A stretch of 64,000 nucleotides of DNA from Thalassococcus arenae (lineage in GTDB: Bacteria > Pseudomonadota > Alphaproteobacteria > Rhodobacterales > Rhodobacteraceae), in the NCBI RefSeq assembly GCF_019104745.1, contig NZ_JAHRWL010000001.1, positions 1 to 64,000 on the forward strand, given 5' to 3'. This document shows positions 1-64,000 of this stretch, piece by piece (within the stretch, counting starts at the first letter, position 1; each line of letters begins with the position of its first letter). Below the pieces are notes generated by a model that was not told the origin of the DNA, made no database searches, and saw only the letters and a program-made list of their open reading frames with translations. A program made the translations under genes and the position numbers.

Positions 1-132
1 AAGATCATGCGCCGCATCCTGCGCAAGATCGCCGAAAACGACTACGGCGCCCTCGGAGACACCTCGACACTCGCCGAACCCGCCGTCGTCGACGACCTCA
101 TCGAAAACAGAATGAACAGGGGCGAGGCATGA
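1..132 (+). CDS. acs: Acetyl-CoA synthetase, C-terminal end (5' truncated by window)
   Basis: Only the last 43 codons are present, open from base 1 and stopping at TGA 130-132. The peptide begins [20 protein letters not shown] and ends [16 protein letters not shown]-x-LRKIA followed by a GDTSTLA-type tail is the hallmark C-terminus of AMP-forming acetyl-CoA synthetase; the first Lys lies in the A10 core that is acetylated in Acs (established family knowledge). The enzyme converts acetate, ATP and CoA to acetyl-CoA and AMP. Its stop overlaps the adenylate kinase start (ATGA). That is a sensible coupling, because Acs makes AMP and adenylate kinase recycles it. Confidence 0.85.
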
Positions 133-812
133 TGGACGGCGCCGACACCCCTGCCCCCGTGCTGATCCTGCTGGGGCCTCCGGGCGCCGGCAAGGGCACC
201 CAGGCGCGGATGCTGGAAGAGGCTTTCGGCCTTGTCCAGTTGTCCACCGGCGATCTGCTGCGCGCAGCCGTCGCCGCCGGCACCGAGGCCGGCCGGCAGG
301 CCAAGGCGGTGATGGAAGCGGGCGACCTGGTCAGCGACGAGATCGTCATCGCCATCCTGCGCGACCGGCTGGCCGATCCCGATTGCGCCGGCGGCGTGAT
401 CCTGGACGGATTCCCGCGCACCACGGTGCAGGCGCAGGCGCTGGACGCGCTGCTGGCCGAGACCGGGCAAGCCATCAACGCCGCGATCAGCCTGGACGTG
501 GACGATGCCGCGATGGTCACCCGCATCTCGGGCCGGTTCACCTGCGGCAATTGCGGTGAAGGTTATCACGACACGTTCAAGGCGCCGGCCAAGCCCGATG
601 TCTGCGACAAGTGCGGCGGCACCGAGATGAAGCGCCGTGCCGATGACAACGCCGAAACCGTGGCATCGCGGCTCGAGGCCTATCACGCGCAAACCGCGCC
701 GCTTATCGATTACTACGCCCGGACCGGCGCGCTGAAGCGCGTCGATGCGATGGGCGCCATCACCGACATCGCCGCCGAACTCGGCTCGATCGTTCGCCAG
801 GCCACGGCCTGA
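129..812 (+). CDS. adk: Adenylate kinase, zinc-LID type
   Basis: 227 aa nucleoside monophosphate kinase catalysing AMP + ATP to 2 ADP in the cytoplasm. The P-loop GPPGAGKGT lies at residues 16-24, the AMP-binding STGDLLRA and DGFPRT motifs follow, and the LID around residues 138-162 carries two CxxC pairs (CGNC and CDKC), as in zinc-binding long-form kinases. It overlaps the acs stop by 4 bases, so translation is probably coupled. In this context it most likely serves as a second, acetate-linked adenylate kinase that removes AMP made by Acs. Many Rhodobacteraceae also carry adk in the ribosomal protein operon, so this copy may not be the only one. Confidence 0.93.
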
Positions 813-871
813 GCGGGAGGGAACCGCCTGCCCGACGGGCAGGCAAACGGAGGAAGAGGAGGACCCGCGAC

Positions 872-1150
872 ATGGCGGACCAAACATCTCAAAGCGCAAG
901 CGCCGAGTCCGACAAGGGCTATTGGGCGGCCAACGTGCGCATCATCGTCATCAGCCTGATCATCTGGGCGCTGGTGAGCTTCGGCTTCGGCATCCTGCTG
1001 CGGCCAGTGCTGTCCGGCATCAGCGTGGGCGGCACCGACCTGGGCTTCTGGTTCGCCCAGCAAGGCTCGATCATCGTCTTCCTGGCGCTGATCTTCTTCT
1101 ATGCCTGGCGGATGAACAAGCTCGACAAAGAATACGGCGTCGAGGAGTAA
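872..1150 (+). CDS. DUF4212 small subunit of sodium/solute symporter
   Basis: 92 aa protein with two predicted membrane segments (about residues 22-45 and 62-82) and a charged C-terminus. DUF4212 proteins (related in role to YjcH) are encoded directly before VC_2705-type sodium/solute symporters and are thought to be their small partner. Here the symporter starts 4 bases after this stop. The start follows a purine-rich stretch with good Shine-Dalgarno (SD) potential (AGGAAGAGGAGG). Next to acs, the substrate is probably a short carboxylate such as acetate (inference). Confidence 0.85.
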   Translation: MADQTSQSASAESDKGYWAANVRIIVISLIIWALVSFGFGILLRPVLSGISVGGTDLGFWFAQQGSIIVFLALIFFYAWRMNKLDKEYGVEE

Positions 1151-1154
1151 CGTC

Positions 1155-2936
1155 ATGGATCAGTATACCCTTAACCTGCTGGTCGTGGGCGCCACCTTCG
1201 CGCTCTATATCGGCATCGCGATCTGGGCCCGCGCGGGTTCCACGTCGGAATTCTATGCCGCCTCGCGCGGCGTGCACCCGGTCACCAACGGGATGGCCAC
1301 CGCGGCCGACTGGATGTCGGCGGCCTCGTTCATCTCGATGGCCGGCCTGCTGGCCTTCGGTGGCTATGGCGCGTCGTCCTTCCTGATGGGCTGGACCGGC
1401 GGCTACGTGCTGCTGGCGCTGCTGCTTGCACCCTACCTGCGCAAGTTCGGCAAGTTCACGGTGCCGGAATTCATAGGCGACCGGTTCTACAGCCCGACCG
1501 CGCGCATGGTGGCGGTGATCTGCCTGATCGTCGCCTCGGTGACCTACGTGATCGGCCAGATGACCGGTGTCGGCGTGGCGTTCTCGCGCTTCCTCGAAGT
1601 CGAGGTGTCGACCGGTCTGTTCATCGGCGCGGCCGTGGTGTTCATGTATGCCGTCCTTGGCGGCATGAAGGGCATCACCTACACCCAGGTCGCCCAGTAC
1701 GTGGTGCTCATCACCGCCTACACGATCCCGGCGATCTTCATCTCGCTGCAGCTGACCGGCAACCCGATCCCGGGTCTCGGCCTGTTCGGCGACCACACCG
1801 CGTCGGGCCAGCCGCTGCTGGAACGTCTCGACCAGGTGGTGCAGGATCTGGGCTTTGCCGCCTACACCGTTCAGGATGGCACCCCGTCGGCCGTCATCAA
1901 CATGACGCTGTTCACCTTCTCGCTGATGATCGGCACCGCGGGTCTGCCGCACGTCATCATCCGCTTCTTCACCGTGCCGCGCGTGGCCGATGCCCGCTGG
2001 TCCGCCGGCTGGGCGCTGGTCTTCATCGCGCTGCTTTACCTGACCGCCCCGGCGGTGGGCGCGATGGCGCGGCTGAACATCATGGACACGCTCTGGCCGA
2101 ATGGCGTTCAGGGCGAAGCCATGGCGATCGAGGAAGCGCCTGACTGGATGGAAACCTGGGCCACCACCGGCCTGCTGGGCTGGGAAGACAAGAACGGCGA
2201 CGGCCGCATCCAGTATTACAACGACGCCAATGCCGACATGCAGGCGGTGGCGGCCGAGCGCGGCTGGCAGGGCAATGAACTGACCAACTTCAACCGCGAC
2301 ATCCTGGTTCTGGCCAACCCCGAGATCGCACAGCTTCCGGGCTGGGTGATCGCGCTGGTGGCGGCGGGCGGCCTTGCGGCGGCGCTGTCGACGGCGGCGG
2401 GCCTGTTGCTGGCGATCTCGTCGGCGATCAGCCACGACCTGATCAAGGGTCAGTTGAACCCCGGCATCTCGGAAAAGGGCGAGCTTCTGGCGGCGCGGAT
2501 CTCGATGGCGGTGGCCATCGGCGTGGCGACCTATCTGGGGCTCAACCCGCCGGGCTTTGCCGCGCAGACCGTGGCCCTGGCCTTTGGCCTGGCAGCGGCC
2601 TCGATCTTCCCGGCGCTGATGATGGGGATCTTCTCGACCCGCATCAACAACAAGGGTGCGGTCGCGGGGATGCTGGCCGGCCTGGTCTTCACGCTGGTCT
2701 ACATCTTCCTGCACAAGGGCTGGTTCTTCATCCCCGACACCAACAGCTTCCCCGACACGATCTCGGGTTCGTTGCTGGGCATCCAGTCCACGGCCATCGG
2801 TTCGGTCGGCGCGCTGATCAACTTCGCGGTCGCCTACTTCGTGTCGAACGCGACCGAGGACACGCCGCAGGAGATCAAGGACCTGGTCGAAAGCGTGCGT
2901 ATCCCGCGCGGTGCCGGCGCCGCGGTGGATCACTGA
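1155..2936 (+). CDS. Sodium/solute symporter, VC_2705/ActP-like
   Basis: 593 aa polytopic inner-membrane transporter of the SSS family. It has the N-terminal FYAASRGV and AADWMSAASFISMAG motifs typical of the acetate permease branch and a long series of hydrophobic helices. An insertion around residues 310-380 contains DKNGDGRIQYYNDAN, a short EF-hand-like acidic stretch. The length and the DUF4212 partner fit the VC_2705 subfamily rather than classical ActP/YjcG. The gene order acs-adk-DUF4212-symporter suggests sodium-driven carboxylate uptake feeding acetyl-CoA synthesis. The substrate is inferred from context only. Confidence 0.88.
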   Translation: MDQYTLNLLVVGATFALYIGIAIWARAGSTSEFYAASRGVHPVTNGMATAADWMSAASFISMAGLLAFGGYGASSFLMGWTGGYVLLALLLAPYLRKFGKFTVPEFIGDRFYSPTARMVAVICLIVASVTYVIGQMTGVGVAFSRFLEVEVSTGLFIGAAVVFMYAVLGGMKGITYTQVAQYVVLITAYTIPAIFISLQLTGNPIPGLGLFGDHTASGQPLLERLDQVVQDLGFAAYTVQDGTPSAVINMTLFTFSLMIGTAGLPHVIIRFFTVPRVADARWSAGWALVFIALLYLTAPAVGAMARLNIMDTLWPNGVQGEAMAIEEAPDWMETWATTGLLGWEDKNGDGRIQYYNDANADMQAVAAERGWQGNELTNFNRDILVLANPEIAQLPGWVIALVAAGGLAAALSTAAGLLLAISSAISHDLIKGQLNPGISEKGELLAARISMAVAIGVATYLGLNPPGFAAQTVALAFGLAAASIFPALMMGIFSTRINNKGAVAGMLAGLVFTLVYIFLHKGWFFIPDTNSFPDTISGSLLGIQSTAIGSVGALINFAVAYFVSNATEDTPQEIKDLVESVRIPRGAGAAVDH

Positions 2937-2944
2937 GACCCGCA

Positions 2945-3009
2945 TGCCCCGGCTTGGTGCCGGGGCAACGCATCAACACCGGGCGGGGCGTCGCTGCGAC
3001 GGCCCGCCC
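2945..3009 (+). terminator. Tandem hairpins between symporter and DUF294 gene
   Basis: Two strong inverted repeats lie just after the symporter stop. The first is TGCCCCGGC (2945-2953) with GCCGGGGCA (2959-2967) around a 5-base loop. The second is GGGCGGG (2981-2987) with CCCGCCC (3003-3009) and an inner CGTCG/CGACG. No clear T-run follows, so this may be a processing or partial termination signal rather than a full intrinsic terminator. Confidence 0.55.
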
Positions 3010-3042
3010 TCTTCATTTCACCACCCATCACGGGATAGGACG

Positions 3043-4896
3043 ATGACGACGCGCCTTGATCCGGGGATTGCCATGCCTCTCGACCTGCCCGCCCTCAGCC
3101 GTTTCCTGAGCAGCGTTCACCCCTATGACGCGCTGCCCAGTGAAACGCTGGACAGGTTGTCGCCGCTATTCGAATCGCGATCCGTCGCGGCGGGCGATCC
3201 GATTTATCCGCTGGGCCAACCGCTCGAAGGGCTGTTCCTGATCCACGAGGGCCAGGTCGAGGTATCCGACGAGAACGGTGTGCCCGTCTCGATCCTGGGC
3301 GCCCGCAATTCCTTTGGCGAACGCGGCCTGATGCGCGACGGCCTGGCCATGACCTCGGCCCGTGCCCTCGCAGATACCCGGCTGCTGCTGCTGCCGGCCG
3401 CCGCGTTCCACGATCTGGTCGGCTCGGAACCCGCGGCGCGGCGCTTTTTCGACCGCACCCGCACGCCCAAGCCGCAAAAGGCCGACCTGACCACGACGCG
3501 GGTCGAGACACTGATGGCCGCCGATCCGCTGACCTGCCGGCCCGACACCCCGGTACAGGAGGCCGCGCGCAAGATGCGCGATCGCCGTGTGTCGTCGATC
3601 TGCGTGACCGAAGACGGCCGCTTGCGCGGCATCGTCACGATCCGCGATCTTTCGGGCAAGGTGGTGGCGGACGGGCTTTCGCTCAACACCGCCGCCGCCC
3701 AGATCATGACGCCCGATCCCGTCACCCTGCCGCCCTCGGCCATCGGCTCGGACGTGTTGCACATGATGATGGAGCGGCGCATCGGCCATGTTCCGGTGAC
3801 CGAGGCCGGCAGGCTGGTGGGCATCGTCACCCAGACCGACCTGACCCGGTTCCAGGCGGTCAGCTCGGCCGAACTGGTGCGCGATATCGCGCGGGCCGGC
3901 ACCGCCGAAGACATGGCCAAGGTCACGGCGCGCATTCCCCAGCTGCTGGTGCAGCTGGTCGGCGGCGGCAACCGGCACGAAGTGGTGACGCGGCTGATCA
4001 CCGATGTCGCCGACACGGTGACGCGGCGCCTGCTGGCCCTGGCCGAAGCCGAGTTCGGCCCGCCGCCGGTGCCCTATCTGTGGCTGGCCTGCGGCAGCCA
4101 GGGGCGGCAGGAACAGACCGGCGTCAGCGACCAGGACAACTGCCTGATCCTGTCCGACGACCACCAGCCGGAGCATGCGGGCTATTTCGAGCGACTGGCC
4201 AATTTCGTCTGCGACGGCCTGAACACCTGCGGCTACGTCTTCTGCCCCGGCGACATGATGGCCAGCAACCCGCGCTGGCGTCAGCCGCTGCGGGTCTGGC
4301 GCAAATACTTCGCCGGCTGGATCGCCAAACCGGACCCCGAGGCACAGATGCTGGCGTCGGTGATGTTCGACCTGAGGCCGATCGGCGGCGCGATGGCGCT
4401 TTGGGGCGATCTGCAGGCCGAAACACTGGCCGCGGCCTCGAAGAACTCGATCTTCGTCGCACACATGATATCGAACTCGCTCAAGCACACACCGCCACTG
4501 GGGTTGCTGCGCGGGTTCGCGACGATCCGGTCGGGCGAACACAAGAACCAGCTCGACCTCAAGCATAACGGCGTGGTGCCGGTGGTCGACCTGGGCCGGG
4601 TCTATGCGCTGCAGGGCCGTCTGGCCGAGGTCAATACCCGCGCCCGGCTGCAAGCGGCCGTCGCCGCCGGGGTGCTGAGCGGATCGGGCGGACAGGATCT
4701 GCTGGATGCCTACGACCTGATCGCCGAAACCCGGCTGGAACACCAGGCGACGCAAATCAGGGCCGGCCGCGAGCCGGACAATTTCCTGGCGCCCGCCGAT
4801 CTGTCGGATTTCGAACGCAGCCATTTGCGCGACGCCTTCGTCGTGGTCAAATCGCTGCAATCGGCCGTCGGTCACGGGCGCGGAATGCTGAGCTGA
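3043..4896 (+). CDS. cNMP-binding/CBS/DUF294 nucleotidyltransferase-like regulator
   Basis: 617 aa from ATG 3043. Domain order: cyclic-nucleotide-binding fold (about residues 20-130, with a FGERGLM motif like the CNB phosphate cassette), two CBS repeats (about 155-280), a DUF294 putative nucleotidyltransferase region with WLACGSQGRQEQTGVSDQDN (about 345-365), and a DUF294 C-terminal helical domain. The GS-x9-DxD-type arrangement resembles GlnD-like nucleotidyltransferases. Proteins with this layout are commonly encoded beside VC_2705 symporters and are presumed to regulate acetate uptake or use. A longer frame opens upstream from 2911, but that would overlap the symporter and cross both hairpins, so I prefer 3043. 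Confidence 0.85.
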   Translation: MTTRLDPGIAMPLDLPALSRFLSSVHPYDALPSETLDRLSPLFESRSVAAGDPIYPLGQPLEGLFLIHEGQVEVSDENGVPVSILGARNSFGERGLMRDGLAMTSARALADTRLLLLPAAAFHDLVGSEPAARRFFDRTRTPKPQKADLTTTRVETLMAADPLTCRPDTPVQEAARKMRDRRVSSICVTEDGRLRGIVTIRDLSGKVVADGLSLNTAAAQIMTPDPVTLPPSAIGSDVLHMMMERRIGHVPVTEAGRLVGIVTQTDLTRFQAVSSAELVRDIARAGTAEDMAKVTARIPQLLVQLVGGGNRHEVVTRLITDVADTVTRRLLALAEAEFGPPPVPYLWLACGSQGRQEQTGVSDQDNCLILSDDHQPEHAGYFERLANFVCDGLNTCGYVFCPGDMMASNPRWRQPLRVWRKYFAGWIAKPDPEAQMLASVMFDLRPIGGAMALWGDLQAETLAAASKNSIFVAHMISNSLKHTPPLGLLRGFATIRSGEHKNQLDLKHNGVVPVVDLGRVYALQGRLAEVNTRARLQAAVAAGVLSGSGGQDLLDAYDLIAETRLEHQATQIRAGREPDNFLAPADLSDFERSHLRDAFVVVKSLQSAVGHGRGMLS

Positions 4897-4900
4897 AGCC

Positions 4901-4946
4901 GCAAATTCCTGGGGAGGAATTTGCAAAACTCTTGCAAGAGTTTTGC
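4901..4946. terminator. Fused double-hairpin element (copy 1)
   Basis: GCAAATTCCT (4901-4910) pairs with AGGAATTTGC (4915-4924). Sharing its last GC, a perfect 24-base palindrome runs from 4923 to 4946 (halves GCAAAACTCTTG and CAAGAGTTTTGC). The same architecture recurs at 53293-53337. It probably acts as a transcription terminator or RNA-stabilising element after the DUF294 gene. Confidence 0.6.
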
Positions 4947-4978
4947 GGACGGCGCGGGAAGGAATGGGAGGAGGAGCG

Positions 4979-5479
4979 ATGCTTTTCGAATTGATCGGCG
5001 TATTCGTCGCAGGCTTTGCCGGGGCCGGCGCGATGATGCTCTTGCTGCGTCTGACGCGCAACCGCCTGCCCCGTTGGCTGATCCCGGTCGGCGCGGGCGC
5101 CGCGATGCTCGCGGCGACGATTTCCAGCGAATACAGCTGGTATTCCCGCACCTCGGCCGCTTTGCCGGACGGGCTGGTCGTGGCGCAGTCGATCGCCGAC
5201 AGCGCGCCCTGGCGGCCCTGGACCTATGCCGTGCCGATGGTCGACCGTTTCGTGGCCGTCGATCTGGACCACCTGCGGCCCAACAGCCAGACCGAGGGGC
5301 TGTTCCTCGCCGATCTGTATTTCTTCGGACGCTGGAAACCGGTCCAGTCCGTCGAGGTCATGGTGGATTGCGCCGGCCTGCGCCGCGCCGATCCCGCGCT
5401 TGGCGACGGATCCGAACCGGTCTGGCGCGATGTCGGCGGCGACGATCCGGTCGTCGCGGCGGTCTGTGCGGAGGTCTGA
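4979..5479 (+). CDS. Small membrane protein of the acs-symporter locus
   Basis: 166 aa from ATG 4979, preceded by a very strong SD (GGGAGGAGGAG). Two N-terminal hydrophobic segments (about residues 2-22 and 36-55) are followed by a soluble domain of about 110 residues that includes SEYSWYSRTSAALPDGLVVA. I do not recognise a characterised family. Its position between the DUF294 regulator and the exonuclease matches a conserved arrangement downstream of VC_2705 symporters in related bacteria (from memory, not verified). The downstream gene begins 1 base after the stop, so the two are probably co-translated. Function unknown. Confidence 0.75.
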   Translation: MLFELIGVFVAGFAGAGAMMLLLRLTRNRLPRWLIPVGAGAAMLAATISSEYSWYSRTSAALPDGLVVAQSIADSAPWRPWTYAVPMVDRFVAVDLDHLRPNSQTEGLFLADLYFFGRWKPVQSVEVMVDCAGLRRADPALGDGSEPVWRDVGGDDPVVAAVCAEV

Positions 5480-5480
5480 C

Positions 5481-6890
5481 ATGATCACCCGTCTCAGCCT
5501 GCGTCTTCGCATCTTCCTGTTCTTCGTCCTGTTGGGACTGGGCGGCACGGCTGCGGCGCTGCTGGCGTTGTGGTTCGGCCATGCCCGCGCCCTGGACACC
5601 GGCGTCACGAACGGCTTCACCTTCGCTGCCGTGCTGTCGGCCCTGTTCATTCTCGCGCTGACCACCGGCGTCTGGCTTTTGTTCGACGAGAACGTCGCGA
5701 AGCCGATCGAGAAGCTGGCCACCGGAATGCGGGCCCGCGCCCATGCCGGGGTCGAGGCCAAAGTCGACACCCATGCCGCGCGCTACCTGGGCGATCTTGC
5801 GCCGGCGGCCTCGGCCGTATCGCGGCAATTGTCGGACAGCGCGATGGAGACCGCTCGGCGGGTCGCGCAGGAAACCGCGCGGCTGACATCCGAGCGCGAA
5901 CGATTGACCGCTCTGCTGACCGAAATCCCCGTCGCGATCCTGATGATCGGTCCGGACGGGCGGATCGTGCTTTACGACGGTCAAGCCGCCGAGGTCTTGT
6001 CGCAGATCGGGGTGCCGCGTCTGAACGCGCCGCTGGTCGAGTATTTCGAGCCATCCAGCCTGGAGCCCGCGTTCGAGAAGCTGCGCAAGACCGGCAGGGA
6101 AGTCGCCTTTACCGCCGTGGGCGTGGATCACGCCCAGCACTACGGGGCCCGGCTGAAGCCGCTCGAGGATGGCGGCGCGATGATGGTGATCGACGACGCC
6201 GTGGCCGATATCGCCCCCGCCGCCGCGCGCCCGCTGGTCTACGATTTCGACCTGCTCGACCGCGCCGCCCCTGCCGCCATGGAAGACACTGCGCTGCGCA
6301 ACCTCATCTTTTCGGTCTTCGACACCGAGACGACGGGCCTGCTGCCGCACAAGGACGAGATCGTCCAGATCGGCGCGGTGCGCGTGCTGAACGGGCGCAT
6401 CGTTCCGGGCGAGATCATCGACCAGCTGGTCGATCCCGGCATGCCGATCCCGCCCGCCTCGACCGCGGTGCACAAGGTGACCGATGCGATGGTGTCGGGC
6501 CAGCCGGACATCGCGGTGGCGGCGCGGCGCTTTCACCGGTTTTGCCAGGATGCGGTGATCGTGGCGCATAACGCGCCGTTCGACATGGCGTTTCTGCGCC
6601 GTCATCAGACCCGGTCGGGCGTCACATGGGAACACCCGATCCTCGATACCGTGTTGTTGTCGGCGGTGATCTACGGCACCACCGAGAAGCACACGCTGGA
6701 TGCGCTGTGCGAGCGGCTCGACGTCACCATCCCGTCCGAGCTGCGCCACACCGCCCTGGGTGACGCCCGGGCCACCGCCGAGGTTCTGGTGCGGCTGATC
6801 CCGATGCTCGAGGCCAAGGGGCTGGACACTTTCGGGAAGGTGATCGAGGAAACCCGCCGCCACGGGCGGTTGCTCGAGGACCTGAACTAG
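5481..6890 (+). CDS. Membrane-anchored DnaQ-type 3'-5' exonuclease with PAS-like region
   Basis: 469 aa. Two transmembrane segments (about residues 10-32 and 47-70) are followed by a HAMP-like linker, a coiled stretch (QETARLTSERERLTALL), a PAS-like sensor region (about 135-235) and a C-terminal RNase T/DnaQ domain. The DEDDh exonuclease motifs are visible: FDTETTG (Exo I), VAHNAPFDMAFL (Exo II) and HTALGDARATAEV (Exo III, with catalytic His and Asp). The fold resembles a histidine-kinase input module joined to an exonuclease output. It is the last gene of the acs locus. Its link to acetate transport is unexplained; it may be a small-RNA or nucleotide-degrading signalling effector (inference). 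Confidence 0.83.
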   Translation: MITRLSLRLRIFLFFVLLGLGGTAAALLALWFGHARALDTGVTNGFTFAAVLSALFILALTTGVWLLFDENVAKPIEKLATGMRARAHAGVEAKVDTHAARYLGDLAPAASAVSRQLSDSAMETARRVAQETARLTSERERLTALLTEIPVAILMIGPDGRIVLYDGQAAEVLSQIGVPRLNAPLVEYFEPSSLEPAFEKLRKTGREVAFTAVGVDHAQHYGARLKPLEDGGAMMVIDDAVADIAPAAARPLVYDFDLLDRAAPAAMEDTALRNLIFSVFDTETTGLLPHKDEIVQIGAVRVLNGRIVPGEIIDQLVDPGMPIPPASTAVHKVTDAMVSGQPDIAVAARRFHRFCQDAVIVAHNAPFDMAFLRRHQTRSGVTWEHPILDTVLLSAVIYGTTEKHTLDALCERLDVTIPSELRHTALGDARATAEVLVRLIPMLEAKGLDTFGKVIEETRRHGRLLEDLN

Positions 6891-6896
6891 CCCCGG

Positions 6897-8543
6897 TTAT
6901 CCGCCGGCCCGGATCTGGCTCAGCGTGGCGCGTGGGGTCAGCGCCTCCTTGTCCACGACCAGGTCAAGCAGCGCACCGTTCGGCGCCGCCAGCGCACGGG
7001 CGAAGGCATCGGGAAAATCCGCGGTGGCCTCGACCCGTTCGGCTTCCAGCCCATAGGCGCGGCCCAGCCCGACGAAATCGGGATTGACGATCTCGGTGCC
7101 GCTGATCCGGCCGGGGTAGTGGCGTTCCTGGTGCATGCGGATCGTGCCGTAGGTGCCGTTGTTGACGACCAGCACGACCGGCGCGGCGCCGGCCTGTGTG
7201 GCCGTTGCCAATTCCTGCCCGGTCATCTGGAAATCACCGTCTCCGGCAAAGCAGATCACCTGACGATCGGGGAAATTGACCTTGGCGGCGACCGCGGCGG
7301 GCACGCCATAGCCCATCGCCCCGGCCTGCGGTGCAAGCAGGCGGTGTTTGTGGCCGAAGCGAAAGAACTTGCCCGACCAGATCGCGAAATTGCCCGCGCC
7401 GTTGGTCAGGATCGCGTCGTCGTCCAGAACGGTGCGCAGATGCGCCATGACCGCGGCCATATCGACCGGGCCGGGCTGCGCCGGCACATCGAAGAACGCG
7501 TCATAGCCGGCCCGGGCCGCGCGGCACCAATCCTGCCAACCGCCCCGCACCCGTTGCGGCAGCGCCCGGGCAAAGGCGTTGGACCCCGCGTGAATGCCGA
7601 TCGCGGGCTTGTAGACCTTGCCCAATTCGCGGTCGCTGACATGGACGTGGATCAGGTTTTGCCGCGGTTCGGGGACGTCCAGCAAGGTGTAGCCATCGGT
7701 GACGTTTTCGCCGAACCGCGTGCCGATGGCCAGCAGCACATCGGCCTCGCGCATCAGCCGTTTCACCTGGGGCGACATGCCGACGCTGGCATCGCCGGAA
7801 TAGACCGGTGAGTGGTTATCGAACATGTCCTGATAGCGGAACGCCGCGATGACCGGGATGTCGCTGGCTTCGGCAAAGCCCTGCAGCGCCGCCTTGCCGT
7901 CTTCGGACCAATCGGCGCCACCGATCAGGATCAGCGGGCGTTCGGCCCGTTCCAGAAGCGCGACCGCTTCGGCCATGGCCGCCGGATCGGGTGACGGTGC
8001 GGCGATGCGCGGCGGTCCGGACAGGGGCACGGCCTCGGTCGCGGCGACAAGCATGTCTTCGGGCAGGGCCACGACCACCGGGCCAGGCCGTCCGGTAACG
8101 GCGGTGGTCCAGGCCCGCGCGACGATCTCGGGAATGCGCGCCACGTCGTCGATCTCGACCACCCATTTCGCCATGGTGCCGAACACCGCGCGGTAATCCA
8201 GTTCCTGGAAAGCCTCGCGCCCCTTCATCCCGGTCGCGACCTGGCCCACGAAAAGGATCATCGGCGTGCTGTCCTGCATCGCCGTATGCACACCGATCGC
8301 GGCGTTGGCGGCACCGGGGCCGCGGGTGACGAAACAGATGCCGGGCTTGCCCGTCAGCTTGCCCTCGGCCGCGGCCATGAAGGCGGCGCCACCTTCTTGC
8401 CGGCACAGCACGAAATCCAGCTTGCCCGCCCGGTCGTGCAGCGCGTCCAGCACTGCCAGATAGCTTTCCCCCGGTACTCCGTAGCCCCGTCGCGCGCCAA
8501 GCGCGATCAGGCAATCGGCCAGCAATTCCCCTCCGGTGCGCAT
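6897..8543 (-). CDS. Thiamine-diphosphate-dependent enzyme, acetolactate synthase-like
   Basis: 548 aa, with the three-domain layout of large-subunit acetolactate synthase relatives. The catalytic Glu of the ThDP site is in LCRQEGGAAFMA near residue 49. The ThDP/Mg motif is GDGDFQMTGQEL ending in VVNNGTYG. No regulatory small subunit (IlvH) is nearby, so this is unlikely to be the valine/isoleucine enzyme. It is the last gene of a six-gene minus-strand catabolic operon, 59 bases after the phosphoesterase gene, and meets the exonuclease gene head-on with only 6 bases between. A decarboxylase or lyase role on a 2-oxo acid is likely; the substrate is not predictable. Confidence 0.8.
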   Translation of the reverse strand: MRTGGELLADCLIALGARRGYGVPGESYLAVLDALHDRAGKLDFVLCRQEGGAAFMAAAEGKLTGKPGICFVTRGPGAANAAIGVHTAMQDSTPMILFVGQVATGMKGREAFQELDYRAVFGTMAKWVVEIDDVARIPEIVARAWTTAVTGRPGPVVVALPEDMLVAATEAVPLSGPPRIAAPSPDPAAMAEAVALLERAERPLILIGGADWSEDGKAALQGFAEASDIPVIAAFRYQDMFDNHSPVYSGDASVGMSPQVKRLMREADVLLAIGTRFGENVTDGYTLLDVPEPRQNLIHVHVSDRELGKVYKPAIGIHAGSNAFARALPQRVRGGWQDWCRAARAGYDAFFDVPAQPGPVDMAAVMAHLRTVLDDDAILTNGAGNFAIWSGKFFRFGHKHRLLAPQAGAMGYGVPAAVAAKVNFPDRQVICFAGDGDFQMTGQELATATQAGAAPVVLVVNNGTYGTIRMHQERHYPGRISGTEIVNPDFVGLGRAYGLEAERVEATADFPDAFARALAAPNGALLDLVVDKEALTPRATLSQIRAGG

Positions 8544-8602
8544 TCAATCCTCCCCGACTGCGTCGCCTCTTGTCCCGCGAAGCGCGCACAGGCGCAAGCC
8601 AG

Positions 8603-9424
8603 TCAGTCGGCCGGTTTTGCCCAGGCGTCCCAATTGTTGGCGTGCTGCGTGACATGACCGTCGAAGGCGAAGGGAAACTGGTGCACCACCACGTCCTCGC
8701 CCCGCAGCAGCAGCACACGGTAGGACGGCTCGAGCGCCGCCATCGGGGATGTGTCGGACGGTGCGAGGCTGGGCAGGGTCTGGTGCAGCGTCGAAGGCAC
8801 GCCGGAAAACGCGATACCGGCCAAGGTGCCCGACAGCGGTTCGTGCACATGGCCAAAGCACAGATGCACGATCTTGTGCGCATGGGTGATCAGGATCGTG
8901 CGCAACGCGGCCTGGTCGGCGTCGTTCAGCGACAGCATGTCCGTGGACGGGTCGCCCAGATGCAGCGGGTTGTGGTGGAAAAAGACCAAGGCCCGATCGC
9001 ATCCGGCCAATTGATCGGCAAGCCAGTCGCGGCGTTGCGCGCAGAAATGGCCGGCATGGGTGCGCGGTTCCACCGTGTCGCAATAGATCAGCCGCAGCCC
9101 GCCCAGATCCTCGGCATGGTTGACAAAGCCCGCCCGGTCGCGCGGTTGGTCCGGGAAGGCGTTCAGGAACGTGGCGCGGTCGTCGTGGTTGCCGATCATC
9201 AGCCGCACCGGAACCGGAAAGCCGGTCAGCGCGGCATGCAGCGCATCATAGGCGGCGGGATCGCCCCAATGCGCCAGATCGCCGGTGATGACCAGCCGGT
9301 CGGCAACTGCATGGTGGTCGGCGATATGGCGCAACGCCTGCGCCAGCCGCGCATGGGGATCCAGCCCTTCGACCAGCGCGCCGGGCGGGCCGAGATGCAG
9401 GTCCGACAGATGCACCAGCCGCAT
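8603..9424 (-). CDS. Metallophosphoesterase, CpdA-like
   Basis: 273 aa calcineurin-like phosphoesterase. All dinuclear-metal motifs are visible in order: HLSDLHLGPP at the N-terminus, GDLAHWGDP, GNHDDR, the HH pair in FFHHNPLHLG, and a final GHVHE. The layout fits class III cyclic nucleotide phosphodiesterases such as CpdA and related phosphodiesterases. The gene starts 10 bases after the MttB-like gene stop, so it is co-transcribed with the methylamine-type catabolic genes. A glycerophosphodiester or cyclic nucleotide substrate is possible; choosing between them needs assay data. Confidence 0.82.
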   Translation of the reverse strand: MRLVHLSDLHLGPPGALVEGLDPHARLAQALRHIADHHAVADRLVITGDLAHWGDPAAYDALHAALTGFPVPVRLMIGNHDDRATFLNAFPDQPRDRAGFVNHAEDLGGLRLIYCDTVEPRTHAGHFCAQRRDWLADQLAGCDRALVFFHHNPLHLGDPSTDMLSLNDADQAALRTILITHAHKIVHLCFGHVHEPLSGTLAGIAFSGVPSTLHQTLPSLAPSDTSPMAALEPSYRVLLLRGEDVVVHQFPFAFDGHVTQHANNWDAWAKPAD

Positions 9425-9434
9425 CGCGCCCGGC

Positions 9435-10973
9435 TTAGAAATGGATCGGCCAGCGGGCGCGGATCGCGCGGTCCAGTTCGCGCGGCATCAGCGATCCGGT
9501 GCTGTCCAGGATCGCCTGCTTGCGCGCCACCGCATTGGCCAGCAGATCGGGCTTTTTCGCTTCCTCCCATTCCTTGGGGCTCATCCGGTTGCCGAGTTTG
9601 GGATAGGTATATTCGGTCTGCATCAGCGCCAGGGTCTGATCGGTGCCCAGGTAATGGCCCGGACCGCCAAGGCAGACCGCCTTCATCGCATCCAGGCTCA
9701 CGCTGTCCTCGGTCACGTCGATGCCGCGCACCGCGCGCAGCGCCTGGCCCAGGATGTCGTCGCCCAGCACCAGGCTTTCCAGGCAGAAGCCCAGCAGCGA
9801 GGCATGCATGCCGACGGCCTCGTAGACCATGTTGAGCCCGGCCAGCCCCGCCATCACGTTGGTGATGCCCTGTTCCCAGCCCGCCTGCATGTCCGGCAGC
9901 TTGCTGTCGGAAATGCCGGCCGCCGCGCCTCCGGGCAGACCGTAGAACCGGTGCATCTGCGCGCAGCCCGCGGTCAGCAGCGCCTGTTCGGCCGACCCGC
10001 CCGACATCGCCCCGGTGCGCAGGTCGCTGACGAAGGGCCATGTGCCGAAGATCGCAGGGTGGCCCGGCGCGATGGAATTGACATAGACCACGCCGGCCAG
10101 GCATTCGGCCACCGCCTGCACGATGGCCAGCGCGATGGGCGCGGGCGCCGTCGCCCCCGCCTGCCCCGCCGACAGCAGCAGCACCGGCATGCCCGCGCGG
10201 ATGCAGTGTTCCATCGCGACGCAGCTTTCCTCGGCGAATTTCATCGGCGGCACGACGAAGCAATTGGAATTCGAGATGAAGGGGCGTGCCCGCCAGGCAT
10301 CCTCGCCGCCCGCGATCTCGTGGATCAGGTCCATGCAGGGTGCCACATGGGACGGCTCGGAAAAGGATGTGCCGATGTGTTTCGACGTGCCCGAGACACA
10401 GGCATAGACGGTGTTGAGGTCCATCTGCAGGTTGTCGGTGATGTCCCGGGCGACCATGCAGCGCTGAAAGAAATGCACGTTGTCCAGTTGTTCGACGATG
10501 CGCGCGGCATCGTAGAGATCCTGGATCGTGCTGTCGCGGTAGGTGCGGTTGATCGGATCGACCAGGTGCACGGCCGCGCCGGCGGTGCCGAAATAGACGC
10601 GGTTCTCTTCGAGCAGCAGGTCGTGCTTTGGGTTGCGGGCGTTCAGCGTGATGTTGCGCGCCGCCTTGGCCAGCATGTCCTCGACCAGCGCCCGGGGAAA
10701 GCGCAGACGGCCATCATCGCCCTGGATCGCGCCCGCCGCCGTCATCGCCTCGACGCCGGATTGCGGCGCCTGGCTCAGGCCGATCTCCTCGAGCGCCTGC
10801 AACGCCGCCTCGTGGATGCGGGCGACCTGGGCATCGGTCAGGGGCTTGTATTGCCCGCCCTTCATGCCCGGGCGGATGGGCCGGATCTCTTCGGCCAGCG
10901 GCGCGGCGCGCAAGGCGACGCGGGCGGACCGACCGCCCGAGCGGCGGGATTTCTGTTCGGTGGATATGTTCAT
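9435..10973 (-). CDS. Trimethylamine methyltransferase (MttB) family protein, non-pyrrolysine
   Basis: 512 aa from ATG 10973, which overlaps the upstream gene stop (ATGA). The sequence aligns along the length of the MttB family (SGTSKHIGTSFSEP, a FVVPPMKFAEES stretch, GLPGGAAAGISDSKLPD). There is no in-frame amber codon, so it belongs to the large non-pyrrolysine branch that includes glycine betaine methyltransferases (MtgB). No corrinoid protein or activator is encoded in the window. The likely role is demethylation of a quaternary amine such as glycine betaine, carnitine or a related betaine, feeding the neighbouring dimethylglycine/sarcosine dehydrogenase-like enzymes (inference from context). 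Confidence 0.83.
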   Translation of the reverse strand: MNISTEQKSRRSGGRSARVALRAAPLAEEIRPIRPGMKGGQYKPLTDAQVARIHEAALQALEEIGLSQAPQSGVEAMTAAGAIQGDDGRLRFPRALVEDMLAKAARNITLNARNPKHDLLLEENRVYFGTAGAAVHLVDPINRTYRDSTIQDLYDAARIVEQLDNVHFFQRCMVARDITDNLQMDLNTVYACVSGTSKHIGTSFSEPSHVAPCMDLIHEIAGGEDAWRARPFISNSNCFVVPPMKFAEESCVAMEHCIRAGMPVLLLSAGQAGATAPAPIALAIVQAVAECLAGVVYVNSIAPGHPAIFGTWPFVSDLRTGAMSGGSAEQALLTAGCAQMHRFYGLPGGAAAGISDSKLPDMQAGWEQGITNVMAGLAGLNMVYEAVGMHASLLGFCLESLVLGDDILGQALRAVRGIDVTEDSVSLDAMKAVCLGGPGHYLGTDQTLALMQTEYTYPKLGNRMSPKEWEEAKKPDLLANAVARKQAILDSTGSLMPRELDRAIRARWPIHF

Positions 10974-11800
10974 GTCGGGCCTCCCCCCGTCAGAAACGCG
11001 TCGATCTCGTCGGAGCTGGCGCCTGCCTTCAACCCGGTGAAATCGCCTTGACCCAGGATCGTGGCCATCACGTCGCGAATGGCGGCATGGGTCACGTGTG
11101 CCATCTGGCTGCCCAGTGACACGCGACGCACGCCCAGCGACCGGAACGCGTCCAGCGGCAGGTCGCGCAGCGGCCCGGCGGCCAACGCGTTGACCGGCGC
11201 ATTCACAGACTGGACGACCTTGGCCAGTTCGGCGCGCCCGGGCGGCACCGGCAGATAGAGACAATGCGCCCCGACAGCCTCGAAGGCTTGCAGGCGTCGG
11301 ATGCCTTCGTCGAGATCGTAGACCTCGTTCATCACGCCATCGGCGCGCGCGGTCAGCACGAAGGGACGCCCGAGCGCCCGCGCCGCCGCGACCCCGGCGC
11401 GGATGCGCTCGACCGCAAGATCGAAATCATAGGCCGCCAGGTCGCCTTCGGCGCGGATGTCCTCGATCCCGCAACCAGACAGGCCGATCTCTCCCGCCAG
11501 CCGCACGGTTTCGGCCACGTCCTCGGGCGCGTCGCCGAAACCGTTTTCGAAATCCCCCGAAACCGGCAATGGCGTGGCCGCCAGGATTGCGGCGGCATGC
11601 GCCAGCGCTTCGTCGCGCGTCACGCCCCCCATGTCCAGCCGGCCAAGGGTAAAGGCATGCGCGGCCGACGATGTCGCCAGCGCTTGGGCGCCGAGAGCGG
11701 CCATCATCTTTGCCGAACCCGCGCACCAGGGGTTGGGCATCACGAAACAGCCCTGCCCGTGCAAGGTGGCAAAGCGGTCGTGGCGATCGGCAAGTGTCAT
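10970..11800 (-). CDS. Isocitrate lyase/PEP mutase family protein
   Basis: 276 aa TIM-barrel protein with MPNPWCAGSAKMMAALG near the N-terminus and SGDFENGFG in place of the DADxGYG metal-binding loop. It lacks the KKCGH catalytic Cys loop of isocitrate lyase and the EDKxxxKxNS signature of PEP mutase, so it is neither of those enzymes. It is more likely an oxaloacetase- or methylisocitrate lyase-like C-C lyase of unknown substrate. It overlaps the neighbouring genes by 4 bases on both sides (ATGA each time), in the middle of the catabolic operon. Confidence 0.75.
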   Translation of the reverse strand: MTLADRHDRFATLHGQGCFVMPNPWCAGSAKMMAALGAQALATSSAAHAFTLGRLDMGGVTRDEALAHAAAILAATPLPVSGDFENGFGDAPEDVAETVRLAGEIGLSGCGIEDIRAEGDLAAYDFDLAVERIRAGVAAARALGRPFVLTARADGVMNEVYDLDEGIRRLQAFEAVGAHCLYLPVPPGRAELAKVVQSVNAPVNALAAGPLRDLPLDAFRSLGVRRVSLGSQMAHVTHAAIRDVMATILGQGDFTGLKAGASSDEIDAFLTGGGPT

Positions 11801-14235
11801 GTCCGGATCCTTTCGGCCCTCGGATCGTAGAGCGGTTTCAGACTGGCCCTCGCGGCGTGCCGCACACCCGCCACCTCGATTTCATAGGTCGCGCCGAGAA
11901 CCTCTTCGGCGCTCTGCCCCTCGCAAGGCACATAGCCCAGCCCGATCGCGCCTCCGAGCGCGTGGCCGTAATTGCCCGACGTGGTGATCCCGATGATCTG
12001 CCCGTCGCGCACCAGTGCCTCGTTGTGGAACAGCATCGGCGCGGGATCGTGCAGCTGGAACTGCACAAGGCGCCGCGCCGGGCCGGTCTGTTTCTTGCGC
12101 AGAAAGGCCTCGCGCCCGATGAAATCACCCTTGTCGGGTTTGACCGCGAAACCGAGACCGGCCTCGAGCACATGGTCCTCGTCGGTGATGTCGTGGCCGA
12201 AATGGCGGAACGCCTTTTCGATGCGGCAACTGTCCAGCGTGTGCAGGCCGCACAACGTGATCTCGGGCGCGGCCTCGATCAGCGTCTCGAACGCGTGGGC
12301 TGCCATGTCCGTGGAGACGTAAAGCTCCCAGCCCAGTTCGCCGACATAGGTCACGCGGTGGGCCCGCACGAGACCCAGGCCCAGTTCGATCTCGCGCGCC
12401 GTTCCGAACGGAAAGGCGTCATTGCCGAAATCGTCGGGGCTGACCTTTTGCATCACCGCGCGCGCTTGCGGCCCCATCAGGCAGAACACCGACTCGGCAG
12501 TGGTCATGTCGGTGATGACGGCGAACGCGTCCCCGACATGCCGTCGCAGCCAGGCCAGGTCGCGTTGCACCGTGGCGGCGGGCACGACCAGCAGGAACGC
12601 CGTTTCGGACAGGCGCGTCACGGTCAGGTCGCATTCGATCCCGCCCCGGTCGTTCAGCATCTGGGTATAGACGATGCGGCCCGCATCCACGTCCATGTCG
12701 TTGGCGCAGACCCGTTGCAGAAAGGCCAGCGCATCGCGCCCTTCGACGCGGATCTTGCCGAACGATGTCATGTCGAACAGGCCGACGCCTTGGCGCACTG
12801 CCATGTGTTCGGCGCGGTGGTTGTCGAACCAGTTCTGGCCGTTCCAGTCATAGCGGTATTCCCGCTCTTGCCCGTCGCGGGCGAACCAGTTGGCGCGTTC
12901 CCAGCCCGCCACCTCGCCGAAGACCGCGCCGCGCGCCTTGAGGTGGTCGTGGATCGGCGACCGGCGCACGCCGCGCGCGGTTTCGACCTGGCGATAGGGG
13001 TAATGGTCGGCATAGAGCAGGCCCAGGGTTTCGGTGACGCGCTCGCGCAGGTAGCGGCGGTTGCGCTGGAACGGCTGGGCGCGGCGGATGTCGACATCCC
13101 ACAGATCGAAGGGCGGTGTGCCTTCGTCCATCCATTGGGCCAGCGCCATGCCCGCGCCGCCCGAGGATACGATGCCGATCGAGTTGTAGCCCGCCGCCAC
13201 CCAGTAGCCCGACAGTGCCGGGGCCTCGCCTAGGTAATACCGGTCGTCGGGGGTAAAGCTTTCGGGACCGTTGAAGAAGGTGTGCACACCCGCGGTCTCG
13301 AACAGCGGCATGCGGCGCGTGGCCATGTCGAGGATCGGCTCGAAATGCTCGAAATCCTCGGGAAGGCTATCGAATTCAAAGGTTTCCGGGATGCCGTTCA
13401 TACCCCAGGGCTTGGCCTTGGGCTCGAACGCGCCCAGCATCATCTTGCCGGCGTCGGATTTGTAATAGGCGCATTCGTCCGGCACCCGCAGAACCGGCAG
13501 ATGTCCAAGCCCGTCAATGGGTTCAGTGACGAGGTAGAAGTGTTCGCAAGCGTGCAGCGGCAGCGTCACACCCGAGGCGGCGGCCAGGTCGCGCCCCCAC
13601 ATGCCGCCGCAATTGACCACAAGACCCGCCGTTATGTGGCTGATTTCACCGTTCATTTCGACATCGACGCCAGTCACCGCGCCGCGATCGTCGGTGACGC
13701 GGACAACCTTGGCGCCCTCGACGATCTGCGCGCCCTTCATCCGTGCACCCTTGGCGAGCGCCATGGCGATATTGGCCGGATCGCATTGGCCGTCGCCGGG
13801 CAGATGCACCGCGGCGACCACGTCATCCACATTCAGATGCGGATACATCGCCTTGACATCGCGGCTTGATACCTCGTCCACGGCAACGCCGAAGGCACGC
13901 GCCAGCGAAGCCTGGCGCAGGATTTCCTCGCGCCGGTGTTCGGTCAGGGCGACGGTCAGCGAACCCACCATGCGCATGCCGGTGGCGACGCCGGTTTCTG
14001 CCTCCAGTCGCTGGTAGAGTTCGGCCGAATACTTGGCCAGGCGCGTCATGTTCTGGTTGGCGCGCAGTTGTCCGATCAGTCCGGCAGCGTGCCAGGTGGT
14101 GCCGCAGGTCAGCCGCTTGCGTTCCAGCAGCACGATGTCGGTCCAGCCGCGCTGCGCCAGGTGGTAGGCCACCGAACAGCCCGAGACACCGCCGCCGATG
14201 ATGACGACGCGGGCTTCACGCGGAAGCGCGGTCAT
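11797..14235 (-). CDS. FAD-dependent oxidoreductase-GcvT fusion, dimethylglycine/sarcosine dehydrogenase-like (copy 1)
   Basis: 812 aa. The N-terminal DAO-type FAD domain (about residues 8-385) has the dinucleotide motif VVIIGGGVSGCSVAYHL and the TTWHAAG motif, whose His carries covalent FAD in dimethylglycine and sarcosine dehydrogenases. A FAO linker follows, then a C-terminal GcvT/aminomethyltransferase domain (about 430-805) that passes the oxidised methyl group to tetrahydrofolate. It oxidatively demethylates an N-methyl amine in the cytoplasm. The start overlaps the stop of a paralogue of the same layout (ATGA). The two proteins share the segment GWERANWFAR in the linker region, and they may act on successive N-methyl substrates. 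Confidence 0.87.
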   Translation of the reverse strand: MTALPREARVVIIGGGVSGCSVAYHLAQRGWTDIVLLERKRLTCGTTWHAAGLIGQLRANQNMTRLAKYSAELYQRLEAETGVATGMRMVGSLTVALTEHRREEILRQASLARAFGVAVDEVSSRDVKAMYPHLNVDDVVAAVHLPGDGQCDPANIAMALAKGARMKGAQIVEGAKVVRVTDDRGAVTGVDVEMNGEISHITAGLVVNCGGMWGRDLAAASGVTLPLHACEHFYLVTEPIDGLGHLPVLRVPDECAYYKSDAGKMMLGAFEPKAKPWGMNGIPETFEFDSLPEDFEHFEPILDMATRRMPLFETAGVHTFFNGPESFTPDDRYYLGEAPALSGYWVAAGYNSIGIVSSGGAGMALAQWMDEGTPPFDLWDVDIRRAQPFQRNRRYLRERVTETLGLLYADHYPYRQVETARGVRRSPIHDHLKARGAVFGEVAGWERANWFARDGQEREYRYDWNGQNWFDNHRAEHMAVRQGVGLFDMTSFGKIRVEGRDALAFLQRVCANDMDVDAGRIVYTQMLNDRGGIECDLTVTRLSETAFLLVVPAATVQRDLAWLRRHVGDAFAVITDMTTAESVFCLMGPQARAVMQKVSPDDFGNDAFPFGTAREIELGLGLVRAHRVTYVGELGWELYVSTDMAAHAFETLIEAAPEITLCGLHTLDSCRIEKAFRHFGHDITDEDHVLEAGLGFAVKPDKGDFIGREAFLRKKQTGPARRLVQFQLHDPAPMLFHNEALVRDGQIIGITTSGNYGHALGGAIGLGYVPCEGQSAEEVLGATYEIEVAGVRHAARASLKPLYDPRAERIRT

Positions 14236-16679
14236 GCCCGCAGCCTTTCGTTCTGCGGATCCCAGATCGGGCCGTCCGGCAGGATCTCGGCCTGGCGACG
14301 TTCACCGAAGATCTCGACCTCGACCGATCCGCCCGGTACGGCCAGGTCCGGCCGCAGCATGGCCAACGCGACCGAATGCCCGACCCGGTAGCCCCAGGCG
14401 CCCGACGTGGTTTCGCCCACCACGCTGCCATTGTGCCACAGTGTCGACATGTAGGGGGCATCGGCAGCGCCCGCGTCGACCTTGAGCGAGACGAAGCGCT
14501 TTTTCACACCACGCTGCTTTTCGGCCAGCAGCGCCGCCTTGCCGGGGAAATCCTGCGGCTTGTCGAAGCGGATGAACCGGTCGAGACCGCCCTCCAGCAG
14601 GGTATAGTCGGTCGACAGATCGCCTTTCCAGGCGCGGTAGCCTTTCTCGATCCGCAAGGCGTTCAACGCGTACATGCCGAAGGGCACGGCGCCGGCGCCC
14701 AGAACCGCCTCGTACAGTGCCGGGATGTCGGCATTGGCCGCGTGGATCTCCCAGCCCAGTTCACCGGCGAAGGACACCCGCGCCAACCCGCATTCCACCC
14801 CGCCGATCCGCGCGGTCTGCACCGACAGCCAGGGCAGCGACAGGTCGGCCTGGGTTCCGATGGCTTCGAAAAGCGTGCGGGATTTCGGTCCGGTGACGAT
14901 GAGCGTCGAGAAGTCGCGCGTGCGGTCGGTGATCGTGACGGCGTCGGGCTTGTCGGCCAGCAGGATGTCGCGGTCGTGCCATTGCGCGGTGGCGGCGGTG
15001 ATCAGCATGTAGTGATCGTCGCCATGTGCCATCACGCTCATCTCGGTCAGGATCCGGCCGCGGCTGTCGGGGAAATAGGCCAGCGTCATCCGGCCGGGTT
15101 TCGGCAAGCCCCCGGCGATCTTGCCCAGCAGCCAGTCGGCGGCGCCCGGCCCCCGAACGTCGAAACGCGAAAAACCCGGCAGGTCCAGCACGCCCACCCC
15201 GTCGCGCACCGCCTCGCATTCCTCGCGGATGCGGGCTTCCCACGGTCCCGCGCGATCCCAGGTCTGGGTCGCCTCTTCGGAGGTATCGTCGCCCGGCCTG
15301 GCGAACCAGTTGGCGCGTTCCCAGCCGTTATAGGCGCCCATCACGCCGCCCAGTTCCAGCACCTTGTCATGCACCGGCGACAGCTTGCGGTCGCGCGCTG
15401 CGGGCCATTCATGGTGCGGGAAATGCATGGCGTATTCGTGGCCATAGACCTCGATGGCCTTGTCGATGCAGTATTGCTGGTCGGTGTAATCGGTATACCG
15501 GCGCGGATCGGTGGCCCACATGTCCCACTCGGTCTCGCCTTGGGTGACCCATTCCGCCAGCACCTTGCCCGCGCCGCCCGCCTGGGTGATGCCGAAGGTG
15601 AACACACAGGCCTCGTAGGCGTTGGGCACCCCCGGCATCGGGCCAAGCAGCGGCAAGCCGTCCGGCGCGTAGGGGATCGGGCCGTTGATCACCCGGCCCA
15701 CACCAGCCGTGCCCAGGATCGGGACGCGGGCCATGGCGTCTTCGATATACCATTCCAGGCGTTCGAGGTCGTCTGGGTATAGCTGGAAGCTGAAATCCTC
15801 GGGCATCGGATCATCGGGCGTGATCCAGTGCGCCTTGCAGTTTCGTTCATAGGGGCCAAGATTCAGGCCGTTCTTGTCCTGGCGCAGGTAATACGAGCTG
15901 TCGACATCGCGCAGCAGAGGAACCTTGCGGCCGTTTTCCCTGGTCCAGGCTTGCAGTTCGGGGATTTCCTCGGTCAGGAAATACTGGTGCGACATCACCG
16001 CCATCGGCACGGTGCGGCCGCCGAAGGGCTTGAACCACTCACCGACCCGCTGGGCATAATAGCCCGCGGCGTTCACGACCTTTTCGCAGCGGATATCGCC
16101 CTTGTCGGTATGCACGATCCATTCGCCGCCCTCGCGGCTGATGCCGGTGGCGCCGCAGAAGCGTTCGATATGCGCGCCCATCTGGCGCGCGCCCTTGGCA
16201 AGGGCCTGGGTCAGCTGGGCCGGGTCGATATCGCCATCGTCGGGATCCCACAGCGCGCCCGCGAGGTCGTGGGTTTCGAGGAACGGATAACGATCCTTGA
16301 GATCGCCGACCTGCATCATCTCCAGATCAAGCCCCTGGTAGCGACCCATCGACCGCGCGCGTTCGAATTCCATCATCCGCTCTCGCGTATGACCCAGGCG
16401 GATCGATCCGGTGACATGGTAGTTCATCGGGTAATCGACTTCGTCGGCGAGCCCCGCATAGAGCCGCAGCGAATAACGCTGCATGTTCATCACCGCCCAA
16501 GAGGTGCTGAAGGACGGGCAATTGCCGGCGGCGTGCCAGGTGGACCCCGCGGTCAGTTCGTTCTTTTCGATGAGGACGCAATCTGTCCAGCCCATCTTGG
16601 CCAGATGATACAGGCTCGACGCGCCCACCGCGCCCCCACCGATGATGACCACGCGCGCCGTACTGGGCAATCCCGCCAT
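14232..16679 (-). CDS. FAD-dependent oxidoreductase-GcvT fusion, dimethylglycine/sarcosine dehydrogenase-like (copy 2)
   Basis: 815 aa, same architecture as its downstream neighbour: DAO FAD domain with VVIIGGGAVGASSLYHL and STWHAAG (covalent-FAD His), FAO linker with GWERANWFAR, then a GcvT folate domain. I place the start at ATG 16679 because GGGAGAG lies just upstream and the family begins a few residues before the FAD motif; an upstream in-frame start gives a poorly matching extension. It is the first gene of the six-gene minus-strand operon and is transcribed away from the LysR gene 105 bases upstream. It probably works with copy 1 in stepwise demethylation of betaine-derived amines. Confidence 0.87.
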   Translation of the reverse strand: MAGLPSTARVVIIGGGAVGASSLYHLAKMGWTDCVLIEKNELTAGSTWHAAGNCPSFSTSWAVMNMQRYSLRLYAGLADEVDYPMNYHVTGSIRLGHTRERMMEFERARSMGRYQGLDLEMMQVGDLKDRYPFLETHDLAGALWDPDDGDIDPAQLTQALAKGARQMGAHIERFCGATGISREGGEWIVHTDKGDIRCEKVVNAAGYYAQRVGEWFKPFGGRTVPMAVMSHQYFLTEEIPELQAWTRENGRKVPLLRDVDSSYYLRQDKNGLNLGPYERNCKAHWITPDDPMPEDFSFQLYPDDLERLEWYIEDAMARVPILGTAGVGRVINGPIPYAPDGLPLLGPMPGVPNAYEACVFTFGITQAGGAGKVLAEWVTQGETEWDMWATDPRRYTDYTDQQYCIDKAIEVYGHEYAMHFPHHEWPAARDRKLSPVHDKVLELGGVMGAYNGWERANWFARPGDDTSEEATQTWDRAGPWEARIREECEAVRDGVGVLDLPGFSRFDVRGPGAADWLLGKIAGGLPKPGRMTLAYFPDSRGRILTEMSVMAHGDDHYMLITAATAQWHDRDILLADKPDAVTITDRTRDFSTLIVTGPKSRTLFEAIGTQADLSLPWLSVQTARIGGVECGLARVSFAGELGWEIHAANADIPALYEAVLGAGAVPFGMYALNALRIEKGYRAWKGDLSTDYTLLEGGLDRFIRFDKPQDFPGKAALLAEKQRGVKKRFVSLKVDAGAADAPYMSTLWHNGSVVGETTSGAWGYRVGHSVALAMLRPDLAVPGGSVEVEIFGERRQAEILPDGPIWDPQNERLRA

Positions 16680-16758
16680 TGCGTCTCTCCCTGTTGGTTG
16701 TCGCGATATCTTTCCGCCCTTCCGCGCGCCGTTCAATTCAGTAGACTGGCGGTCATTG

Positions 16759-16773
16759 ATCGGATTATCCGAT
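16759..16773. promoter_or_regulatory. Palindromic operator candidate in divergent LysR promoter region
   Basis: ATCGGATTATCCGAT is a perfect 6-bp inverted repeat with a TTA centre, 11 bases before the lysR-type start and between it and the divergent catabolic operon. LysR regulators usually bind short interrupted palindromes in such intergenic regions and repress themselves. Site identity is inferred from position and symmetry. Confidence 0.5.
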
Positions 16774-16784
16774 TAGGAGCCGCG

Positions 16785-17642
16785 ATGCAGATCGAGTTGA
16801 TCGACACCTTTCTGGACCTGTGCGAGACGCGCAGCTTCAACCGGACCGCCGAACGGCTGGGGGTGACGCAGTCCACCGTTTCGGGGCGGATCAAGGCGCT
16901 GGAGCGGGCGGTGGGCGAAAGCCTGCTCAGCCGGTCGCGGGCGGGGACCGAGCTGACCACGGCGGGGATGCGGTTTGCGCCGCACGCGCGCCACGTCCGG
17001 CTGCTGTGGACCGAAGCGCTGCATGCCACGCGGCAAAGGGATGGCGGCGCGCTGACCATGCGCATCGCCATCCAGCACGATCTGATGGAGAACCACATCG
17101 CCGACTGGATCACCGCGCTGCGCGACAGCCTGCCCGGCAGCGCCTTTTACGTCGAAGCCGACTATTCGGTGCAGATGTGCCGCGACATGGTGTCGGGCGA
17201 TCTGGACCTGGGCATCCTGTTCACCCCCTCGGGCCATCCCGACCTGCATTTCGAAAGCCTGGGCGAGGTGGTCTATCGCATGGTGTCGACCGACACCGAC
17301 ACGCTGGTCGGGGTTAAGGGCAATCGGTATATCCTGCCCAACTACTCGCCTGCCTTCGCCCACAGCCATGCCGAATTGCTGCCCAGGCTGTCGCGCGGCG
17401 CGGTGTCGAGCGGACAGGGCGGGGTGATCCGCGGACTTCTCAGCGCGCTTGGCGGCAGCACCTACCTGCTGGATGAGACCGCCCGCGCGCTGGTGGCATC
17501 GGGCGAGGCGCGGTTCGTCTCGGACGCGCCGCGCATCGCGCAAAGTGTCTATGCCGGCGCGCATCTGCGCTATCGCCACCGCCCGGCCTATCGCCGGATG
17601 ATCCGGGTGCTGCGCGGTCAGGTCCGGTCGGATACAGGCTAG
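16785..17642 (+). CDS. LysR-family transcriptional regulator
   Basis: 285 aa from ATG 16785 with TAGGAG upstream. The N-terminal winged helix-turn-helix (about residues 2-60) contains ETRSFNRTAERLGVTQSTVSGRI, and the substrate-binding domain follows with LDLGILFTP. It is transcribed divergently from the FAD-GcvT/MttB operon, so it is the obvious local regulator, with a palindromic site in between. The effector is probably an N-methylated amine or a breakdown product (inference). Confidence 0.88.
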   Translation: MQIELIDTFLDLCETRSFNRTAERLGVTQSTVSGRIKALERAVGESLLSRSRAGTELTTAGMRFAPHARHVRLLWTEALHATRQRDGGALTMRIAIQHDLMENHIADWITALRDSLPGSAFYVEADYSVQMCRDMVSGDLDLGILFTPSGHPDLHFESLGEVVYRMVSTDTDTLVGVKGNRYILPNYSPAFAHSHAELLPRLSRGAVSSGQGGVIRGLLSALGGSTYLLDETARALVASGEARFVSDAPRIAQSVYAGAHLRYRHRPAYRRMIRVLRGQVRSDTG

Positions 17643-17643
17643 G

Positions 17644-17659
17644 CGGGCTTTTCCGCCCG
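17644..17659. terminator. Short bidirectional hairpin between convergent genes
   Basis: CGGGC (17644-17648) pairs with GCCCG (17655-17659) around TTTTCC, in the 23-base gap between the LysR gene and the convergent dehydrogenase gene. It is short but well placed for a shared terminator. Confidence 0.4.
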
Positions 17660-17665
17660 ACCGTC

Positions 17666-18610
17666 TCAGCGCCGTACCACCACCTCGTAACCCGGTTCCT
17701 CGGGTTCGTCGTCGACCAGTTCCATCGGAAAGCCCGGCGCGGTGACCGACAGGCCCGTCGCCTCTTCCAGCCGTTCTATCATCCGGTCCGATTGCGCGCG
17801 GTCGCCATAGCGTTTCTGGCCATCGCTCATCATCGCGATCATCAACGGCGAAATCTCCAGCGGCACGCCGCGCGCATCGGCGAGTTTCTGGAACAGGCCG
17901 ATATCCTTCTGCACCAGGTCCATGGTGAAATTCACGTCGCGCGAGCCTGACAGGATCAGCTGGCTTTCGGTCTCGTGGACAAAGGAATTGCCGGAACTGA
18001 GCTTGATCGCCTCGTAGGTCGTGGCCAGGTCGATCCCCTCGGCCGCCATCACCGTCAGCGCCTCGCACAGCGTCAGCAGATGTGCGGTGGCCAGGTAATT
18101 GGTCATCACCTTGAGCTTGGATGCCGTGCCGAAAGGCCCGGTGTGCAGGATGCGGCGGCCAAGCTTCTGCATGAGTGGAAAGACATGATCGAACGTCGCC
18201 CGGTCACCGCTGACCAGAATCGAGATGTTGCCGGTGTCGGCACGGTGACAGCCGCCCGAGACCGGGCATTCCGCCGCCGCGCCGCCGCGTTCAGCGACCT
18301 GCGCGGCCTGGCGCTGGATCAGGTCGGCATCGGTGGTCGACATCTCGATCCAGGTCTTGCCAGGTCCGATCTCGGGCAGCATCTGGGCCAAAACCGCGTC
18401 CGAGGCTGCCGGGTTGGGCAAACAGGTGATGACGGTGTCACAGGCCCGCATCAGGGCCGCGGGGCTATCGGCCCGCCCGGCCCCGCGCGCCACGAAATCC
18501 GCAACGCGCCCGGCATCCAGATCGAACACCGTCAGGTCCGTGTCATTCCGCAAAAGGCTACCCGCCAGCTTGCCGCCGACGCTGCCCAATCCGATGAAGC
18601 CCACTTTCAT
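17666..18610 (-). CDS. NAD(P)-dependent beta-hydroxyacid dehydrogenase
   Basis: 314 aa from ATG 18610 (SD GGAGTG). The Rossmann motif GFIGLGSVGGKLA is at the N-terminus, the substrate signature ECPVSGG at about residue 120, and the catalytic Lys in SKLKVMTNYL at about 170. These identify the 3-hydroxyisobutyrate dehydrogenase superfamily, which oxidises beta-hydroxy acids or reduces semialdehydes (for example tartronate semialdehyde). It is divergent from the SBP56-like gene. The exact substrate cannot be read from the sequence. Confidence 0.83.
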   Translation of the reverse strand: MKVGFIGLGSVGGKLAGSLLRNDTDLTVFDLDAGRVADFVARGAGRADSPAALMRACDTVITCLPNPAASDAVLAQMLPEIGPGKTWIEMSTTDADLIQRQAAQVAERGGAAAECPVSGGCHRADTGNISILVSGDRATFDHVFPLMQKLGRRILHTGPFGTASKLKVMTNYLATAHLLTLCEALTVMAAEGIDLATTYEAIKLSSGNSFVHETESQLILSGSRDVNFTMDLVQKDIGLFQKLADARGVPLEISPLMIAMMSDGQKRYGDRAQSDRMIERLEEATGLSVTAPGFPMELVDDEPEEPGYEVVVRR

Positions 18611-18835
18611 GATCGTCACTCCGAAGTTTCCGTCACCGTGGCGCAGCATCGCCGTCATGCAAAGACCCTGGGGCGACAGATCGCGTCGCAAACGCGCATG
18701 GTTGCGCAGGCGAACGCGCGCGCGCCTTGAAATGTCTGCGCGGGTTTTCTTGCTCCGAATCTCATTGTTTGCCACCGTCGCCCGGTGCGCAGAACAAAAT
18801 TCCAATCGCACAATCATATCAGGGAGGAAGTACTT

Positions 18836-20233
18836 ATGAACCTAAGGCCCGACCCGACATTCTATCCCACGCCGAAAATCGCCATGGAGGCCCCGCCCGA
18901 GACGCTGGCCTTTACGTTGATGCTGAGCCCCGATGGATCGCAACCGGATGGATTGGCGGTGGTCGACGTGAACCCGAAATCCGAAAGCTATGGCAAGATC
19001 GTCCACCAGGTCATCATGCCGAACAAGGGCGACGAGTTTCACCATTTCGGATGGAACGCCTGTTCATCCTCGCTGTCGCCGCTGTCGGGCCATGCCTTTC
19101 TCGAACGGCGGTACCTGATCATCCCCGGCATCCGGTCCAGCCGCATCTACGTCATCGACGTCAAGGAACCGCTCAAGGCCAAGATCCACAAGATCATCGA
19201 ACCCGAAGAAGTCTTTGCCAAAACGGGCTATTCCCGCCCCCATACGATTCATTGCGGCCCCGAGGGCATCTATGTCAGCACGCTGGGCGGCGGCGGCAAG
19301 GACGGCATGGACGGCCCCCCGGGCATCTTCATCATGGATTGCGAAACCTTCGAGATCCTGGGCCGCTACGAGATGGACCGGGGGCAGCAGGACAAGCACT
19401 ACGATTTCTGGTGGAACCTGCCGCGCGACTACATGGTCAGCTCCGAATGGGGCCTGCCGCCGCAATTCGAGAACGGGATCGTGCCCGAGGATCTGTTGTC
19501 GAACAAATACGGCCACAAGATCCATTTCTGGAACCTGCGCCAGCGCAAGAACGTCCAGACCATCGACCTTGGCGAAAACCACCAGATGGCGCTGGAAATC
19601 CGGCCCGCGCATGACCCGGCCAAGGATTACGGTTTTGTCGGCGTGGTGGTGGACACGACCAATCTGCAAGGGGCGATCTTTACCTGGTGGCAGAAGGATG
19701 ACGGCACCTTCGAGGCGAAGAAGACCATCACGATCGACCCGCAGCCGGCCGATGCCGACGATTTGCCGGACCTGCTCAAGGGTTTCGGCGCGGTGCCGCC
19801 GCTGGTGACGGATATCGACCTGAGCCTGGACGACAAATATCTTTACGTCGCCTGCTGGGGCCAGGGCGAGATGCATCAATACGACGTGTCGGACCCGATG
19901 AACCCGAAACTGGCCGGAAAGGTCGAAATCGGCGGTATCGTCAAGAAGACCAAGCACCCCAACGGCAAGGAGTTCGGCTATGGGCCGCAGATGGTCGAGA
20001 TCAGTCGGGACGGCAAGCGGGTCTACTGGACCAACTCGCTTTATTCGACCTGGGACGACCAGTTCTATCCGGGCGACCGCGGCGCGGCGATGGTGATGGC
20101 CCGGAACGAGGGCGGCAAGTTCGCACTGGATCCCGATTTCTGGGTCGAATTCCCCAAGGGTTACCGCAGCCACCAGATCCGCCTGGAAGGTGGCGACTGT
20201 TCGACCGACAGCTTCTGCTATCCCTCCGTCTGA
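18836..20233 (+). CDS. Selenium-binding protein 56 family / methanethiol oxidase-like
   Basis: 465 aa from ATG 18836, with AGGGAGG as SD. The sequence follows the SBP56 beta-propeller family: FHHFGWNACSSSL (conserved Cys and His), a long SRPHTIHCGPEG segment, LSLDDKYLYVACWGQGE, and the C-terminal ending GGDCSTDSFCYPSV. Bacterial members include MtoX, which oxidises methanethiol to formaldehyde, sulfide and peroxide; marine Roseobacters meet methanethiol during DMSP breakdown (established knowledge). No signal peptide is evident and the usual SCO1/MauG partners are absent, so a methanethiol role is probable but not certain. Confidence 0.85.
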   Translation: MNLRPDPTFYPTPKIAMEAPPETLAFTLMLSPDGSQPDGLAVVDVNPKSESYGKIVHQVIMPNKGDEFHHFGWNACSSSLSPLSGHAFLERRYLIIPGIRSSRIYVIDVKEPLKAKIHKIIEPEEVFAKTGYSRPHTIHCGPEGIYVSTLGGGGKDGMDGPPGIFIMDCETFEILGRYEMDRGQQDKHYDFWWNLPRDYMVSSEWGLPPQFENGIVPEDLLSNKYGHKIHFWNLRQRKNVQTIDLGENHQMALEIRPAHDPAKDYGFVGVVVDTTNLQGAIFTWWQKDDGTFEAKKTITIDPQPADADDLPDLLKGFGAVPPLVTDIDLSLDDKYLYVACWGQGEMHQYDVSDPMNPKLAGKVEIGGIVKKTKHPNGKEFGYGPQMVEISRDGKRVYWTNSLYSTWDDQFYPGDRGAAMVMARNEGGKFALDPDFWVEFPKGYRSHQIRLEGGDCSTDSFCYPSV

Positions 20234-20236
20234 GGC

Positions 20237-20896
20237 GTGCAGGACGTGACATCGGCGACAGCCCTTTGGTGGGCTGTCGTCGCTTCGGGCATCTACCATG
20301 GCGTCAATCCCGGCATGGGCTGGCCGCTGGCGGTATCGTCGGCGCTGATGGAGCGCAGCCGCGGCGCGCTTTACAAGGCGCTGGCGGCGCTGGCGGCGGG
20401 ACACATGCTGGCGATGGCGGCGATCCTGTTCCCGTTTGCCGTGCTGTTCGTGCTGGTCGACTGGCAGCGCGAGATCCAGATCGGCGCAGCGCTGCTGGTG
20501 ATCGGGCTCGGCCTCTACCTGCTGGTCAACCGTCGTCATCCGCGTTTTCTGGCCCGCGTGCCGCCGTCGCGACTGGCGCTGTGGTCGTTCCTGGTGGCGA
20601 TGGCGCATGGCGCGGGGCTGATGCTGGTGCCGATCTACCTGGGCATTTGCGCCACCGTCGAAACCGATGCCGGCCATGCCGCAGCCGATGCCCTGATCGG
20701 CGGCAACGCGGCAGTCGCGCTGGCCGTCGCGCTTGTCCACACGGCGGCCATGGCGCTTTCGGGCGGAATCTTCGCCGCCGGTGTGTACCACTGGCTGGGT
20801 TTGAAATTCCTGTCCCGCAGCTGGATCAACCTCGATGTCGTCTGGGCCTGCAGCCTGATCCTGGTCGGCGCAGTGGCTCTGGTGGCCACGCATTGA
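20237..20896 (+). CDS. Polytopic membrane protein linked to SBP56
   Basis: 219 aa from a GTG start 3 bases after the SBP56 stop, so almost certainly co-translated. It has about five or six membrane segments. The first contains IYHGVNPGMGWPLAV and the fourth AMAHGAGLM, His-rich motifs reminiscent of metal permeases of the HupE/UreJ/NicO type, although overall similarity to those is not evident. A transporter or metal-delivery role for the SBP56 protein is a guess from adjacency. Confidence 0.7.
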   Translation: MQDVTSATALWWAVVASGIYHGVNPGMGWPLAVSSALMERSRGALYKALAALAAGHMLAMAAILFPFAVLFVLVDWQREIQIGAALLVIGLGLYLLVNRRHPRFLARVPPSRLALWSFLVAMAHGAGLMLVPIYLGICATVETDAGHAAADALIGGNAAVALAVALVHTAAMALSGGIFAAGVYHWLGLKFLSRSWINLDVVWACSLILVGAVALVATH

Positions 20897-20928
20897 TCCG
20901 CACCGGCGCGTGAAAACCTCTGGAACGG

Positions 20929-22320
20929 TCAAAAGCTGCGTTGTGCCGCGTTCTCCAATCCCGGCGGCACGGTCGCATCGATCCAGCACCGGGCTGGAGC
21001 GTGGCCGGTCGCCTCGACCCAGGCTTCGGTCTGGGACGGGTCCATGCGAAGGGGCGCCAGATCTTCGATCATGCCGACGGCGCGGGCCAGCGTGCAGCGT
21101 GTGGTCAGCGCCCAGAGCACGTCTTCGTCGCAGGTCAGGTCCACATCCTCGTCGACATAGATCACGGTCTTGGTGAACGGCATCACGGCCATGAGATGCC
21201 GCGTCAACGCCCCGAGATCGCAACGCGCGGTGGCGCCGGGGGCAAGAGCCGCGTACAGCAACAGCATTCCGCCACCGGCCGGGGCATAGCGCAGATCGCG
21301 CAAGGGCGTATCCGGTGGCAGGGCCAGGGCCTGCGCCAATGCCCCGCCCAATCCCAGGATCGCCGATTGTTCGCGCCCGGGCCCAAGCGTCGCCTGCAGA
21401 ACGGCGCCGGGACGTTGGGTGATGGCGGTGACCTCGACCACCTGCAAAACGGCGCCGGCATGGCCATCGTAGCCCAGGAATTCCGGCATGGTGACGCCGG
21501 CCGGACGGTCGCCGATCGTTTCGTCGCAGGTCTGCGCGCTCAGCCGCCCGTGCAGAACGAATTCGCTGTCGGGCAGACAGGCTGCACCGGCCAATCCCGG
21601 CGCAACCGCCACTGCCTGCCCCGCAAGCGCGCCGGCCAGCGTCAGCTTGTCGAAGCGTTGCGGCAGATGCGCCGTCGCAGTGGCCGAGGCAACGGCGACG
21701 GCCGGGGAAACACCGATATTGATGCTGATGGGCAGATCCCGCCCTTCGGCCCAGGCGGCTTGTCCGAGGGCACGCAGCGCCCGGCTGGCCAGCATCGATA
21801 TGCCCAGCCGCGTGTCGTCCAGCACCAGCATCCGGTGCGCCGACAGCGCCAGGTCAGCGCCGCCCTGCCCGGCGATGACGAAGCCCATGGTCACGTAGGG
21901 GCCGGCATCGCGCGGGGTGATCTTGGGAAACGGCAGGCGCGACAAGGCGACCCGTTTCCACTTTTCTTGGTCCAGCGGTGCCGGGCGCGGCGCGATCGGC
22001 TGCAGCTTTGCGACCGCCGACGGCCATCCGCCGGCTTCGAGGCCGGGCAGCCAGCCGCGCAGGCGCCGTTCGCAACCGTAAAGACCGAGCAGCAGATCGG
22101 GACCCTCTGGCTGGCGATACAGAACCGCCGGTTCCGACGCGCTGCGCGGCCTTGCAGGCACGGCCGCGTGGGCAAGGGCAAAGTCGCGGCAGGCCGCATC
22201 AGGAGACAGGCCCCGCTTGACCAACAGACGGCCCGGATGTTCCGGACCGTCTTGCAGCGTGGCGAAAGCCGTGCGCATGTCGCGCACGGCCTCTTTGATC
22301 GGGTTCTCAGGCCGTGGCAT
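20929..22320 (-). CDS. UbiD-family prenyl-FMN-dependent decarboxylase
   Basis: 463 aa. It matches the UbiD family through YVTMGFVIA, SINIGVSPAVAVASA, a LPDSEFVLHG segment, EFLGYDGHAG and DEDVDLTCDEDVLWAL. UbiD enzymes bind prenylated FMN made by UbiX and reversibly decarboxylate unsaturated or (hetero)aromatic acids; HudA-type members act on pyrrole-2-carboxylate. The position that usually reads Glu in the EG of this motif is His here (VLHG), which may alter chemistry (hand alignment). It is the last gene of the LolA-like/RND/UbiD unit, overlapping the RND stop by 14 bases. A UbiX gene lies at the other end of the island. Likely role: decarboxylation of a pathway acid. Confidence 0.83.
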   Translation of the reverse strand: MPRPENPIKEAVRDMRTAFATLQDGPEHPGRLLVKRGLSPDAACRDFALAHAAVPARPRSASEPAVLYRQPEGPDLLLGLYGCERRLRGWLPGLEAGGWPSAVAKLQPIAPRPAPLDQEKWKRVALSRLPFPKITPRDAGPYVTMGFVIAGQGGADLALSAHRMLVLDDTRLGISMLASRALRALGQAAWAEGRDLPISINIGVSPAVAVASATATAHLPQRFDKLTLAGALAGQAVAVAPGLAGAACLPDSEFVLHGRLSAQTCDETIGDRPAGVTMPEFLGYDGHAGAVLQVVEVTAITQRPGAVLQATLGPGREQSAILGLGGALAQALALPPDTPLRDLRYAPAGGGMLLLYAALAPGATARCDLGALTRHLMAVMPFTKTVIYVDEDVDLTCDEDVLWALTTRCTLARAVGMIEDLAPLRMDPSQTEAWVEATGHAPARCWIDATVPPGLENAAQRSF

Positions 22321-24754
22321 CGGCCAGAACCGGCTCGAACCTCGTCGGACGGGCAGCCGCCGCCTTGCGGATACGATCGTAGACGATCAGCACCGCCGGA
22401 CCGATGAAGACCTCGGACAGCAGCGCCAGGGCCGCACCCGCCGCCATCAGCAACCCGAAGCTCTGGATGTTCGACATCGACGACAGTGTGAAAACCGCGA
22501 AGCCCGCCATCACGACGATGGTCGTGGTGAAGATCGCGCGGCCGATCTCGGACATCGCACCGCCGATCGCATCCTCCATCCGGGCACCGGCAGCCAGCCG
22601 GTCACGAACGTTGTGGAAGAAATGCAGCGTGTCGTCGACGATCAGGCCGGTGATGATGCCACCGATCAGCACGGTGAAGGTGTCCAGCGGGATACCGAGA
22701 TAGCCCATGACCCCCAGCAGCACCGCGAAGGGCGCAACATTGGGCACCATGCTGACCAGGCCCAGACCGACCGAACGCAGCGCGACGGCCATCATCGCCG
22801 TCACCAGCACCAACGCCAGTGCATAGGACACCGTCATGCTGTCCAGAACCTTTTTCGACGTCTTGGCCAGCAGCGCGATCAGGCCGGTGCTTTCGACCGA
22901 AGCGGTGTCACCAAGCGCAGCTTCGAACCGGCTTTCGATGGTTTCGATGACATTGGTGTAGAGCTTGGCTTCCAGCCAGGGCGTCTGGAACGACACCCGG
23001 CCCGAGGAATAGTCCATCGACACGTAACGCTTCATGTCGTCGATGCCCTGCCCCTCAAGCAGCAAGAGCTGGTCCCAGATCTGTTCCTGGCCGGGAATGC
23101 GCAGTTCCGCCGGATCGCCGTCGTTGATGGCCTGGTTGGTCTCTTCGATGAACGAGATGATCGAGGTGTGCCGACCGATCGGGATAGCCACCGCATCGTA
23201 GGATTCGCGGGCCGTGGCCTCGACCGTCTTGAGCAACGTCTCGTCACGGAAATCCCGGCCTTCGGTCGGCGTGATCACCATTTCCAGGTTCACCGTGCCC
23301 ATGAAATTCGCATCGATGAATTCGGTCGACTGGCGCGCCTGGTTGTCGCCGGGCAGCCACAGCAGCGAGTTGTGCGAATAGCTGAGGTTCGTGATGCCCA
23401 GTGCGGCCGTCAGAACGACGGCGCCGCAAACGGCAAGCGTGCGTTCCGGCCGCGTGGCGGCCAGCATCGCGCCACGCTTGAGAACCCGGGCGATAAGGCC
23501 CGGCGCGTCGGTTTGCTTGTTCAGATAGCGTTCCGGCAGCGTGCGGAAGACCAGCGTCGCCCAGATCATGGCCAACAGATACGACAGCCCGACCGACACG
23601 GTGCCGAACAGGCCCAGGGCAGTAATCGGCGCCAGCGGTGCGGCGGCCAGGCCGATCAGACCGCCTGCGGTCGTCAACGCGGTGAACAGGATCGGGGTGT
23701 TCGCCTTCCTGACGGCGATCGCCAGGGCCGTCCGCCCGTCAGGTTCCGATGCCCGTGCCTTGAGCAGCGTCGCGACGAAGTGGATATAGGTGCACAACCC
23801 AACCACCAGCGTCATCGGGATCAAGAGCTGCGTCGGCGGGGTCATCGCCGTGCCGGTCGCTGCCAGCGTCGCCAGCGTCGAGAAGATCGCCGTGGCAAAG
23901 GACAGGAAGGCACCGATCGCCACCAGGAAAGACCGGTGCAGGACCAGCATCGCCAGAACCGTGATGATCACGCAGGCCAGCGTGAAGCGCGGCATGTCGG
24001 TTTCCATCATCCGGACGATTTCCGTAGACAGAACCGGCGAGCCGGCGATGTGGATGCGGAAACCCTCGGTTTCATAGCGTGCCGCGATCTCACGCGCGAC
24101 GGCGGTCATCTCGGCGTAGTGCGGTGCGCCAAGCAGGGCGCGCTCGGACAGCGGCGTGAATTGCACCGCGCAGGTCAGGCCTTGCGACGGGTCGGGGACG
24201 CAATCGGCATTGCCCGGAGCATAGCGATACGGCTCGATCACCACGGCCGCGGTGCTGCCATCGGCCGAAACGATGAAATTCCGGTAGAGCGGCGTGGCGA
24301 GAATGCGGTCGCGCAGTTCCTGCGGGTCGCGGCCGCGCGCCAGCATGTTGCGCACTAGCTCCTCGAGATAGACGCCACCGTCCTCATGCTCGATGAACGG
24401 GATGTTGTAAGGCGAAAAGATCTCGGACACGTAAGGCACGGTGTCCGCCAGTTCGCGGTGCATCCTGGAGAAGGTGGTCAGGAACTCGGTCGAAAAGACG
24501 TTGTCGGATTGCACCGCCACGACGAGGCGGTTGTCCTGACCGAATTCCCGGCGCATCGCATAATAGGTTTCGAGAGCCGGATCGCTTTCATGCATGAAAG
24601 CTTCGACGCGGCCATCCTTTTGCAAGGTCGGAAGTTGGGTCGCCACAAGGCCGAAAACGGCAGCAAGCAGCACGATCACGGATTTGATACGGTGGGTGTA
24701 CACCGTCTGAAGTAGACGCGTCGTCAGGCTTTCGACACGGGAAAGCGGGTTCAT
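22307..24754 (-). CDS. MMPL/RND-superfamily exporter
   Basis: 815 aa inner-membrane transporter built from two halves. Each has one N-terminal helix, a large periplasmic loop (about residues 45-255 and 440-625) and a block of five helices. Helix motifs VGLCTYIHF and GLIVDDTLHFFH in equivalent positions are typical of the proton-relay helices of the predicted RND exporter subfamily; the Asp pair is present only in the second half. Such exporters are commonly paired with LolA-like periplasmic proteins, including in aryl-polyene clusters, where they are thought to move lipidic products to the outer membrane. The LolA-like gene lies 77 bases upstream and the UbiD gene overlaps its end. Confidence 0.87.
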   Translation of the reverse strand: MNPLSRVESLTTRLLQTVYTHRIKSVIVLLAAVFGLVATQLPTLQKDGRVEAFMHESDPALETYYAMRREFGQDNRLVVAVQSDNVFSTEFLTTFSRMHRELADTVPYVSEIFSPYNIPFIEHEDGGVYLEELVRNMLARGRDPQELRDRILATPLYRNFIVSADGSTAAVVIEPYRYAPGNADCVPDPSQGLTCAVQFTPLSERALLGAPHYAEMTAVAREIAARYETEGFRIHIAGSPVLSTEIVRMMETDMPRFTLACVIITVLAMLVLHRSFLVAIGAFLSFATAIFSTLATLAATGTAMTPPTQLLIPMTLVVGLCTYIHFVATLLKARASEPDGRTALAIAVRKANTPILFTALTTAGGLIGLAAAPLAPITALGLFGTVSVGLSYLLAMIWATLVFRTLPERYLNKQTDAPGLIARVLKRGAMLAATRPERTLAVCGAVVLTAALGITNLSYSHNSLLWLPGDNQARQSTEFIDANFMGTVNLEMVITPTEGRDFRDETLLKTVEATARESYDAVAIPIGRHTSIISFIEETNQAINDGDPAELRIPGQEQIWDQLLLLEGQGIDDMKRYVSMDYSSGRVSFQTPWLEAKLYTNVIETIESRFEAALGDTASVESTGLIALLAKTSKKVLDSMTVSYALALVLVTAMMAVALRSVGLGLVSMVPNVAPFAVLLGVMGYLGIPLDTFTVLIGGIITGLIVDDTLHFFHNVRDRLAAGARMEDAIGGAMSEIGRAIFTTTIVVMAGFAVFTLSSMSNIQSFGLLMAAGAALALLSEVFIGPAVLIVYDRIRKAAAARPTRFEPVLADATA

Positions 24755-24796
24755 GGAACGGGCTCCTGGAACGTCTGGAGGAAACGGGAAGTCGGT

Positions 24797-24819
24797 ACGC
24801 GGCGGGATCGCCCCGCCGC
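24797..24819 (-). promoter_or_regulatory. Intercistronic hairpin between LolA-like and RND genes
   Basis: CGCGGCGGG (24797-24805) and CCCGCCGCG (24811-24819) form a perfect 9-bp stem with a 5-base loop. It has no T-run, so it probably tunes relative expression by mRNA stabilisation or partial attenuation between the periplasmic protein and the exporter. Confidence 0.5.
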
Positions 24820-24831
24820 GCCCCGCGCGGA

Positions 24832-25728
24832 TCAGTTGATGATGTTTTCGCTGCGGAAGTCCTTGAAATCGCTGTCGGGGTTCGACAGGTCATCCAGCTC
24901 GAACCAACGGCTCGGAAGGCCGATATTGAACGCCTCGCCTTCGGTCTCGAAATCCGAGAAGGACACGACGCGGCCTTCCTTGATCGTCGACACGCGATAA
25001 CGGGCCGGGGCGAAGACGCCGTCGACCCAACGCAGGTCCAGGGTTTCCAGCACGCGCTGTTCGTTCGGCGCGTCGGCGTTGAAGCTGGAGTAGATCGGCA
25101 TGAAGGTTTCGGTATCGGCCCACAATTCGCCGTCGCGCAGCCCGAGGCGGATCACTTCGTCTTCGGTGCGCGGGTTGACGTAGATCTTGTACACCGGGTA
25201 GCCGCGGAATTCGCCCACGCCCAGCATTTCGCAATCGTAGTCGTCGGCCTGGCGGATCAGCATCTCGCCCACGGCCAGGTCCGAGCCGTAGAGACGCTGG
25301 CTGAGGTCCTCGGATTTGACGTCGATGATCTTGTCGGCCGAAGGCAGATAGACCCAGACCTTGTCCGGCAGACCCTTTTCAAAGCTGTCGCGGACCGAAG
25401 ATTCGACGCCGGCCAGTTCCTCGGGATCGAACACATAGGACCGAAGCCGGCGGTTGATGCCGTCGTTCTTGTGGGCCGCGGCGATACGGCGGGTTTTCAC
25501 GGCGCCGGTTTCATCGGTGATCTTCATGTGCACGATGCGCCAGCTGTCGTAGCCGTTGTAGCGGTTCTGCACGCCTTCCATGACGGCACGGCAATCGGTG
25601 ATGACCGGCGAGGTCGGCGTCGCCGGGTCCAGCAGCGGCTTGCCGCCTTCGGCCTGGGCCATTCCGGCCAGCAGGGCAACCGAGGCGGTGGCGAATGCGA
25701 AAAGCGATTTGCGATTCTTGGGAAACAT
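24832..25728 (-). CDS. LolA-like outer-membrane lipoprotein-sorting protein (copy 1)
   Basis: 298 aa with a clear Sec signal peptide (residues 1-26, cleavage after AGMAQA). The mature part resembles the outer-membrane lipoprotein-sorting family: DSWRIVHMKITDETGAVKTR, KVWVYLPSADKI, and a C-terminal RWFELDDL segment. The half-barrel fold binds hydrophobic cargo in the periplasm. These proteins are typically encoded with RND/MMPL exporters. It is the first gene of the LolA-RND-UbiD unit. The SD GGAGAA sits at the base of a long hairpin. It probably accepts a hydrophobic product from the exporter rather than lipoproteins. Confidence 0.83.
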   Translation of the reverse strand: MFPKNRKSLFAFATASVALLAGMAQAEGGKPLLDPATPTSPVITDCRAVMEGVQNRYNGYDSWRIVHMKITDETGAVKTRRIAAAHKNDGINRRLRSYVFDPEELAGVESSVRDSFEKGLPDKVWVYLPSADKIIDVKSEDLSQRLYGSDLAVGEMLIRQADDYDCEMLGVGEFRGYPVYKIYVNPRTEDEVIRLGLRDGELWADTETFMPIYSSFNADAPNEQRVLETLDLRWVDGVFAPARYRVSTIKEGRVVSFSDFETEGEAFNIGLPSRWFELDDLSNPDSDFKDFRSENIIN

Positions 25729-26107
25729 GTTCGATATTCTCCGTTCAGATTGGCGGTGGAACTGTGGTTTTTCATTCCAACGCCAATGTGATCTGAACCG
25801 CGCTCAAATAAAAACGGCGTTTGGTTCCGTATTCTGGACATTTCACACAGTGTATTCGCCTTTGTGGCGGAGAATGGCCCAGAGTGACCACCGACCCTTG
25901 TGATGCACAGGGTGTCGAGGCGATAATCTTATTAATTACAGATGCTTGGTCAGCTCACCTTACGCAACGTCACGTAATATTCCGTGACATGGCAGAGTGT
26001 GATGGTGGGAAAAAATCCCCGAAATTTTGAACACAACGTTACCTGGCAAATCAGTAGCATCAATGACGGAAAATACGCTCCAAATTGAGTATTCAGGAGA
26101 GATCAAT
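25729..26107. promoter_or_regulatory. Divergent, AT-rich control region of the island
   Basis: This 379-base gap holds the promoters for the LolA-RND-UbiD unit (-) and the TrpF/TrpA/AfsA-like unit (+). Features seen: a long interrupted stem GTTCAGA-TTGGCG (25743-25755) with CGCCAA (25781-25786) and TCTGAAC (25792-25798) just before the LolA SD; ACACAGTGT, a short palindrome near 25846; and GTCACG-N8-CGTGAC (25969-25988), an operator-like palindrome. The SD AGGAGA for the TrpF-like gene lies at 26095-26100. No open reading frame in it looks real. Confidence 0.6.
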
Positions 26108-26773
26108 ATGGATTTGAAGATCTGCGGGATCACAAATCGGACCGAACTGGATATCCTGGAAGAGGAAGGCGCGCGCTATGCCGGACTTTGGACCGGGATC
26201 GACGGCCACCCCCGAAACCTGAACGACGCGCGCTTCATGGAGCTTGCCGAAAGCTGCCAGACGGTGATGCCCGTAGCGGTCTGCGTGAAACGGCCCGTGC
26301 GGGATCTTTGGTCGCTTCTGCGCATGACCAATGTCCGCCACGTGCAACTGCACGGTTTCAACCCACCGGGCGACATCGCCTATCTGAAAGACAAGGGCAT
26401 GACCCTGATCAAGACGCTGCATGTCGACGATCACGGTGGCTGCCCGCTCGAACGGCTGATCGATTCCTACCGCGACGCCGGCAGCGACGTGTTCCTGATC
26501 GACCGGTTCGGCGGGCGCCAGGCCATCGGATCGAGCGGGGTCAGCCTGTGTTCGCAACAGGCCGACCGCTGGCGCGAACGGCTGAACGGGGCGCGGATCT
26601 GGCTGGCCGGCGGCCTGACCGCCACGCGCATCTGCGAACTTGCCGAAGACGAGCGGTTCGAAGCCGTCGATGTCGACTCCGCGGCCCGCCTCAAGGGCGG
26701 CGCCATCCACCGCAAGGCCGCGCGTCTGCTGGTCCTTGCTTCCTCTCCCTCCAACCTTTTCCAGGCTGCTTGA
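26108..26773 (+). CDS. TrpF-like phosphoribosyl isomerase paralogue
   Basis: 221 aa from ATG 26108 (SD AGGAGA). It has the TrpF fold markers KICGIT (catalytic Cys6), VQLHG at 79-83, FLIDRFGG (catalytic-type Asp132), and LAGGLTATRI. Two conserved TrpF segments are altered: the GxGxxFDW-type phosphate loop is absent and GVDVSSGVE reads AVDVDSAARLKGG. TrpF performs an Amadori rearrangement of N-(5-phosphoribosyl)anthranilate. No trpB, trpE or trpG is present, so this is a specialised paralogue that I infer acts on another phosphoribosylated amine. First gene of a five-gene unit with 1-4 base overlaps throughout. Confidence 0.82.
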   Translation: MDLKICGITNRTELDILEEEGARYAGLWTGIDGHPRNLNDARFMELAESCQTVMPVAVCVKRPVRDLWSLLRMTNVRHVQLHGFNPPGDIAYLKDKGMTLIKTLHVDDHGGCPLERLIDSYRDAGSDVFLIDRFGGRQAIGSSGVSLCSQQADRWRERLNGARIWLAGGLTATRICELAEDERFEAVDVDSAARLKGGAIHRKAARLLVLASSPSNLFQAA

Positions 26774-27585
26774 TGAACCAGATATCCGAATGCATCGCCG
26801 CCGGACCGGTCCTGTCGCCGGGCCGCATCCTTCCACCGACGCTGTGCCCGCTGATCATGGCCGGCGATCCTTCGCTCGATGCCACCCGTGCCTTGCTGCG
26901 CGAATGCGTCCGTCTTGGGGTCGGCATGGTCGAACTGTGCCTGCCCTTCAGGAACGCGTTCACCGATGGACCCGCCTTGATCCGCGCCCATGAGCGGGCC
27001 TTGCGCGACGAAGCGGGGCCGGCGGCGGTGATCCGCATGGCAGCCGAATTCACGGCGGACATCCGCATCATCCTGCTGGCCGACAGCAGCCACACCTTGC
27101 GCCCCTTCGGGTTTGAAAGGCTGTTCACGATGGCGGCCGAGGCGGGCTTTGCCGGTGTGCTTCCCCACGGGCTGCCCCCGGTTCTGTCCCAGCGATTCCA
27201 TTCCGCCGCGCAACTGGCAGGTCTGCCGGTCGTCGGCACGATCTACGCCAACGCGATGCCCGAGACCCGCCAGCAGGTCATCGCGCGGGCGTCGGCCTTC
27301 ATCTACCTGGTGTCGACCTGGGGCCGGTCCGGCGGCGCCGTCGACCCAAGCGACCTGTCTTGCCAGATCGACGCGCTGCGCGCCCACAGTGCCTTGCCGG
27401 TGGCGCTTGGCTTCGGGTTGAAGACGCCCAGTGACGTCGGCCGCGCCTTCCGGGCCGGTTGCGACATCGCGATCGTCGGAAGCGCGGTGTCCGGCGTGAT
27501 CGAGAACGCCCTGGAAACGGGGCAGGATCCGGTGGAACGCGCCGCTCTTTTCATCGCCGACCTGCAAGAGGAGACCCGGCCATGA
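26773..27585 (+). CDS. TrpA-like indole-3-glycerol-phosphate lyase paralogue
   Basis: 270 aa; start overlaps the TrpF-like stop (TGATG). It keeps both catalytic acids of the tryptophan synthase alpha fold: Glu54 in MVELCLPF and Asp65 in TDGP. Other family segments are recognisable but changed: AFIYLVSTWGRSGG and GFGLKTPSDV, with phosphate binding at IVGSAVSG. No TrpB partner is encoded. Stand-alone TrpA homologues can work as lyases that release the heterocycle and glyceraldehyde 3-phosphate (BX1 and IGL in plants). I infer such a lyase role on an indole-like intermediate. Confidence 0.82.
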   Translation: MNQISECIAAGPVLSPGRILPPTLCPLIMAGDPSLDATRALLRECVRLGVGMVELCLPFRNAFTDGPALIRAHERALRDEAGPAAVIRMAAEFTADIRIILLADSSHTLRPFGFERLFTMAAEAGFAGVLPHGLPPVLSQRFHSAAQLAGLPVVGTIYANAMPETRQQVIARASAFIYLVSTWGRSGGAVDPSDLSCQIDALRAHSALPVALGFGLKTPSDVGRAFRAGCDIAIVGSAVSGVIENALETGQDPVERAALFIADLQEETRP

Positions 27586-28442
27586 GCGCGCTGGACCGCC
27601 GTCTGGATACCCGCAACACGGTTCTGACCTATTCCCCGGACGACCGTCCGGGCGCCGCCCGGCTGATCGTCGACAGGGACCATCCGTTCTTTTTCGATCA
27701 TCCCCTCGATCATGTTCCCGGGCTGCTCCTGCTGGAAGGCGCCGTGCAAGCTGCGCAGGATTGCGCGCAAGAGCCGTGTTTCGTCAGCGCGATCCGGGCC
27801 GATCTCATCCGCTACGCCTTTTTCGACGACCCGATCCTGCTGGACACCCGAAGCGAAGACCGCAATGGCCGCCGGCAATGCACCGTCATCCTGACCCAGA
27901 AAGGCAAGCTGTGCGCGCGGATCGAGGTCGAACTGACCCGGCAGGTCTGTCCGGTCCGCGCGCGGCCCATCTGGGATGCCGACCCGGCCCGTGCCCTGCC
28001 GCCCTGTCCCGGTGAACCGCTCAACAAACTGCGGCCCGAAAACGTGCTGATCACCACGCCGGCGTTGGACGACCGACAGGTCGAAGCGCGCCTTCTGCCG
28101 ATGTCCGGCACCTGCCTGTTCGCCGACACGACACAGACCGTGCACCCGCTCTACCTGCTCGAGGCCTTCATGCAGGTTCAGCGCTATCTCAACGCCACAC
28201 AAGATGGCGACCGGCGCATGCGCGACATTCTCACAGGCGTCTCCATCGAGCAGACCGTTCCGCTATCCGACCTGTCAGAGGGCGTTTTCCTGCGCGGCGC
28301 GCGCGCTTTTCTACCCACCGGACCGGGGCGGATGTCGCGGAGCGCGTGGATCTACGCGGCACAGCGCCCGGTCGCCAAATGCACAATCCAGACCGCCCGC
28401 GTGACTGCCCGGTCGAAACCATCCGAAGGAGAGAAAAGCTGA
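27582..28442 (+). CDS. AfsA-type double hotdog protein
   Basis: 286 aa; ATGA overlap with the TrpA-like gene. The first half has FFFDHPLDHVPG at 37-47 followed by LLLLEGAVQAA (Glu52), the signature of the AfsA/ScbA/BarX hotdog repeat. The second half retains a weaker copy, TVHPLYLLEAFMQVQ. In Streptomyces, AfsA condenses a beta-ketoacyl thioester with dihydroxyacetone phosphate to start gamma-butyrolactone synthesis (established). Here it may join a beta-ketoacyl chain from the local ketosynthase to a phosphotriose or another hydroxyl, or act as a dehydratase-like hotdog. AfsA proteins are unusual in this lineage. No AfsA-type receptor gene is nearby. Confidence 0.8.
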   Translation: MSALDRRLDTRNTVLTYSPDDRPGAARLIVDRDHPFFFDHPLDHVPGLLLLEGAVQAAQDCAQEPCFVSAIRADLIRYAFFDDPILLDTRSEDRNGRRQCTVILTQKGKLCARIEVELTRQVCPVRARPIWDADPARALPPCPGEPLNKLRPENVLITTPALDDRQVEARLLPMSGTCLFADTTQTVHPLYLLEAFMQVQRYLNATQDGDRRMRDILTGVSIEQTVPLSDLSEGVFLRGARAFLPTGPGRMSRSAWIYAAQRPVAKCTIQTARVTARSKPSEGEKS

Positions 28443-29749
28443 TGGACCCCGTTCACATCATCGGCGCAGGGGTGTCCGGCCTTGGCGCCGCGCATTACCT
28501 TGCCAAACGCGGCATACCCAGCGTCATCCACGAAACCGGCAGCCATGTCGGCGGCCGCGCCGCCTGCATTCGCCAGGGCGCGCACGCCTTCGAGATCGGC
28601 GGCAAGAACTTTTCCAGCGCCTGGCCACGGTTCAACGCCTTGCTGGACGAATTCGGGATCACCGAATTCGAGGATCAGCATCCGGGATTTCACATCGTTC
28701 TGCGCGACAAGCTGGTGGCGCTGGAGAAATCCAAGACACTGACCGGCGACCTGCGCCTGGCCTCGGCGCTTGGCCCGCGCGGTGCGCTGCAATTCCGCAA
28801 TTTCCTGACCTATGCAAGGCAGAACGCGGATCGGCTGAACTATTCCTCGGGCCTGATCGAAGAGGTCGAACGCCGCTGGGACCACGCCACGATCGACCGA
28901 CACTTCACCGCGCGCCTGAACGAAGGCCCGTTGCGCCTGTTCTCGATCATCATGGGCGGCGCCGAGCCGTCCGAGCTTCACCCGTCGCTGATGATGCTGT
29001 TCGCCTCGGGCTTCGGCAAGGGATCGCACCACGCAGTCGCCGGCGGCATCGGACGGTTCCACGACAGCCTCGCGGCGGGCAAGACGATCCGGTTCGGCGC
29101 CCGCGTCACCCGGATCAAGCTCTTCGACGGTCATGTCTCGGGGATCGAGGTGCAAGACGAAACGGGGACCCGCATGGAACCGGTGCGCCGGGTGATTTCC
29201 GCTGTTCCTGCCCACGTCTTGCGGCAGTTGATAGACCTGCCCGCCTATGGCCGCGTGGCCTTTGACCGGCTGCGCTACTACCCGCTGGCGTTGGTCAACG
29301 CGGTCTACGACGCGCCGGTTTTCCGCGACGGTGTACATTCGATCATGTTCGAACCCGGCGCGCCGCTGGGGCATTGCTCGGCCAACCGCCTGCATTCTCC
29401 GCATCACGTGCGCTACACGCTGTCGGGCAAGGCGGCCCGCGATATCCTCGACCGCTCCGATGCCGAGCTGGTCCGGATCGCCGAGCAGACCTTTTCCAAG
29501 CGGTTGCCGATCAGTGCCAAGCGCCTGCAGGTGCATGTCGCGCGCCATCCGGGCGGGATCTGCGGCTACGCGCCCTATTTCACTGCGGTCAAGCGCGACA
29601 TCCTGCGCGCCGTGGACGGCATCCACGGCTTCGAGATTGCAGGCGACTACCTCGAAGGCCACACGATGGAGGGCTGCCTGACCTCGGCCGACCTTGCGGT
29701 TCAGCGGCTGGTGACTGCGCCGTCACAGAGCAGTGCGGCCGCGGCATGA
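28442..29749 (+). CDS. FAD-dependent amine oxidase/desaturase-like enzyme
   Basis: 435 aa from ATG 28442 (TGATG overlap). The N-terminal FAD motif is IIGAGVSGLGAAHYL with GGRAA shortly after, and the C-terminal FAD-binding segment is GFEIAGDYLEGHTMEGCLTSA. This layout fits the protoporphyrinogen oxidase/phytoene desaturase/flavin amine oxidase superfamily. In this unit it probably oxidises a ring or C-N bond of the pathway intermediate. Substrate unknown. Confidence 0.83.
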   Translation: MDPVHIIGAGVSGLGAAHYLAKRGIPSVIHETGSHVGGRAACIRQGAHAFEIGGKNFSSAWPRFNALLDEFGITEFEDQHPGFHIVLRDKLVALEKSKTLTGDLRLASALGPRGALQFRNFLTYARQNADRLNYSSGLIEEVERRWDHATIDRHFTARLNEGPLRLFSIIMGGAEPSELHPSLMMLFASGFGKGSHHAVAGGIGRFHDSLAAGKTIRFGARVTRIKLFDGHVSGIEVQDETGTRMEPVRRVISAVPAHVLRQLIDLPAYGRVAFDRLRYYPLALVNAVYDAPVFRDGVHSIMFEPGAPLGHCSANRLHSPHHVRYTLSGKAARDILDRSDAELVRIAEQTFSKRLPISAKRLQVHVARHPGGICGYAPYFTAVKRDILRAVDGIHGFEIAGDYLEGHTMEGCLTSADLAVQRLVTAPSQSSAAAA

Positions 29750-30897
29750 CCGGTATCGATCATCGCGCGGTGATCTGGGCCGCGGGCGCTTGCGGCGTCA
29801 TGAGCGGCGCGGCCATCGCCCCGGCGATCCCGGCCATCGACCTGGCGCTGTCCGGTGCGGTGGGGGGCGGGTTCTGGGGGCGCCTGGCGCTCGTCCTGCC
29901 GGCGATCGTGATCATGGGTCTGGGCCCGTGGATCGGACGTCGGACAGCGGGTCTCGATCAGCGCAGGGGCTTTGCCGCCGCCCTTTGTGCCCTGGCTGGA
30001 TTCGGGGTGCTGGGCGGGCTGGCCACAAGCCATGGTTGGCTGCTGGCCAGCAGGATCGGCCTGGGTGTGTCGACGGCCGCGGTGCTGTGTTTCGCCACTG
30101 CCGCGTTGGCAACGCTGTTCCGGGGACCGGAACGTGCGCAAGTGATCGATCGCCAATCCGCGATCAACACGTTGGGCGGCGTGGTGTTCGTGCTGGCCGG
30201 CGGCGTTCTGGCCCAGTTGGGTTGGCGCGTTCCGTTCCTGCTGTATCTGCTGGCCCTGCCCGTGGCCTGGCAAGCGGCGCGGATGGCCTGGCCGGCGCCC
30301 ACTGCCCTGCCCGACAAGCGGCCCGATCTGGCGGCGATCCGTGCGCCGATCGTGACGCTGGGTGTCGCGATGACCGCGTTCTATCTCGTTCCCGTCCAGG
30401 CGCCTTTCATGCCGGCGTTGAGCGGCTTTCCTTCGTTGGCCGGGTTGACCATCGCCAGCGCCACGCTGATCGGCGGGCTGGTGTCGTGGAACAGCGGCGG
30501 GCTGAGGCAGGCGGCGTCGGACCGTGTGGTCGAGGCCGGCGGCCTGGCACTGTTGCTGCTGGGTTTGCTCGAATTCGGGCTTGGCACCTCGGTTCCCGCG
30601 CTTCTGCTGGCCGCGGGCATGATCGGGGCGGGTTTCGGCGCGCTTCTGCCGCTGACGGTGCAACGCATCCTTGCACAATGCGGACCCGACACCGCCCATG
30701 CCGCCGCGGGGTTGATCGCCTCGGCGCTCTATGCCGGTCAGGTCGGTGCATCGGCACTGGCCTTCGGCTTTGGCATCGGCGGGCCTCGGCTGCCGTTCCT
30801 GATCGCCGCCGCCGGGCTGGGTCTCGGGCTCTTTCTCTGGGTCAACCGGCAGCAGCTTGGTCCCTGGCGGCACTGGATCGTCGAACACATGGCCTGA
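29746..30897 (+). CDS. MFS transporter
   Basis: 383 aa from ATG 29746 (ATGA overlap with the flavoenzyme). About eleven or twelve hydrophobic helices, with a short cytoplasmic loop GRRTAGLDQRRG after helix 2 resembling the MFS loop 2-3 signature. It resembles drug or sugar efflux carriers and, as the last gene of the biosynthetic unit, most likely exports the product or an intermediate, or gives self-protection (inference). A strong hairpin follows. Confidence 0.8.
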   Translation: MTGIDHRAVIWAAGACGVMSGAAIAPAIPAIDLALSGAVGGGFWGRLALVLPAIVIMGLGPWIGRRTAGLDQRRGFAAALCALAGFGVLGGLATSHGWLLASRIGLGVSTAAVLCFATAALATLFRGPERAQVIDRQSAINTLGGVVFVLAGGVLAQLGWRVPFLLYLLALPVAWQAARMAWPAPTALPDKRPDLAAIRAPIVTLGVAMTAFYLVPVQAPFMPALSGFPSLAGLTIASATLIGGLVSWNSGGLRQAASDRVVEAGGLALLLLGLLEFGLGTSVPALLLAAGMIGAGFGALLPLTVQRILAQCGPDTAHAAAGLIASALYAGQVGASALAFGFGIGGPRLPFLIAAAGLGLGLFLWVNRQQLGPWRHWIVEHMA

Positions 30898-30920
30898 CCG
30901 GACAGTTTCGGACAAACATC

Positions 30921-30951
30921 GAAGGGCCCGGCAAATCCTGCCGGGCCCTTC
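30921..30951. terminator. Bidirectional terminator hairpin
   Basis: GAAGGGCCCGGCA (30921-30933) and TGCCGGGCCCTTC (30939-30951) form a perfect 13-bp stem with a 5-base loop between the convergent MFS gene and the degenerate receiver gene. It likely ends both large transcripts. Confidence 0.8.
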
Positions 30952-30967
30952 GGTGTTCCCGGAACGT

Positions 30968-31393
30968 TCAGACCAGAGTCGACCCGGCCGGAAACAGCTT
31001 GCGCCAGGCGATCGTGCGCAGCGTCCTGAGAAGGCCGTCGATCCGCAGGGGTTGTAGAATGAAATGATCGGCGCCGCATTCCAGCAGATCGATCCCGCTG
31101 TCGCGGGTGGCGTCGTTCAGGACGGCGACCACCGGGGTCACTCGGTTGCCGAGACGCAGATCCTCGCAAAACGACAAGGCGGCGGGCACGGGCAGGCTGT
31201 CCATCAGAACGAAGGCCGACGCGAGCGACCAGTCGCTGAGGTTCAGCGCTTCGCGATGGCCGGTAACGAGGATCGGCAGATAACCACGACGGCTCAGGCA
31301 CTGGAACAGTACCAAACCCGGCCTTTCGGGCGTTCCGTATATCGCGATGGTTTCTCCCCCGACCGGCGGGGGGACCGGAATGGAGGATCTCAA
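30968..31393 (-). CDS. Degenerate response-regulator receiver protein
   Basis: 141 aa from a TTG start at 31393 that overlaps the TrpC-like stop (TTGA). No output domain. The fold resembles a CheY receiver: FVLMDSLP (phospho-acceptor-like Asp65), VVAVLNDAT where the conserved Thr/Ser is Asn, and GADHFILQPL where the conserved Lys is Gln114. The N-terminal acidic pocket is missing. It therefore looks like a pseudo-receiver that does not follow normal phosphorylation. Alternative starts would run into the TrpC-like gene. It may be a protein-protein regulator of the operon or of the two-component pair (inference). Confidence 0.65.
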   Translation of the reverse strand: MRSSIPVPPPVGGETIAIYGTPERPGLVLFQCLSRRGYLPILVTGHREALNLSDWSLASAFVLMDSLPVPAALSFCEDLRLGNRVTPVVAVLNDATRDSGIDLLECGADHFILQPLRIDGLLRTLRTIAWRKLFPAGSTLV

Positions 31394-32097
31394 GCCGGAA
31401 CCGCCCTGCTGTTCGTTGCCTGCAGGAACCGCCGCACGGTCATCCCGACCGGGTCGGGTCCGGACAAAAGCGCCGTGCCGACGAGAACGCCGTCGAAACC
31501 GGCGGCCATGGCACGCTCGACGTCGGAGGGTTTCATGAAGCCAGAGGCGCTGACCAGCAGACCGGCATGACGGCTGCGCGCGAGAGAAAACAACTCTTCG
31601 CTTTGCTCGACCCCGCCATCGTCGGTTTCCTTGCCGCGGATGTTGCGGTTGTTGATTGCCAGGATCGCGCCATCCGGCAGGCTCAGCCCGTCGAGTTCGC
31701 GTGCGCTGGCGGCCTCGACGAAGGGGGTCAGGCCCAGGCAAAGCGCGGCATCGGCCAGCCGCACCAGGTCGGCCCGGCGCAGGAGCGTACAGGTCAGCAG
31801 CACCGCCGCGGCCCCGGCCGCGCGGCTTTCCTCGAGATGTCTTTGCGACGTGATGAAATCCTTGCGCAGCACCGGCAGACCGGTGGCCGCCATCTCGGCG
31901 ATCATCGCCGGGTCGCCGCCGTGCCAGGCGCCGGTGGTTACCGACAGGCAGCCCACCCCCGCCGCGGCGTAGTCGCGCGCAATATCGGCAACGCGCCGAC
32001 CCGCCAGAAGCGGGCCGGTCTTGGGCGAGTGTGGTTTGATTTCGGCGATCAGCGGGGCTGCAGCATTCGCCAGCGCATCGTGAAACGACGGGCTCAT
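31390..32097 (-). CDS. TrpC-like indole-3-glycerol-phosphate synthase paralogue
   Basis: 235 aa from ATG 32097 (ATGA overlap with the TrpD-like gene). Catalytic positions of TrpC are mostly kept: IAEIKPHSP (Glu19, Lys21), VLRKDF (Lys79), FVEAAS (Glu128) and INNRNI (Asn149/150). In the final SES(G) motif the Glu is Ala184 (VSASGF), and FxGS reads WHGGDP. TrpC closes the pyrrole ring of indole from a phosphoribulosyl amine with loss of CO2. The Glu-to-Ala change suggests a different substrate or step order. Shorter than typical TrpC (about 255-270 aa) at the N-terminus, which is common in stand-alone forms. Confidence 0.83.
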   Translation of the reverse strand: MSPSFHDALANAAAPLIAEIKPHSPKTGPLLAGRRVADIARDYAAAGVGCLSVTTGAWHGGDPAMIAEMAATGLPVLRKDFITSQRHLEESRAAGAAAVLLTCTLLRRADLVRLADAALCLGLTPFVEAASARELDGLSLPDGAILAINNRNIRGKETDDGGVEQSEELFSLARSRHAGLLVSASGFMKPSDVERAMAAGFDGVLVGTALLSGPDPVGMTVRRFLQATNSRAVPA

Positions 32098-33137
32098 GCC
32101 ACGCACTCCACCCTGGGGGCTTGCTGTTTCAGGAAGGCGCGGGCCTGTTCCAGCTTGGCGTAGGGCGCACCATCGGCCAGGCAGGTCAGTGCCAGCTGCG
32201 TTCCGGCTGCAAGGTCGGGCGCAGCACCGCCCGCATAAAGCGCGGCGCCGGCGTTCAAAGCGACGGTCTGGGTGGCCACCACCCCCGCCTTGCCTTTCAG
32301 CAGCGCGGTCATCAATGCGATGTTGGTCTGCAGGTCGCCACCGGCCAACGCATCCGGGGTTCCGGGTTGCAGGTCCAGTTCGCGCGGGTCCAGCAACGAC
32401 GGGCTGGGCCTGTTGCTCCACTGGCAGGTGTTGGGGCAGATGCTGAGCAACTCGTCGACGCCCAAATGCGCGTGCACCACGAGCGCGGGAATATCCAGAG
32501 AGGCCGCAACCCCGTGAATTTGCCGAAACAGCGTCGGCGTCGCGGTCCCGATCACGTGCGCGCGCATCCGGTAGGGTGATATGAGCGGACCAAGCGCGTT
32601 CACGAAACGCCCGATCACCTTGAAGTTCAGCGGCATCGCCGCGATCGCCAGCCTTTTGCAGATGGGTGCGTACCGGCCCTGCGCCGCAAAGGCCAGTCCG
32701 GTTTCGGCGAGCATGGCATCGGTCACGTCATCCGACTTGGCGCCAGACAGGCCGAGCGCGTTCAGAATGTCACCCGATCCCACCGAAGACGAATAGGCCG
32801 ACGACCCGGACTTCAGGACCTGTCCACCGGCGGCCGCGACGACGAAAGCCGCGCTGGTCGAGATGTTGAAGGTGGATATCCCGCCACCGGTTCCGACGAT
32901 GTTCACCGCCTGCCGCGCCGAGCGCAGCGCGACCGGCGGCGCGCTGTCGCGCACATATTGCACGAAGCTGCGCATGAGGCCGGTATCCGATGGTCGGGCC
33001 GAAAGCGCGGCCAGCACGGCCACGGTTTCGGCCCGGGGGCGAAGACCCTCGTCGGTTGCCCGCCAATACGCGCGCATCTGCTCTTCGGTCGGTATCTGGC
33101 CCGCGATCAGATGCGCGGCGGTGCGTTCCGGCGTCAT
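32094..33137 (-). CDS. TrpD-like phosphoribosyltransferase paralogue
   Basis: 347 aa from ATG 33137 (AAGGAG eight bases upstream; a GTG nine bases earlier is possible). The PRPP loop is recognisable but altered: VGTGGG (82-86) where TrpD has GTGGD, then TFNIST. The anthranilate-contacting KHGNRS motif reads KSGSSA (109-114), and the conserved VRxxLGxRT Arg segment is not recognisable. The DE metal pair is retained in VDELL. TrpD transfers phosphoribose from PRPP to the amine of anthranilate. Loss of the anthranilate-binding residues argues for another amine acceptor. It forms an overlapping pair with the TrpC-like gene. Confidence 0.83.
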   Translation of the reverse strand: MTPERTAAHLIAGQIPTEEQMRAYWRATDEGLRPRAETVAVLAALSARPSDTGLMRSFVQYVRDSAPPVALRSARQAVNIVGTGGGISTFNISTSAAFVVAAAGGQVLKSGSSAYSSSVGSGDILNALGLSGAKSDDVTDAMLAETGLAFAAQGRYAPICKRLAIAAMPLNFKVIGRFVNALGPLISPYRMRAHVIGTATPTLFRQIHGVAASLDIPALVVHAHLGVDELLSICPNTCQWSNRPSPSLLDPRELDLQPGTPDALAGGDLQTNIALMTALLKGKAGVVATQTVALNAGAALYAGGAAPDLAAGTQLALTCLADGAPYAKLEQARAFLKQQAPRVECVA

Positions 33138-33169
33138 GGTCTTCACTCCTTTGATGATCGGGCCTGCCG

Positions 33170-33427
33170 TCAGGCGGCTGCAGCCGCGTCGCGCTTGGAC
33201 GCAACCAAGGCTTCGATCTGTCCGATGCTGCGATAGAGATCGGCATCCAGCTCGTCGGGCGTGATGGTCAGGTCGTATTCGCCTTCGAGAAAAGCGATCA
33301 GCTTGAGCACGCCCAGGCTGTCGACGATGCCGGTCTCGATCAGGTCGAGATCGGGGGTCAGCCGGTCGGCGGGGATGTCCAGCGCGAATTCCTCGGCGAT
33401 GAAGATGCGCAAGGCTTGGAATGACAT
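33170..33427 (-). CDS. Peptidyl/acyl carrier protein
   Basis: 85 aa with the phosphopantetheine site GIVDSLGV (Ser37) and the usual four-helix pattern, including LKLIAFLEGEYDLTI. Stand-alone carrier proteins of this size with ETGIVDSLG motifs accompany prolyl-AMP ligases (PltL, RedO, PigG). SD GGAGA precedes the ATG. It sits directly after the adenylation gene, so I infer it carries the amino acid while the dehydrogenase aromatises it and perhaps during ketosynthase extension, since no other carrier is encoded nearby. Confidence 0.85.
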   Translation of the reverse strand: MSFQALRIFIAEEFALDIPADRLTPDLDLIETGIVDSLGVLKLIAFLEGEYDLTITPDELDADLYRSIGQIEALVASKRDAAAAA

Positions 33428-33473
33428 GGGGTGGTCTCCTTGTGAAAAGATATTGGTCTGTCTGGGAATGCCG

Positions 33474-35009
33474 TCATGCGGCGGCGGGGTCGCAGTTCTG
33501 CGCCAGAAGACGCCTGCAGGCTTTCCCGTTGGAGTTCCGCGGAACCGCCAGCAGGGAAATCGTGAAATTGCGGGGGATCGCGGCGGCAGGAAGCGTTTTC
33601 ATCAGGTGCAGACGCAGATCGAGGCTGTTCAGTTCGTCCGACTGGGTGGTCACCCAGGCGTTCAGAACCGTCCCGTCGCCCGAGCGCGTGACGAAGCACA
33701 GCGCCTCGTCGACGCCGGGATAGGCGGCCAGCGCCTGGTCGACTTCGTTCAGGTCGACGCGCACACCGCTCAGTTTGACCACGGTGTCGATCCGTCCGAC
33801 GAAGTGGATCATCCCCGCGGCGTCGCGCCGTACCAGATCACCCGAGCGGTAGTATTGCCGTCCGTTCAGACAAACCAGCGCGCGTGCCGTCAATTCCGGG
33901 TCGGAGTAGCCCCGCATCATCGTCGGGCAATGCACCCACAATTCGCCCTCGCCCGCGCCGATGATTTCCCGGTCCTCGGCGTCGACCAGCAGGAAGTCGA
34001 CGTAAGGCAGCTTGCGGCCCAGCGGCAGCGGGTCCGGAGTGGCTTGGCGCGGCACCTCGTAAAAGAAGGTGTCGTTGGTTTCGGTGCAGCCGTAGATGTT
34101 CAGGAACCGCGCATTGGGGAATATCGCGAACAGCCGCTTCAGCACGCGGGCGGGCATCGGTTCGCCGGCGAACAACACGCAGCGCATCCACGGCATGACC
34201 TGGTCGCCGGCGCTTTCGGCCAGCAGTTTCAGTGCCGACGGTGCCGAATGCCACACGGTCACGCCGGCCTGTTCCATCAACTGGCACAGCCTCGCGCCGT
34301 TGCGCGCGGTGCGGGCATCGGCCAACACGAGGCCGGCCCCGGCCATCAGCGTGGCATAGATGTCGAGAAAGGACAGATCGAAGGCGAAGGGCGCGTGGCT
34401 GAGCACGCAATCGTCGATGCGCAGGCTCAGTTCCTCGACCACCCAATCCTGGAACAGGTTCAACGCATGCGCCTCGATCTCGACCCGCTTGGGCTTGCCG
34501 GTGGAGCCGGACGTATGCAACAGCGCGGCCAGATCCTGTTGCGCGACCGCGACGGGGCGGATCGGCGTCGAGAATTCCCGCTCGGGCATGCAGGACAGAT
34601 CGACCAGGGGGATCTGTTGCGCGCGTGCCCAGGGCGCGATCATGTCATGGGTGCTGGCATCGACGATCACAGCGCCGGGCTGCAGATCGTCGAGAATCGT
34701 CGTCAGCCGGGCAACCGGGTGCGTCGGATCCAAGGGCGCATAGGCTTGGCCGGTGCTCAGCACCGCCAGCACCGCGGCCAGGCAATCGGGGCTCTTGGCG
34801 GCGCAGATCGCAATGCTTTCCTCGGCCTTCCGCCCCGGTCCGGGCAGGCGTTCGCGGATCAGGTCGGACCGGTCCAGAAGCGCTGAATAGGTCATGGCAC
34901 TGCCATCCGAGCCGTGCACCACGGCGTGCGGCATGTGGCGCATTTCCGCGCGCAGACGGCGATAGAACGCGTGGGTGCCGTGGATGTCGAAGGTGTTCTT
35001 CTGCAACAT
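33474..35009 (-). CDS. Stand-alone adenylation enzyme, prolyl-AMP-ligase-like
   Basis: 511 aa from ATG 35009 (GAGGA upstream). NRPS A-domain cores are visible: A3 HTSGSTGKPK (about 160), A4 FAFDLSFLD, A5 NIYGCTETND (about 303), A7 YRSGDLV (about 385), A8 VKLSGVRVD and A10 NSNGK (about 493). Context with a carrier protein and dehydrogenase matches PltF/RedM/PigI enzymes that activate L-proline. Hand alignment of pocket residues gives D-L-L-H-L-A-I-D-T-K. It agrees with the pyrrole-type prolyl code I remember at 235, 236, 239, 299 and 301 but has Asp at 330 where those have Val. That suggests a proline analogue with a positive group. Confidence 0.83.
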   Translation of the reverse strand: MLQKNTFDIHGTHAFYRRLRAEMRHMPHAVVHGSDGSAMTYSALLDRSDLIRERLPGPGRKAEESIAICAAKSPDCLAAVLAVLSTGQAYAPLDPTHPVARLTTILDDLQPGAVIVDASTHDMIAPWARAQQIPLVDLSCMPEREFSTPIRPVAVAQQDLAALLHTSGSTGKPKRVEIEAHALNLFQDWVVEELSLRIDDCVLSHAPFAFDLSFLDIYATLMAGAGLVLADARTARNGARLCQLMEQAGVTVWHSAPSALKLLAESAGDQVMPWMRCVLFAGEPMPARVLKRLFAIFPNARFLNIYGCTETNDTFFYEVPRQATPDPLPLGRKLPYVDFLLVDAEDREIIGAGEGELWVHCPTMMRGYSDPELTARALVCLNGRQYYRSGDLVRRDAAGMIHFVGRIDTVVKLSGVRVDLNEVDQALAAYPGVDEALCFVTRSGDGTVLNAWVTTQSDELNSLDLRLHLMKTLPAAAIPRNFTISLLAVPRNSNGKACRRLLAQNCDPAAA

Positions 35010-35025
35010 GGGTCGGGTCCTCGGG

Positions 35026-36207
35026 TCAAAGGCCAAGCATGGCGGCGATGCGGTTTTTCTGGATGTCGGAGCTGCCGGAGTAGATCAGCCCTCCCACGGC
35101 GTTTCGCAGGTGGCATTCGATCCCGGTCTCGGTCATGTAGCCGGAACCGCCATGCAGCGTTATCGCGTCGATGGAGTTGGCGACGTGGGCCTCGGATATG
35201 GCCAGTTTGGCCGAAGCGATTTCCAGCGATGCCTGGCCGCCGCCTTCCATCGCGCGCACCATCCGTGCCAGCCAGCTACGCGCCGATTGCAGGCGCATGT
35301 GCATGTCGGCGACGCGATGGGAAATCGCCTGGAAACTGGCGATCGGCGCGCCGAACTGCCTGCGCTCCTTGGCATAGCGGATACAGCGGTCAAGCTGGCG
35401 GCGCATCTCGCCGACCTGCAATGCGAAGACGCACAGGATTTCCCACCGCATCACATGATCCAGAATCGCAAAGCCCTGCCCTTCCCGCCCGATCAGGCGC
35501 GTCGCCGGCACCTTGACCTCATCGAAATAGAGATCCGCCATGGGCGCCGTGCGCAGACCCATCTTGCTGCGTTTCTTGCCGATGGCGAAACCGGGACTGT
35601 CGCAATCCACCGCAAAGGCAGAAAACCCGCCCAACGCACCCTTTGTCGGATGTGTGCGGGCATAGACGACGCAGATATCGGCAATGGGCGCGTTCGAGAT
35701 AAAGCATTTCTCGCCGCTGAGAACGTAGTGATCGCCGTCCCGCGTGGCGGTCGCCTTCATCGCAAATGCGTCCGAGCCGCTGTCGGGTTCGGTGATCGCA
35801 TGCGCCCCGACGCGGTCTGCCTGCGCCAGCAAGGGCAGCAACTCGGCCCGCATATCGGCGCTGCCGAACTTCTCGACCGGCAGGCAGGTGCTGCACAGAT
35901 GCGTGGCAAGCGAAAATCCAAGACCGGCATCCTCGCAAAGATAGCCCAGCGTCTCCAGCAACTCGGTCAATTCCTGAACCGACAAAGCCAGGCCGCCGAA
36001 ATCCTCGCTGGTGACAAGGCCGGTCAACCCGGCCTCGACCAAGGCCCGCCAGCGGGCCTCGCCGAAGCTGCCGGTCTCGTCGTCCTCGCGCCACCCGGCA
36101 TTCAGCGCCGGCGCCCACTGTTCCAGCGCTTCGAGCAACGGTTGCATCAAGTCGGACCGATAGGACGATCCGGCCCCTGCCGGCAAAAGGCTACGGATCG
36201 CGCGCAT
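35026..36207 (-). CDS. Acyl-CoA-dehydrogenase-like, prolyl-S-PCP dehydrogenase type
   Basis: 393 aa from ATG 36207, overlapping the ketosynthase stop (TGATG). Whole-length acyl-CoA dehydrogenase fold with ITEPDSGSD (FAD/acyl contact), KCFISNAP, and GGSGYMTETGIECHLRNA near the C-terminus. The RWEILCVFA segment places a Glu at 256, where PltE/RedW/PigA-type flavoproteins keep their catalytic base. Those enzymes oxidise prolyl-S-carrier protein by four electrons to pyrrolyl-2-carboxyl-S-carrier protein. Together with the next two genes it forms a complete pyrrole-forming module. Confidence 0.85.
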   Translation of the reverse strand: MRAIRSLLPAGAGSSYRSDLMQPLLEALEQWAPALNAGWREDDETGSFGEARWRALVEAGLTGLVTSEDFGGLALSVQELTELLETLGYLCEDAGLGFSLATHLCSTCLPVEKFGSADMRAELLPLLAQADRVGAHAITEPDSGSDAFAMKATATRDGDHYVLSGEKCFISNAPIADICVVYARTHPTKGALGGFSAFAVDCDSPGFAIGKKRSKMGLRTAPMADLYFDEVKVPATRLIGREGQGFAILDHVMRWEILCVFALQVGEMRRQLDRCIRYAKERRQFGAPIASFQAISHRVADMHMRLQSARSWLARMVRAMEGGGQASLEIASAKLAISEAHVANSIDAITLHGGSGYMTETGIECHLRNAVGGLIYSGSSDIQKNRIAAMLGL

Positions 36208-37427
36208 CACGGCTCTCCCATTTCGAGACGTTCAAGGATCAGGCTGCCGTTCAAGCCGCCGAACCCCAGCGAGTTCTTCATCGCCACCTCGCCCGAGATG
36301 CGCCCATCCGATTGCAAGACCGGCAGCCGAAACCCGATATCCTCGGGCTCTCGTGTGGTGGCCATGACCGGGGTGTCGCCCTTGGCCAGCGCCAGAATGG
36401 TCGCGACCGTTTCGATGGCGCCCGCGGTTCCAAGCAAGTGACCGGTCGCGCCCTTGGTTGAACTGACTACGGGCCGCGGCACACCTGCGGGAAAGACCTG
36501 GTTCAGCGCGTCGGCCTCGGCGGCGTCGTTCAGCGGCGTGCCGGTGCCGTGGCAATTGACATAGCCGATCTCGTTCGGGCGTCGTCCGGTCAGCGCCAGC
36601 GCCTGTTGCATCGCACGGACAAGGCCGCGGCTGTCCGGACTGGTGATGTGGTGGCTGTCGAGCGACAGGCCAATGCCTTCGAGACGCACCAGCGGCCTTG
36701 CCCCACGGGCGCGTGCGTGATGTTCGTCTTCGATCACCAGCATGGCCGCACCATCGCCGATCATCATGCCCCGGCGGGTCTTGTCGAAGGGGCGGCAGCG
36801 GTCGCGATCCATCGCGCGCAACGCGTTGAACCCGGCGAAGTCGGCTTCGCGCATGCGGTCCGATCCGCCGACCAACATGATATCCGCATCGCCGGAGGTG
36901 ATCCGCGCCATGGCGTAGGACAAGGCGGCAAGCGACGACATGCAGGCGCAGGAGAAGGCGCAGACCGGCCCCGACAAGCCAAAGACCCGTGACAGAACCT
37001 GCGCCGTGCTGGCCGGTGTGACCAAAGCGCCGTCGCCGCGCCGGTTGTCGTCCAGCGCATCGCTGAACCGGTCCATGAGCCCGCCCGACGTGGTTGCCAC
37101 GGCGCACCCCATCCCGGTTCGCGGCGAACTGGCGAGGCCGGCTTGGTCGATGGCTTCGAGCGCAGCCAGCAAGCCATGCCCCGCACAGGCGATCTCCGGT
37201 TCTTCGAGCGGCGGCAACCGCCCGGCGGACAGGGCGGTGTAGAGTGCCGCGCGCGTCGTATCGGGGTCGGTTGCATGCGCGCGGCGGGCGCGGAAGCGCT
37301 CGGTATCGAATTGCTTCGGCGCGTCCGGCTCTGATCCGCCGCGATCGAGCAGCTGCTGGAATTCGGCAAGGCAGGCGGCGTCGCGAGTCACCACGCCCAG
37401 CCCGGTCACGACGACAGAACGGGTCAT
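36207..37427 (-). CDS. Beta-ketoacyl synthase, FabF-like, active
   Basis: 406 aa from ATG 37427 (ATGA overlap with its partner). The catalytic triad is complete: Cys162 in FSCACMSSLAAL, His in VNCHGTGTPLND and His in KGATGHLLGTAG. It catalyses decarboxylative Claisen condensation of an acyl-thioester with malonyl-carrier protein. No acyltransferase is encoded, so malonyl groups must come from the host FabD. The overlapping Cys-less ketosynthase homologue suggests a KS/chain-length-factor type heterodimer, as in type II polyketide and aryl-polyene systems. The pyrrolyl thioester is the likely primer (inference). Confidence 0.87.
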   Translation of the reverse strand: MTRSVVVTGLGVVTRDAACLAEFQQLLDRGGSEPDAPKQFDTERFRARRAHATDPDTTRAALYTALSAGRLPPLEEPEIACAGHGLLAALEAIDQAGLASSPRTGMGCAVATTSGGLMDRFSDALDDNRRGDGALVTPASTAQVLSRVFGLSGPVCAFSCACMSSLAALSYAMARITSGDADIMLVGGSDRMREADFAGFNALRAMDRDRCRPFDKTRRGMMIGDGAAMLVIEDEHHARARGARPLVRLEGIGLSLDSHHITSPDSRGLVRAMQQALALTGRRPNEIGYVNCHGTGTPLNDAAEADALNQVFPAGVPRPVVSSTKGATGHLLGTAGAIETVATILALAKGDTPVMATTREPEDIGFRLPVLQSDGRISGEVAMKNSLGFGGLNGSLILERLEMGEP

Positions 37428-38350
37428 AAGCAGTCTTCCATTTGTCCAATCCCGATGCCGGCGGCCACGCCGCTGACGCCTTGGGCGGCCGCGGCGATGC
37501 GCCATTGCACCCGACCCGGCTGGCCCGCAGCGGGGCTGTTCAGCAGGTCGTGCAAGGCCAACAGGCCACCGGCACCGAGAAAGTCGAGATTTCTTGGGGC
37601 AAAGCCCTGAGTTGTTTCGCTATCCGCCCGAACCGAGAGACCCGGCTTGGCCGGCGGCACGGTGCCGATCGACGTAAGAACCGGCAGATCGGTCCGGCCC
37701 CGGGCGGCCGCGGCCCGTGCGGTTTCGAGAAGCACGACGACCATCGCTTCGCCATAGCCTTGCCCGGAGCAGAGATGCGGCCGCGCGCGACCGGCGAGGT
37801 GGTCGCCGGTTGGCGAGGCAAAATCTTCGTAGGCGGTGACCAGCACCCGCGTGCAGCGCCCGGCCCGAAGCCAGTCATGCGCACATTGCAGAGCGTCCAG
37901 CCCCGCGGTTTCGGCATTCAGAATCGAAAGGCACGGACCTTCGATCCCGTATTCGATGGCGCATGCCGAAACCGGATAATTGTGGGTCGCCTGGGCAAAG
38001 CGGACCGCATCGACACCGCGCGGTCCGAACCGCTTGAGACGCCTGTGCATGTCGTAGACTTGCGAACAGCCATAGACAGAGCCCGAAACGATACCGCATG
38101 ACGAACCGGCCAGCGCCTGCGGCGCCAAACCGGCACGATCGAGCAGCCGCGGCACCAAGGACGACAGGCGGTGCGACACCCGCGTGTGACGGCCGCGCTC
38201 GGCCGGCGACGCCGTTTCGAAAGCGGTGTGGTCCAGGCTGAAAACCGAAAAAGTGCCAAAGGGTGCTGCCGCCGTCTGTCCCGCGGATGGGAGGAGGGCA
38301 GGAGACGCGACATCAGCGCAACTCGCAGAAATCACGATGCTGTCATTCAT
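37424..38350 (-). CDS. Ketosynthase-like chain-length-factor homologue, Cys-less
   Basis: 308 aa, thiolase-fold protein. The nucleophile position reads Glu147 (ILNAETAGLDAL) instead of Cys, and the C-terminal His motifs of active ketosynthases are missing. This is comparable to chain-length factors, where the Cys is usually Gln. It is shorter than most KS domains (about 400 aa), lacking part of the C-terminal half. Immediate overlap with the active KS gene supports a heterodimer. It may instead be a decarboxylating or scaffolding partner. Confidence 0.78.
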   Translation of the reverse strand: MNDSIVISASCADVASPALLPSAGQTAAAPFGTFSVFSLDHTAFETASPAERGRHTRVSHRLSSLVPRLLDRAGLAPQALAGSSCGIVSGSVYGCSQVYDMHRRLKRFGPRGVDAVRFAQATHNYPVSACAIEYGIEGPCLSILNAETAGLDALQCAHDWLRAGRCTRVLVTAYEDFASPTGDHLAGRARPHLCSGQGYGEAMVVVLLETARAAAARGRTDLPVLTSIGTVPPAKPGLSVRADSETTQGFAPRNLDFLGAGGLLALHDLLNSPAAGQPGRVQWRIAAAAQGVSGVAAGIGIGQMEDCL

Positions 38351-38401
38351 GGCGGTGCAACCCTTTGGTCAGTCGGGGAGTGAGTGGGGAAGTGGGTCGG
38401 A

Positions 38402-38782
38402 TCAGTAGGCCGAGCTATCGCCGCCAAGCGAGTGGCGCTCGTGGCCTTTCAGCGGCGGATTGAACACGCAGACCAGGCGCATCGTCTTGCTGGCCTTCAG
38501 CCAATGCTTGTCGTGCTTGTCCAGGGCATACATCGTGCCCGGCACGATCTTGTGCGTCTCGCCGGTCTGTTCGTCGACGACTTCGCCTTCGCCTTCGATG
38601 CAGTAGCAGGCCTCGAGATGGTTCTTGTATTCCAAAAGCGAGGCGGTACCGGCATTGACGACCGTATCGGTCAGGGAATAACCCATCTGATCTTTTTCGA
38701 TCAGCAGCCGCCGGCTTTTCCCGTTGCCCCAGTCGACATCGCGGTCGGTCGTGGCGATCTTTTCCAGAGAATTGATAATCAT
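38402..38782 (-). CDS. ectC: Ectoine synthase homologue without ectA/ectB
   Basis: 126 aa cupin from ATG 38782, chosen because GAGGA lies five bases upstream and EctC proteins begin at this point; an ATG 24 bases earlier is weaker. Identity to EctC is plain: RRLLIEKDQMGYS, HLEACYCIEGEGEV, PGTMYALDKHDKH and MRLVCVFNPPL. The iron ligands of EctC are kept (Glu57, Tyr85, His93). EctC closes N-gamma-acetyl-diaminobutyrate to ectoine by water loss; it can also cyclise glutamine to 5-amino-3,4-dihydro-2H-pyrrole-2-carboxylate (reported side reaction). No ectA, ectB or ectD is in the window. First gene of the minus-strand biosynthetic unit, so a biosynthetic cyclase role is likely. Confidence 0.87.
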   Translation of the reverse strand: MIINSLEKIATTDRDVDWGNGKSRRLLIEKDQMGYSLTDTVVNAGTASLLEYKNHLEACYCIEGEGEVVDEQTGETHKIVPGTMYALDKHDKHWLKASKTMRLVCVFNPPLKGHERHSLGGDSSAY

Positions 38783-39014
38783 GGTTTCCTCGTTTCCAGT
38801 ATTCATTTGCCGGTGACCGTCGCAGGATTTCGAATTTCATCCGGCATGATTGGATCATAGACCATTCATCCCAAGGATAGTTTGTTGTTTTGTTCAGAAA
38901 CATCCTACTAAGACACAGAGTTTTTGACGCCCTACGCGTGTACGACCCGAAGCAAGACACAATGTGGCGCTGTTTTTCGACATCGTGGCGGCACCTTTAT
39001 GGTATTGACACAAC
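38783..39014. promoter_or_regulatory. Promoter region of the EctC-to-receiver unit
   Basis: About 230 AT-richer bases upstream of the EctC-like gene, bounded by the terminator of the upstream operon. It must carry the promoter of the ectC-KS-ACAD-A-PCP-trpD-trpC unit. A minus-strand AAAAACTCTGTGT near 38917-38929 resembles AAAACTCTGTAT in front of the DUF1772 gene (47294). I see no convincing sigma-70 hexamer pair and no credible small gene. Confidence 0.4.
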
Positions 39015-39041
39015 GAAAAAAGGCGTCGATGCCTCGACGCC
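39015..39041 (-). terminator. Rho-independent terminator of the ABC-TCS-transglutaminase operon
   Basis: Read on the minus strand, GGCGTCGA and TCGACGCC (39034-39041 and 39022-39029) form an 8-bp stem with a 4-base loop, followed directly by six T residues. It lies about 40 bases after the transglutaminase-like stop. Confidence 0.85.
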
Positions 39042-39078
39042 CACAAGCCCAGCCGACCAGAGTAAAGGAGTTGGAGCG

Positions 39079-39771
39079 CTACGCTATATCAGCAAGCAGA
39101 GAACCCGACTTGAATCGCGTGCTTGTCTTGAAAAGACTTGCGTGCTTTTTTCTCAGACCCGCCATGACAGTATCATATGGAAGATCGTCAAACTCTCCAT
39201 GATCATTCATAATTTCCATATGTGCACGCCCTTGCAGATCATACGCGTGGTGTACGCAATCGGAATAACCATCGAACTCCAATGGTGCCATTCCGTATAA
39301 TTGGCAAAGACGGGCGTTGAATACCGGCGTTGCCTTGTACCATCGCCCGTCCAAACGAAGACTGACCAGGGCGTGGTAGTGAAAGATCTTGGTGCCCATC
39401 AGCCGTTCCAGCTGCGGCGAACAGAGGTGGTTTTTCACATCCGTCAGCCAAAGACGCGACGGTATTCCGGCATGTCTCAGCAAGGCCGCGTAAACCAGAG
39501 ACTTGTGGATACACAGGCCCGACCGTCGCTTGAGGATCGCGCTTGCCTTCATCGAACCGCGCGAGAAATCCGCGTTGTAGATTTCGTAGAACAGGCCATC
39601 GCGCACCGCGTAGAACAATGCCACGGCCTGTTCGCGCGGGTCCGGTCCGCATTGGGCCAATATTTTTTCGGCAAAGGCGGCAACGGACGGATCGTCGTGA
39701 TCCAGGAACTCGGTCGGCGCCAGCAATGGATCCGCGTTCTGGACCGGGGCGGCGTGGGTCGTCGGGGGCAT
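39079..39771 (-). CDS. Transglutaminase-like cysteine protease-fold protein
   Basis: 230 aa from ATG 39771, one base after the histidine kinase stop. Catalytic-type Cys87 sits in SGLCIHKSLVYAALLR and His133 in FHYHALV. The third position reads Asn152 in KATPVFN, which I remember as usual in this bacterial transglutaminase-like subfamily. There is no signal peptide. Such domains act as proteases, amidases or acyltransferases. As the last gene of an operon with transport and sensor genes, it could hydrolyse or transfer an amide in the pathway, possibly releasing or conjugating the product. Function unknown. Confidence 0.75.
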   Translation of the reverse strand: MPPTTHAAPVQNADPLLAPTEFLDHDDPSVAAFAEKILAQCGPDPREQAVALFYAVRDGLFYEIYNADFSRGSMKASAILKRRSGLCIHKSLVYAALLRHAGIPSRLWLTDVKNHLCSPQLERLMGTKIFHYHALVSLRLDGRWYKATPVFNARLCQLYGMAPLEFDGYSDCVHHAYDLQGRAHMEIMNDHGEFDDLPYDTVMAGLRKKHASLFKTSTRFKSGSLLADIA

Positions 39772-39772
39772 G

Positions 39773-41080
39773 TCAGAATTCCTCCAGAGTGGTGCACAAG
39801 GCATTCGGCAGAACAGCTGTGATTTCAGTGCCTTCGCCCAGTTTGCTTTCGATATCGATGCGTCCGCCCAGGCCGTTCGTGATCGTCCGGCACAGGTAGA
39901 GACCAAGGCCATAGCCACCCGACGCCCTGCCCCGGGATTCGTCGGCGCGCCAGAACGGCTCCATCAGATAGCGCAGTTGATCGGGGGCGATGCCGATGCC
40001 CTGATCGCGCACCGACATGCGCATGTCGCAGGAATTTTGACCATCCGCCGAGAAAATCACCTGGATCGGTTTGCCCTTGCCGTAGCGAACCGCGTTGCTG
40101 ACGAAGTTCTTGAGAAGGACGCTGGTCAGAAAACTGTCGAAATAGGCGGTCTTTTGTCCGGTCTTGTTCTGGATCGTGATTTCCACGCCGGAATGCACCA
40201 TTTGCGCGATCTGTTCCTCGGCATACGGTTCGATGTCGATGAAATCGGCCGAAGTCGTTCCCGCGCTGCGTTTTTCCGCAGCTAGGATCGAAGACAGGAT
40301 TTCCTCGACCACCGAGATGTCTTTGCTGATCTGCGCACGCAGGTCCGGGTCGTCGACCATGTCCTTTCGCACTTTCAGGCGCGACAGCGGGGTCAGGATC
40401 TCGTGCGGCAGCGCCAGAAGCATGTGGCGCCGGCTTTCATGGATCCGCTGCAGCTCGGAAACCATCTTGTTGAAGCCTTCGGCGAAGGTCCGGTATTCGC
40501 CAAAGGTGTTTTCCAAAGGGATCTGGTAGCTCAGGTCGCCCTCTTCGACCTTGCGGATGCCCGCGGTCAGCACGTCGAAGGGCAGCGTGAGCCGGCGGAT
40601 CAGCAGATAGATCGCAGTGATCGCGAAAAGCACCGACATGATCACGACACCGACCAGAAACAGCGCATAGGTGGATATTTGCCGGCCGAACTGGGGAAGC
40701 ACCGCCACCGTATCGCCGCGCACGGAAACAGCCGCGTAGTGATCGCCCAGCCGGCGGATGGCGATGCCGTCGAGATCGTCCAGCGCGTCCTCGTAGATCG
40801 CCGCAAAGCGCGAATTCGCGGCCTCTTGCGGGGTCATGAGAACCATCGGCGCTTCGCCGATCACGGACACCGCTTCGCCGGGGTTCAGCGCGCTTTCGGC
40901 GAAGGCGTCGAACAACGCGCGCGCCAGGTATCTGCGGGGGTGTTCGTCGGCGACCCGCTGAAGCGAGAGGATCAGGACCAGGCTCAGAAGCGTGGTCGAG
41001 GCCAACGTCGCCCACAATAGGTGACTGAAGACGGATCGCGTGCGGATCCAAAGCTTTGCGCGGTCGAGAAAGTCGGTCAT
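39773..41080 (-). CDS. Sensor histidine kinase
   Basis: 435 aa from ATG 41080 (ATGA overlap with the regulator). TM1 at about 18-40, a periplasmic sensor of about 105 residues, TM2 at about 150-172, then a HAMP domain. The DHp has PHEILTPLSRLK (phospho-acceptor His226; SHELRTPL in most kinases). The catalytic ATPase domain shows LLKNFVSNAVRYG (N box), VRDQGIGIAP (G1) and GYGLGLYL (G2). It presumably phosphorylates the overlapping OmpR-type regulator. Encoded with ABC export genes, it may sense envelope stress or the product. Confidence 0.87.
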   Translation of the reverse strand: MTDFLDRAKLWIRTRSVFSHLLWATLASTTLLSLVLILSLQRVADEHPRRYLARALFDAFAESALNPGEAVSVIGEAPMVLMTPQEAANSRFAAIYEDALDDLDGIAIRRLGDHYAAVSVRGDTVAVLPQFGRQISTYALFLVGVVIMSVLFAITAIYLLIRRLTLPFDVLTAGIRKVEEGDLSYQIPLENTFGEYRTFAEGFNKMVSELQRIHESRRHMLLALPHEILTPLSRLKVRKDMVDDPDLRAQISKDISVVEEILSSILAAEKRSAGTTSADFIDIEPYAEEQIAQMVHSGVEITIQNKTGQKTAYFDSFLTSVLLKNFVSNAVRYGKGKPIQVIFSADGQNSCDMRMSVRDQGIGIAPDQLRYLMEPFWRADESRGRASGGYGLGLYLCRTITNGLGGRIDIESKLGEGTEITAVLPNALCTTLEEF

Positions 41081-41784
41081 TTCGCCTGCTCTGTCTTGAT
41101 GCAATAGCCCTGTCCACGCAGGGTCTTGATGAAGTCGAACTTCAGCCCCTGTTCGCGGAACTTCTGTCGTATCCGGTAGATGATCGTATCGACCATGGCC
41201 GGATCGCTTTGCGTATGGTGGCCGATGCGTTCGAGGATCTCGACCCTGCTCATGATGGCGCCTTCTGCTTCCTTCAGGCATTGCAGGATGCGCAATTCCA
41301 GTTCGGTCAGGTTGACCGCGTAGGGGCCGTAGACCGCCGACATGTGTCCGGGGGACAGGTGCAATTCGGTTGCGGATTGGGATTCGGCCTGGGCCGGAGA
41401 GGTATTGCCGGCATCGCGCTTGCGCCGGACCACCGCGCCGATCCGCGCCACGAGTTCGCGCATTTCCACGGGTTTGGCGACGAAGTCATCGATTCCGCTT
41501 TCCAGCGCGACGATGCGATCGGTCAGCTCGGCCCGCGCGGTCAGGGCGACGATGGGGATTTCGGCGAACGATTTGCCGCTTGACCGGATCGACCGGCAGA
41601 CGGACATCCCGTCCAGTTCGGGCAACATCATGTCCAATAGCATGACATCGAAACCTTCGGCGCCCAGCATGTCGAAAGCCTGCGATGGCGTGAACGCCAG
41701 TGTCAGCTCCATCCCGTATTTCGCAAGAACCGGCTGCATCAAGGCGCCCAGTTCTTCGTCGTCGTCCAGCATCAACACGCGCAC
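41077..41784 (-). CDS. OmpR-family response regulator
   Basis: 235 aa from a GTG start with GAGGA seven bases upstream. Receiver domain residues are intact (Asp7-Asp8-Asp9, phospho-acceptor Asp51 in VMLLDMMLP, and Lys in FVAKPVEMRE). A C-terminal winged helix follows (MVDTIIYRIRQKFREQGLKFDFIKTLRGQGYCI). It is paired with the overlapping kinase and probably controls this island. A second OmpR-type regulator at 47455-48228 is similar in layout. Confidence 0.88.
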   Translation of the reverse strand: MRVLMLDDDEELGALMQPVLAKYGMELTLAFTPSQAFDMLGAEGFDVMLLDMMLPELDGMSVCRSIRSSGKSFAEIPIVALTARAELTDRIVALESGIDDFVAKPVEMRELVARIGAVVRRKRDAGNTSPAQAESQSATELHLSPGHMSAVYGPYAVNLTELELRILQCLKEAEGAIMSRVEILERIGHHTQSDPAMVDTIIYRIRQKFREQGLKFDFIKTLRGQGYCIKTEQAK

Positions 41785-41835
41785 AGTTGTATCCTCATGC
41801 CTCGGCGTTATCGGGCGTCTTGGGGCGCCCGTGTT

Positions 41836-43359
41836 TCAGAACGTGTAGGTAAAGCCCATCTGGACCGAGCTCTTGTTCGGATTGGCCCCGTAGATCGAGG
41901 TATCATCTCCGAACGTGCTTATCGCGCGCAGGTTGAAATTGCCATTCTGACCGACCGGAATGTCCAGCGACAATTGCGCCAGCCCGCTGTGATCCGCCGG
42001 CACGTAGAAGGCCAGCAGGGACAGGTCGGCATCTTGCACGGCGTCGTTCCAGGCGATGCGGGTAAAGACCTGTTCGCGCGCCAGCGGATCCTGCCTGCGG
42101 TTGGCGACGCCATAGATGGCCGAGGCCGCCAGTCCGTCCAGACCGGTTGCGCCGGACAACGCAGCGATCTGTCCATTGCTCAGGCCGGCTTCGTTCAGGT
42201 GGTATTCCAGCGTGATCGAAATGTCCTCGGCGCCGACCAGGCGCTCCGGCAAGGCCCAGTTCAATCCGAGCGCGGCTTGCAGGTACCATTCCTTGCCTTG
42301 ACCGGCGCCGACGCCGTCGCGGAACGCGGCAGAACCCAGGGTGTCGCCCAGGGCCTCGTCGACCAGCGACAGCCGTTTCTGGGCCATGGCCTCGCCATAG
42401 AGAACCAGATTGTCGCCGAGTGTTCCGCTGAGTTCGAAGCCCAGGCCGGGATCGTCATCGATCAGAACCGCGTTGGCGGTAAAGGAAAGGTTGTCGTTGA
42501 TGCGTGGTGTCATCTTCAGGAACCACGCTTCGGACGGATTGGTGCGGTCCAGTCCCATGCCGAACACATCGGCGTCGGTCCAGACGGTATCGGGGTCGGC
42601 ATCGATCTCGGGGCGATAGCCCAGTTGCACGAGGGTCTGACCGATCGTCGTCGTCGCGGTCAGCGCAAGCACGCCCAGCCGTTCGTTGCGCCGGTCCGCC
42701 GGAGCGGCGCTGCCGGTCAGCACCAGGCTGTCGTCGCGGAACCAGTCGGTCGGGTTGAAGCCGGTGGCGACTCCGTTGCGGATATTGATGCGCCCGAACT
42801 GCAGGCTGGTGCCGGGGGTCACCGCGTAGGACAGGTACAGTTCCTGAATATCGATGGCGAAGTCGTCGCCAAAGTCATAGTCCCGTCCCTCGGCGATCTC
42901 GGTTCGCGCCCGCAAGTTGAAGTTCAGGCTGGTTTTTTCTCCGATGGCCCAATTGCCGAAATAGTGGGCCTGAAAGCGCAGGGCGGTATCGGTGTCGCCG
43001 TCCAGATCGGTATTGGCGAAGACGCGGCTTTCCAGTTCCAGCGTGGCCGACAACCCGTTTCCGGCGATGCCGGCCGGTTGGACCTGCGCGACGCTCGGCG
43101 CTTCGGCGAGAACGGGAACCGCCGTATCGGGCGGCAGTTCCAAATCCGCATCGCCCTCGGACAGCACGGGGCCGGTATCGGCAGCAGCGGACGGGTCTTC
43201 CGACGCACCCGGCGCCAAGGCGACATCGTCTTGGGGGAGGACGGTTTCGCCTGGCAGTCCCGGAAGATCGGGCGGCAGGTCGAAATCCTGCGCCATGGCC
43301 GGAACGGCGAGTTGAAAGGCGAGTGTCGCGGCGACCGAATGCGTCAGAAGGCGTTTCAT
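41836..43359 (-). CDS. Outer-membrane beta-barrel protein
   Basis: 507 aa with a Sec signal peptide (residues 1-23, AVPAMA|QD). A Pro/Asp/Ala-rich linker (about 24-95) is followed by a long barrel-like region of alternating amphipathic strands (for example LSATLELESRV, LRFQAHYFGNW, LSFTANAVLI) that ends in QMGFTYTF, the terminal Phe expected for BAM recognition. It is not a TonB receptor and I do not recognise a named porin family. Located after the LolA-like gene and ABC genes, it probably forms the outer-membrane component of the export system or the site where cargo is delivered. Confidence 0.8.
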   Translation of the reverse strand: MKRLLTHSVAATLAFQLAVPAMAQDFDLPPDLPGLPGETVLPQDDVALAPGASEDPSAAADTGPVLSEGDADLELPPDTAVPVLAEAPSVAQVQPAGIAGNGLSATLELESRVFANTDLDGDTDTALRFQAHYFGNWAIGEKTSLNFNLRARTEIAEGRDYDFGDDFAIDIQELYLSYAVTPGTSLQFGRINIRNGVATGFNPTDWFRDDSLVLTGSAAPADRRNERLGVLALTATTTIGQTLVQLGYRPEIDADPDTVWTDADVFGMGLDRTNPSEAWFLKMTPRINDNLSFTANAVLIDDDPGLGFELSGTLGDNLVLYGEAMAQKRLSLVDEALGDTLGSAAFRDGVGAGQGKEWYLQAALGLNWALPERLVGAEDISITLEYHLNEAGLSNGQIAALSGATGLDGLAASAIYGVANRRQDPLAREQVFTRIAWNDAVQDADLSLLAFYVPADHSGLAQLSLDIPVGQNGNFNLRAISTFGDDTSIYGANPNKSSVQMGFTYTF

Positions 43360-43408
43360 GTCGGGGTCTCCTTTTCGGCAAACGTTGAAGGGAAGCCGAC
43401 CCGAAGGG

Positions 43409-44200
43409 TCAGGCCTTGAAGTTCGGCAGCCATTCCTTGCTGAACCAAGCCTCGGGGATGTTCTTGGCGCGGTAGTTGGACATGCGCATCAGCGTCACCT
43501 TGTTGGGGTCGAACCCGTCGGCGATGACGATCTCGGTCGGACGGCTTGCACCCATCTGGTTGCGCAGGTTGCGATACCAGGCGACTTTGATCAGCTTGCC
43601 CGAGTCGGTGTAGTACTTGCCCTTCACCGGCTGACTGTTCGAGGCATCGACCCAGAACTCGACCGCGCTGTAGGGCGCCGAACTGGAGGCCTGGGTCAGG
43701 CGCAGCTTGTGGCAGTTGCGGTTCTTCTTGTCGCCGTCGGCGATGGTTTCGGTGCCTTCCATGCTGGCCTTGTAGTCGCCGACGAGGTTCGAACTGACGA
43801 CATCGCCGTTCGACGCGTTGCCCAGCAAACGCTGGCGCGGCGAGATCCGTACGGACGCCTTGGAAGACGGGTCGTAAAGCCACAGGATGTTGCCGTTGCG
43901 CAGCAGGATCTTGCCCCGGTCCGCGGCCGGCGCGTTGATATGCACCAGCGTCTGGAACTGGTTTCCGGTGGCGCGGGAATAGGTGGTGACGCTGGTCTGT
44001 TCCTTAACGCGCCCGCGTTCATAGTTGATCAGGTCGACGTCAACGGCGAACGAGGTTTGCGGGTTGCGGATCGCATCGGCCTTCTTCAGCACCGAACCGG
44101 CGCTTTCGGCGGCCGCGCTCGGGAGACCGAAAGAGGCCAGCCCGGCTGCGGTCATCCCGCCGAGAAGAAGCCGGGCGAATTCGCGACGATCGAGTTCCAT
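43409..44200 (-). CDS. LolA-like outer-membrane lipoprotein-sorting protein (copy 2)
   Basis: 263 aa. The N-terminus DRREFARLLLGG followed by a hydrophobic stretch and PSAAA looks like a twin-arginine signal peptide. The mature domain resembles the LolA-like sorting family (TSFAVDVDLINYERG, GKILLRNGNILWLYDPSS, NCHKLRLTQASSSAPYSAVE, KYYTDSGKLIKVAWYR). It is distinct from copy 1, which has a Sec signal. It lies between the ABC permease and the outer-membrane barrel, mirroring the Lol arrangement of inner-membrane ABC transporter, periplasmic carrier and outer-membrane acceptor. Confidence 0.83.
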   Translation of the reverse strand: MELDRREFARLLLGGMTAAGLASFGLPSAAAESAGSVLKKADAIRNPQTSFAVDVDLINYERGRVKEQTSVTTYSRATGNQFQTLVHINAPAADRGKILLRNGNILWLYDPSSKASVRISPRQRLLGNASNGDVVSSNLVGDYKASMEGTETIADGDKKNRNCHKLRLTQASSSAPYSAVEFWVDASNSQPVKGKYYTDSGKLIKVAWYRNLRNQMGASRPTEIVIADGFDPNKVTLMRMSNYRAKNIPEAWFSKEWLPNFKA

Positions 44201-44300
44201 GGTCTGTTCCTTTCGAATGGCAGAGTTGTGGGTGTCGGGTCGTTTGCTGGGGTCTTCCGGCCCCGCGATCGAACACGGGACCGGCCATGGCAGGGCCGCA

Positions 44301-45683
44301 TCAGGCCCGTTGCAGGCTTTCGACGATGTTCAGGCGCGCGGCCTTGAACGTGGGCAGCACCGCGGCCAGCAGCGCGAGGGCGATCAGGGCGCCAACCACG
44401 CTGGCGGCGAAGACCGGGTTGTCCAGCACCATCAGTTGCACCGTGAGCGGTGTGGCGTTGGACGGCGGGGTCCATTGCAGACCAGCCGCGTTCACCAGGT
44501 TGGCCACAGCCAGCGCACCGCCCAGGGCAATCGCCGCACCGATCACGCCGATCAGCGTGCTTTCGGTCAGGAACAGCGTCTGGACAAAACCCTTGCGGAA
44601 ACCAAGCGCCCGGATCGTGCCGATTTCCTTCACCCGCTCGACGATGGTCATCGAGATCGTGTTGACGATGGTAAAGGCGATGACGATCGACAGCACGAAG
44701 GCGATGACCACGAACATGAAGCTGAACATCCCGAAGATGCGCTCGAAGGTCGGGTCGACTTCGGTGAAGTGGTAGACACTCAGGTCCAGCCCGGCACCGG
44801 TCAGGATCTCGGCGACGCGCGCCTTGACTGCGTCGACCTTGGCCGGATCAGCGACTTGCAGCATCAGCGTCGTGGCTTGCTGGCTGTCGCCGTAAAGCAG
44901 ACTGCGGGCCTGTTCGAAGTGCATCATGACAAAGCTGTTGTCGACGGCGCGCACCGCCTGCGCCTGTGCGGCTTCGATGCTGACCCGGGCGATGTTCGGC
45001 ACACCGGCAGAGGTTGCGGCCATGACGTTGAGCTGCGGCTTTTCGCTTCCCGCGCTCTGGTCGGACAGCCCGCCTTCCCCCGCGACGAGCGAAGTGAAGT
45101 CCTGTTCCTCGACGACGAGGTCCTCGGCCGCAACCGGCGCGTCCTGGCAATCCGGCACGGACAGGGCGGCACACATGCCCATCATCCGGGCCATGCCGAG
45201 ACCGACGATCACGCTGTCAGAGCCACCGGCGGCAAGGCCCGTCGCCGGCGCGACCTGGCCGATTTTCCAGCCATCCCAGCCGCGCATTTGGTCCACTTGC
45301 GCGGGCACGATGCCGGTGCCGATGAAGGTCTTGGAATTGCCGGTTTCGTTGTTGCCTGCCACGCCGGCCAGATCGATCCGGGGTGTGATCACCGCAAGGT
45401 TTTCGGCCAGCATCGGATCAGCAGCCAGAAGGGCCGCGACCTGATCCCAGTTCTCGATCGTATAGGCATCGGGATTGGCGGCGCCGAATTCCAGATAGCC
45501 GTTGCGGTAGACCTGCAGGTTCCCCTGCTCCTGGATCATCGAGGTCTGCACCCCGTACCAGATCGAAGTGACGAAGCCGCCGAACAACAGAGCGGCAAGC
45601 CCGCCGACACCGATGGCCAGCGCCGTCGTCGTCGAACGCCGGGCGTTCTTGAAGATGTTGCGCAACGCGATTTTCCAGATCAT
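44301..45683 (-). CDS. ABC transporter permease, MacB/LolC-like (FtsX domain)
   Basis: 460 aa. One N-terminal membrane segment (about 20-42), a large periplasmic MacB-like domain (about 45-310), then three C-terminal helices that form the FtsX domain (KEIGTIRALGFRKGFVQTLFLTE is the typical cytoplasmic loop). This family uses mechanotransmission rather than classic substrate translocation. With the downstream LolA-like protein it probably extracts a hydrophobic molecule from the inner membrane. It starts 5 bases after the ATPase stop. Confidence 0.87.
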   Translation of the reverse strand: MIWKIALRNIFKNARRSTTTALAIGVGGLAALLFGGFVTSIWYGVQTSMIQEQGNLQVYRNGYLEFGAANPDAYTIENWDQVAALLAADPMLAENLAVITPRIDLAGVAGNNETGNSKTFIGTGIVPAQVDQMRGWDGWKIGQVAPATGLAAGGSDSVIVGLGMARMMGMCAALSVPDCQDAPVAAEDLVVEEQDFTSLVAGEGGLSDQSAGSEKPQLNVMAATSAGVPNIARVSIEAAQAQAVRAVDNSFVMMHFEQARSLLYGDSQQATTLMLQVADPAKVDAVKARVAEILTGAGLDLSVYHFTEVDPTFERIFGMFSFMFVVIAFVLSIVIAFTIVNTISMTIVERVKEIGTIRALGFRKGFVQTLFLTESTLIGVIGAAIALGGALAVANLVNAAGLQWTPPSNATPLTVQLMVLDNPVFAASVVGALIALALLAAVLPTFKAARLNIVESLQRA

Positions 45684-45688
45684 GGCCC

Positions 45689-46435
45689 TTACTCCTCTGC
45701 GGTCTGGCCGTCGATGATGTGAATGACCGCGCTGGCCGGCGTGATCAGGTCGGTGTCGTGGGTGCAGATCACCACCGATGTGTTCAGTTCGGTCCGCACG
45801 CGATCCATGAGCGCGACGATCTCGCGCGAAGTCCGGCTGTCCAGGTTCGCGGTGGGTTCATCGGCGATGACGAGGCTCGGTTCGCTGACAAGAGCCCGGG
45901 CGATGGCGACGCGCTGCCGCTGGCCGCCCGAGATTTCTCCGGGACGACGATTGACCAGGTCGGCCAGGCCGACCGCATCCAGGTAATCCATCGCGCGGGC
46001 CTTGCGGGCCGCGCCGCTCATCTTGCGGTTCAGCAGCGGGAATTCGACGTTCTCGCGCAGGCTGAGCACCGGGATCAGGTTGAAGCTCTGGAACACGAAC
46101 CCGATATGGCGGGCCCGGAAATCCGCAGCGGCGCGGTCGGACAACCCGGTAACGTCTTCGCCCAGAACGGTCAGTTCACCACCCGTCGGTCGGTCGAGCA
46201 GGCCCAGCAGGTTCAACAGCGTCGACTTCCCGCTGCCCGACGGTCCGGTGATGAAGGTCGTTCCGGCACGATCGATCCGCCCCGAGACACCACGCAACGC
46301 GGGAACGTCCACCCGGTCCATGCGGTAGGTCTTGGACAGCTTGCGGAAGCGCACCGCCGGTTCGGCAGCCGCGCTACCGGCCAGCGCCTGTGTTTGGTCG
46401 TATTGAAACGACTTTGGGTCAGATACTGTGTTCAC
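45689..46435 (-). CDS. ABC transporter ATP-binding protein, MacB/LolD-like
   Basis: 248 aa from a GTG start (GAGGA eight bases upstream). Walker A GPSGSGKST, Q-loop, signature ISGGQRQRVAIARAL and Walker B LVIADEPTANLD are all present, as are the LolD/MacB-type LNLLGLLDRPTGG and the D-loop. First gene of a seven-gene minus-strand operon (ABC ATPase, permease, LolA-like, barrel, regulator, kinase, transglutaminase) that ends at the terminator near 39015. Confidence 0.9.
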   Translation of the reverse strand: MNTVSDPKSFQYDQTQALAGSAAAEPAVRFRKLSKTYRMDRVDVPALRGVSGRIDRAGTTFITGPSGSGKSTLLNLLGLLDRPTGGELTVLGEDVTGLSDRAAADFRARHIGFVFQSFNLIPVLSLRENVEFPLLNRKMSGAARKARAMDYLDAVGLADLVNRRPGEISGGQRQRVAIARALVSEPSLVIADEPTANLDSRTSREIVALMDRVRTELNTSVVICTHDTDLITPASAVIHIIDGQTAEE

Positions 46436-46623
46436 GGTTTCAGTCCTCGCAAATTGGTCACTTTGTCCTGACGCAATTTACGAAACTGGAGGCACCAAAC
46501 TCAAACAACAAAGAATGCTTTTTCGACGCCGTTTGAAGATGACCATGTAGAGAAAACAAGCCTGCATGACAGAAATATCATGCTCAATCATATTGCTGCC
46601 ATAAAACAACAACATGCCGGATC
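46436..46623. promoter_or_regulatory. Promoter region of the ABC operon
   Basis: AT-richer stretch of about 190 bases between the ABC ATPase start and the terminator of the DUF1772 gene. It must hold the promoter for the ABC operon. Short motifs such as CACCAAACTCAAAC and repeated AACAACA occur, but no operator stands out. No credible gene. Confidence 0.4.
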
Positions 46624-46663
46624 GCGAAAAAAACCTATTCCGCCGGCCTTTTCGGACCGGCGG
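46624..46663 (-). terminator. Intrinsic terminator of the DUF1772 gene
   Basis: CCGCCGG (46640-46646) pairs with CCGGCGG (46657-46663), with two further GG/CC pairs inside. On the minus strand a run of seven T follows six bases after the stem. Confidence 0.7.
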
Positions 46664-46689
46664 GCAAGTTGATCGGAATTTCGGTGCGC

Positions 46690-47205
46690 TCAGAGGGTTG
46701 TGGCGGGTTCGCGTGCGACCGAGTGCATCGCCGCGCCGGCCAAGGCCAGCCCGACCAGCGCCATGATCGCGCGAACGCTGTTCCAGAAGGTCCAGTCCGC
46801 GCTGTAGGCCGTCCAGGCGCTGGTGGCCTCTTCGATCGACAGGCGCGCCGGGTCAAGCGCTTCGATCGCGTGGTTCATGGGTACGCTGATATTGACTGTA
46901 GGCAGGAAGGACCCGCCGAAGTAAACCGCCGTGGCTGCCAACAGCAACAACGCCGCCGCTTGCCTCCCCTTGAAATACAAAATCGCCGCGCATCCGAAAG
47001 CGATGATCGGTGTGAACAGGAACGTGAACAGGAAAACCAGGTTGCGTGTGCCGCGGTTGAGTTCCTGCATGGCGCGAATTGCATCGATTTCCGGCAGGTT
47101 GTTCAATCCCTGCATGACGGATACCGAATAGGCATAAAAGAACCCACCGATTGCGCCGAATAGCACGAGGGGTGTCAGGACGAGAAAAAAGCTCAGGCGT
47201 TGCAT
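46690..47205 (-). CDS. DUF1772 membrane protein (anthrone-oxygenase-like family)
   Basis: 171 aa from ATG 47205 (SD AAGGGA; an upstream TTG is less likely). Four membrane segments. Family features are visible: GGFFYAYSVSVMQGLNNL near the N-terminus, AIRAMQELNR, NISVPMNHAIEAL and WTFWNSVRAIMALVGLAL. DUF1772 includes fungal anthrone oxygenases, but most bacterial members are uncharacterised. It is monocistronic, between its own terminator and an upstream region with repeated motifs. It could be a membrane oxygenase acting on an aromatic intermediate; this is only a family-level suggestion. Confidence 0.78.
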   Translation of the reverse strand: MQRLSFFLVLTPLVLFGAIGGFFYAYSVSVMQGLNNLPEIDAIRAMQELNRGTRNLVFLFTFLFTPIIAFGCAAILYFKGRQAAALLLLAATAVYFGGSFLPTVNISVPMNHAIEALDPARLSIEEATSAWTAYSADWTFWNSVRAIMALVGLALAGAAMHSVAREPATTL

Positions 47206-47454
47206 GGCGATATCCCTTTCGGGAGACAAGAGAGAACAACACCAACATACGCCTATTTCCTAAAAAGGAGAATAGGGTCCAAAATATCTGCACAAAACTC
47301 TGTATATGAGAGTTTATTGGCGAAATCTGTTTTTGAATGACGAAAAATGTCACAAAAGTTTGCGGACCGTGGTTCGGCCCGTGACCCCGTGTCACAAAAC
47401 TCGCCTTTTGAATGTATTCCCCAGGCCGCTTCCCGGCTGGCGGGTGTCGCGGTG
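47206..47454. promoter_or_regulatory. Upstream region of DUF1772 with repeated motifs
   Basis: Contains an inverted repeat AAACTCT-GTATATG-AGAGTTT (47295-47315) and three near-identical direct motifs: GCACAAAACT (47290-47299), GTCACAAAAGT (47349-47359) and GTCACAAAACT (47391-47401). The last two are 42 bases apart (four helical turns). These are good candidates for OmpR-type regulator binding in front of the DUF1772 gene. Confidence 0.5.
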
Positions 47455-48228
47455 CTATGCGCCGTTCAGCTGGTTCACCTGTCCAACCAGCGAATAGCCC
47501 CGTCCACGGACAGTGCGAATAAAGTCGACCGTAGCTCCGGCTTCCTTGATCTTGGTGCGCAGCCGATAGATCAGCGCGTCGATGCTGCGGGTATAGATCA
47601 CGGTCGTGCCGTGAACCTCGCCCAGCAGGTCATCGCGATTGAGGATCTCGCCCGGCCGTTTCGCCAGCGCCGCCACCAGCTCGAATTCCATCGACGTGGT
47701 GATAAGCTTGTTTCCGTTGACCAGGATCTGGGCGCGTTGGGTTTCGATCTGCAGGGTGTCGCCGTCCAGGGTGATCTCGCAACTCAGCCCGGACTTCCCG
47801 CCAGAGGCGACGGGCTCGGCAGTCGCGTTCTGTGCGGTGTTTTCGGATTGCGGGGTTTTCGTCCGGCGCAGAATCGCGTTGATCCGGGCCACCAGTTCGC
47901 GCGGTTCGAAAGGCTTCTTGACGTAGTCGTCGGCACCGGTCTCGAGACCCACCACCATATCGGTCAGTTCGGTCCGGGCCGTCAGGATGATGATCGACAC
48001 ATCCTTGTAGGGTGCGTTGGAATACCGGATCTTGCTGCACATCTGCAGGCCGTTGACTTCGGGCAACATGACGTCGAGCAGCACCAAGTCATAGGTCTTG
48101 GCCTCGAGAGCAGCGAACCCTTCGCTTGGGCTGTGCACGGCATCCAGTTCGATGCTGTAGTTTTTCAGGATGTCGTGCATCAGCTCGGCAAGCTCGACAT
48201 CGTCATCAATCAAAAGCACGCTTATCAT
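47455..48228 (-). CDS. OmpR-family response regulator (orphan)
   Basis: 257 aa. Receiver with Asp8-Asp9-Asp10, phospho-acceptor Asp52 in LVLLDVMLP and Lys in YVKKPFEPRE. A polar linker (about 125-150) leads to a winged helix with SIDALIYRLRTKIKEAGATVDFIRTVRGRGYSL. No kinase gene is adjacent, so it may receive phosphate from the kinase at 39773-41080 or from elsewhere. Its receiver and output domains are close in layout to the other regulator, suggesting duplication. It is divergent from ubiX. Confidence 0.87.
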   Translation of the reverse strand: MISVLLIDDDVELAELMHDILKNYSIELDAVHSPSEGFAALEAKTYDLVLLDVMLPEVNGLQMCSKIRYSNAPYKDVSIIILTARTELTDMVVGLETGADDYVKKPFEPRELVARINAILRRTKTPQSENTAQNATAEPVASGGKSGLSCEITLDGDTLQIETQRAQILVNGNKLITTSMEFELVAALAKRPGEILNRDDLLGEVHGTTVIYTRSIDALIYRLRTKIKEAGATVDFIRTVRGRGYSLVGQVNQLNGA

Positions 48229-48420
48229 GACAGTCTAATCACTTTTTCCATAAAAAAACATATGCCTGCGCGGCACCCAAGCAGTAACCTGACCGTTGAC
48301 GAACCATACTCTTGGCGGTCCTTGTCATGCACAAGCTTCCCTAGGGTCAACTTACCCGGCGCTCTCCTTAAAGGAAACCCCCGGCGCTGTCCACAATCAT
48401 TAAGGGATCGATATCACAAC

Positions 48421-49041
48421 ATGTCCCCTCTGCGCCCCCCTCGCGTCGCTGTACCGCAGCATGGCCGCTGCAGAATAACCGTCGGGTTGTCCGGCGCATC
48501 CGGTATGCCCTATGCGCTGCGACTGCTCGAAGTGCTTCAGGGTCTGTCGGTGGAAACGCACCTGATCGTGACGAAAGCGGCGGTTCAGACCCTCGCCGTG
48601 GAAACCGAAAACGGCTACGAGATGGCCCGTTCGCTTGCCGATCACGTCCATTCCAATTCCGATATCGGCGCTTCGATCGCGTCAGGTTCCTATCCCGTGC
48701 AGGGCATGATCATCGCCCCTTGCAGCGTCAAGACGCTGGCCGAGATCGCCAACGGCATCGGCAGCAGCCTGCTCAGCCGCGCTGCTGACGTTACGCTCAA
48801 GGAAAGACGCCCGCTGGTTCTGGGAGTGCGCGAAACACCCCTTCATCTGGGGCACTTGCGCAACATGACCGCGGTGACCGAGATGGGCGCGGTCGTGGCG
48901 CCTCCGATGCCGGCCTTCTACACGCGCGGACAAACGCTGGACGATCTCGTCAACCACCAGGTCCAGCGCTGGCTGGATGCCCTCGGCATCCACACGGCAC
49001 TGGCGCCCCGTTGGGCCGAACCGGCGCATACGCTGTGCTGA
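48421..49041 (+). CDS. ubiX: UbiX-type flavin prenyltransferase
   Basis: 206 aa from ATG 48421; the frame is open far upstream but similarity begins about 18 residues in, at ITVGLSGASGMPYALRLLE. Other UbiX motifs: THLIVTKAA, MIIAPCSVKTLAEIANGIGSSLLSRAADVTLKERRPLVLGVRETPLH in scattered blocks. It attaches a dimethylallyl unit to FMN to make prenyl-FMN, the cofactor of UbiD decarboxylases. A UbiD-family gene lies at the opposite edge of the island (20929-22320), so this UbiX may serve that enzyme, or may be the housekeeping copy for ubiquinone synthesis. Confidence 0.88.
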   Translation: MSPLRPPRVAVPQHGRCRITVGLSGASGMPYALRLLEVLQGLSVETHLIVTKAAVQTLAVETENGYEMARSLADHVHSNSDIGASIASGSYPVQGMIIAPCSVKTLAEIANGIGSSLLSRAADVTLKERRPLVLGVRETPLHLGHLRNMTAVTEMGAVVAPPMPAFYTRGQTLDDLVNHQVQRWLDALGIHTALAPRWAEPAHTLC

Positions 49042-49082
49042 CGGGCCGGATGTGACGCTCGGAAGCCACGCAAGGCAGGCTG

Positions 49083-49172
49083 TGGCGGAGGCTGTGGGAT
49101 TCGAACCCACGGGACGCTTTCACGCCCAACGGTTTTCAAGACCGCCGCATTCGACCACTCTGCCAAACCTCC
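49083..49172 (-). tRNA. tRNA-Ser (anticodon UGA)
   Basis: Minus strand begins GGAGGTTTGGCAGAG and ends with GCCTCCGCCA including an encoded CCA. The acceptor stem is GGAGG/CCTCC-type, the anticodon loop CTTGAAA gives UGA, and there is a long variable arm (TTGGGCG...GCGTCCC), as expected for class II serine tRNA. The T-loop GTTCGAATC is present. It lies just outside the biosynthetic island, 41 bases after ubiX. Confidence 0.93.
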
Positions 49173-49387
49173 GGTGCCGTCCAGCCTTAGCGAGCAGGCT
49201 GCGATTCTGAAACCCGGGCGATGCGGGAAAATCCGCGCATTTTCGACTGCGGGCTTTCCACAGCGCCGCGAAGCGGTTACTCTGCCCCGGAAGGCGCGGC
49301 AAAAGCGCTCACACGAGGCATGCCAGAGCGGGACATCACCCCCGATCGGCAGCGCGCAAGCGCATAGAGACAGGCAAGGGACACGCC

Positions 49388-50305
49388 ATGAGCAAGGCTT
49401 TCTCGACTTTTCGCGGCAGGACGCTGCACGGAATGGTGCTACTCGCAGCTATGACGACCTTGACGGCCTGCGCCGATGGCCAGATACCCGCATTCCTGCA
49501 ACCGAAGACAGCTTCCGGTGGCGAAGAAACCGTGGCCCGCGCTGCAACCAGCGGCGGGCGCACGACAGAACGCGACGTCGAAGCCCCCGAGATCTTCCAG
49601 GCCACCGAGGCCGGGCTTTGGGATGGCCGGCCATCGCTTGGCGGCGTCTGGGTCGCTCATCCCGACGTCAAGGATCCCGAACGCGCCATCATCCGCAACG
49701 AAAAGAACGGCCAGTTCGTCATCGGCGCGCTGTTCCGTCGCGAACGCCAAAGCCCCGGGCCACGCCTGCAGGTGTCGTCGGACGCGGCAGCGGCGCTCGG
49801 CATCCTGGCCGGTGCGCCGACCAATCTGAACGTCGTCGCCCTGAAGCGCGAAGAAGTGGTGGAGCCCAACGCTGCACCCATGGACGAAAACATGGCCGCG
49901 CTCGACGAAGCGATGCCCGTCGCACCCGAGGTCAGCGAAGGCGCGCTGGAGCCGATCGCTGCCGTTGCCGCGTCCGCGCTGGACGCCGCACCGCAGCCGG
50001 CCGTGGCGACCGACCTCGTACCGGCCCCCGAACCGGCCGCCGCCATCGCTCCGGCGCCGGCGCCATCCAAACTGGCCAAGCCATTCATCCAGATCGGCAT
50101 TTTCAGTGTCGAGCAGAACGCCGAAAACACCGCAACCGCGATGCGGCAGGCCGGCATGGTGCCCACCGTCAAACAGCAAAGCTCGAACGGCAAGACGTTC
50201 TGGCGGGTGCTGGTCGGACCGGCGCAAACCAAGTCGGAACAGGCCACATTGCTGAAAACCATCAAGGGGACGGGCTTTACCGACGCCTACGCCGTCACGA
50301 ACTGA
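49388..50305 (+). CDS. SPOR-domain lipoprotein
   Basis: 305 aa. Lipoprotein signal with lipobox LTAC (Cys about residue 28). A long Ala/Pro/Glu-rich middle part (about 130-225) links to a C-terminal SPOR domain (about 230-303: FIQIGIFSVEQNAENTATAM...FWRVLVGPA) that binds denuded septal peptidoglycan. RlpA-type catalytic residues are not visible. It is followed 30 bases later by the D,D-carboxypeptidase gene, a common pairing in this group that points to a role in cell-wall remodelling during division. Confidence 0.85.
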   Translation: MSKAFSTFRGRTLHGMVLLAAMTTLTACADGQIPAFLQPKTASGGEETVARAATSGGRTTERDVEAPEIFQATEAGLWDGRPSLGGVWVAHPDVKDPERAIIRNEKNGQFVIGALFRRERQSPGPRLQVSSDAAAALGILAGAPTNLNVVALKREEVVEPNAAPMDENMAALDEAMPVAPEVSEGALEPIAAVAASALDAAPQPAVATDLVPAPEPAAAIAPAPAPSKLAKPFIQIGIFSVEQNAENTATAMRQAGMVPTVKQQSSNGKTFWRVLVGPAQTKSEQATLLKTIKGTGFTDAYAVTN

Positions 50306-50335
50306 CGCCCGACCATACCAGGACAGGAGCTGCCC

Positions 50336-51508
50336 ATGATCCCTGCCCTTCGCCGCCTGCTTGCCGGCGCCGCCGCCGCGGCGCTGCTTGCGTTCCAGGC
50401 GCAGGCTTTCGATACCCGCGCCCAGGCGGCCTATGTGCTGGACGTCAAGACCGGCACCGTTTTGATGGCCAAGAACGCCGATCAGCCTCTGCCGCCGGCC
50501 TCGATGTCCAAGCTTATGACGCTTTATGTCGCCTTCGAAGCGGTGCGCGACGGCCGACTGCGGCTGGACGAGGAACTACGCGTCTCGCAGCATGCCATGG
50601 ATTACGGCGGCTCGACGCTGTTTTTGAAGGCCGGCGAACGGGTCAGCGTCGAGGACCTGATCCGCGGTATCATCGTATTGTCGGGCAACGACGCCTGCGT
50701 GGTTCTGGCCGAGGCGCTGAGCCCGGACGGAACCGAAGCCGGTTTCGCCCGGATGATGACGTCACGCGCCCAGCAACTGGGCATGACCAATTCGACCTTC
50801 AAGAACTCGAACGGCTGGCCCGAGGACGGCCATGTCATGTCGATGCGCGACCTGGCGTTGCTGGCGCGCCTGCTGATCGAGGATTTTCCGGATTACTATC
50901 CGATGTTCGCCGAGACCGAATTCCTTTTCGACGAGAAGGAAAGCCAGAACCGGTTCAACCGCAACCCGCTGCTGGGGCTGGGGATCGGCGCCGACGGGCT
51001 CAAGACCGGCCACACCCAGGAAGCGGGCTACGGTCTTGTCGGATCGGCCAAGCAGGGCGACCGGCGGGTGATCTTTTCGATCACCGGTCTGGACAGCGCC
51101 AAGACCCGCGCCGAGGAATCCGAGGCGATCGTGAACTGGGCGTTCCGGCAATTCGCCGAGAAGACCATCGTCAAGCCCGGCGTGCGCATCGCCGAGGCCG
51201 AGGTCTGGATGGGCGCGTCCGACCGCGTGGGGTTGGTCGCCGAGGCCGAGACCACGCTGCTGTTACCGCTGGCCGCGGCCACGCCCTACACGGCCGAAGT
51301 GGTCTATACCGGCCCGATCGAAGCGCCGATCGCCGAGGGGCAGCGCCTGGCCGAACTGATCATTCGCCCGGACGGTCTGCCCGAACATCGCGTGCCGCTG
51401 GTGGCGGAACAGACGGTCGAAGCCGGTGGTTTCGTGAACCGCATGCTTACCGTCAGCCAGGTCTTGCTCAAACGCATGCAATCGGGCGGCGCAGCGGAGG
51501 CAATGTGA
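50336..51508 (+). CDS. D-alanyl-D-alanine carboxypeptidase (DacF/PBP5-like)
   Basis: 390 aa with a signal peptide (residues 1-24, FQAQA|FD). Penicillin-binding motifs: SxxK in PPASMSKLMTLY (Ser about 57), SGN in VLSGNDACVVLAE (about 119), and KTG in GLKTGHTQEAGYG (about 223). A C-terminal beta-rich PBP5 domain follows. It trims the terminal D-Ala from peptidoglycan stem peptides in the periplasm. Start of a peptidase-tmk-holB run with 4-base overlaps. Confidence 0.9.
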   Translation: MIPALRRLLAGAAAAALLAFQAQAFDTRAQAAYVLDVKTGTVLMAKNADQPLPPASMSKLMTLYVAFEAVRDGRLRLDEELRVSQHAMDYGGSTLFLKAGERVSVEDLIRGIIVLSGNDACVVLAEALSPDGTEAGFARMMTSRAQQLGMTNSTFKNSNGWPEDGHVMSMRDLALLARLLIEDFPDYYPMFAETEFLFDEKESQNRFNRNPLLGLGIGADGLKTGHTQEAGYGLVGSAKQGDRRVIFSITGLDSAKTRAEESEAIVNWAFRQFAEKTIVKPGVRIAEAEVWMGASDRVGLVAEAETTLLLPLAAATPYTAEVVYTGPIEAPIAEGQRLAELIIRPDGLPEHRVPLVAEQTVEAGGFVNRMLTVSQVLLKRMQSGGAAEAM

Positions 51509-52131
51509 GCCGCAAGGGCCTGTTTCTGAGCTTTGAAGGCATCGACGGATCGGGCAAGTCCACGCAGGCGCGGCGCCTGGCCGAAAGCCTGCGCGCCGGC
51601 GGCCGTGACGTGGTTCTGACCCGTGAACCGGGTGGCAGCCCCGGCGCCGAGGAAATCCGCGCGCTTGTGCTGCAGGGCGATCCCGACCGTTGGTCAGCGG
51701 AAACAGAGCTGCTTCTGTTCACTGCGGCCCGCCGCGATCACCTTGAACGCACCATTCGGCCCGCGCTGGACGCCGGCAAGGTGGTGATCTGCGACCGCTT
51801 TGCCGACAGCACGCGCATGTACCAGGGGCTCAGCCGCGGCGATCTGCGCGCCAAGGTGGACGCGCTGCACGACCTGATGATCGCGACCGAGCCGGACCTC
51901 ACGCTGCTGATCGACATGGACCCCGCCGCCGCCTTGTCCCGCGCCAAGGCCCGTGCGACCGAGGAAGAGCGGTTCGAGGATTTCGGGATCGGCCTGCAGG
52001 AACGGATGCGCGCAGGGTTCCTCGCGCTGGCGGCCGAATTTTCCGACCGGTTCCGGGTCATAGACGGCAACCGCGGCGAGGCCGACGTGGCACGGGACGT
52101 CGCCGCCGCAATCGCGCCGCACCTGCCGTGA
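51505..52131 (+). CDS. tmk: Thymidylate kinase
   Basis: 208 aa from a GTG start overlapping the carboxypeptidase stop (GTGA). P-loop FEGIDGSGKSTQ at about 10-21, the DRx motif in VICDRFADSTRMYQG at about 92-106, and a LID with KARATEEERFEDFG. Phosphorylates dTMP to dTDP. The stop overlaps the holB start, an order typical of tmk-holB. Confidence 0.94.
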   Translation: MSRKGLFLSFEGIDGSGKSTQARRLAESLRAGGRDVVLTREPGGSPGAEEIRALVLQGDPDRWSAETELLLFTAARRDHLERTIRPALDAGKVVICDRFADSTRMYQGLSRGDLRAKVDALHDLMIATEPDLTLLIDMDPAAALSRAKARATEEERFEDFGIGLQERMRAGFLALAAEFSDRFRVIDGNRGEADVARDVAAAIAPHLP

Positions 52132-53285
52132 CCGACACCGCCGACATTCCCGATCCGACGCAGCTCGACGGCGCACCGCATCCGCGCGAAACCGCGCGGC
52201 TGCTGGGACAGGGGCAGGCCGAAGCCGGTTTCCTGGATGCCTTCGCGACCGGGCGGCTGCATCACGGCTGGCTGCTGACAGGTCCGCGCGGGGTGGGCAA
52301 GGCGACGCTGGCCTGGCGCATCGCACGGTTCCTACTGGCAACGCCGCTGGAACAGGAAGACGGGCTGTTCGGTGCCCCTCCGCCGCCGAACTCGCTGGAC
52401 ATTGATCCGGATCATCCGGTCGCCCGCCGCATCCGCGCGCGATCCGAACCTGGCGTCTTCCTGCTGCGCCGCTTCGGCAAGGGGCCGGACAGCAACCCCG
52501 ATCTGCGGTTGCAGAATTTTCAGAAGGGCGATTTCTCCAGCGAAATCCGGGTTCCCGAAGTGCGCGAGATGGCGCGCTTCCTGCACCGCTCGGCTGCCGA
52601 TGGGGGTCGCCGCGTGGTGATCGTCGACGATGCCGATGCGCTCAACACCAATGCGGCCAACGCGTTGCTCAAGCTGCTCGAAGAGCCGCCGGCCGATACC
52701 GTGATGCTGCTGATCAGCCATCAGCCGGCGGGCTTGCTACCGACAATCCGGTCGCGCTGCCGGACCCTTCGGCTCGCCAGCCTTTCGGCCGAGGACATGG
52801 CGGCAGCCCTGGAACAGGCGGGCGCCCAGATACCCGTCGAAGAGACCACGGCACTGTCCGCACTGTCCGGTGGATCGGTGGGGTCGGCATTCCAGTTGCA
52901 CGAGGCCGGGGGATTGGCGCTGTATGCCGACCTCGTGTCGCTGCTGGGCAGCCTGCCGCGGCTTGACCGCCCACGCCTGCTGGCGCTCGCCGAAAGCTGC
53001 GCGGGACGCGGCAAGGAAGCCCGCCTGGACCTTGTGCTGAGCCTGACCGACCTGTTGGCTGCCAGGCTGGCGCGGTCCGGCGTCATCGGCGCACCGCCCG
53101 AACACGAAGCCGTCCGAGGCGAATCCGAAGTGCTGCGGAGGCTGGCGCCCGATCCCGCCACCGGACGCCGCTGGGCCGAGGCGGTGCAGGTCGCCGGTGA
53201 CCGCGCCCGCCACGCCCGCGCTGTCAACGTCGACTCGGCCGCACTGGTGACCGATCTGTTTCTGACATTGTCGCGCGCCGTCTGA
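52128..53285 (+). CDS. holB: DNA polymerase III delta' subunit
   Basis: 385 aa from a GTG start (GTGA overlap with tmk). AAA+ clamp-loader features: HHGWLLTGPRGVGKATLAWRIA (Walker A-like), VVIVDDADALNTNAANALLKLLEEPP (Walker B and delta' signature), and LISHQPAGLLPTIRSRC (sensor 1/SRC). It is the structural clamp-loader subunit, tying the replisome to dTTP supply by gene order. Confidence 0.92.
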   Translation: MTDTADIPDPTQLDGAPHPRETARLLGQGQAEAGFLDAFATGRLHHGWLLTGPRGVGKATLAWRIARFLLATPLEQEDGLFGAPPPPNSLDIDPDHPVARRIRARSEPGVFLLRRFGKGPDSNPDLRLQNFQKGDFSSEIRVPEVREMARFLHRSAADGGRRVVIVDDADALNTNAANALLKLLEEPPADTVMLLISHQPAGLLPTIRSRCRTLRLASLSAEDMAAALEQAGAQIPVEETTALSALSGGSVGSAFQLHEAGGLALYADLVSLLGSLPRLDRPRLLALAESCAGRGKEARLDLVLSLTDLLAARLARSGVIGAPPEHEAVRGESEVLRRLAPDPATGRRWAEAVQVAGDRARHARAVNVDSAALVTDLFLTLSRAV

Positions 53286-53292
53286 ACCCCGC

Positions 53293-53337
53293 GCAAAACC
53301 CTCGCCAGGGTTTTGCAAATGCCTCACAAGGCATTTG
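53293..53337. terminator. Fused double-hairpin element (copy 2), bidirectional terminator
   Basis: GCAAAACCCT (53293-53302) pairs with AGGGTTTTGC (53307-53316). The final GC begins a second stem, CAAATGCCT (53316-53324) with AGGCATTTG (53329-53337). It matches the architecture of 4901-4946 and lies between convergent holB and mrp. Confidence 0.7.
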
Positions 53338-53342
53338 GCGGC

Positions 53343-54404
53343 TCAGACGATCCCGCCCTTGATCAAACGGTCGGCCAATTGCGCATAGGCCCGCGCCATG
53401 TCCCCGTCGCCCGCCGCGACGGGCGTGCCGGCATCGCCTGCCACCCGTGTCTCCAGATCGATCGGCAATTGCGCCAGAAGCGGTACGCCCAGCTTTTCCG
53501 CCTCGGCCGCGACACCGCCATGACCGAAGATGTGGCTATCCTTGCCGCAATGCGGGCAGGTAAAGACCGCCATGTTCTCGATAAGGCCCAGAACCGGCGT
53601 CTTCAGCGTGGCGAACGCATCAAGCGCCTTGCGCGCATCCAGCAGGGCCACATCCTGAGGGGTCGAGACCACGATTGCACCCGCCACCTCGGACTTCTGG
53701 CAGAGCGACAATTGCACATCGCCCGTTCCCGGTGGCAGATCGACGATCAGCACGTCCAGATCCCCCCAGTCGACCTGCATCATCATCTGCTGCAATGCGC
53801 CCATCAACATCGGCCCACGCCAGACCACGGCCTTGTCCTCGGCCAGCATCGACCCGATCGACATCACGGTCACGCCATGCGCCCGCAACGGGATGATCGT
53901 CTTGCCGTCCGGGCTGGCCGGACGTTTCGTCAGACCGAACATGCGCGGTTGGCTGGGTCCGTGGATATCGGCGTCGAGCAACCCCACCCTCTTGCCGGCC
54001 CGCGCCAGCGCCACCGCCAGGTTGGACGAAACGGTGGACTTGCCCACCCCGCCCTTGCCGGACCCCACCGCAAGCACCGTCTTGACACCTGCGGGTTTCA
54101 TTACACCGGTCTGCGGCTGGGCATGGCCTCCGATTTTCAGTGATGGCGGTTTGGGTGCGGGGCCGTGCGCCGTCAGCGCGACCTGGACATTGGTCACGCC
54201 GGGCAATTCCGAGACAAGCCGTTCCGCCGCCTGGCGCAAGGGTTCCATCTGGCGCGCCATGTCGGCATTGGGGGCCTCGATCACGAAACGCACCGCGCCG
54301 CCGTCGACGCTCAGCGCTCGAATCATGTCGCGTGAGATCAAGTCGCCGCCATCCGGCAAAACAAGCCGTTTCAAAGCGCTTCGGATCGCGTCGGAGTTCG
54401 TCAT
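53343..54404 (-). CDS. mrp: Mrp/ApbC-type iron-sulfur cluster carrier ATPase
   Basis: 353 aa from ATG 54404 (SD AAAGGAA); a longer frame adds a poorly conserved tail. The N-terminal MIP18/DUF59-like domain (about 5-85) is followed by the deviant Walker A GKGGVGKSTVSSNLA (about 117-131), a DIHGPSQPRMFG switch, and CPHCG (about 245), whose two Cys bridge the Fe-S cluster in the dimer. Transfers [4Fe-4S] clusters to apoproteins. Convergent with holB. Confidence 0.92.
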   Translation of the reverse strand: MTNSDAIRSALKRLVLPDGGDLISRDMIRALSVDGGAVRFVIEAPNADMARQMEPLRQAAERLVSELPGVTNVQVALTAHGPAPKPPSLKIGGHAQPQTGVMKPAGVKTVLAVGSGKGGVGKSTVSSNLAVALARAGKRVGLLDADIHGPSQPRMFGLTKRPASPDGKTIIPLRAHGVTVMSIGSMLAEDKAVVWRGPMLMGALQQMMMQVDWGDLDVLIVDLPPGTGDVQLSLCQKSEVAGAIVVSTPQDVALLDARKALDAFATLKTPVLGLIENMAVFTCPHCGKDSHIFGHGGVAAEAEKLGVPLLAQLPIDLETRVAGDAGTPVAAGDGDMARAYAQLADRLIKGGIV

Positions 54405-54620
54405 CTGCCGGTTCCTTTCGTTCTCTGCCTGAGCAAGTGGCAGTGACGCCGCGGCAATCAAGTCGAAGCGCCGGTTTTGTATCACAATGACGCTTTTTCA
54501 AGCAGTTATCATATGCATTTGCTGCATAGCAGCATTGCCGGAGAGAGCATTGTGCAAGTGCAGCATTTGTCCCATCTTTGCTTCAACGAAACGCACACAG
54601 GTGCAAGAGGCAAGAATACG
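54405..54620. promoter_or_regulatory. Promoter region of the DUF1127-sRNA unit
   Basis: Upstream of the DUF1127 gene there is a perfect palindrome TGCTGC-ATA-GCAGCA (54520-54534) and related TGCAGCAT repeats up to 54566. Homologous DUF1127-sRNA units in Rhodobacter are driven by stress sigma factors RpoHI/RpoHII (established), but I cannot place hexamers with confidence here. Confidence 0.45.
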
Positions 54621-54839
54621 ATGGCAAACGTGACCGACAGTTTTTCTCGCACGCAAGGTGGTCTGGGCGGCCGGTTCGCAGCGTTGGTCGTTGACCTTCG
54701 CGCACGCCTTGCGCGGCGCCGGATCTACCGGGAAACCCTTCGCGAGCTGAACACGCTGAGCGAACGTGAATTGAACGATCTGGGTCTGAACCGCTCGGTG
54801 ATCCGCCGCGTGGCCTGGCAGGCCGCATACGAAGTTTAA
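54621..54839 (+). CDS. DUF1127 small protein
   Basis: 72 aa basic protein ending in the DUF1127 motif (about 40-66: LRELNTLSERELNDLGLNRS, then VIRRVA). DUF1127 proteins are small Arg-rich RNA-linked proteins; in Rhodobacter sphaeroides one (RSP_6037) is encoded upstream of the CcsR small RNAs, which are cut from its transcript. The same order is seen here: the coding region is followed by CCTCCTCCC hairpins. It probably acts as the translated leader of a stress-induced sRNA transcript. Confidence 0.88.
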   Translation: MANVTDSFSRTQGGLGGRFAALVVDLRARLARRRIYRETLRELNTLSERELNDLGLNRSVIRRVAWQAAYEV

Positions 54840-54844
54840 GCGAT

Positions 54845-55137
54845 ACGGCAAAGGCTCCTCCTCCCCGAGCCTTCCGTAACAAGGCGGTGATGCGCTCCTC
54901 CTCCCTAGCATCACCGCCGCAAACACCGGGGCAATGCGCCCCAGACATGCAGGAACCCTCCTCCTCCCTTCGGGTTCTTGACATTGGCGGTGGCACCGCT
55001 CCTCCTCCCTAGGTGCCACCGTTCAGAACATCGAAGCGCGTGACGCTTCACCGATATTCGGTCCGCCTCTCCTCCTCCCTGGCGGCCGATGACCTGAACG
55101 GCGGCGCCTCTCCTCCTCCCTGGCGTCGCCGTTTTTT
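54845..55137 (+). ncRNA. CcsR/cuckoo-type sRNA array: six CCUCCUCCC-loop hairpins
   Basis: Six stem-loops, each exposing TCCTCCTCCC in the loop. Stem arms: (1) AAGGCTC 54851-54857/54867-54873; (2) GGCGGTGATGC 54883-54893/54908-54918; (3) GAACCC 54953-54958/54972-54977; (4) CGGTGGCACC 54988-54997/55012-55021; (5) CGG(T)CCGCC 55059-55067/55081-55088; (6) AACGGCGGCGCC 55097-55108/55122-55133, then six T. The hairpins group in pairs separated by small plain hairpins (54928-54942, 55033-55049), suggesting three two-hairpin sRNAs. The loops are anti-Shine-Dalgarno. In R. sphaeroides four such CcsR RNAs adjust C1 metabolism under stress (established knowledge). Confidence 0.88.
55097..55137 (+). terminator. 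Rho-independent terminator ending the sRNA array
   Basis: The sixth hairpin (12-bp stem with one G-U pair, loop TCTCCTCCTCCCT) is followed by six T residues ending at 55137, so it doubles as sRNA hairpin and terminator. Confidence 0.85.
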
Positions 55138-55239
55138 CTTGCCCGGGTGCGGGCATTCCCATCGCCAAGCCTTTCCCTTCCCTGCCCCATTCGCTAGGAG
55201 AGCCGGGACCAGACAACCAGGCACGAGGGACATCCCGCG

Positions 55240-58200
55240 ATGGCGATGGACAAGACCTTTGACGCAGGCGCGGCCGAGCCACGGATCACCGCCGCATGGG
55301 AACGGGCCGAGGCTTTTCGGGCCGGCGCCAACAAGCGGCGCGACGACAGCTTTTGCGTGATGATCCCGCCTCCCAACGTCACCGGTGCGCTGCATGTCGG
55401 CCACGCGTTCAACAACACGTTGCAGGACATCCTGGTGCGCTGGCACCGGATGCGCGGTTTCGACACGCTGTGGCAGCCGGGACAGGACCATGCCGGCATC
55501 GCCACGCAGCTGCAGGTCGAAAAAAAGCTGATGGCCGAAAGCAACCTGCGCCGCACCGACCTGAGCCGCGAGGCGTTCCTGGACAAGGTCTGGGAATGGA
55601 AGGGCCAGTATGGCGGCACCATCGTCGAACAGCTCAAGCGCCTGGGCTGTTCCTGCGACTGGGAGCGCAACGCCTTTACCATGGCCGGCGCTCCGGGCGA
55701 CCGGCGCATCGGACACGAGAACTCGGCCAATTTCCACGACGCCGTCATCAAGGTCTTCGTGGACATGTACGAAAAGGGCCTGATCTACCGCGGCAAGCGG
55801 CTGGTCAACTGGGACCCGCATTTCGAGACGGCGATCTCAGATCTCGAGGTCGAGAATGTCGAGGTCGCCGGTCACATGTGGCACTTCAAGTACCCGCTCG
55901 CGGGGGGCGCCACGTATGAATATGTCGAAAAGGACGAGGACGGAAACGTCACCCTGCGCGAAACCCGCGACTACATCTCGATCGCCACGACCCGGCCCGA
56001 AACGATGCTGGGCGACGGCGCGGTGGCGGTGCACCCGTCCGACGAACGCTATGCCCCCATCGTCGGCCAGCTCTGCGAAATCCCGGTCGGCCCCAAGGAA
56101 CACCGCCGCCTGATCCCGATCATCACCGACGAATACCCCGATCCGACCTTCGGCTCGGGCGCGGTCAAGATCACCGGCGCACATGATTTCAACGACTACC
56201 AGGTCGCCAAGCGCGGCGGCATCCCGATGTACAGGCTGATGGATACGCGCGGCGCCATGCGCGACGACGGCGCGCCCTATGCAGAAGCCGCGGCGATCGC
56301 GCAAGCCGTCGCGCAAGGCAAGCGGACCCTGACCGAGTCCGAAGCCGACGCGCTGAACCTCGTGCCCGACCACCTGCGCGGGCTCGACCGGTTCGAGGCG
56401 CGCGAGAAGGTGGTCGAGGAGATCACCGCCGAGGGGCTGGCGGTGATGACGCGGGCGGACGATCCGGTTCTGGGCCGCAAACTGGGCGACGACGACGACC
56501 CGGCGGCGCTGGTCCCGCTGGTCGAAGCCAAGCCGATCATGCAGCCCTTCGGTGACCGGTCCAAGGTCGTGATCGAGCCGATGCTGACCGACCAGTGGTT
56601 CGTCGATGCCGAAAAGGTGGTCGGCCCGGCGCTGGAGGCGGTGCGTAACGGCGATATCAGGATCATCCCCGAGAGCGGTGAAAAGACCTATTACCACTGG
56701 CTTGAGAACATCGAACCCTGGTGCATTTCGCGCCAACTCTGGTGGGGGCACCAGATCCCGGTCTGGTACTATCCCGGCCCCGAAGGCGAGCCCTATCACG
56801 TTTGTGCCGCGACCGAGGAAGAGGCGCTCCGGGAAATCGCCTATCGCTTTCCAGACGGCACGGATTTCCGGGTGGTCGACACGATCCACGATGCCGTCGA
56901 CCTGTTGGGCGACGATCTGCACAACCTGCATGTTCGTACCGAAGGCCGGATACAGCAGCCTAGCGGTCCGGTTGTCGTTCCTGTCTGGCGCGACCCCGAC
57001 GTGCTCGACACCTGGTTTTCTTCCGGTCTCTGGCCCATCGGCACGCTGGGATGGCCAGAGGACACGGACGAATTGCGGCGCTTCTTTCCGACCAGCGTCC
57101 TGATCACCGGTTTCGACATCCTGTTCTTCTGGGTGGCCCGGATGATCATGATGCAGTTGGCCGTGGTCGATCAGATCCCCTTCCACACCGTCTACCTGCA
57201 CCAACTCGTCCGCGACGAGAAGGGCAAGAAGATGTCCAAGACCACCGGCAACGTCATCGATCCTCTTGATATTGTTGACGAGTACGGCGCGGACGCGCTG
57301 CGCTTCACCAATGCCTCCATGGCGTCCATCGGCGGGGTTCTCAAGCTGTCCAGGGACCGCATCGCCGGCTATCGCAATTTCGGCACCAAGCTGTGGAACG
57401 CGGTGCGGTTTGCCGAACTGAACGGAGCCGTGGGGATCGACATGGCGCCACGCGGGATGCCCGCGCCGAATGCGACGCTGAACCGATGGATCGTCGGCGA
57501 AACGGCCAAGGTTCGCGAAACGGTCGACGATGCGCTGACCGAGTACCGTTTCAACGATGCGGCGAACGCGCTTTACGCCTTTGTCTGGGGCAAGGTGTGC
57601 GACTGGTATGTCGAGTTCTCCAAGCCGCTGTTCGAGTCCGACGACGCCGCCGTTGCGGCCGAGACGCGCGACACCATGGCCTGGGTCATCGACCAGTGCC
57701 TGACCCTGCTGCATCCGTTCATGCCCTTCATCACCGAGGAACTGTGGGGACTGACGGCCAAGCGGGACAAGATGTGCGTGCATGCCGACTGGCCCGAGGG
57801 GCTGGATACCTCGGTGGTCGATCCGGCGGCCGAGGCCGAGATGTCCTGGGTGATCGCGCTGATCGAAGGCGTGCGGTCCGCCCGTGCGCAAATGCGCGTG
57901 CCGGCGGGGCTTTACGTGCCGATGCTGGTCACGGAGCTGGACGAGGCCGGACGTGGCGCATGGGCGCGCAACGAGACGCTGATCAAGCGGCTGGCGCGGA
58001 TCGAGTCGCTGGACGAGGTCGCCAGCTTTCCCAAGGGCTGCATCACAGTGCCGGTAGGCGGGGCGAGCTTTGGCCTGCCACTGGCCGACATCATCGACGT
58101 GGCCGAGGAAAAGGCGCGGCTGGAGAAGGCGTTGGGCAAGCTGAGCAAGGAGCTGGGCGGATTGCGCGGCCGGCTGGGCAACCCCAACTTCGTCGCCAGC

Positions 58201-58305
58201 GCACCCGAAGAGGTGGTCGAGGAAGTCCGCGAGAACCTCGCTGCGCGCGAAGCCGACGAGGCGCGGCTGAAGGAAGCCCTGGCGCGGTTGGCCGAGATCG
58301 CCTGA
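55240..58305 (+). CDS. valS: Valyl-tRNA synthetase
   Basis: 1021 aa class I synthetase. HIGH-type motif HVGHAF at about 51-56 (after [10 protein letters not shown]), a CP1 editing domain (about 190-440), KMSKTTGNV (KMSKS) at about 665, an anticodon-binding domain, and a C-terminal coiled-coil arm ([19 protein letters not shown]...). Charges tRNA-Val and hydrolyses mischarged threonine. Complete, with a start 103 bases after the sRNA terminator. Confidence 0.95.
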
Positions 58306-58395
58306 GCGGCTCGCAAGGCCGCGCAAGCGACTGGCAGGGCCATCGAACCGACGGTCATGCTTCGGGATTTCTCGCGCAATGCTGTTGGCTGCGCC

Positions 58396-59979
58396 CTACC
58401 TGATCCCGGGCGTGACGCGGATCACCGTCGGCACCGACGCCTCGAACGCCTCGCGCAGCGCCGCCTGCATCTCGACCAGCGTCCCGGGTTGGGCCGCCCG
58501 TGCTCCATAAGCCCTTGCCAAGGCGCAGAAATCCGGGTTGCGCGCAACCACCGCGTTGGGGGCGATCTGGCTGCGGATCATCGATTCCTCGATTTCCGCC
58601 AATTTGCCATTGTCCCAGATCAGGATCGGCAGGGGCAGGCCCAGTTCCACCGCCGTGCCCAGTTCCTGCACCGTGTATTGGAACCCGTAATCCCCCAGGA
58701 TGGCCAGCGTGGGCGTGCCGGGCCGCGCCACCGCGCCACCGATGGCAGCCGGCAAGGCGTAACCCAATGTGCCAAAACCGTAGGGGTGGTGCCAGTGACC
58801 CGGCCGGGACATGTCCCAGATTTCCTTGGCGGCATAGGCGAATTGGGTCATGTCGGAATAGACCATCGCGTCTTGCGGCAAGGCCGTGCGCAAGGCGTCG
58901 ATGACCGGCGGAAGGCCTGGGCGCTCGGCCTCGATTTCGGCCCGCCAGCGGTTCCGGGCGGCAGCGACCTGCCCGGCATCCCATTTCGGCGGCAGGTCCC
59001 ATGATCGGGCGGGAATAGCGATGGCCATGGCGCGCAACAGCGTGCCCGCGTCGCCCAGCACGGCCAAGTCTCCGGCGCGGGCCTGCGCAAGCATCTGAGG
59101 GTCGATATCGATGCGGATCATCGGGCAGGTATGGCCGGGCGCGTCGCGCCACAGATCGACTTCGGCCAGTTCGGTGCCGATCGCGACCACAAGATCGGCT
59201 TCGGCCAGCACCCGCGCGCTGTCGGGACGGGCAAGGTAGGACCCGAAGAACAACGGCGTTCCCGGCGGCACCAGTCCGCGGCCGGCATAGGTGACGAAAG
59301 ACGCAGCGCCGGTCTGGCGCAGCAGATCGGGGATCGCCGCCGCGCCGCCCCGCGCGCCCCCGCCGAACAGGAAGAGCGGTTTGCGCGCGAACAAAACCGC
59401 GTCAACGACCCGGCGCAGATCATCGGCCGATGCCTGCGGCAAGGCGGGCCGGGGCGGCGTTGGCGGGGCGGGATCGGCTTGCCCGCCAAGAACGGGAATC
59501 GGAACCTGGATGTGGCAGGGTCGCGCCCGGCCCGCCTCGAACCCCGACAATGCCCGATCGATCAAGGCATAGGCCTGCCCGGGGCTGCGCGCCTCTTCGG
59601 ACCACGCGCAGACGGTTTCCGCCGCCGCGCGCTGGTCGCGCATCTGGTGCAGTTGACCGCGCATCGCGCGCGTGTCGTCCAGGCAGGACGTGACCGCCAG
59701 AACCGGCACACTGTCGGAATAGGCCTGGCCGAGCGCGGTCAGGGCGTTGGTGAGACCGGGGCCAGTGATAAGAAAACATACCCCCGGCTTTCCCGTGGCA
59801 CGGGCATACCCATCGGCCATGAAGGCGGCGCCCTGTTCATGGCGCGCCAGAACGTGGGTGATGCCAGCCTCTTCGATGCCGCGATACAGCTCGACATTGT
59901 GCACGCCGGGAATGCCAAAGATCACCTCGACCCCGCGCATCCTGAGCATGTGAGAGATTTCCGAGCCCAGTGTCGCCAT
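58396..59979 (-). CDS. Thiamine-diphosphate-dependent decarboxylase
   Basis: 527 aa from ATG 59979 (SD GGAGGG; overlaps the TrkH stop as TGATG). Catalytic Glu in VLARHEQGAAFMADGYARA (about 46) and the ThDP motif LGDYGFQYTVQELG ending in IWDNG. Related sequences in this group are often called 5-guanidino-2-oxopentanoate decarboxylase (AruI, arginine transaminase pathway), but no AruH-type transaminase is nearby, so the substrate is uncertain. It differs from the ThDP enzyme at 6897-8543. Confidence 0.8.
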   Translation of the reverse strand: MATLGSEISHMLRMRGVEVIFGIPGVHNVELYRGIEEAGITHVLARHEQGAAFMADGYARATGKPGVCFLITGPGLTNALTALGQAYSDSVPVLAVTSCLDDTRAMRGQLHQMRDQRAAAETVCAWSEEARSPGQAYALIDRALSGFEAGRARPCHIQVPIPVLGGQADPAPPTPPRPALPQASADDLRRVVDAVLFARKPLFLFGGGARGGAAAIPDLLRQTGAASFVTYAGRGLVPPGTPLFFGSYLARPDSARVLAEADLVVAIGTELAEVDLWRDAPGHTCPMIRIDIDPQMLAQARAGDLAVLGDAGTLLRAMAIAIPARSWDLPPKWDAGQVAAARNRWRAEIEAERPGLPPVIDALRTALPQDAMVYSDMTQFAYAAKEIWDMSRPGHWHHPYGFGTLGYALPAAIGGAVARPGTPTLAILGDYGFQYTVQELGTAVELGLPLPILIWDNGKLAEIEESMIRSQIAPNAVVARNPDFCALARAYGARAAQPGTLVEMQAALREAFEASVPTVIRVTPGIR

Positions 59980-61430
59980 CACGCCCTCCAGAACCGGACG
60001 GTGAAGATCGCATAGACCGCCAACAGCTCCAGCCGGCCGACCAACATGGCAAAGCTCAGCATCCATTTCGCGGTATCCCCCAGTCCGGCGAAATTCCCGG
60101 CCGGACCGATCTGGTCACCCAAGCCGGGACCGATATTGGCCAGGGCGGCAGCCGCCCCCGACACCGAGGTCACGAAATCAAGGCCGGTCATGCCGAGCGC
60201 AACCGACAGAACCCCGAGACTGACGACGAAGAAAACGAAAAAGGACATGACCGAAGACAGCACGTCGTCGCTGACCGGGCGTCCGTCATAGCGCGGGGTA
60301 AAGACGCCATGCGGGGCTTGGATCTTGCGCAGCTGCACCTTGATCGAGGCGAACAGCAGTTGATAGCGGAATATCTTTATTGAACAGGCCGTCGACCCGG
60401 CGCACCCTCCGATCAGGCCGATGAAGAAGAACAGCGCAACGGCAAACGGACCCCACGTGTTGTAGTCGGACGAGGCATAGCCGGTGCCGGTCAGGATCGA
60501 AACGACGTTGAACAGCGCCTTGCGAAAGGCCGGTTCGCCGCTGTCGCCGCCGGAAACCAGCCGCCAGGCGGTGACCACCGCGACAATGACCAGGGCGGTC
60601 GCGAAAAAACCGCGGACCTGGCTGTCGAGCAGCAACGGGCGCGCGGTGCGTTGGGTGGTCAATTGCACGTAGCGCACGAATGGCAACGCCGCGAGCAGCA
60701 TGAAGATCGAGGCAACGTATTCCGCACCCGCGCCATACGCGGCAAAGGACGCGTCGGAATTGGCGAACCCCCCCGTGGCCACGGTGGTCATGGCATGCAC
60801 CGTCGCATCGAAAGCGTTCATCCCGGCCAGGATGTAGGCCCCGGCACAGACAAGCGTCAGCGAAACGTAGATCGTCGAGATCGACGAGGATATCTGCGTG
60901 GCGCGCGGCAGGATTTTCCCCATCGTGTCAAAGCCTTCGGATCGGAAGATCTGCATCCCGCCCACGCGCAGTTCCGGCAGGAACACCATCGCCACCACAA
61001 TGATCCCGATCCCGCCCAGCCATTGCAGGATGCCGCGCCAGAACAGCAACCCTTTCGGCAGTTCCTCCAGCCCGCTGAAAACCGTCGATCCGGTCGTGGT
61101 CAGGCCGGACATCGCCTCGAAGAACGCATCGACGAACCGGGCCTCGGTGGCGCCCAGGACAAAGGGGATGGCACCGAAAACCGGAAGAGCGACCCAGACC
61201 CCGGTTGTCAGAAGAAAAGTCTGCTGGATCGACAGCCGGTCGGGCACGGAATTGGCGCATGCCAACGCCATCAATCCGCCGCTGAGGATGGTGACGATCG
61301 CGCTTTCCGCGAAAACCGACCATTGCCCGCGCCCCTCGGCGATGTCCACCAGCATCGGCAACAGCATGGTGGCACCCAGACAGGCGACAAGCAGGCCAAT
61401 GACATAGGCAACGGGGCGGACGTCGAACAT
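59979..61430 (-). CDS. trkH: TrkH-family potassium uptake protein
   Basis: 483 aa from ATG 61430 (an upstream TTG would add 12 poorly conserved residues). Polytopic membrane protein with four M1-P-M2-like repeats; selectivity-filter-like segments such as LTTTGSTVF, VATGGFANSD, LTGTGYASSD and AGSTACSIK carry the conserved Gly at each pore loop. Forms K+ uptake with TrkA, which is not in the window. Translationally coupled to the ThDP enzyme gene, perhaps by accident of packing. Confidence 0.88.
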   Translation of the reverse strand: MFDVRPVAYVIGLLVACLGATMLLPMLVDIAEGRGQWSVFAESAIVTILSGGLMALACANSVPDRLSIQQTFLLTTGVWVALPVFGAIPFVLGATEARFVDAFFEAMSGLTTTGSTVFSGLEELPKGLLFWRGILQWLGGIGIIVVAMVFLPELRVGGMQIFRSEGFDTMGKILPRATQISSSISTIYVSLTLVCAGAYILAGMNAFDATVHAMTTVATGGFANSDASFAAYGAGAEYVASIFMLLAALPFVRYVQLTTQRTARPLLLDSQVRGFFATALVIVAVVTAWRLVSGGDSGEPAFRKALFNVVSILTGTGYASSDYNTWGPFAVALFFFIGLIGGCAGSTACSIKIFRYQLLFASIKVQLRKIQAPHGVFTPRYDGRPVSDDVLSSVMSFFVFFVVSLGVLSVALGMTGLDFVTSVSGAAAALANIGPGLGDQIGPAGNFAGLGDTAKWMLSFAMLVGRLELLAVYAIFTVRFWRA

Positions 61431-61476
61431 GGGCGAAGCGTTGGCGTTGCCCCGCCCCGGTGTCAAGCCACGGGCG

Positions 61477-61710
61477 TCAGGCAGGTGGGCTCAGCAGATC
61501 GCCGAAGACATGCGGAATGATGTCTTCTCGGCGCAGGCCCATGCGGGCGAGCTCGCCGTCGCTTTGCGCTTCAAGCGCCACGACCTCGCTCAGACGGGCA
61601 CGCCGCAGTGCGTAACTGTTGAAGCCTTGTCCGGCTGCCGCGAAGAACAAGTCGAGCTTTTGCCCCAGACCGTCGGGCATGATGCGGATCTGAACATTCG
61701 TTTGCGTCAT
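61477..61710 (-). CDS. DUF1127-like small protein
   Basis: 77 aa from ATG 61710 (AAAGG nine bases upstream). The C-terminal half has ALRRARLSEVVALEAQSDGELARMGLRREDI, the DUF1127/YjiS-type arrangement (short basic helix followed by LSD-x-ELxxxGLxRxDI). Unlike the copy at 54621, it is not followed by CCTCCTCCC hairpins. Function unknown. Confidence 0.75.
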   Translation of the reverse strand: MTQTNVQIRIMPDGLGQKLDLFFAAAGQGFNSYALRRARLSEVVALEAQSDGELARMGLRREDIIPHVFGDLLSPPA

Positions 61711-61874
61711 CTTGGAAACCTTTTGCCTGCGAGGTTTCCTCCCTTCGCGCAGCATGCCCCGCCCAAGGTTAAGAAATGAACGGCACCCATGGGCAAGGAA
61801 CAGCGAATTTCAGCCACACGCACGAAAAAGCGCCCGGTATGACGCGGGCGCCGGTTTCCTGAACGTTTCGGGTA

Positions 61875-62975
61875 TCAACCGATATGGAACAACGTCGTGA
61901 AAAGCTTGGGGTCCAGGCTGTCCTGCGCAAAGGTCGGGCCTTCGGTCAAAACCGAAACCGCATCATGGCTGTGCAGGCTTTCCTGGTGGCTTGCTATGAC
62001 CCGATAGTCGCCGACCCGCGGATCCGCCTGCAGCTGCTCGGCGAAAAGCCGGGCGGCATCCTCGACAAAAATCGGGTTGGCGGCATTCAACTCGGCAAAC
62101 GCCTGTTCATCCTCGCGCTTGACCATCACCTGGGTCTCGGTCGGCACCGCGCGGCGGCACATGTCGACCAGATCCTCGAACCACAGGCATTCGCTGCCCG
62201 TCAACTCGACCGACAGGCGCGCGACGGAACGCTGCGAATGCGGCGTCGCCAGCTGGCCGCGCGCGCGCCGCGCGTGTTCGCTCAACTCCAGTGAACAGGG
62301 GCAGGTCGAGCTGTAGACGTAATCGACATGCATGATCTTGCGCCGCACGCCGGCTGCTTCGACCAGTTCCAGCGCGATATCGTAATACTGGTAACCCGTG
62401 AGACCCGAGCGCAGGCTTTCCACCTTCATCGGAAAACTGAGCCGCATCATGATCCGCGCATCAAAACTTTCCAGATCGCTCTTGTAATCGTCCAGGGCCG
62501 CCTCGATCACCTCGAAGCTGAAGGTCTTGTCGGCGTGGGCATAGAACGATCGCATGATGCGAGACATATTGATGCCCTTCTTGTCGGCATCGAGGCTCAC
62601 CGTACCGGTGACGCTGGTTTCAAGCGTCAGATCGCCGTTGTCGCGGGTGTGGTACTGGATCGGCAGGCGGAAGTTCGAGATACCGACATGCTGGATCGCG
62701 CGGTTTTCGCCGCGGATCAGCGAACTGGGGCCATTCTGCAGATCGGGCAAAGACGCCTTGTAGGCGGGCGTGACACGGAAATCGGTCGGGTATTGTCTTG
62801 CCAGATCGGGATAGGCTTCGGGCGCGGCACCAGGAACGAGACGGGCGACGACCGGATCAAGCGCGTCGATCTCGGCATCATGCGCCTTGCCGGCCCAACG
62901 CCGCAGCACAGCGAGGGCCTGTTCGGCTTCTTCGCGGCTCGGCTTGCGGTCTAGATCGGGCGTGAAAATGTTCAT
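61875..62975 (-). CDS. folE2: GTP cyclohydrolase FolE2 (type IB)
   Basis: 366 aa tunnelling-fold enzyme. Family motifs: KKGINMSRIMRSF, the zinc/substrate Cys segment STCPCSLELSEHA, PHSQRS, and FVEDAARLFAEQ. It converts GTP to dihydroneopterin triphosphate for tetrahydrofolate, which fits a cell with several folate-linked demethylases (the GcvT fusions at 11.8-16.7 kb). FolE2 is often used when zinc is low because it accepts other metals. The start is ATG 62975, preceded by a structured leader. Confidence 0.92.
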   Translation of the reverse strand: MNIFTPDLDRKPSREEAEQALAVLRRWAGKAHDAEIDALDPVVARLVPGAAPEAYPDLARQYPTDFRVTPAYKASLPDLQNGPSSLIRGENRAIQHVGISNFRLPIQYHTRDNGDLTLETSVTGTVSLDADKKGINMSRIMRSFYAHADKTFSFEVIEAALDDYKSDLESFDARIMMRLSFPMKVESLRSGLTGYQYYDIALELVEAAGVRRKIMHVDYVYSSTCPCSLELSEHARRARGQLATPHSQRSVARLSVELTGSECLWFEDLVDMCRRAVPTETQVMVKREDEQAFAELNAANPIFVEDAARLFAEQLQADPRVGDYRVIASHQESLHSHDAVSVLTEGPTFAQDSLDPKLFTTLFHIG

Positions 62976-62997
62976 CTGGGCCTCCCTGGCCGTCTGT

Positions 62998-63044
62998 ACA
63001 CTGAACGTAGGCGCACCCGCCTACAAATTCCATGTCAGTGTTAC
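62998..63044 (-). promoter_or_regulatory. Structured leader upstream of folE2
   Basis: GTAGGC (63007-63012) and GCCTAC (63019-63024) form a hairpin that is enclosed by ACACTGA (62999-63005) and TCAGTGT (63035-63041). The nested inverted repeats may be an operator (for example a Zur-type site) or an RNA element; I cannot assign it. Confidence 0.4.
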
Positions 63045-63081
63045 GGAGAAAGATGCCGATCGGTTCACTCTTTTCTGTCGA

Positions 63082-63103
63082 TTTGACGCCGGTTTGCGTC
63101 AAA
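63082..63103 (-). terminator. Hairpin at the end of metZ
   Basis: TTTGACGC (63082-63089) and GCGTCAAA (63096-63103) form a perfect 8-bp stem with a 6-base loop overlapping the metZ stop. No T-run, so termination may be weak. Confidence 0.5.
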
Positions 63104-64000
63104 CCGCGTCGAGCGCCGCCAGGATATCCGCAACCAGATCGTCGGGATCCTCGATACCGACCGACAGTCGAACAAGTCCATCGCCGAACCCCATGGCTGC
63201 GCGCTGCTCTGGCGTAAGCCGCTGATGGGTTGTGGTCGCAGGATGCGTCGCAATGGACTTGGCATCGCCCAGATTGTTCGAGATCACAAACACTTGCAGT
63301 GCGTTTAAAAAACGGAACGCCGCGGCTTTTCCACCGCCGAGGACGATCGACAGCATCGTGCCGCCCGCGCCCATCTGGCGTTGCGCCAGCGCATAGTCCG
63401 GATGGCTGGCAAGTCCGGGATAGATCACCCGCTGGATCTTGGCATGACCATCGACCGCTTCGGCGATGGCCTTTGCGCCCGCGGTCTGCGCACGCACCCG
63501 CAGGTCGATGGTTTCCAGACCCTTCAGCATGACCCAGGCGGTGAACGGGCTCATCGAGCCGCCGGTATGCTTCATGTAGGGCTCGATCTTTCCCCGGATG
63601 ATGTCGCGCGGCCCCAGGATGACCCCGCCCAGTGTCCGACCCTGTCCGTCGATATGTTTTGTCGCCGAATATACAACAATATCAGCTCCTTGCTCGATGG
63701 CCTTCGAGTAAATCGGAGTGGAAAAGACGTTGTCGACCACCACCCATGCACCGACGGCATGTGCAATCGCGGATATTGCTTCGATATCAACAAGTTCCAG
63801 CGTCGGATTTGACATGGACTCGAAGAATACGAGCGTGGTTTCCGGCCGGACCGCAGCGCGCCACGCATCCAGATCACCGCCATCGACGAAGGTCACCTCG
63901 ACCCCGAATCGCGGCAGGATCTCTTGCAACACATAGAGGCACGACCCGAACAACGCACGCGCCGAAACCACGTGGTCGCCGGCCTTCAACAAGGCCGACA
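63099..64000 (-). CDS. metZ: O-succinylhomoserine/O-acetylhomoserine sulfhydrylase, N-terminus outside window
   Basis: The C-terminal 299 or so codons of a Cys/Met metabolism PLP enzyme; the frame is still open at base 64000 (reading SALLKAGDHVV inward). The PLP Lys is in VVYSATKHIDGQGR, with FESMSNPTLELVD and HTGGSMSPFTAWVMLKGLETI also diagnostic. MetZ makes homocysteine directly from O-succinylhomoserine and sulfide; cystathionine gamma-synthase is a close relative and cannot be fully excluded. Confidence 0.85.
   Translation of the reverse strand, partial: SALLKAGDHVVSARALFGSCLYVLQEILPRFGVEVTFVDGGDLDAWRAAVRPETTLVFFESMSNPTLELVDIEAISAIAHAVGAWVVVDNVFSTPIYSKAIEQGADIVVYSATKHIDGQGRTLGGVILGPRDIIRGKIEPYMKHTGGSMSPFTAWVMLKGLETIDLRVRAQTAGAKAIAEAVDGHAKIQRVIYPGLASHPDYALAQRQMGAGGTMLSIVLGGGKAAAFRFLNALQVFVISNNLGDAKSIATHPATTTHQRLTPEQRAAMGFGDGLVRLSVGIEDPDDLVADILAALDAV

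Follow-up and report, generated by a model that had tools for sequence, protein, structure and literature searches.

The window analysed here, a 64,000-nucleotide stretch of the Thalassococcus arenae genome, contains 27 genes between positions 20929 and 49041, as called by codon scores and assigned to families with Pfam and NCBIfam (Table 1). The original prediction had placed about 25 genes of a biosynthetic, export and regulatory island in this region, and every family that it named was recovered by the Pfam and NCBIfam search of the 27 genes. These include all three export systems (MFS, MMPL with LolA, and ABC/FtsX with LolA) and both OmpR-type regulators, plus a histidine kinase. Beyond the families named in that prediction, a transglutaminase-like enzyme, a possible outer-membrane protein and a receiver-like stub were found. 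The possible outer-membrane protein had no Pfam, NCBIfam or PHROG match, and its predicted structure (pLDDT 32) was not usable.

Table 1. Features of the island and its right boundary (positions in the window).
Feature	Position	Strand	Basis and remarks
UbiD-family decarboxylase	20929..22320	-	PF01977 120.6 bits; in all six Rhodobacterales carriers
MMPL/HAE3-family exporter	22307..24754	-	PF03176; TIGR00921 below its cut-off
LolA-like periplasmic carrier 1	24832..25728	-	PF17131
TrpF-like isomerase	26063..26773	+	PF00697 46.7 bits
TrpA-like lyase	26773..27585	+	PF00290 123.7 bits
AfsA-type hotdog protein	27582..28442	+	PF03756 67.5 bits, cut-off 24
Flavin-containing amine oxidase/desaturase-like enzyme	28442..29749	+	PF01593
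MFS transporter	29746..30897	+	PF07690
Inverted repeat, 15-pair stem	30920..30952		between convergent MFS and receiver stub; self-hit
Receiver-like response-regulator stub	30968..31315	-	weak NCBIfam regulator matches; in 4/6 other carriers
TrpC-like enzyme, Ala at Glu210 position	31390..32097	-	PF00218 130.6 bits
TrpD-like phosphoribosyltransferase, KHGN motif replaced	32094..33146	-	PF00591 152.5 bits
PCP (carrier protein)	33170..33427	-	PF00550
Adenylation (A) enzyme, prolyl-like pocket D-L-L-H-L-A-I-D-T	33474..35009	-	Pfam and pocket alignment
Acyl-CoA-dehydrogenase-type (ACAD) prolyl-PCP-dehydrogenase relative (RedW/PigA-like)	35026..36147	-	NF045652 (RedW equivalog) 370.7 bits, below cut-off 650
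Ketosynthase (KS)	36207..37427	-	PF00109/PF02801
Cys-less ketosynthase-like partner, 308 aa	37424..38350	-	PF00109 43.4 bits
EctC-like cupin, WGNG type	38402..38806	-	PF06339 163.4 bits; PRK13290 (NCBIfam) 174.5 bits, cut-off 128
Transglutaminase-like (TGase) enzyme	39079..39771	-	PF01841
Sensor histidine kinase	39773..41080	-	PF02518, HAMP
OmpR-type response regulator 1	41077..41784	-	PF00072, PF00486
Possible outer-membrane beta-barrel protein	41836..43359	-	signal-peptide-like start, terminal aromatic residue
LolA-like periplasmic carrier 2	43409..44200	-	PF17131 127.5 bits
FtsX-like permease	44301..45683	-	PF02687
ABC transporter ATPase	45689..46435	-	PF00005
Anthrone_oxy/DUF1772 membrane protein	46690..47205	-	PF08592; ChrI model 94.1 bits, cut-off 275
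OmpR-type response regulator 2	47455..48228	-	PF00072, PF00486
UbiX-family flavin prenyltransferase	48505..49041	+	PF02441; PRK06029 236 bits
tRNA-Ser	49083..49172	-	island boundary; kept in three island-less relatives (stretches examined)

The overlaps of 1–4 bases claimed for the genes were present at seven junctions (TrpF/TrpA, TrpA/AfsA, AfsA/oxidase, oxidase/MFS, TrpC/TrpD, KS/KS-like and histidine kinase/response regulator), whereas the UbiD and MMPL genes overlap by 14 bases. As to shared terminators, the hairpin between the convergent MFS and receiver-stub genes scored as a terminator on the minus strand only, so terminator sharing is possible there rather than established. The placement between housekeeping genes proved right for one side: the tRNA-Ser gene on the right is followed by SPOR and PBP5-type genes (Pfam) and by what we take to be tmk and holB, but the SBP56 gene on the left is not a housekeeping gene. 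In the stretches examined from three relatives, the tRNA-Ser/SPOR/dacC/tmk/holB side was present and the island genes were absent, while the SBP56 gene was missing from two of these relatives and, in the remaining one, was located on a different contig. Attachment repeats did not turn up in simple searches, and the PHROG search gave no match.

The Trp-like genes are paralogues, as had been proposed. Further trpD, trpC and trpA copies lie elsewhere in the genome (G000:C2:834251-836615 and C1:303461-304162), and the reading as a tryptophan operon was dropped since the island does not hold the only copies of these three. As read from the sequences, the main catalytic residues are kept and the substrate-side residues changed in the members examined. 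TrpD retains the PRPP motifs and carries Thr or Ser at the His107 position and Ser or Ala at that of Asn109 (64 of 64). TrpC keeps Glu51, Lys53, Lys110 and Glu159 (35 of 35), with Ala at the Glu210 position in all 34 readable sequences; Ser56 is not kept (Asp in 19, Ser in 11, Ala in three and Thr in two of the 35). Glu49 and Asp60 are conserved in 60 of 60 TrpA sequences, and the Cys and Asp of TrpF wherever readable. Neither TrpB nor an anthranilate source was found among the 27 genes (Pfam/NCBIfam).

The second enzyme set comprises the A enzyme, PCP, ACAD, EctC and TGase. Asp235 of the A pocket was present in all 117 readable sequences (120 in total, three unreadable at this position); the pocket also carries an acid at position 330 (D330), which is invariant by construction because D330 is part of the scan motif. 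The island EctC is the only match to its model in the genome. Its family has Gly at the Trp21 position (82 of 83), Thr, Ala or Cys at position 38 (83 of 83) and the iron ligands wherever readable; position 38 is also variable among 21 sequences from beyond the family (His in 13, Thr in four, Asn in two, Cys in one and a gap in one). Of the two ketosynthase-type proteins, we take the first to have intact active-site motifs and the 308-residue partner to be without the cysteine.

These counts derive from a collection scan, keyed on the A-domain motif YGCTETND, that gave at least 118 stretches; in 113 of the 118 the A enzyme scored no less than 200 bits. Fifty-nine of the 113 held a Trp-like gene, 37 had EctC or ACAD but no Trp-like gene and 17 neither; these are lower bounds, the stretches being mostly 8 kb. 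Rows of up to 120 residues were left out of the residue counts (81 of 85 EctC sequences kept), 83 of 85 were kept for the EctC residue reading, and three stretch pairs (L025/L079, L031/L093, L085/L124) came from one genome each. The tree covered 31 loci, one without ACAD, with seven rows of odd composition, and the S. clavuligerus PCP was left out of the comparison. Twenty-five of these stretches, picked to cover a range of taxa, were extended with the EctC match at the centre. The EctC-A-PCP-ACAD(-TGase) set occurs with or without Trp genes: ten of the 25 extended loci have a Trp-free A-PCP-EctC-ACAD-TGase operon, Trp-free meaning no match in the stretch examined (usually 20 kb, 9.3 kb for a gammaproteobacterial MAG). 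In Alteromonas this operon adjoins two SMR exporters. Two EctC matches are misfits, S. albogriseolus pSALBX2, with only PCP, TrpD and EctC matches in 18 kb, and Gloeothece, with EctC and no other core gene.

Kosinostatin is an antitumour antibiotic, and in its producer Micromonospora okii TP-A0468 eight of eight core genes form one run in the order A-PCP-TrpD-TrpA-EctC-ACAD-TrpF-TrpC, with 33–57% identity to the window for the seven proteins measured. The combination had been presented as undescribed, which is not supported for this core, as the same eight genes are clustered in a proven kosinostatin producer. The window TrpD and TrpC score 123 and 124 bits against the kst copies and 80 and 97 against the genome's other copies; the margin is slight for TrpA (101 against 97), the values for the kst TrpA being 132 and 77. 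The substitutions of the family (Ala at TrpC position 210, loss of KHGN in TrpD, WGNG in EctC and YGCTETND in the A domain, the last being also the search key) are all found in the island. An earlier reading, in which an N-ribosylated pyrrole would close to an indolizine, was given up on recognition of the kosinostatin core. As far as the accessible part of the report goes, disruption of ksnC3, annotated as a phosphoribosylanthranilate isomerase, abolished kosinostatin in S. albidoflavus (PMC13099267), and the kst/ksn genes are described, in the portions available, as yielding a bicyclic amidine (pyrrolopyrrole). No literature tying kosinostatin or pyrrolopyrrole genes to Rhodobacterales was among the matches listed, which does not prove absence.

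From the gene content, homology, conservation and residues observed, we infer the chemical steps (and the order of the first two), the product and its role as follows. The WGNG-type EctC would close glutamine, free or carrier-bound, to a cyclic amidine of the ADPC type, which the prolyl-like A enzyme would load onto the PCP and the acyl-CoA-dehydrogenase-like enzyme would oxidise to PCP-bound 5-aminopyrrole-2-carboxylate. The TrpD-like enzyme may then transfer phosphoribose to the amine, the TrpF-like enzyme perform the Amadori step and the TrpC-like enzyme close the second ring, after which the TrpA-like lyase would release glyceraldehyde 3-phosphate to give a pyrrolo[2,3-b]pyrrole. Extension by a C2 unit might fall to the KS and its Cys-less partner, tailoring to the AfsA hotdog protein, flavin oxidase, DUF1772 protein and UbiD/UbiX, and transfer or release of the carrier-bound acyl group to the transglutaminase-like enzyme. 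Export across the envelope would proceed via the MFS, MMPL/LolA and ABC/FtsX/LolA/barrel systems under two-component control. Judged from the exporters, delivery to the envelope is plausible. The pyrrole- or aminopyrrole-derived heterocycle of the original prediction agrees with this likely chemistry. We hold a pyrrolopyrrole-type core with good confidence, regard the origin of the first ring from glutamine through EctC as about evenly poised, and give the outline of tailoring and export equal chances of being right or wrong. Several points speak against the proposal, among them that the TrpC-like ring closure would have no ortho-carboxylate to lose, that ordinary EctC forms ADPC very inefficiently and reversibly, that TrpC Ser56 is not kept, that EctC position 38 varies beyond the family too, that the M. 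okii and A. bangkokensis stretches show no TGase match, and that the glutamine origin disagrees with the published nicotinate origin of the kosinostatin pyrrolopyrrole.

The last of these points leads to the principal alternative, in which the same core makes the same bicyclic amidine from a nicotinic acid-derived first ring and EctC acts in a later ring-closing or rearranging step. Ma et al. in 2013 reportedly traced the pyrrolopyrrole of kosinostatin to nicotinic acid and ribose. The same origin is given in the accessible parts of PMC5321127 and PMC7918784. The ten extended loci that have the A-PCP-EctC-ACAD set but no Trp genes, the relationship of the dehydrogenase to prolyl-PCP dehydrogenases and the lack of an evident nicotinate-handling gene among the 27 (Pfam/NCBIfam) argue against it. 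So does the kst A enzyme itself, with Asp235 in the prolyl-like pocket DLLQVTLDS, as a pocket of this kind would be expected to accept an alpha-amino acid rather than nicotinate. We consider this alternative unlikely, while leaving it a real share of the probability.

Less probable still, and to our mind a long shot, is that two ordinary branches, a proline-derived pyrrole of the Plt/Red type and a spare indole from the Trp paralogues, are joined later. The resemblance of the A enzyme, PCP and dehydrogenase to the PltF/RedW systems and the retained main catalytic residues of the Trp paralogues would fit; however, the anthranilate-side motif of TrpD and Glu210 of TrpC are replaced in every readable family member, the 27 genes include neither an anthranilate source nor TrpB, the A pocket departs from the proline ligase 6o6e at positions 278, 330 and 331, and EctC would be left without a role.

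The 27 genes almost certainly form one system. Six other Rhodobacterales carry 26, 27, 27, 27, 26 and 25 of them together, on a plasmid in one case, well beyond the co-occurrence of five families that the original prediction had asked for; Azospirillum and Roseomonas have 20 and 19 of the 27. In five of the six carriers, the stretches examined hold none of the genes that flank the island in the window. The AfsA-like gene is rare, being found in two of 100 genomes of the family and two of 390 of the order, the window's own included each time, and the other match in the order is weak (29% identical). A chance neighbourhood of independent Trp-like, pyrrole, export and regulation modules could draw on the differing gene order, as in Primorskyibacter, where the UbiX-to-receiver segment is inverted relative to the window, but because 25–27 of the genes recur jointly in six other genomes, five of them lacking the window's flanks as far as examined, this explanation is refuted for Rhodobacterales and is very improbable overall. 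The reading as an osmolyte locus of the ectoine type, joined by stray Trp paralogues, has next to no probability and was dropped, for although EctC exceeds the NCBIfam ectoine synthase cut-off, neither EctA nor EctB matched among the 27 genes (Pfam), and substrate-contact positions 21 and 38 differ across the family from the P. lautus enzyme.

Taken as a whole, the island is rather likely a horizontally mobile Gram-negative biosynthetic cluster with a glutamine-based mechanism and a core homologous to that of pyrrolopyrrole (bicyclic amidine) biosynthesis in kosinostatin, and its product is probably a hitherto unknown member of a rare fused-pyrrole class. A pathway for a rare antibiotic-type heterocycle, reported from Actinomycetota in the literature accessible to us, would extend to Proteobacteria, where it forms a mobile block that brings along genes for envelope export and two-component regulation. 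We know of no product from any Proteobacterium carrying this block. Two modules can be told apart in the locus comparison, a reusable one for the aminopyrrole and a Trp-like one for annulation. More tentatively, and with odds that lean slightly against it, EctC-A-PCP-ACAD(-TGase) may constitute a route, widespread but so far undescribed, by which Actinomycetota and Proteobacteria turn glutamine into a carrier-bound aminopyrrole, to which the Trp-like set adds a second pyrrole to give pyrrolo[2,3-b]pyrrole. If this is true, the published derivation of the kosinostatin amidine from nicotinate would be overturned in favour of a different precursor, and many "solitary" EctC genes would gain a function, with an assayable hypothesis for the WGNG-type proteins. 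The Rhodobacterales island would then be, to our knowledge, the first branch of the class that is Gram-negative and directed at the envelope.

Several known systems share parts of this design. The tryptophan branch has the same four-reaction logic (TrpD-TrpF-TrpC-TrpA) and main catalytic residues, whereas the island set has altered acceptor sites and further copies in the genome. The PltF/RedW/PigA prolyl-PCP systems likewise use a discrete A enzyme, a PCP and an acyl-CoA-dehydrogenase-type oxidase. Six of the nine pocket positions are equal or similar between the solved 6o6e (D-L-L-Y-L-A-L-V-C) and the island enzyme (D-L-L-H-L-A-I-D-T), the differences being Y, V and C in 6o6e against H/Q, D and T/S in the island class; unlike in those systems, EctC is close by in all 25 extended loci, although these were centred on EctC matches. 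Ectoine synthase and "solitary" EctC proteins belong to the same cupin family, with iron ligands kept where readable, and the island protein differs from ectoine synthase in its WGNG motif, in Gly at the Trp21 position, in having neither Asn nor His at position 38 and in the lack of ectA and ectB among the 27 genes. EctC has a weak side activity that converts glutamine to ADPC (PMC6344544 and PMC5924519, in the parts available), a reaction that for ordinary EctC is described as very inefficient and reversible in the accessible text of PMC5924519, where the function of solitary EctC is called an open question. An assay of any WGNG-type EctC was not found in the literature accessible to us.

The KS-CYF pair of cispentacin and coronafacate (AmcF-AmcG) resembles the island in its KS, Cys-less KS-like partner and AmcB-like carrier; for cispentacin, this pair is described as both attaching a single C2 unit and cyclising, according to the available part of PMC10698177. 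The island proteins score below the family cut-offs (AmcF 216.5 against 325, AmcG 25.8 against 80 and AmcB 35.2 against 80 bits), and no 2-oxoglutaryl ligase or aminotransferase is evident among the 27 genes. The AfsA-type protein, above the Pfam domain cut-off, also stays below that of the gamma-butyrolactone synthase model (ScbA/BarX, NF041195; 94.3 against 200 bits), its match covering model positions 180–289 of 290. The locus of Streptomyces NBC_00209 was not matched by the AfsA query and has a MaoC-type hotdog protein at a similar place.

The closest likeness is to the kosinostatin/quinocycline sub-cluster (kst, ksn), which shares A, PCP, TrpD, TrpA, EctC, ACAD, TrpF and TrpC with the island, in the same A pocket class and with the same substitutions. 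A TGase-like gene, as in the island, is present in the S. spiroverticillatus (54% identical protein), S. xanthii and N. alkaliphila loci, with no match in the M. okii and A. bangkokensis stretches examined. The 27 genes do not make up a complete kosinostatin/quinocycline cluster, having no type II aromatic PKS aromatase/cyclase and no branched octose genes (Pfam). Peculiar to the island are the KS with its Cys-less partner, AfsA, the flavin oxidase, UbiD/UbiX, the envelope exporters and the two-component control. Since these partner genes differ from the aromatic polyketide and octose genes of kosinostatin, the product should differ as well.

The gene families that the original prediction had placed side by side are indeed found together, and their association is more robust than sequence alone could show. 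The codon-based gene caller, with annotation by Pfam and NCBIfam, gave 27 genes in this biosynthesis, export and regulation island. The proposal that they form a single system is borne out by six other Rhodobacterales, in which 25–27 of the 27 genes occur together. All 27 are found in Roseobacter, Primorskyibacter and Litoreibacter (one stretch per genus), 26 in a Fertoeibacter stretch and 25 in a Gemmobacter stretch. A protein search of plasmids returned eight Aliiroseovarius crassostreae records with EctC 86% and the TrpD-like protein 66%–67% identical, and the one record opened carries 26 island genes. Azospirillum griseum and Roseomonas genomospecies 6 carry 20 and 19 island genes, respectively, in orders that differ from the window, the latter copy being interrupted by the stretch end; fewer are present on a Rhodospira MAG contig (12) and in a Methylobacter MAG (11). 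Relative to the window, Primorskyibacter has the UbiX-to-receiver-stub segment inverted. None of 17 window flank genes tested lies beside the island copy in Roseobacter, Primorskyibacter, Litoreibacter, Fertoeibacter or Gemmobacter, and in three relatives that retain the tRNA-Ser side, the stretches read were free of island genes. The island genes remain grouped across carriers; their location changes. Of 100 genomes in the family, two have the AfsA-like gene, as do two of 390 in the order; the genome of the window is counted both times. Next after the cluster on the A. crassostreae plasmid come genes with RHS repeat and SpvB/TcaC-type annotation and an IS3 transposase.

The window is the first part of a 2.25-Mb contig, in a genome of 3.7 Mb. 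LolA, MMPL and UbiD form a leftward unit of the island, TrpF, TrpA, AfsA, flavin oxidase and MFS a rightward one, and a long leftward series runs from the second response regulator to the receiver stub. UbiX closes the island on the right; genes overlap by 1–4 bases at seven junctions. The right flank holds tRNA-Ser, a SPOR gene, a PBP5-type gene, and genes presumed from size and position to be tmk and holB. The receiver-domain-like short gene ending the long unit is present in four of the six other carriers (31%–65% identity). Elsewhere in the window, an MttB-family methyltransferase gene with an internal Rfam PYLIS_3 match adjoins two DAO/GCV_T oxidoreductase genes and a PEP-mutase-family gene; this region looks like a methylated-amine catabolic operon.

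Coordinates of the features discussed, local to each stretch
Feature	Stretch	Coordinates	Strand	Remark
Island	window	20929-49041
15-pair hairpin between rightward unit and receiver stub	window	30920-30952	-	scored as a terminator on the - strand (terminator scan)
Receiver-domain-like short gene	window	30968-31315	-
MttB-family methyltransferase	window	9435-10973	-
Genes after the cluster, A. crassostreae plasmid	L005	24687-34390
Core genes, S. clavuligerus pCLA1	L008	11423-17871
EctC, Rhizobium gallicum	L187	4001-4390
EctC, Gloeothece verrucosa	L006	17004-17381

The island had also been put forward as a candidate undescribed system, which does not hold for its core: this is already known and of the kosinostatin type. 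Four loci on Streptomyces plasmids contain contiguous genes for an adenylation enzyme (A), PCP, TrpD, TrpA, EctC, an acyl-CoA-dehydrogenase-like protein (ACAD), TrpF and TrpC; a fifth, on an S. albogriseolus plasmid, gave matches to PCP, TrpD and EctC only. Each of the six A-bearing loci in the first comparison has the A-enzyme signature YGCTETND, and a genome-contig scan for it returned at least 118 stretches. Among the matches listed is the kosinostatin producer Micromonospora okii TP-A0468, whose extended stretch has the same eight genes contiguous in the order A-PCP-TrpD-TrpA-EctC-ACAD-TrpF-TrpC, with 33%–57% identity between window and kosinostatin (kst) proteins (seven measured). The abstract of Ma et al. 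2013 is said to liken the kosinostatin process to tryptophan biosynthesis. Excerpts of two papers describe kst genes as converting a pyrrole and PRPP to the pyrrolopyrrole (PMC7918784) and report that S. albidoflavus made no kosinostatin once ksnC3, a gene with phosphoribosylanthranilate isomerase annotation, was disrupted (PMC13099267). All eight core genes also lie on the Streptomyces clavuligerus megaplasmid pCLA1, in a stretch unannotated in the collection.

Residue numbers, EctC excepted, follow the literature numbering, mapped by motifs. In the TrpC-like proteins, Glu51, Lys53, Lys110 and Glu159 are conserved (35/35), Ser56 is Ser in only 11 of 35, and the Glu210 position is Ala in all 34 readable. 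The TrpD-like proteins retain the PRPP motifs, with His of the KHGN motif replaced by Thr or Ser and Asn by Ser or Ala (64/64). Glu49 and Asp60 of the TrpA-like proteins are conserved (60/60), as are the Asp (37/37) and Cys (35/35 readable) of the TrpF-like ones. EctC, numbered as in PMC6344544, keeps its iron ligands wherever readable; Gly occupies position 21 in 82 of 83 family members, and all 83 carry Thr, Ala or Cys at position 38. Trp21 is found in 14 of 21 other EctC rows, and Asn or His at 38 in 15. Both positions are substrate contacts in the P. lautus enzyme, according to an excerpt of PMC6344544. The main catalytic residues are retained and substrate-side residues altered, so the chemistry is largely conserved and the acceptor sites are changed in the members read. 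EctC with Gly at the Trp21 position (WGNG type) also occurs as a 'solitary' gene, directly 5' of a type I PKS gene in Rhizobium gallicum and adjoining fatty acid desaturase, acetyltransferase and tryptophan halogenase genes in Gloeothece verrucosa.

Pocket residues of the A enzyme are D-L-L-H-L-A-I-D-T in the window, D-L-L-Q-V-T-L-D-S in M. okii and D-L-L-Y-L-A-L-V-C in the aligned solved structure of L-proline ligase 6o6e. Asp235, expected for an alpha-amino acid substrate, is present in all 117 readable sequences among the matches listed; position 330 is acidic, an acid there being part of the scan motif and thus conserved by construction. The window dehydrogenase is closest to prolyl-PCP dehydrogenases (NCBIfam). 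Excerpts on EctC describe a weak, reversible side reaction from glutamine to the cyclic amidine ADPC (PMC5924519; PMC6344544), phrased in PMC4795551 as involving two glutamine molecules. A-PCP-EctC-ACAD sets with a transglutaminase-like enzyme and without Trp genes in the stretch read were found in 10 of 25 extended loci (L139-L148), namely in Alteromonas, a gammaproteobacterial MAG, Modicisalibacter, Chromohalobacter, Vibrio coralliilyticus, Grimontia and four actinomycetes. After the Alteromonas set come genes for a DsbA-like protein, two SMR exporters, a deaminase and an Amdase-family protein, and after that of S. lincolnensis a gene for an Indigoidine_A-family protein. In a tree of A, ACAD and EctC from 31 loci, a single change separates Trp-bearing from Trp-free loci (99/97), and the proteobacterial loci with Trp genes make up one side of a branch (100/98). 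The pocket, the dehydrogenase kinship, the EctC side reaction, the Trp-free loci and the tree together suggest that EctC makes a proline-shaped amidine, which would be loaded by A and PCP and then oxidised to an aminopyrrole, with the Trp-like set acting as a detachable annulation unit. This route conflicts with the nicotinate origin reportedly assigned to kosinostatin. The predicted chemical class, a pyrrole- or aminopyrrole-derived heterocycle, was judged right; the expected product is a small, probably lipophilic pyrrolopyrrole derivative, put into or sent through the outer membrane, with signal, pigment, weapon against competitors and metal ligand as candidate roles.

The island also encodes an AfsA hotdog protein, a flavin oxidase, UbiD, UbiX and a transglutaminase-like enzyme. 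Its DUF1772 protein belongs to a type that some Streptomyces and Actinoplanes loci also have near the core. Three export sets are encoded: an MFS protein; an MMPL protein plus a first LolA-like carrier; and an ABC/FtsX pair plus a second such carrier and a possible outer-membrane protein. In contrast to kosinostatin, no aromatase/cyclase or octose genes were found by Pfam among the 27. The island KS and its Cys-less partner are low-scoring relatives of the cispentacin pair, to which an excerpt of PMC10698177 ascribes one C2 extension and cyclisation.
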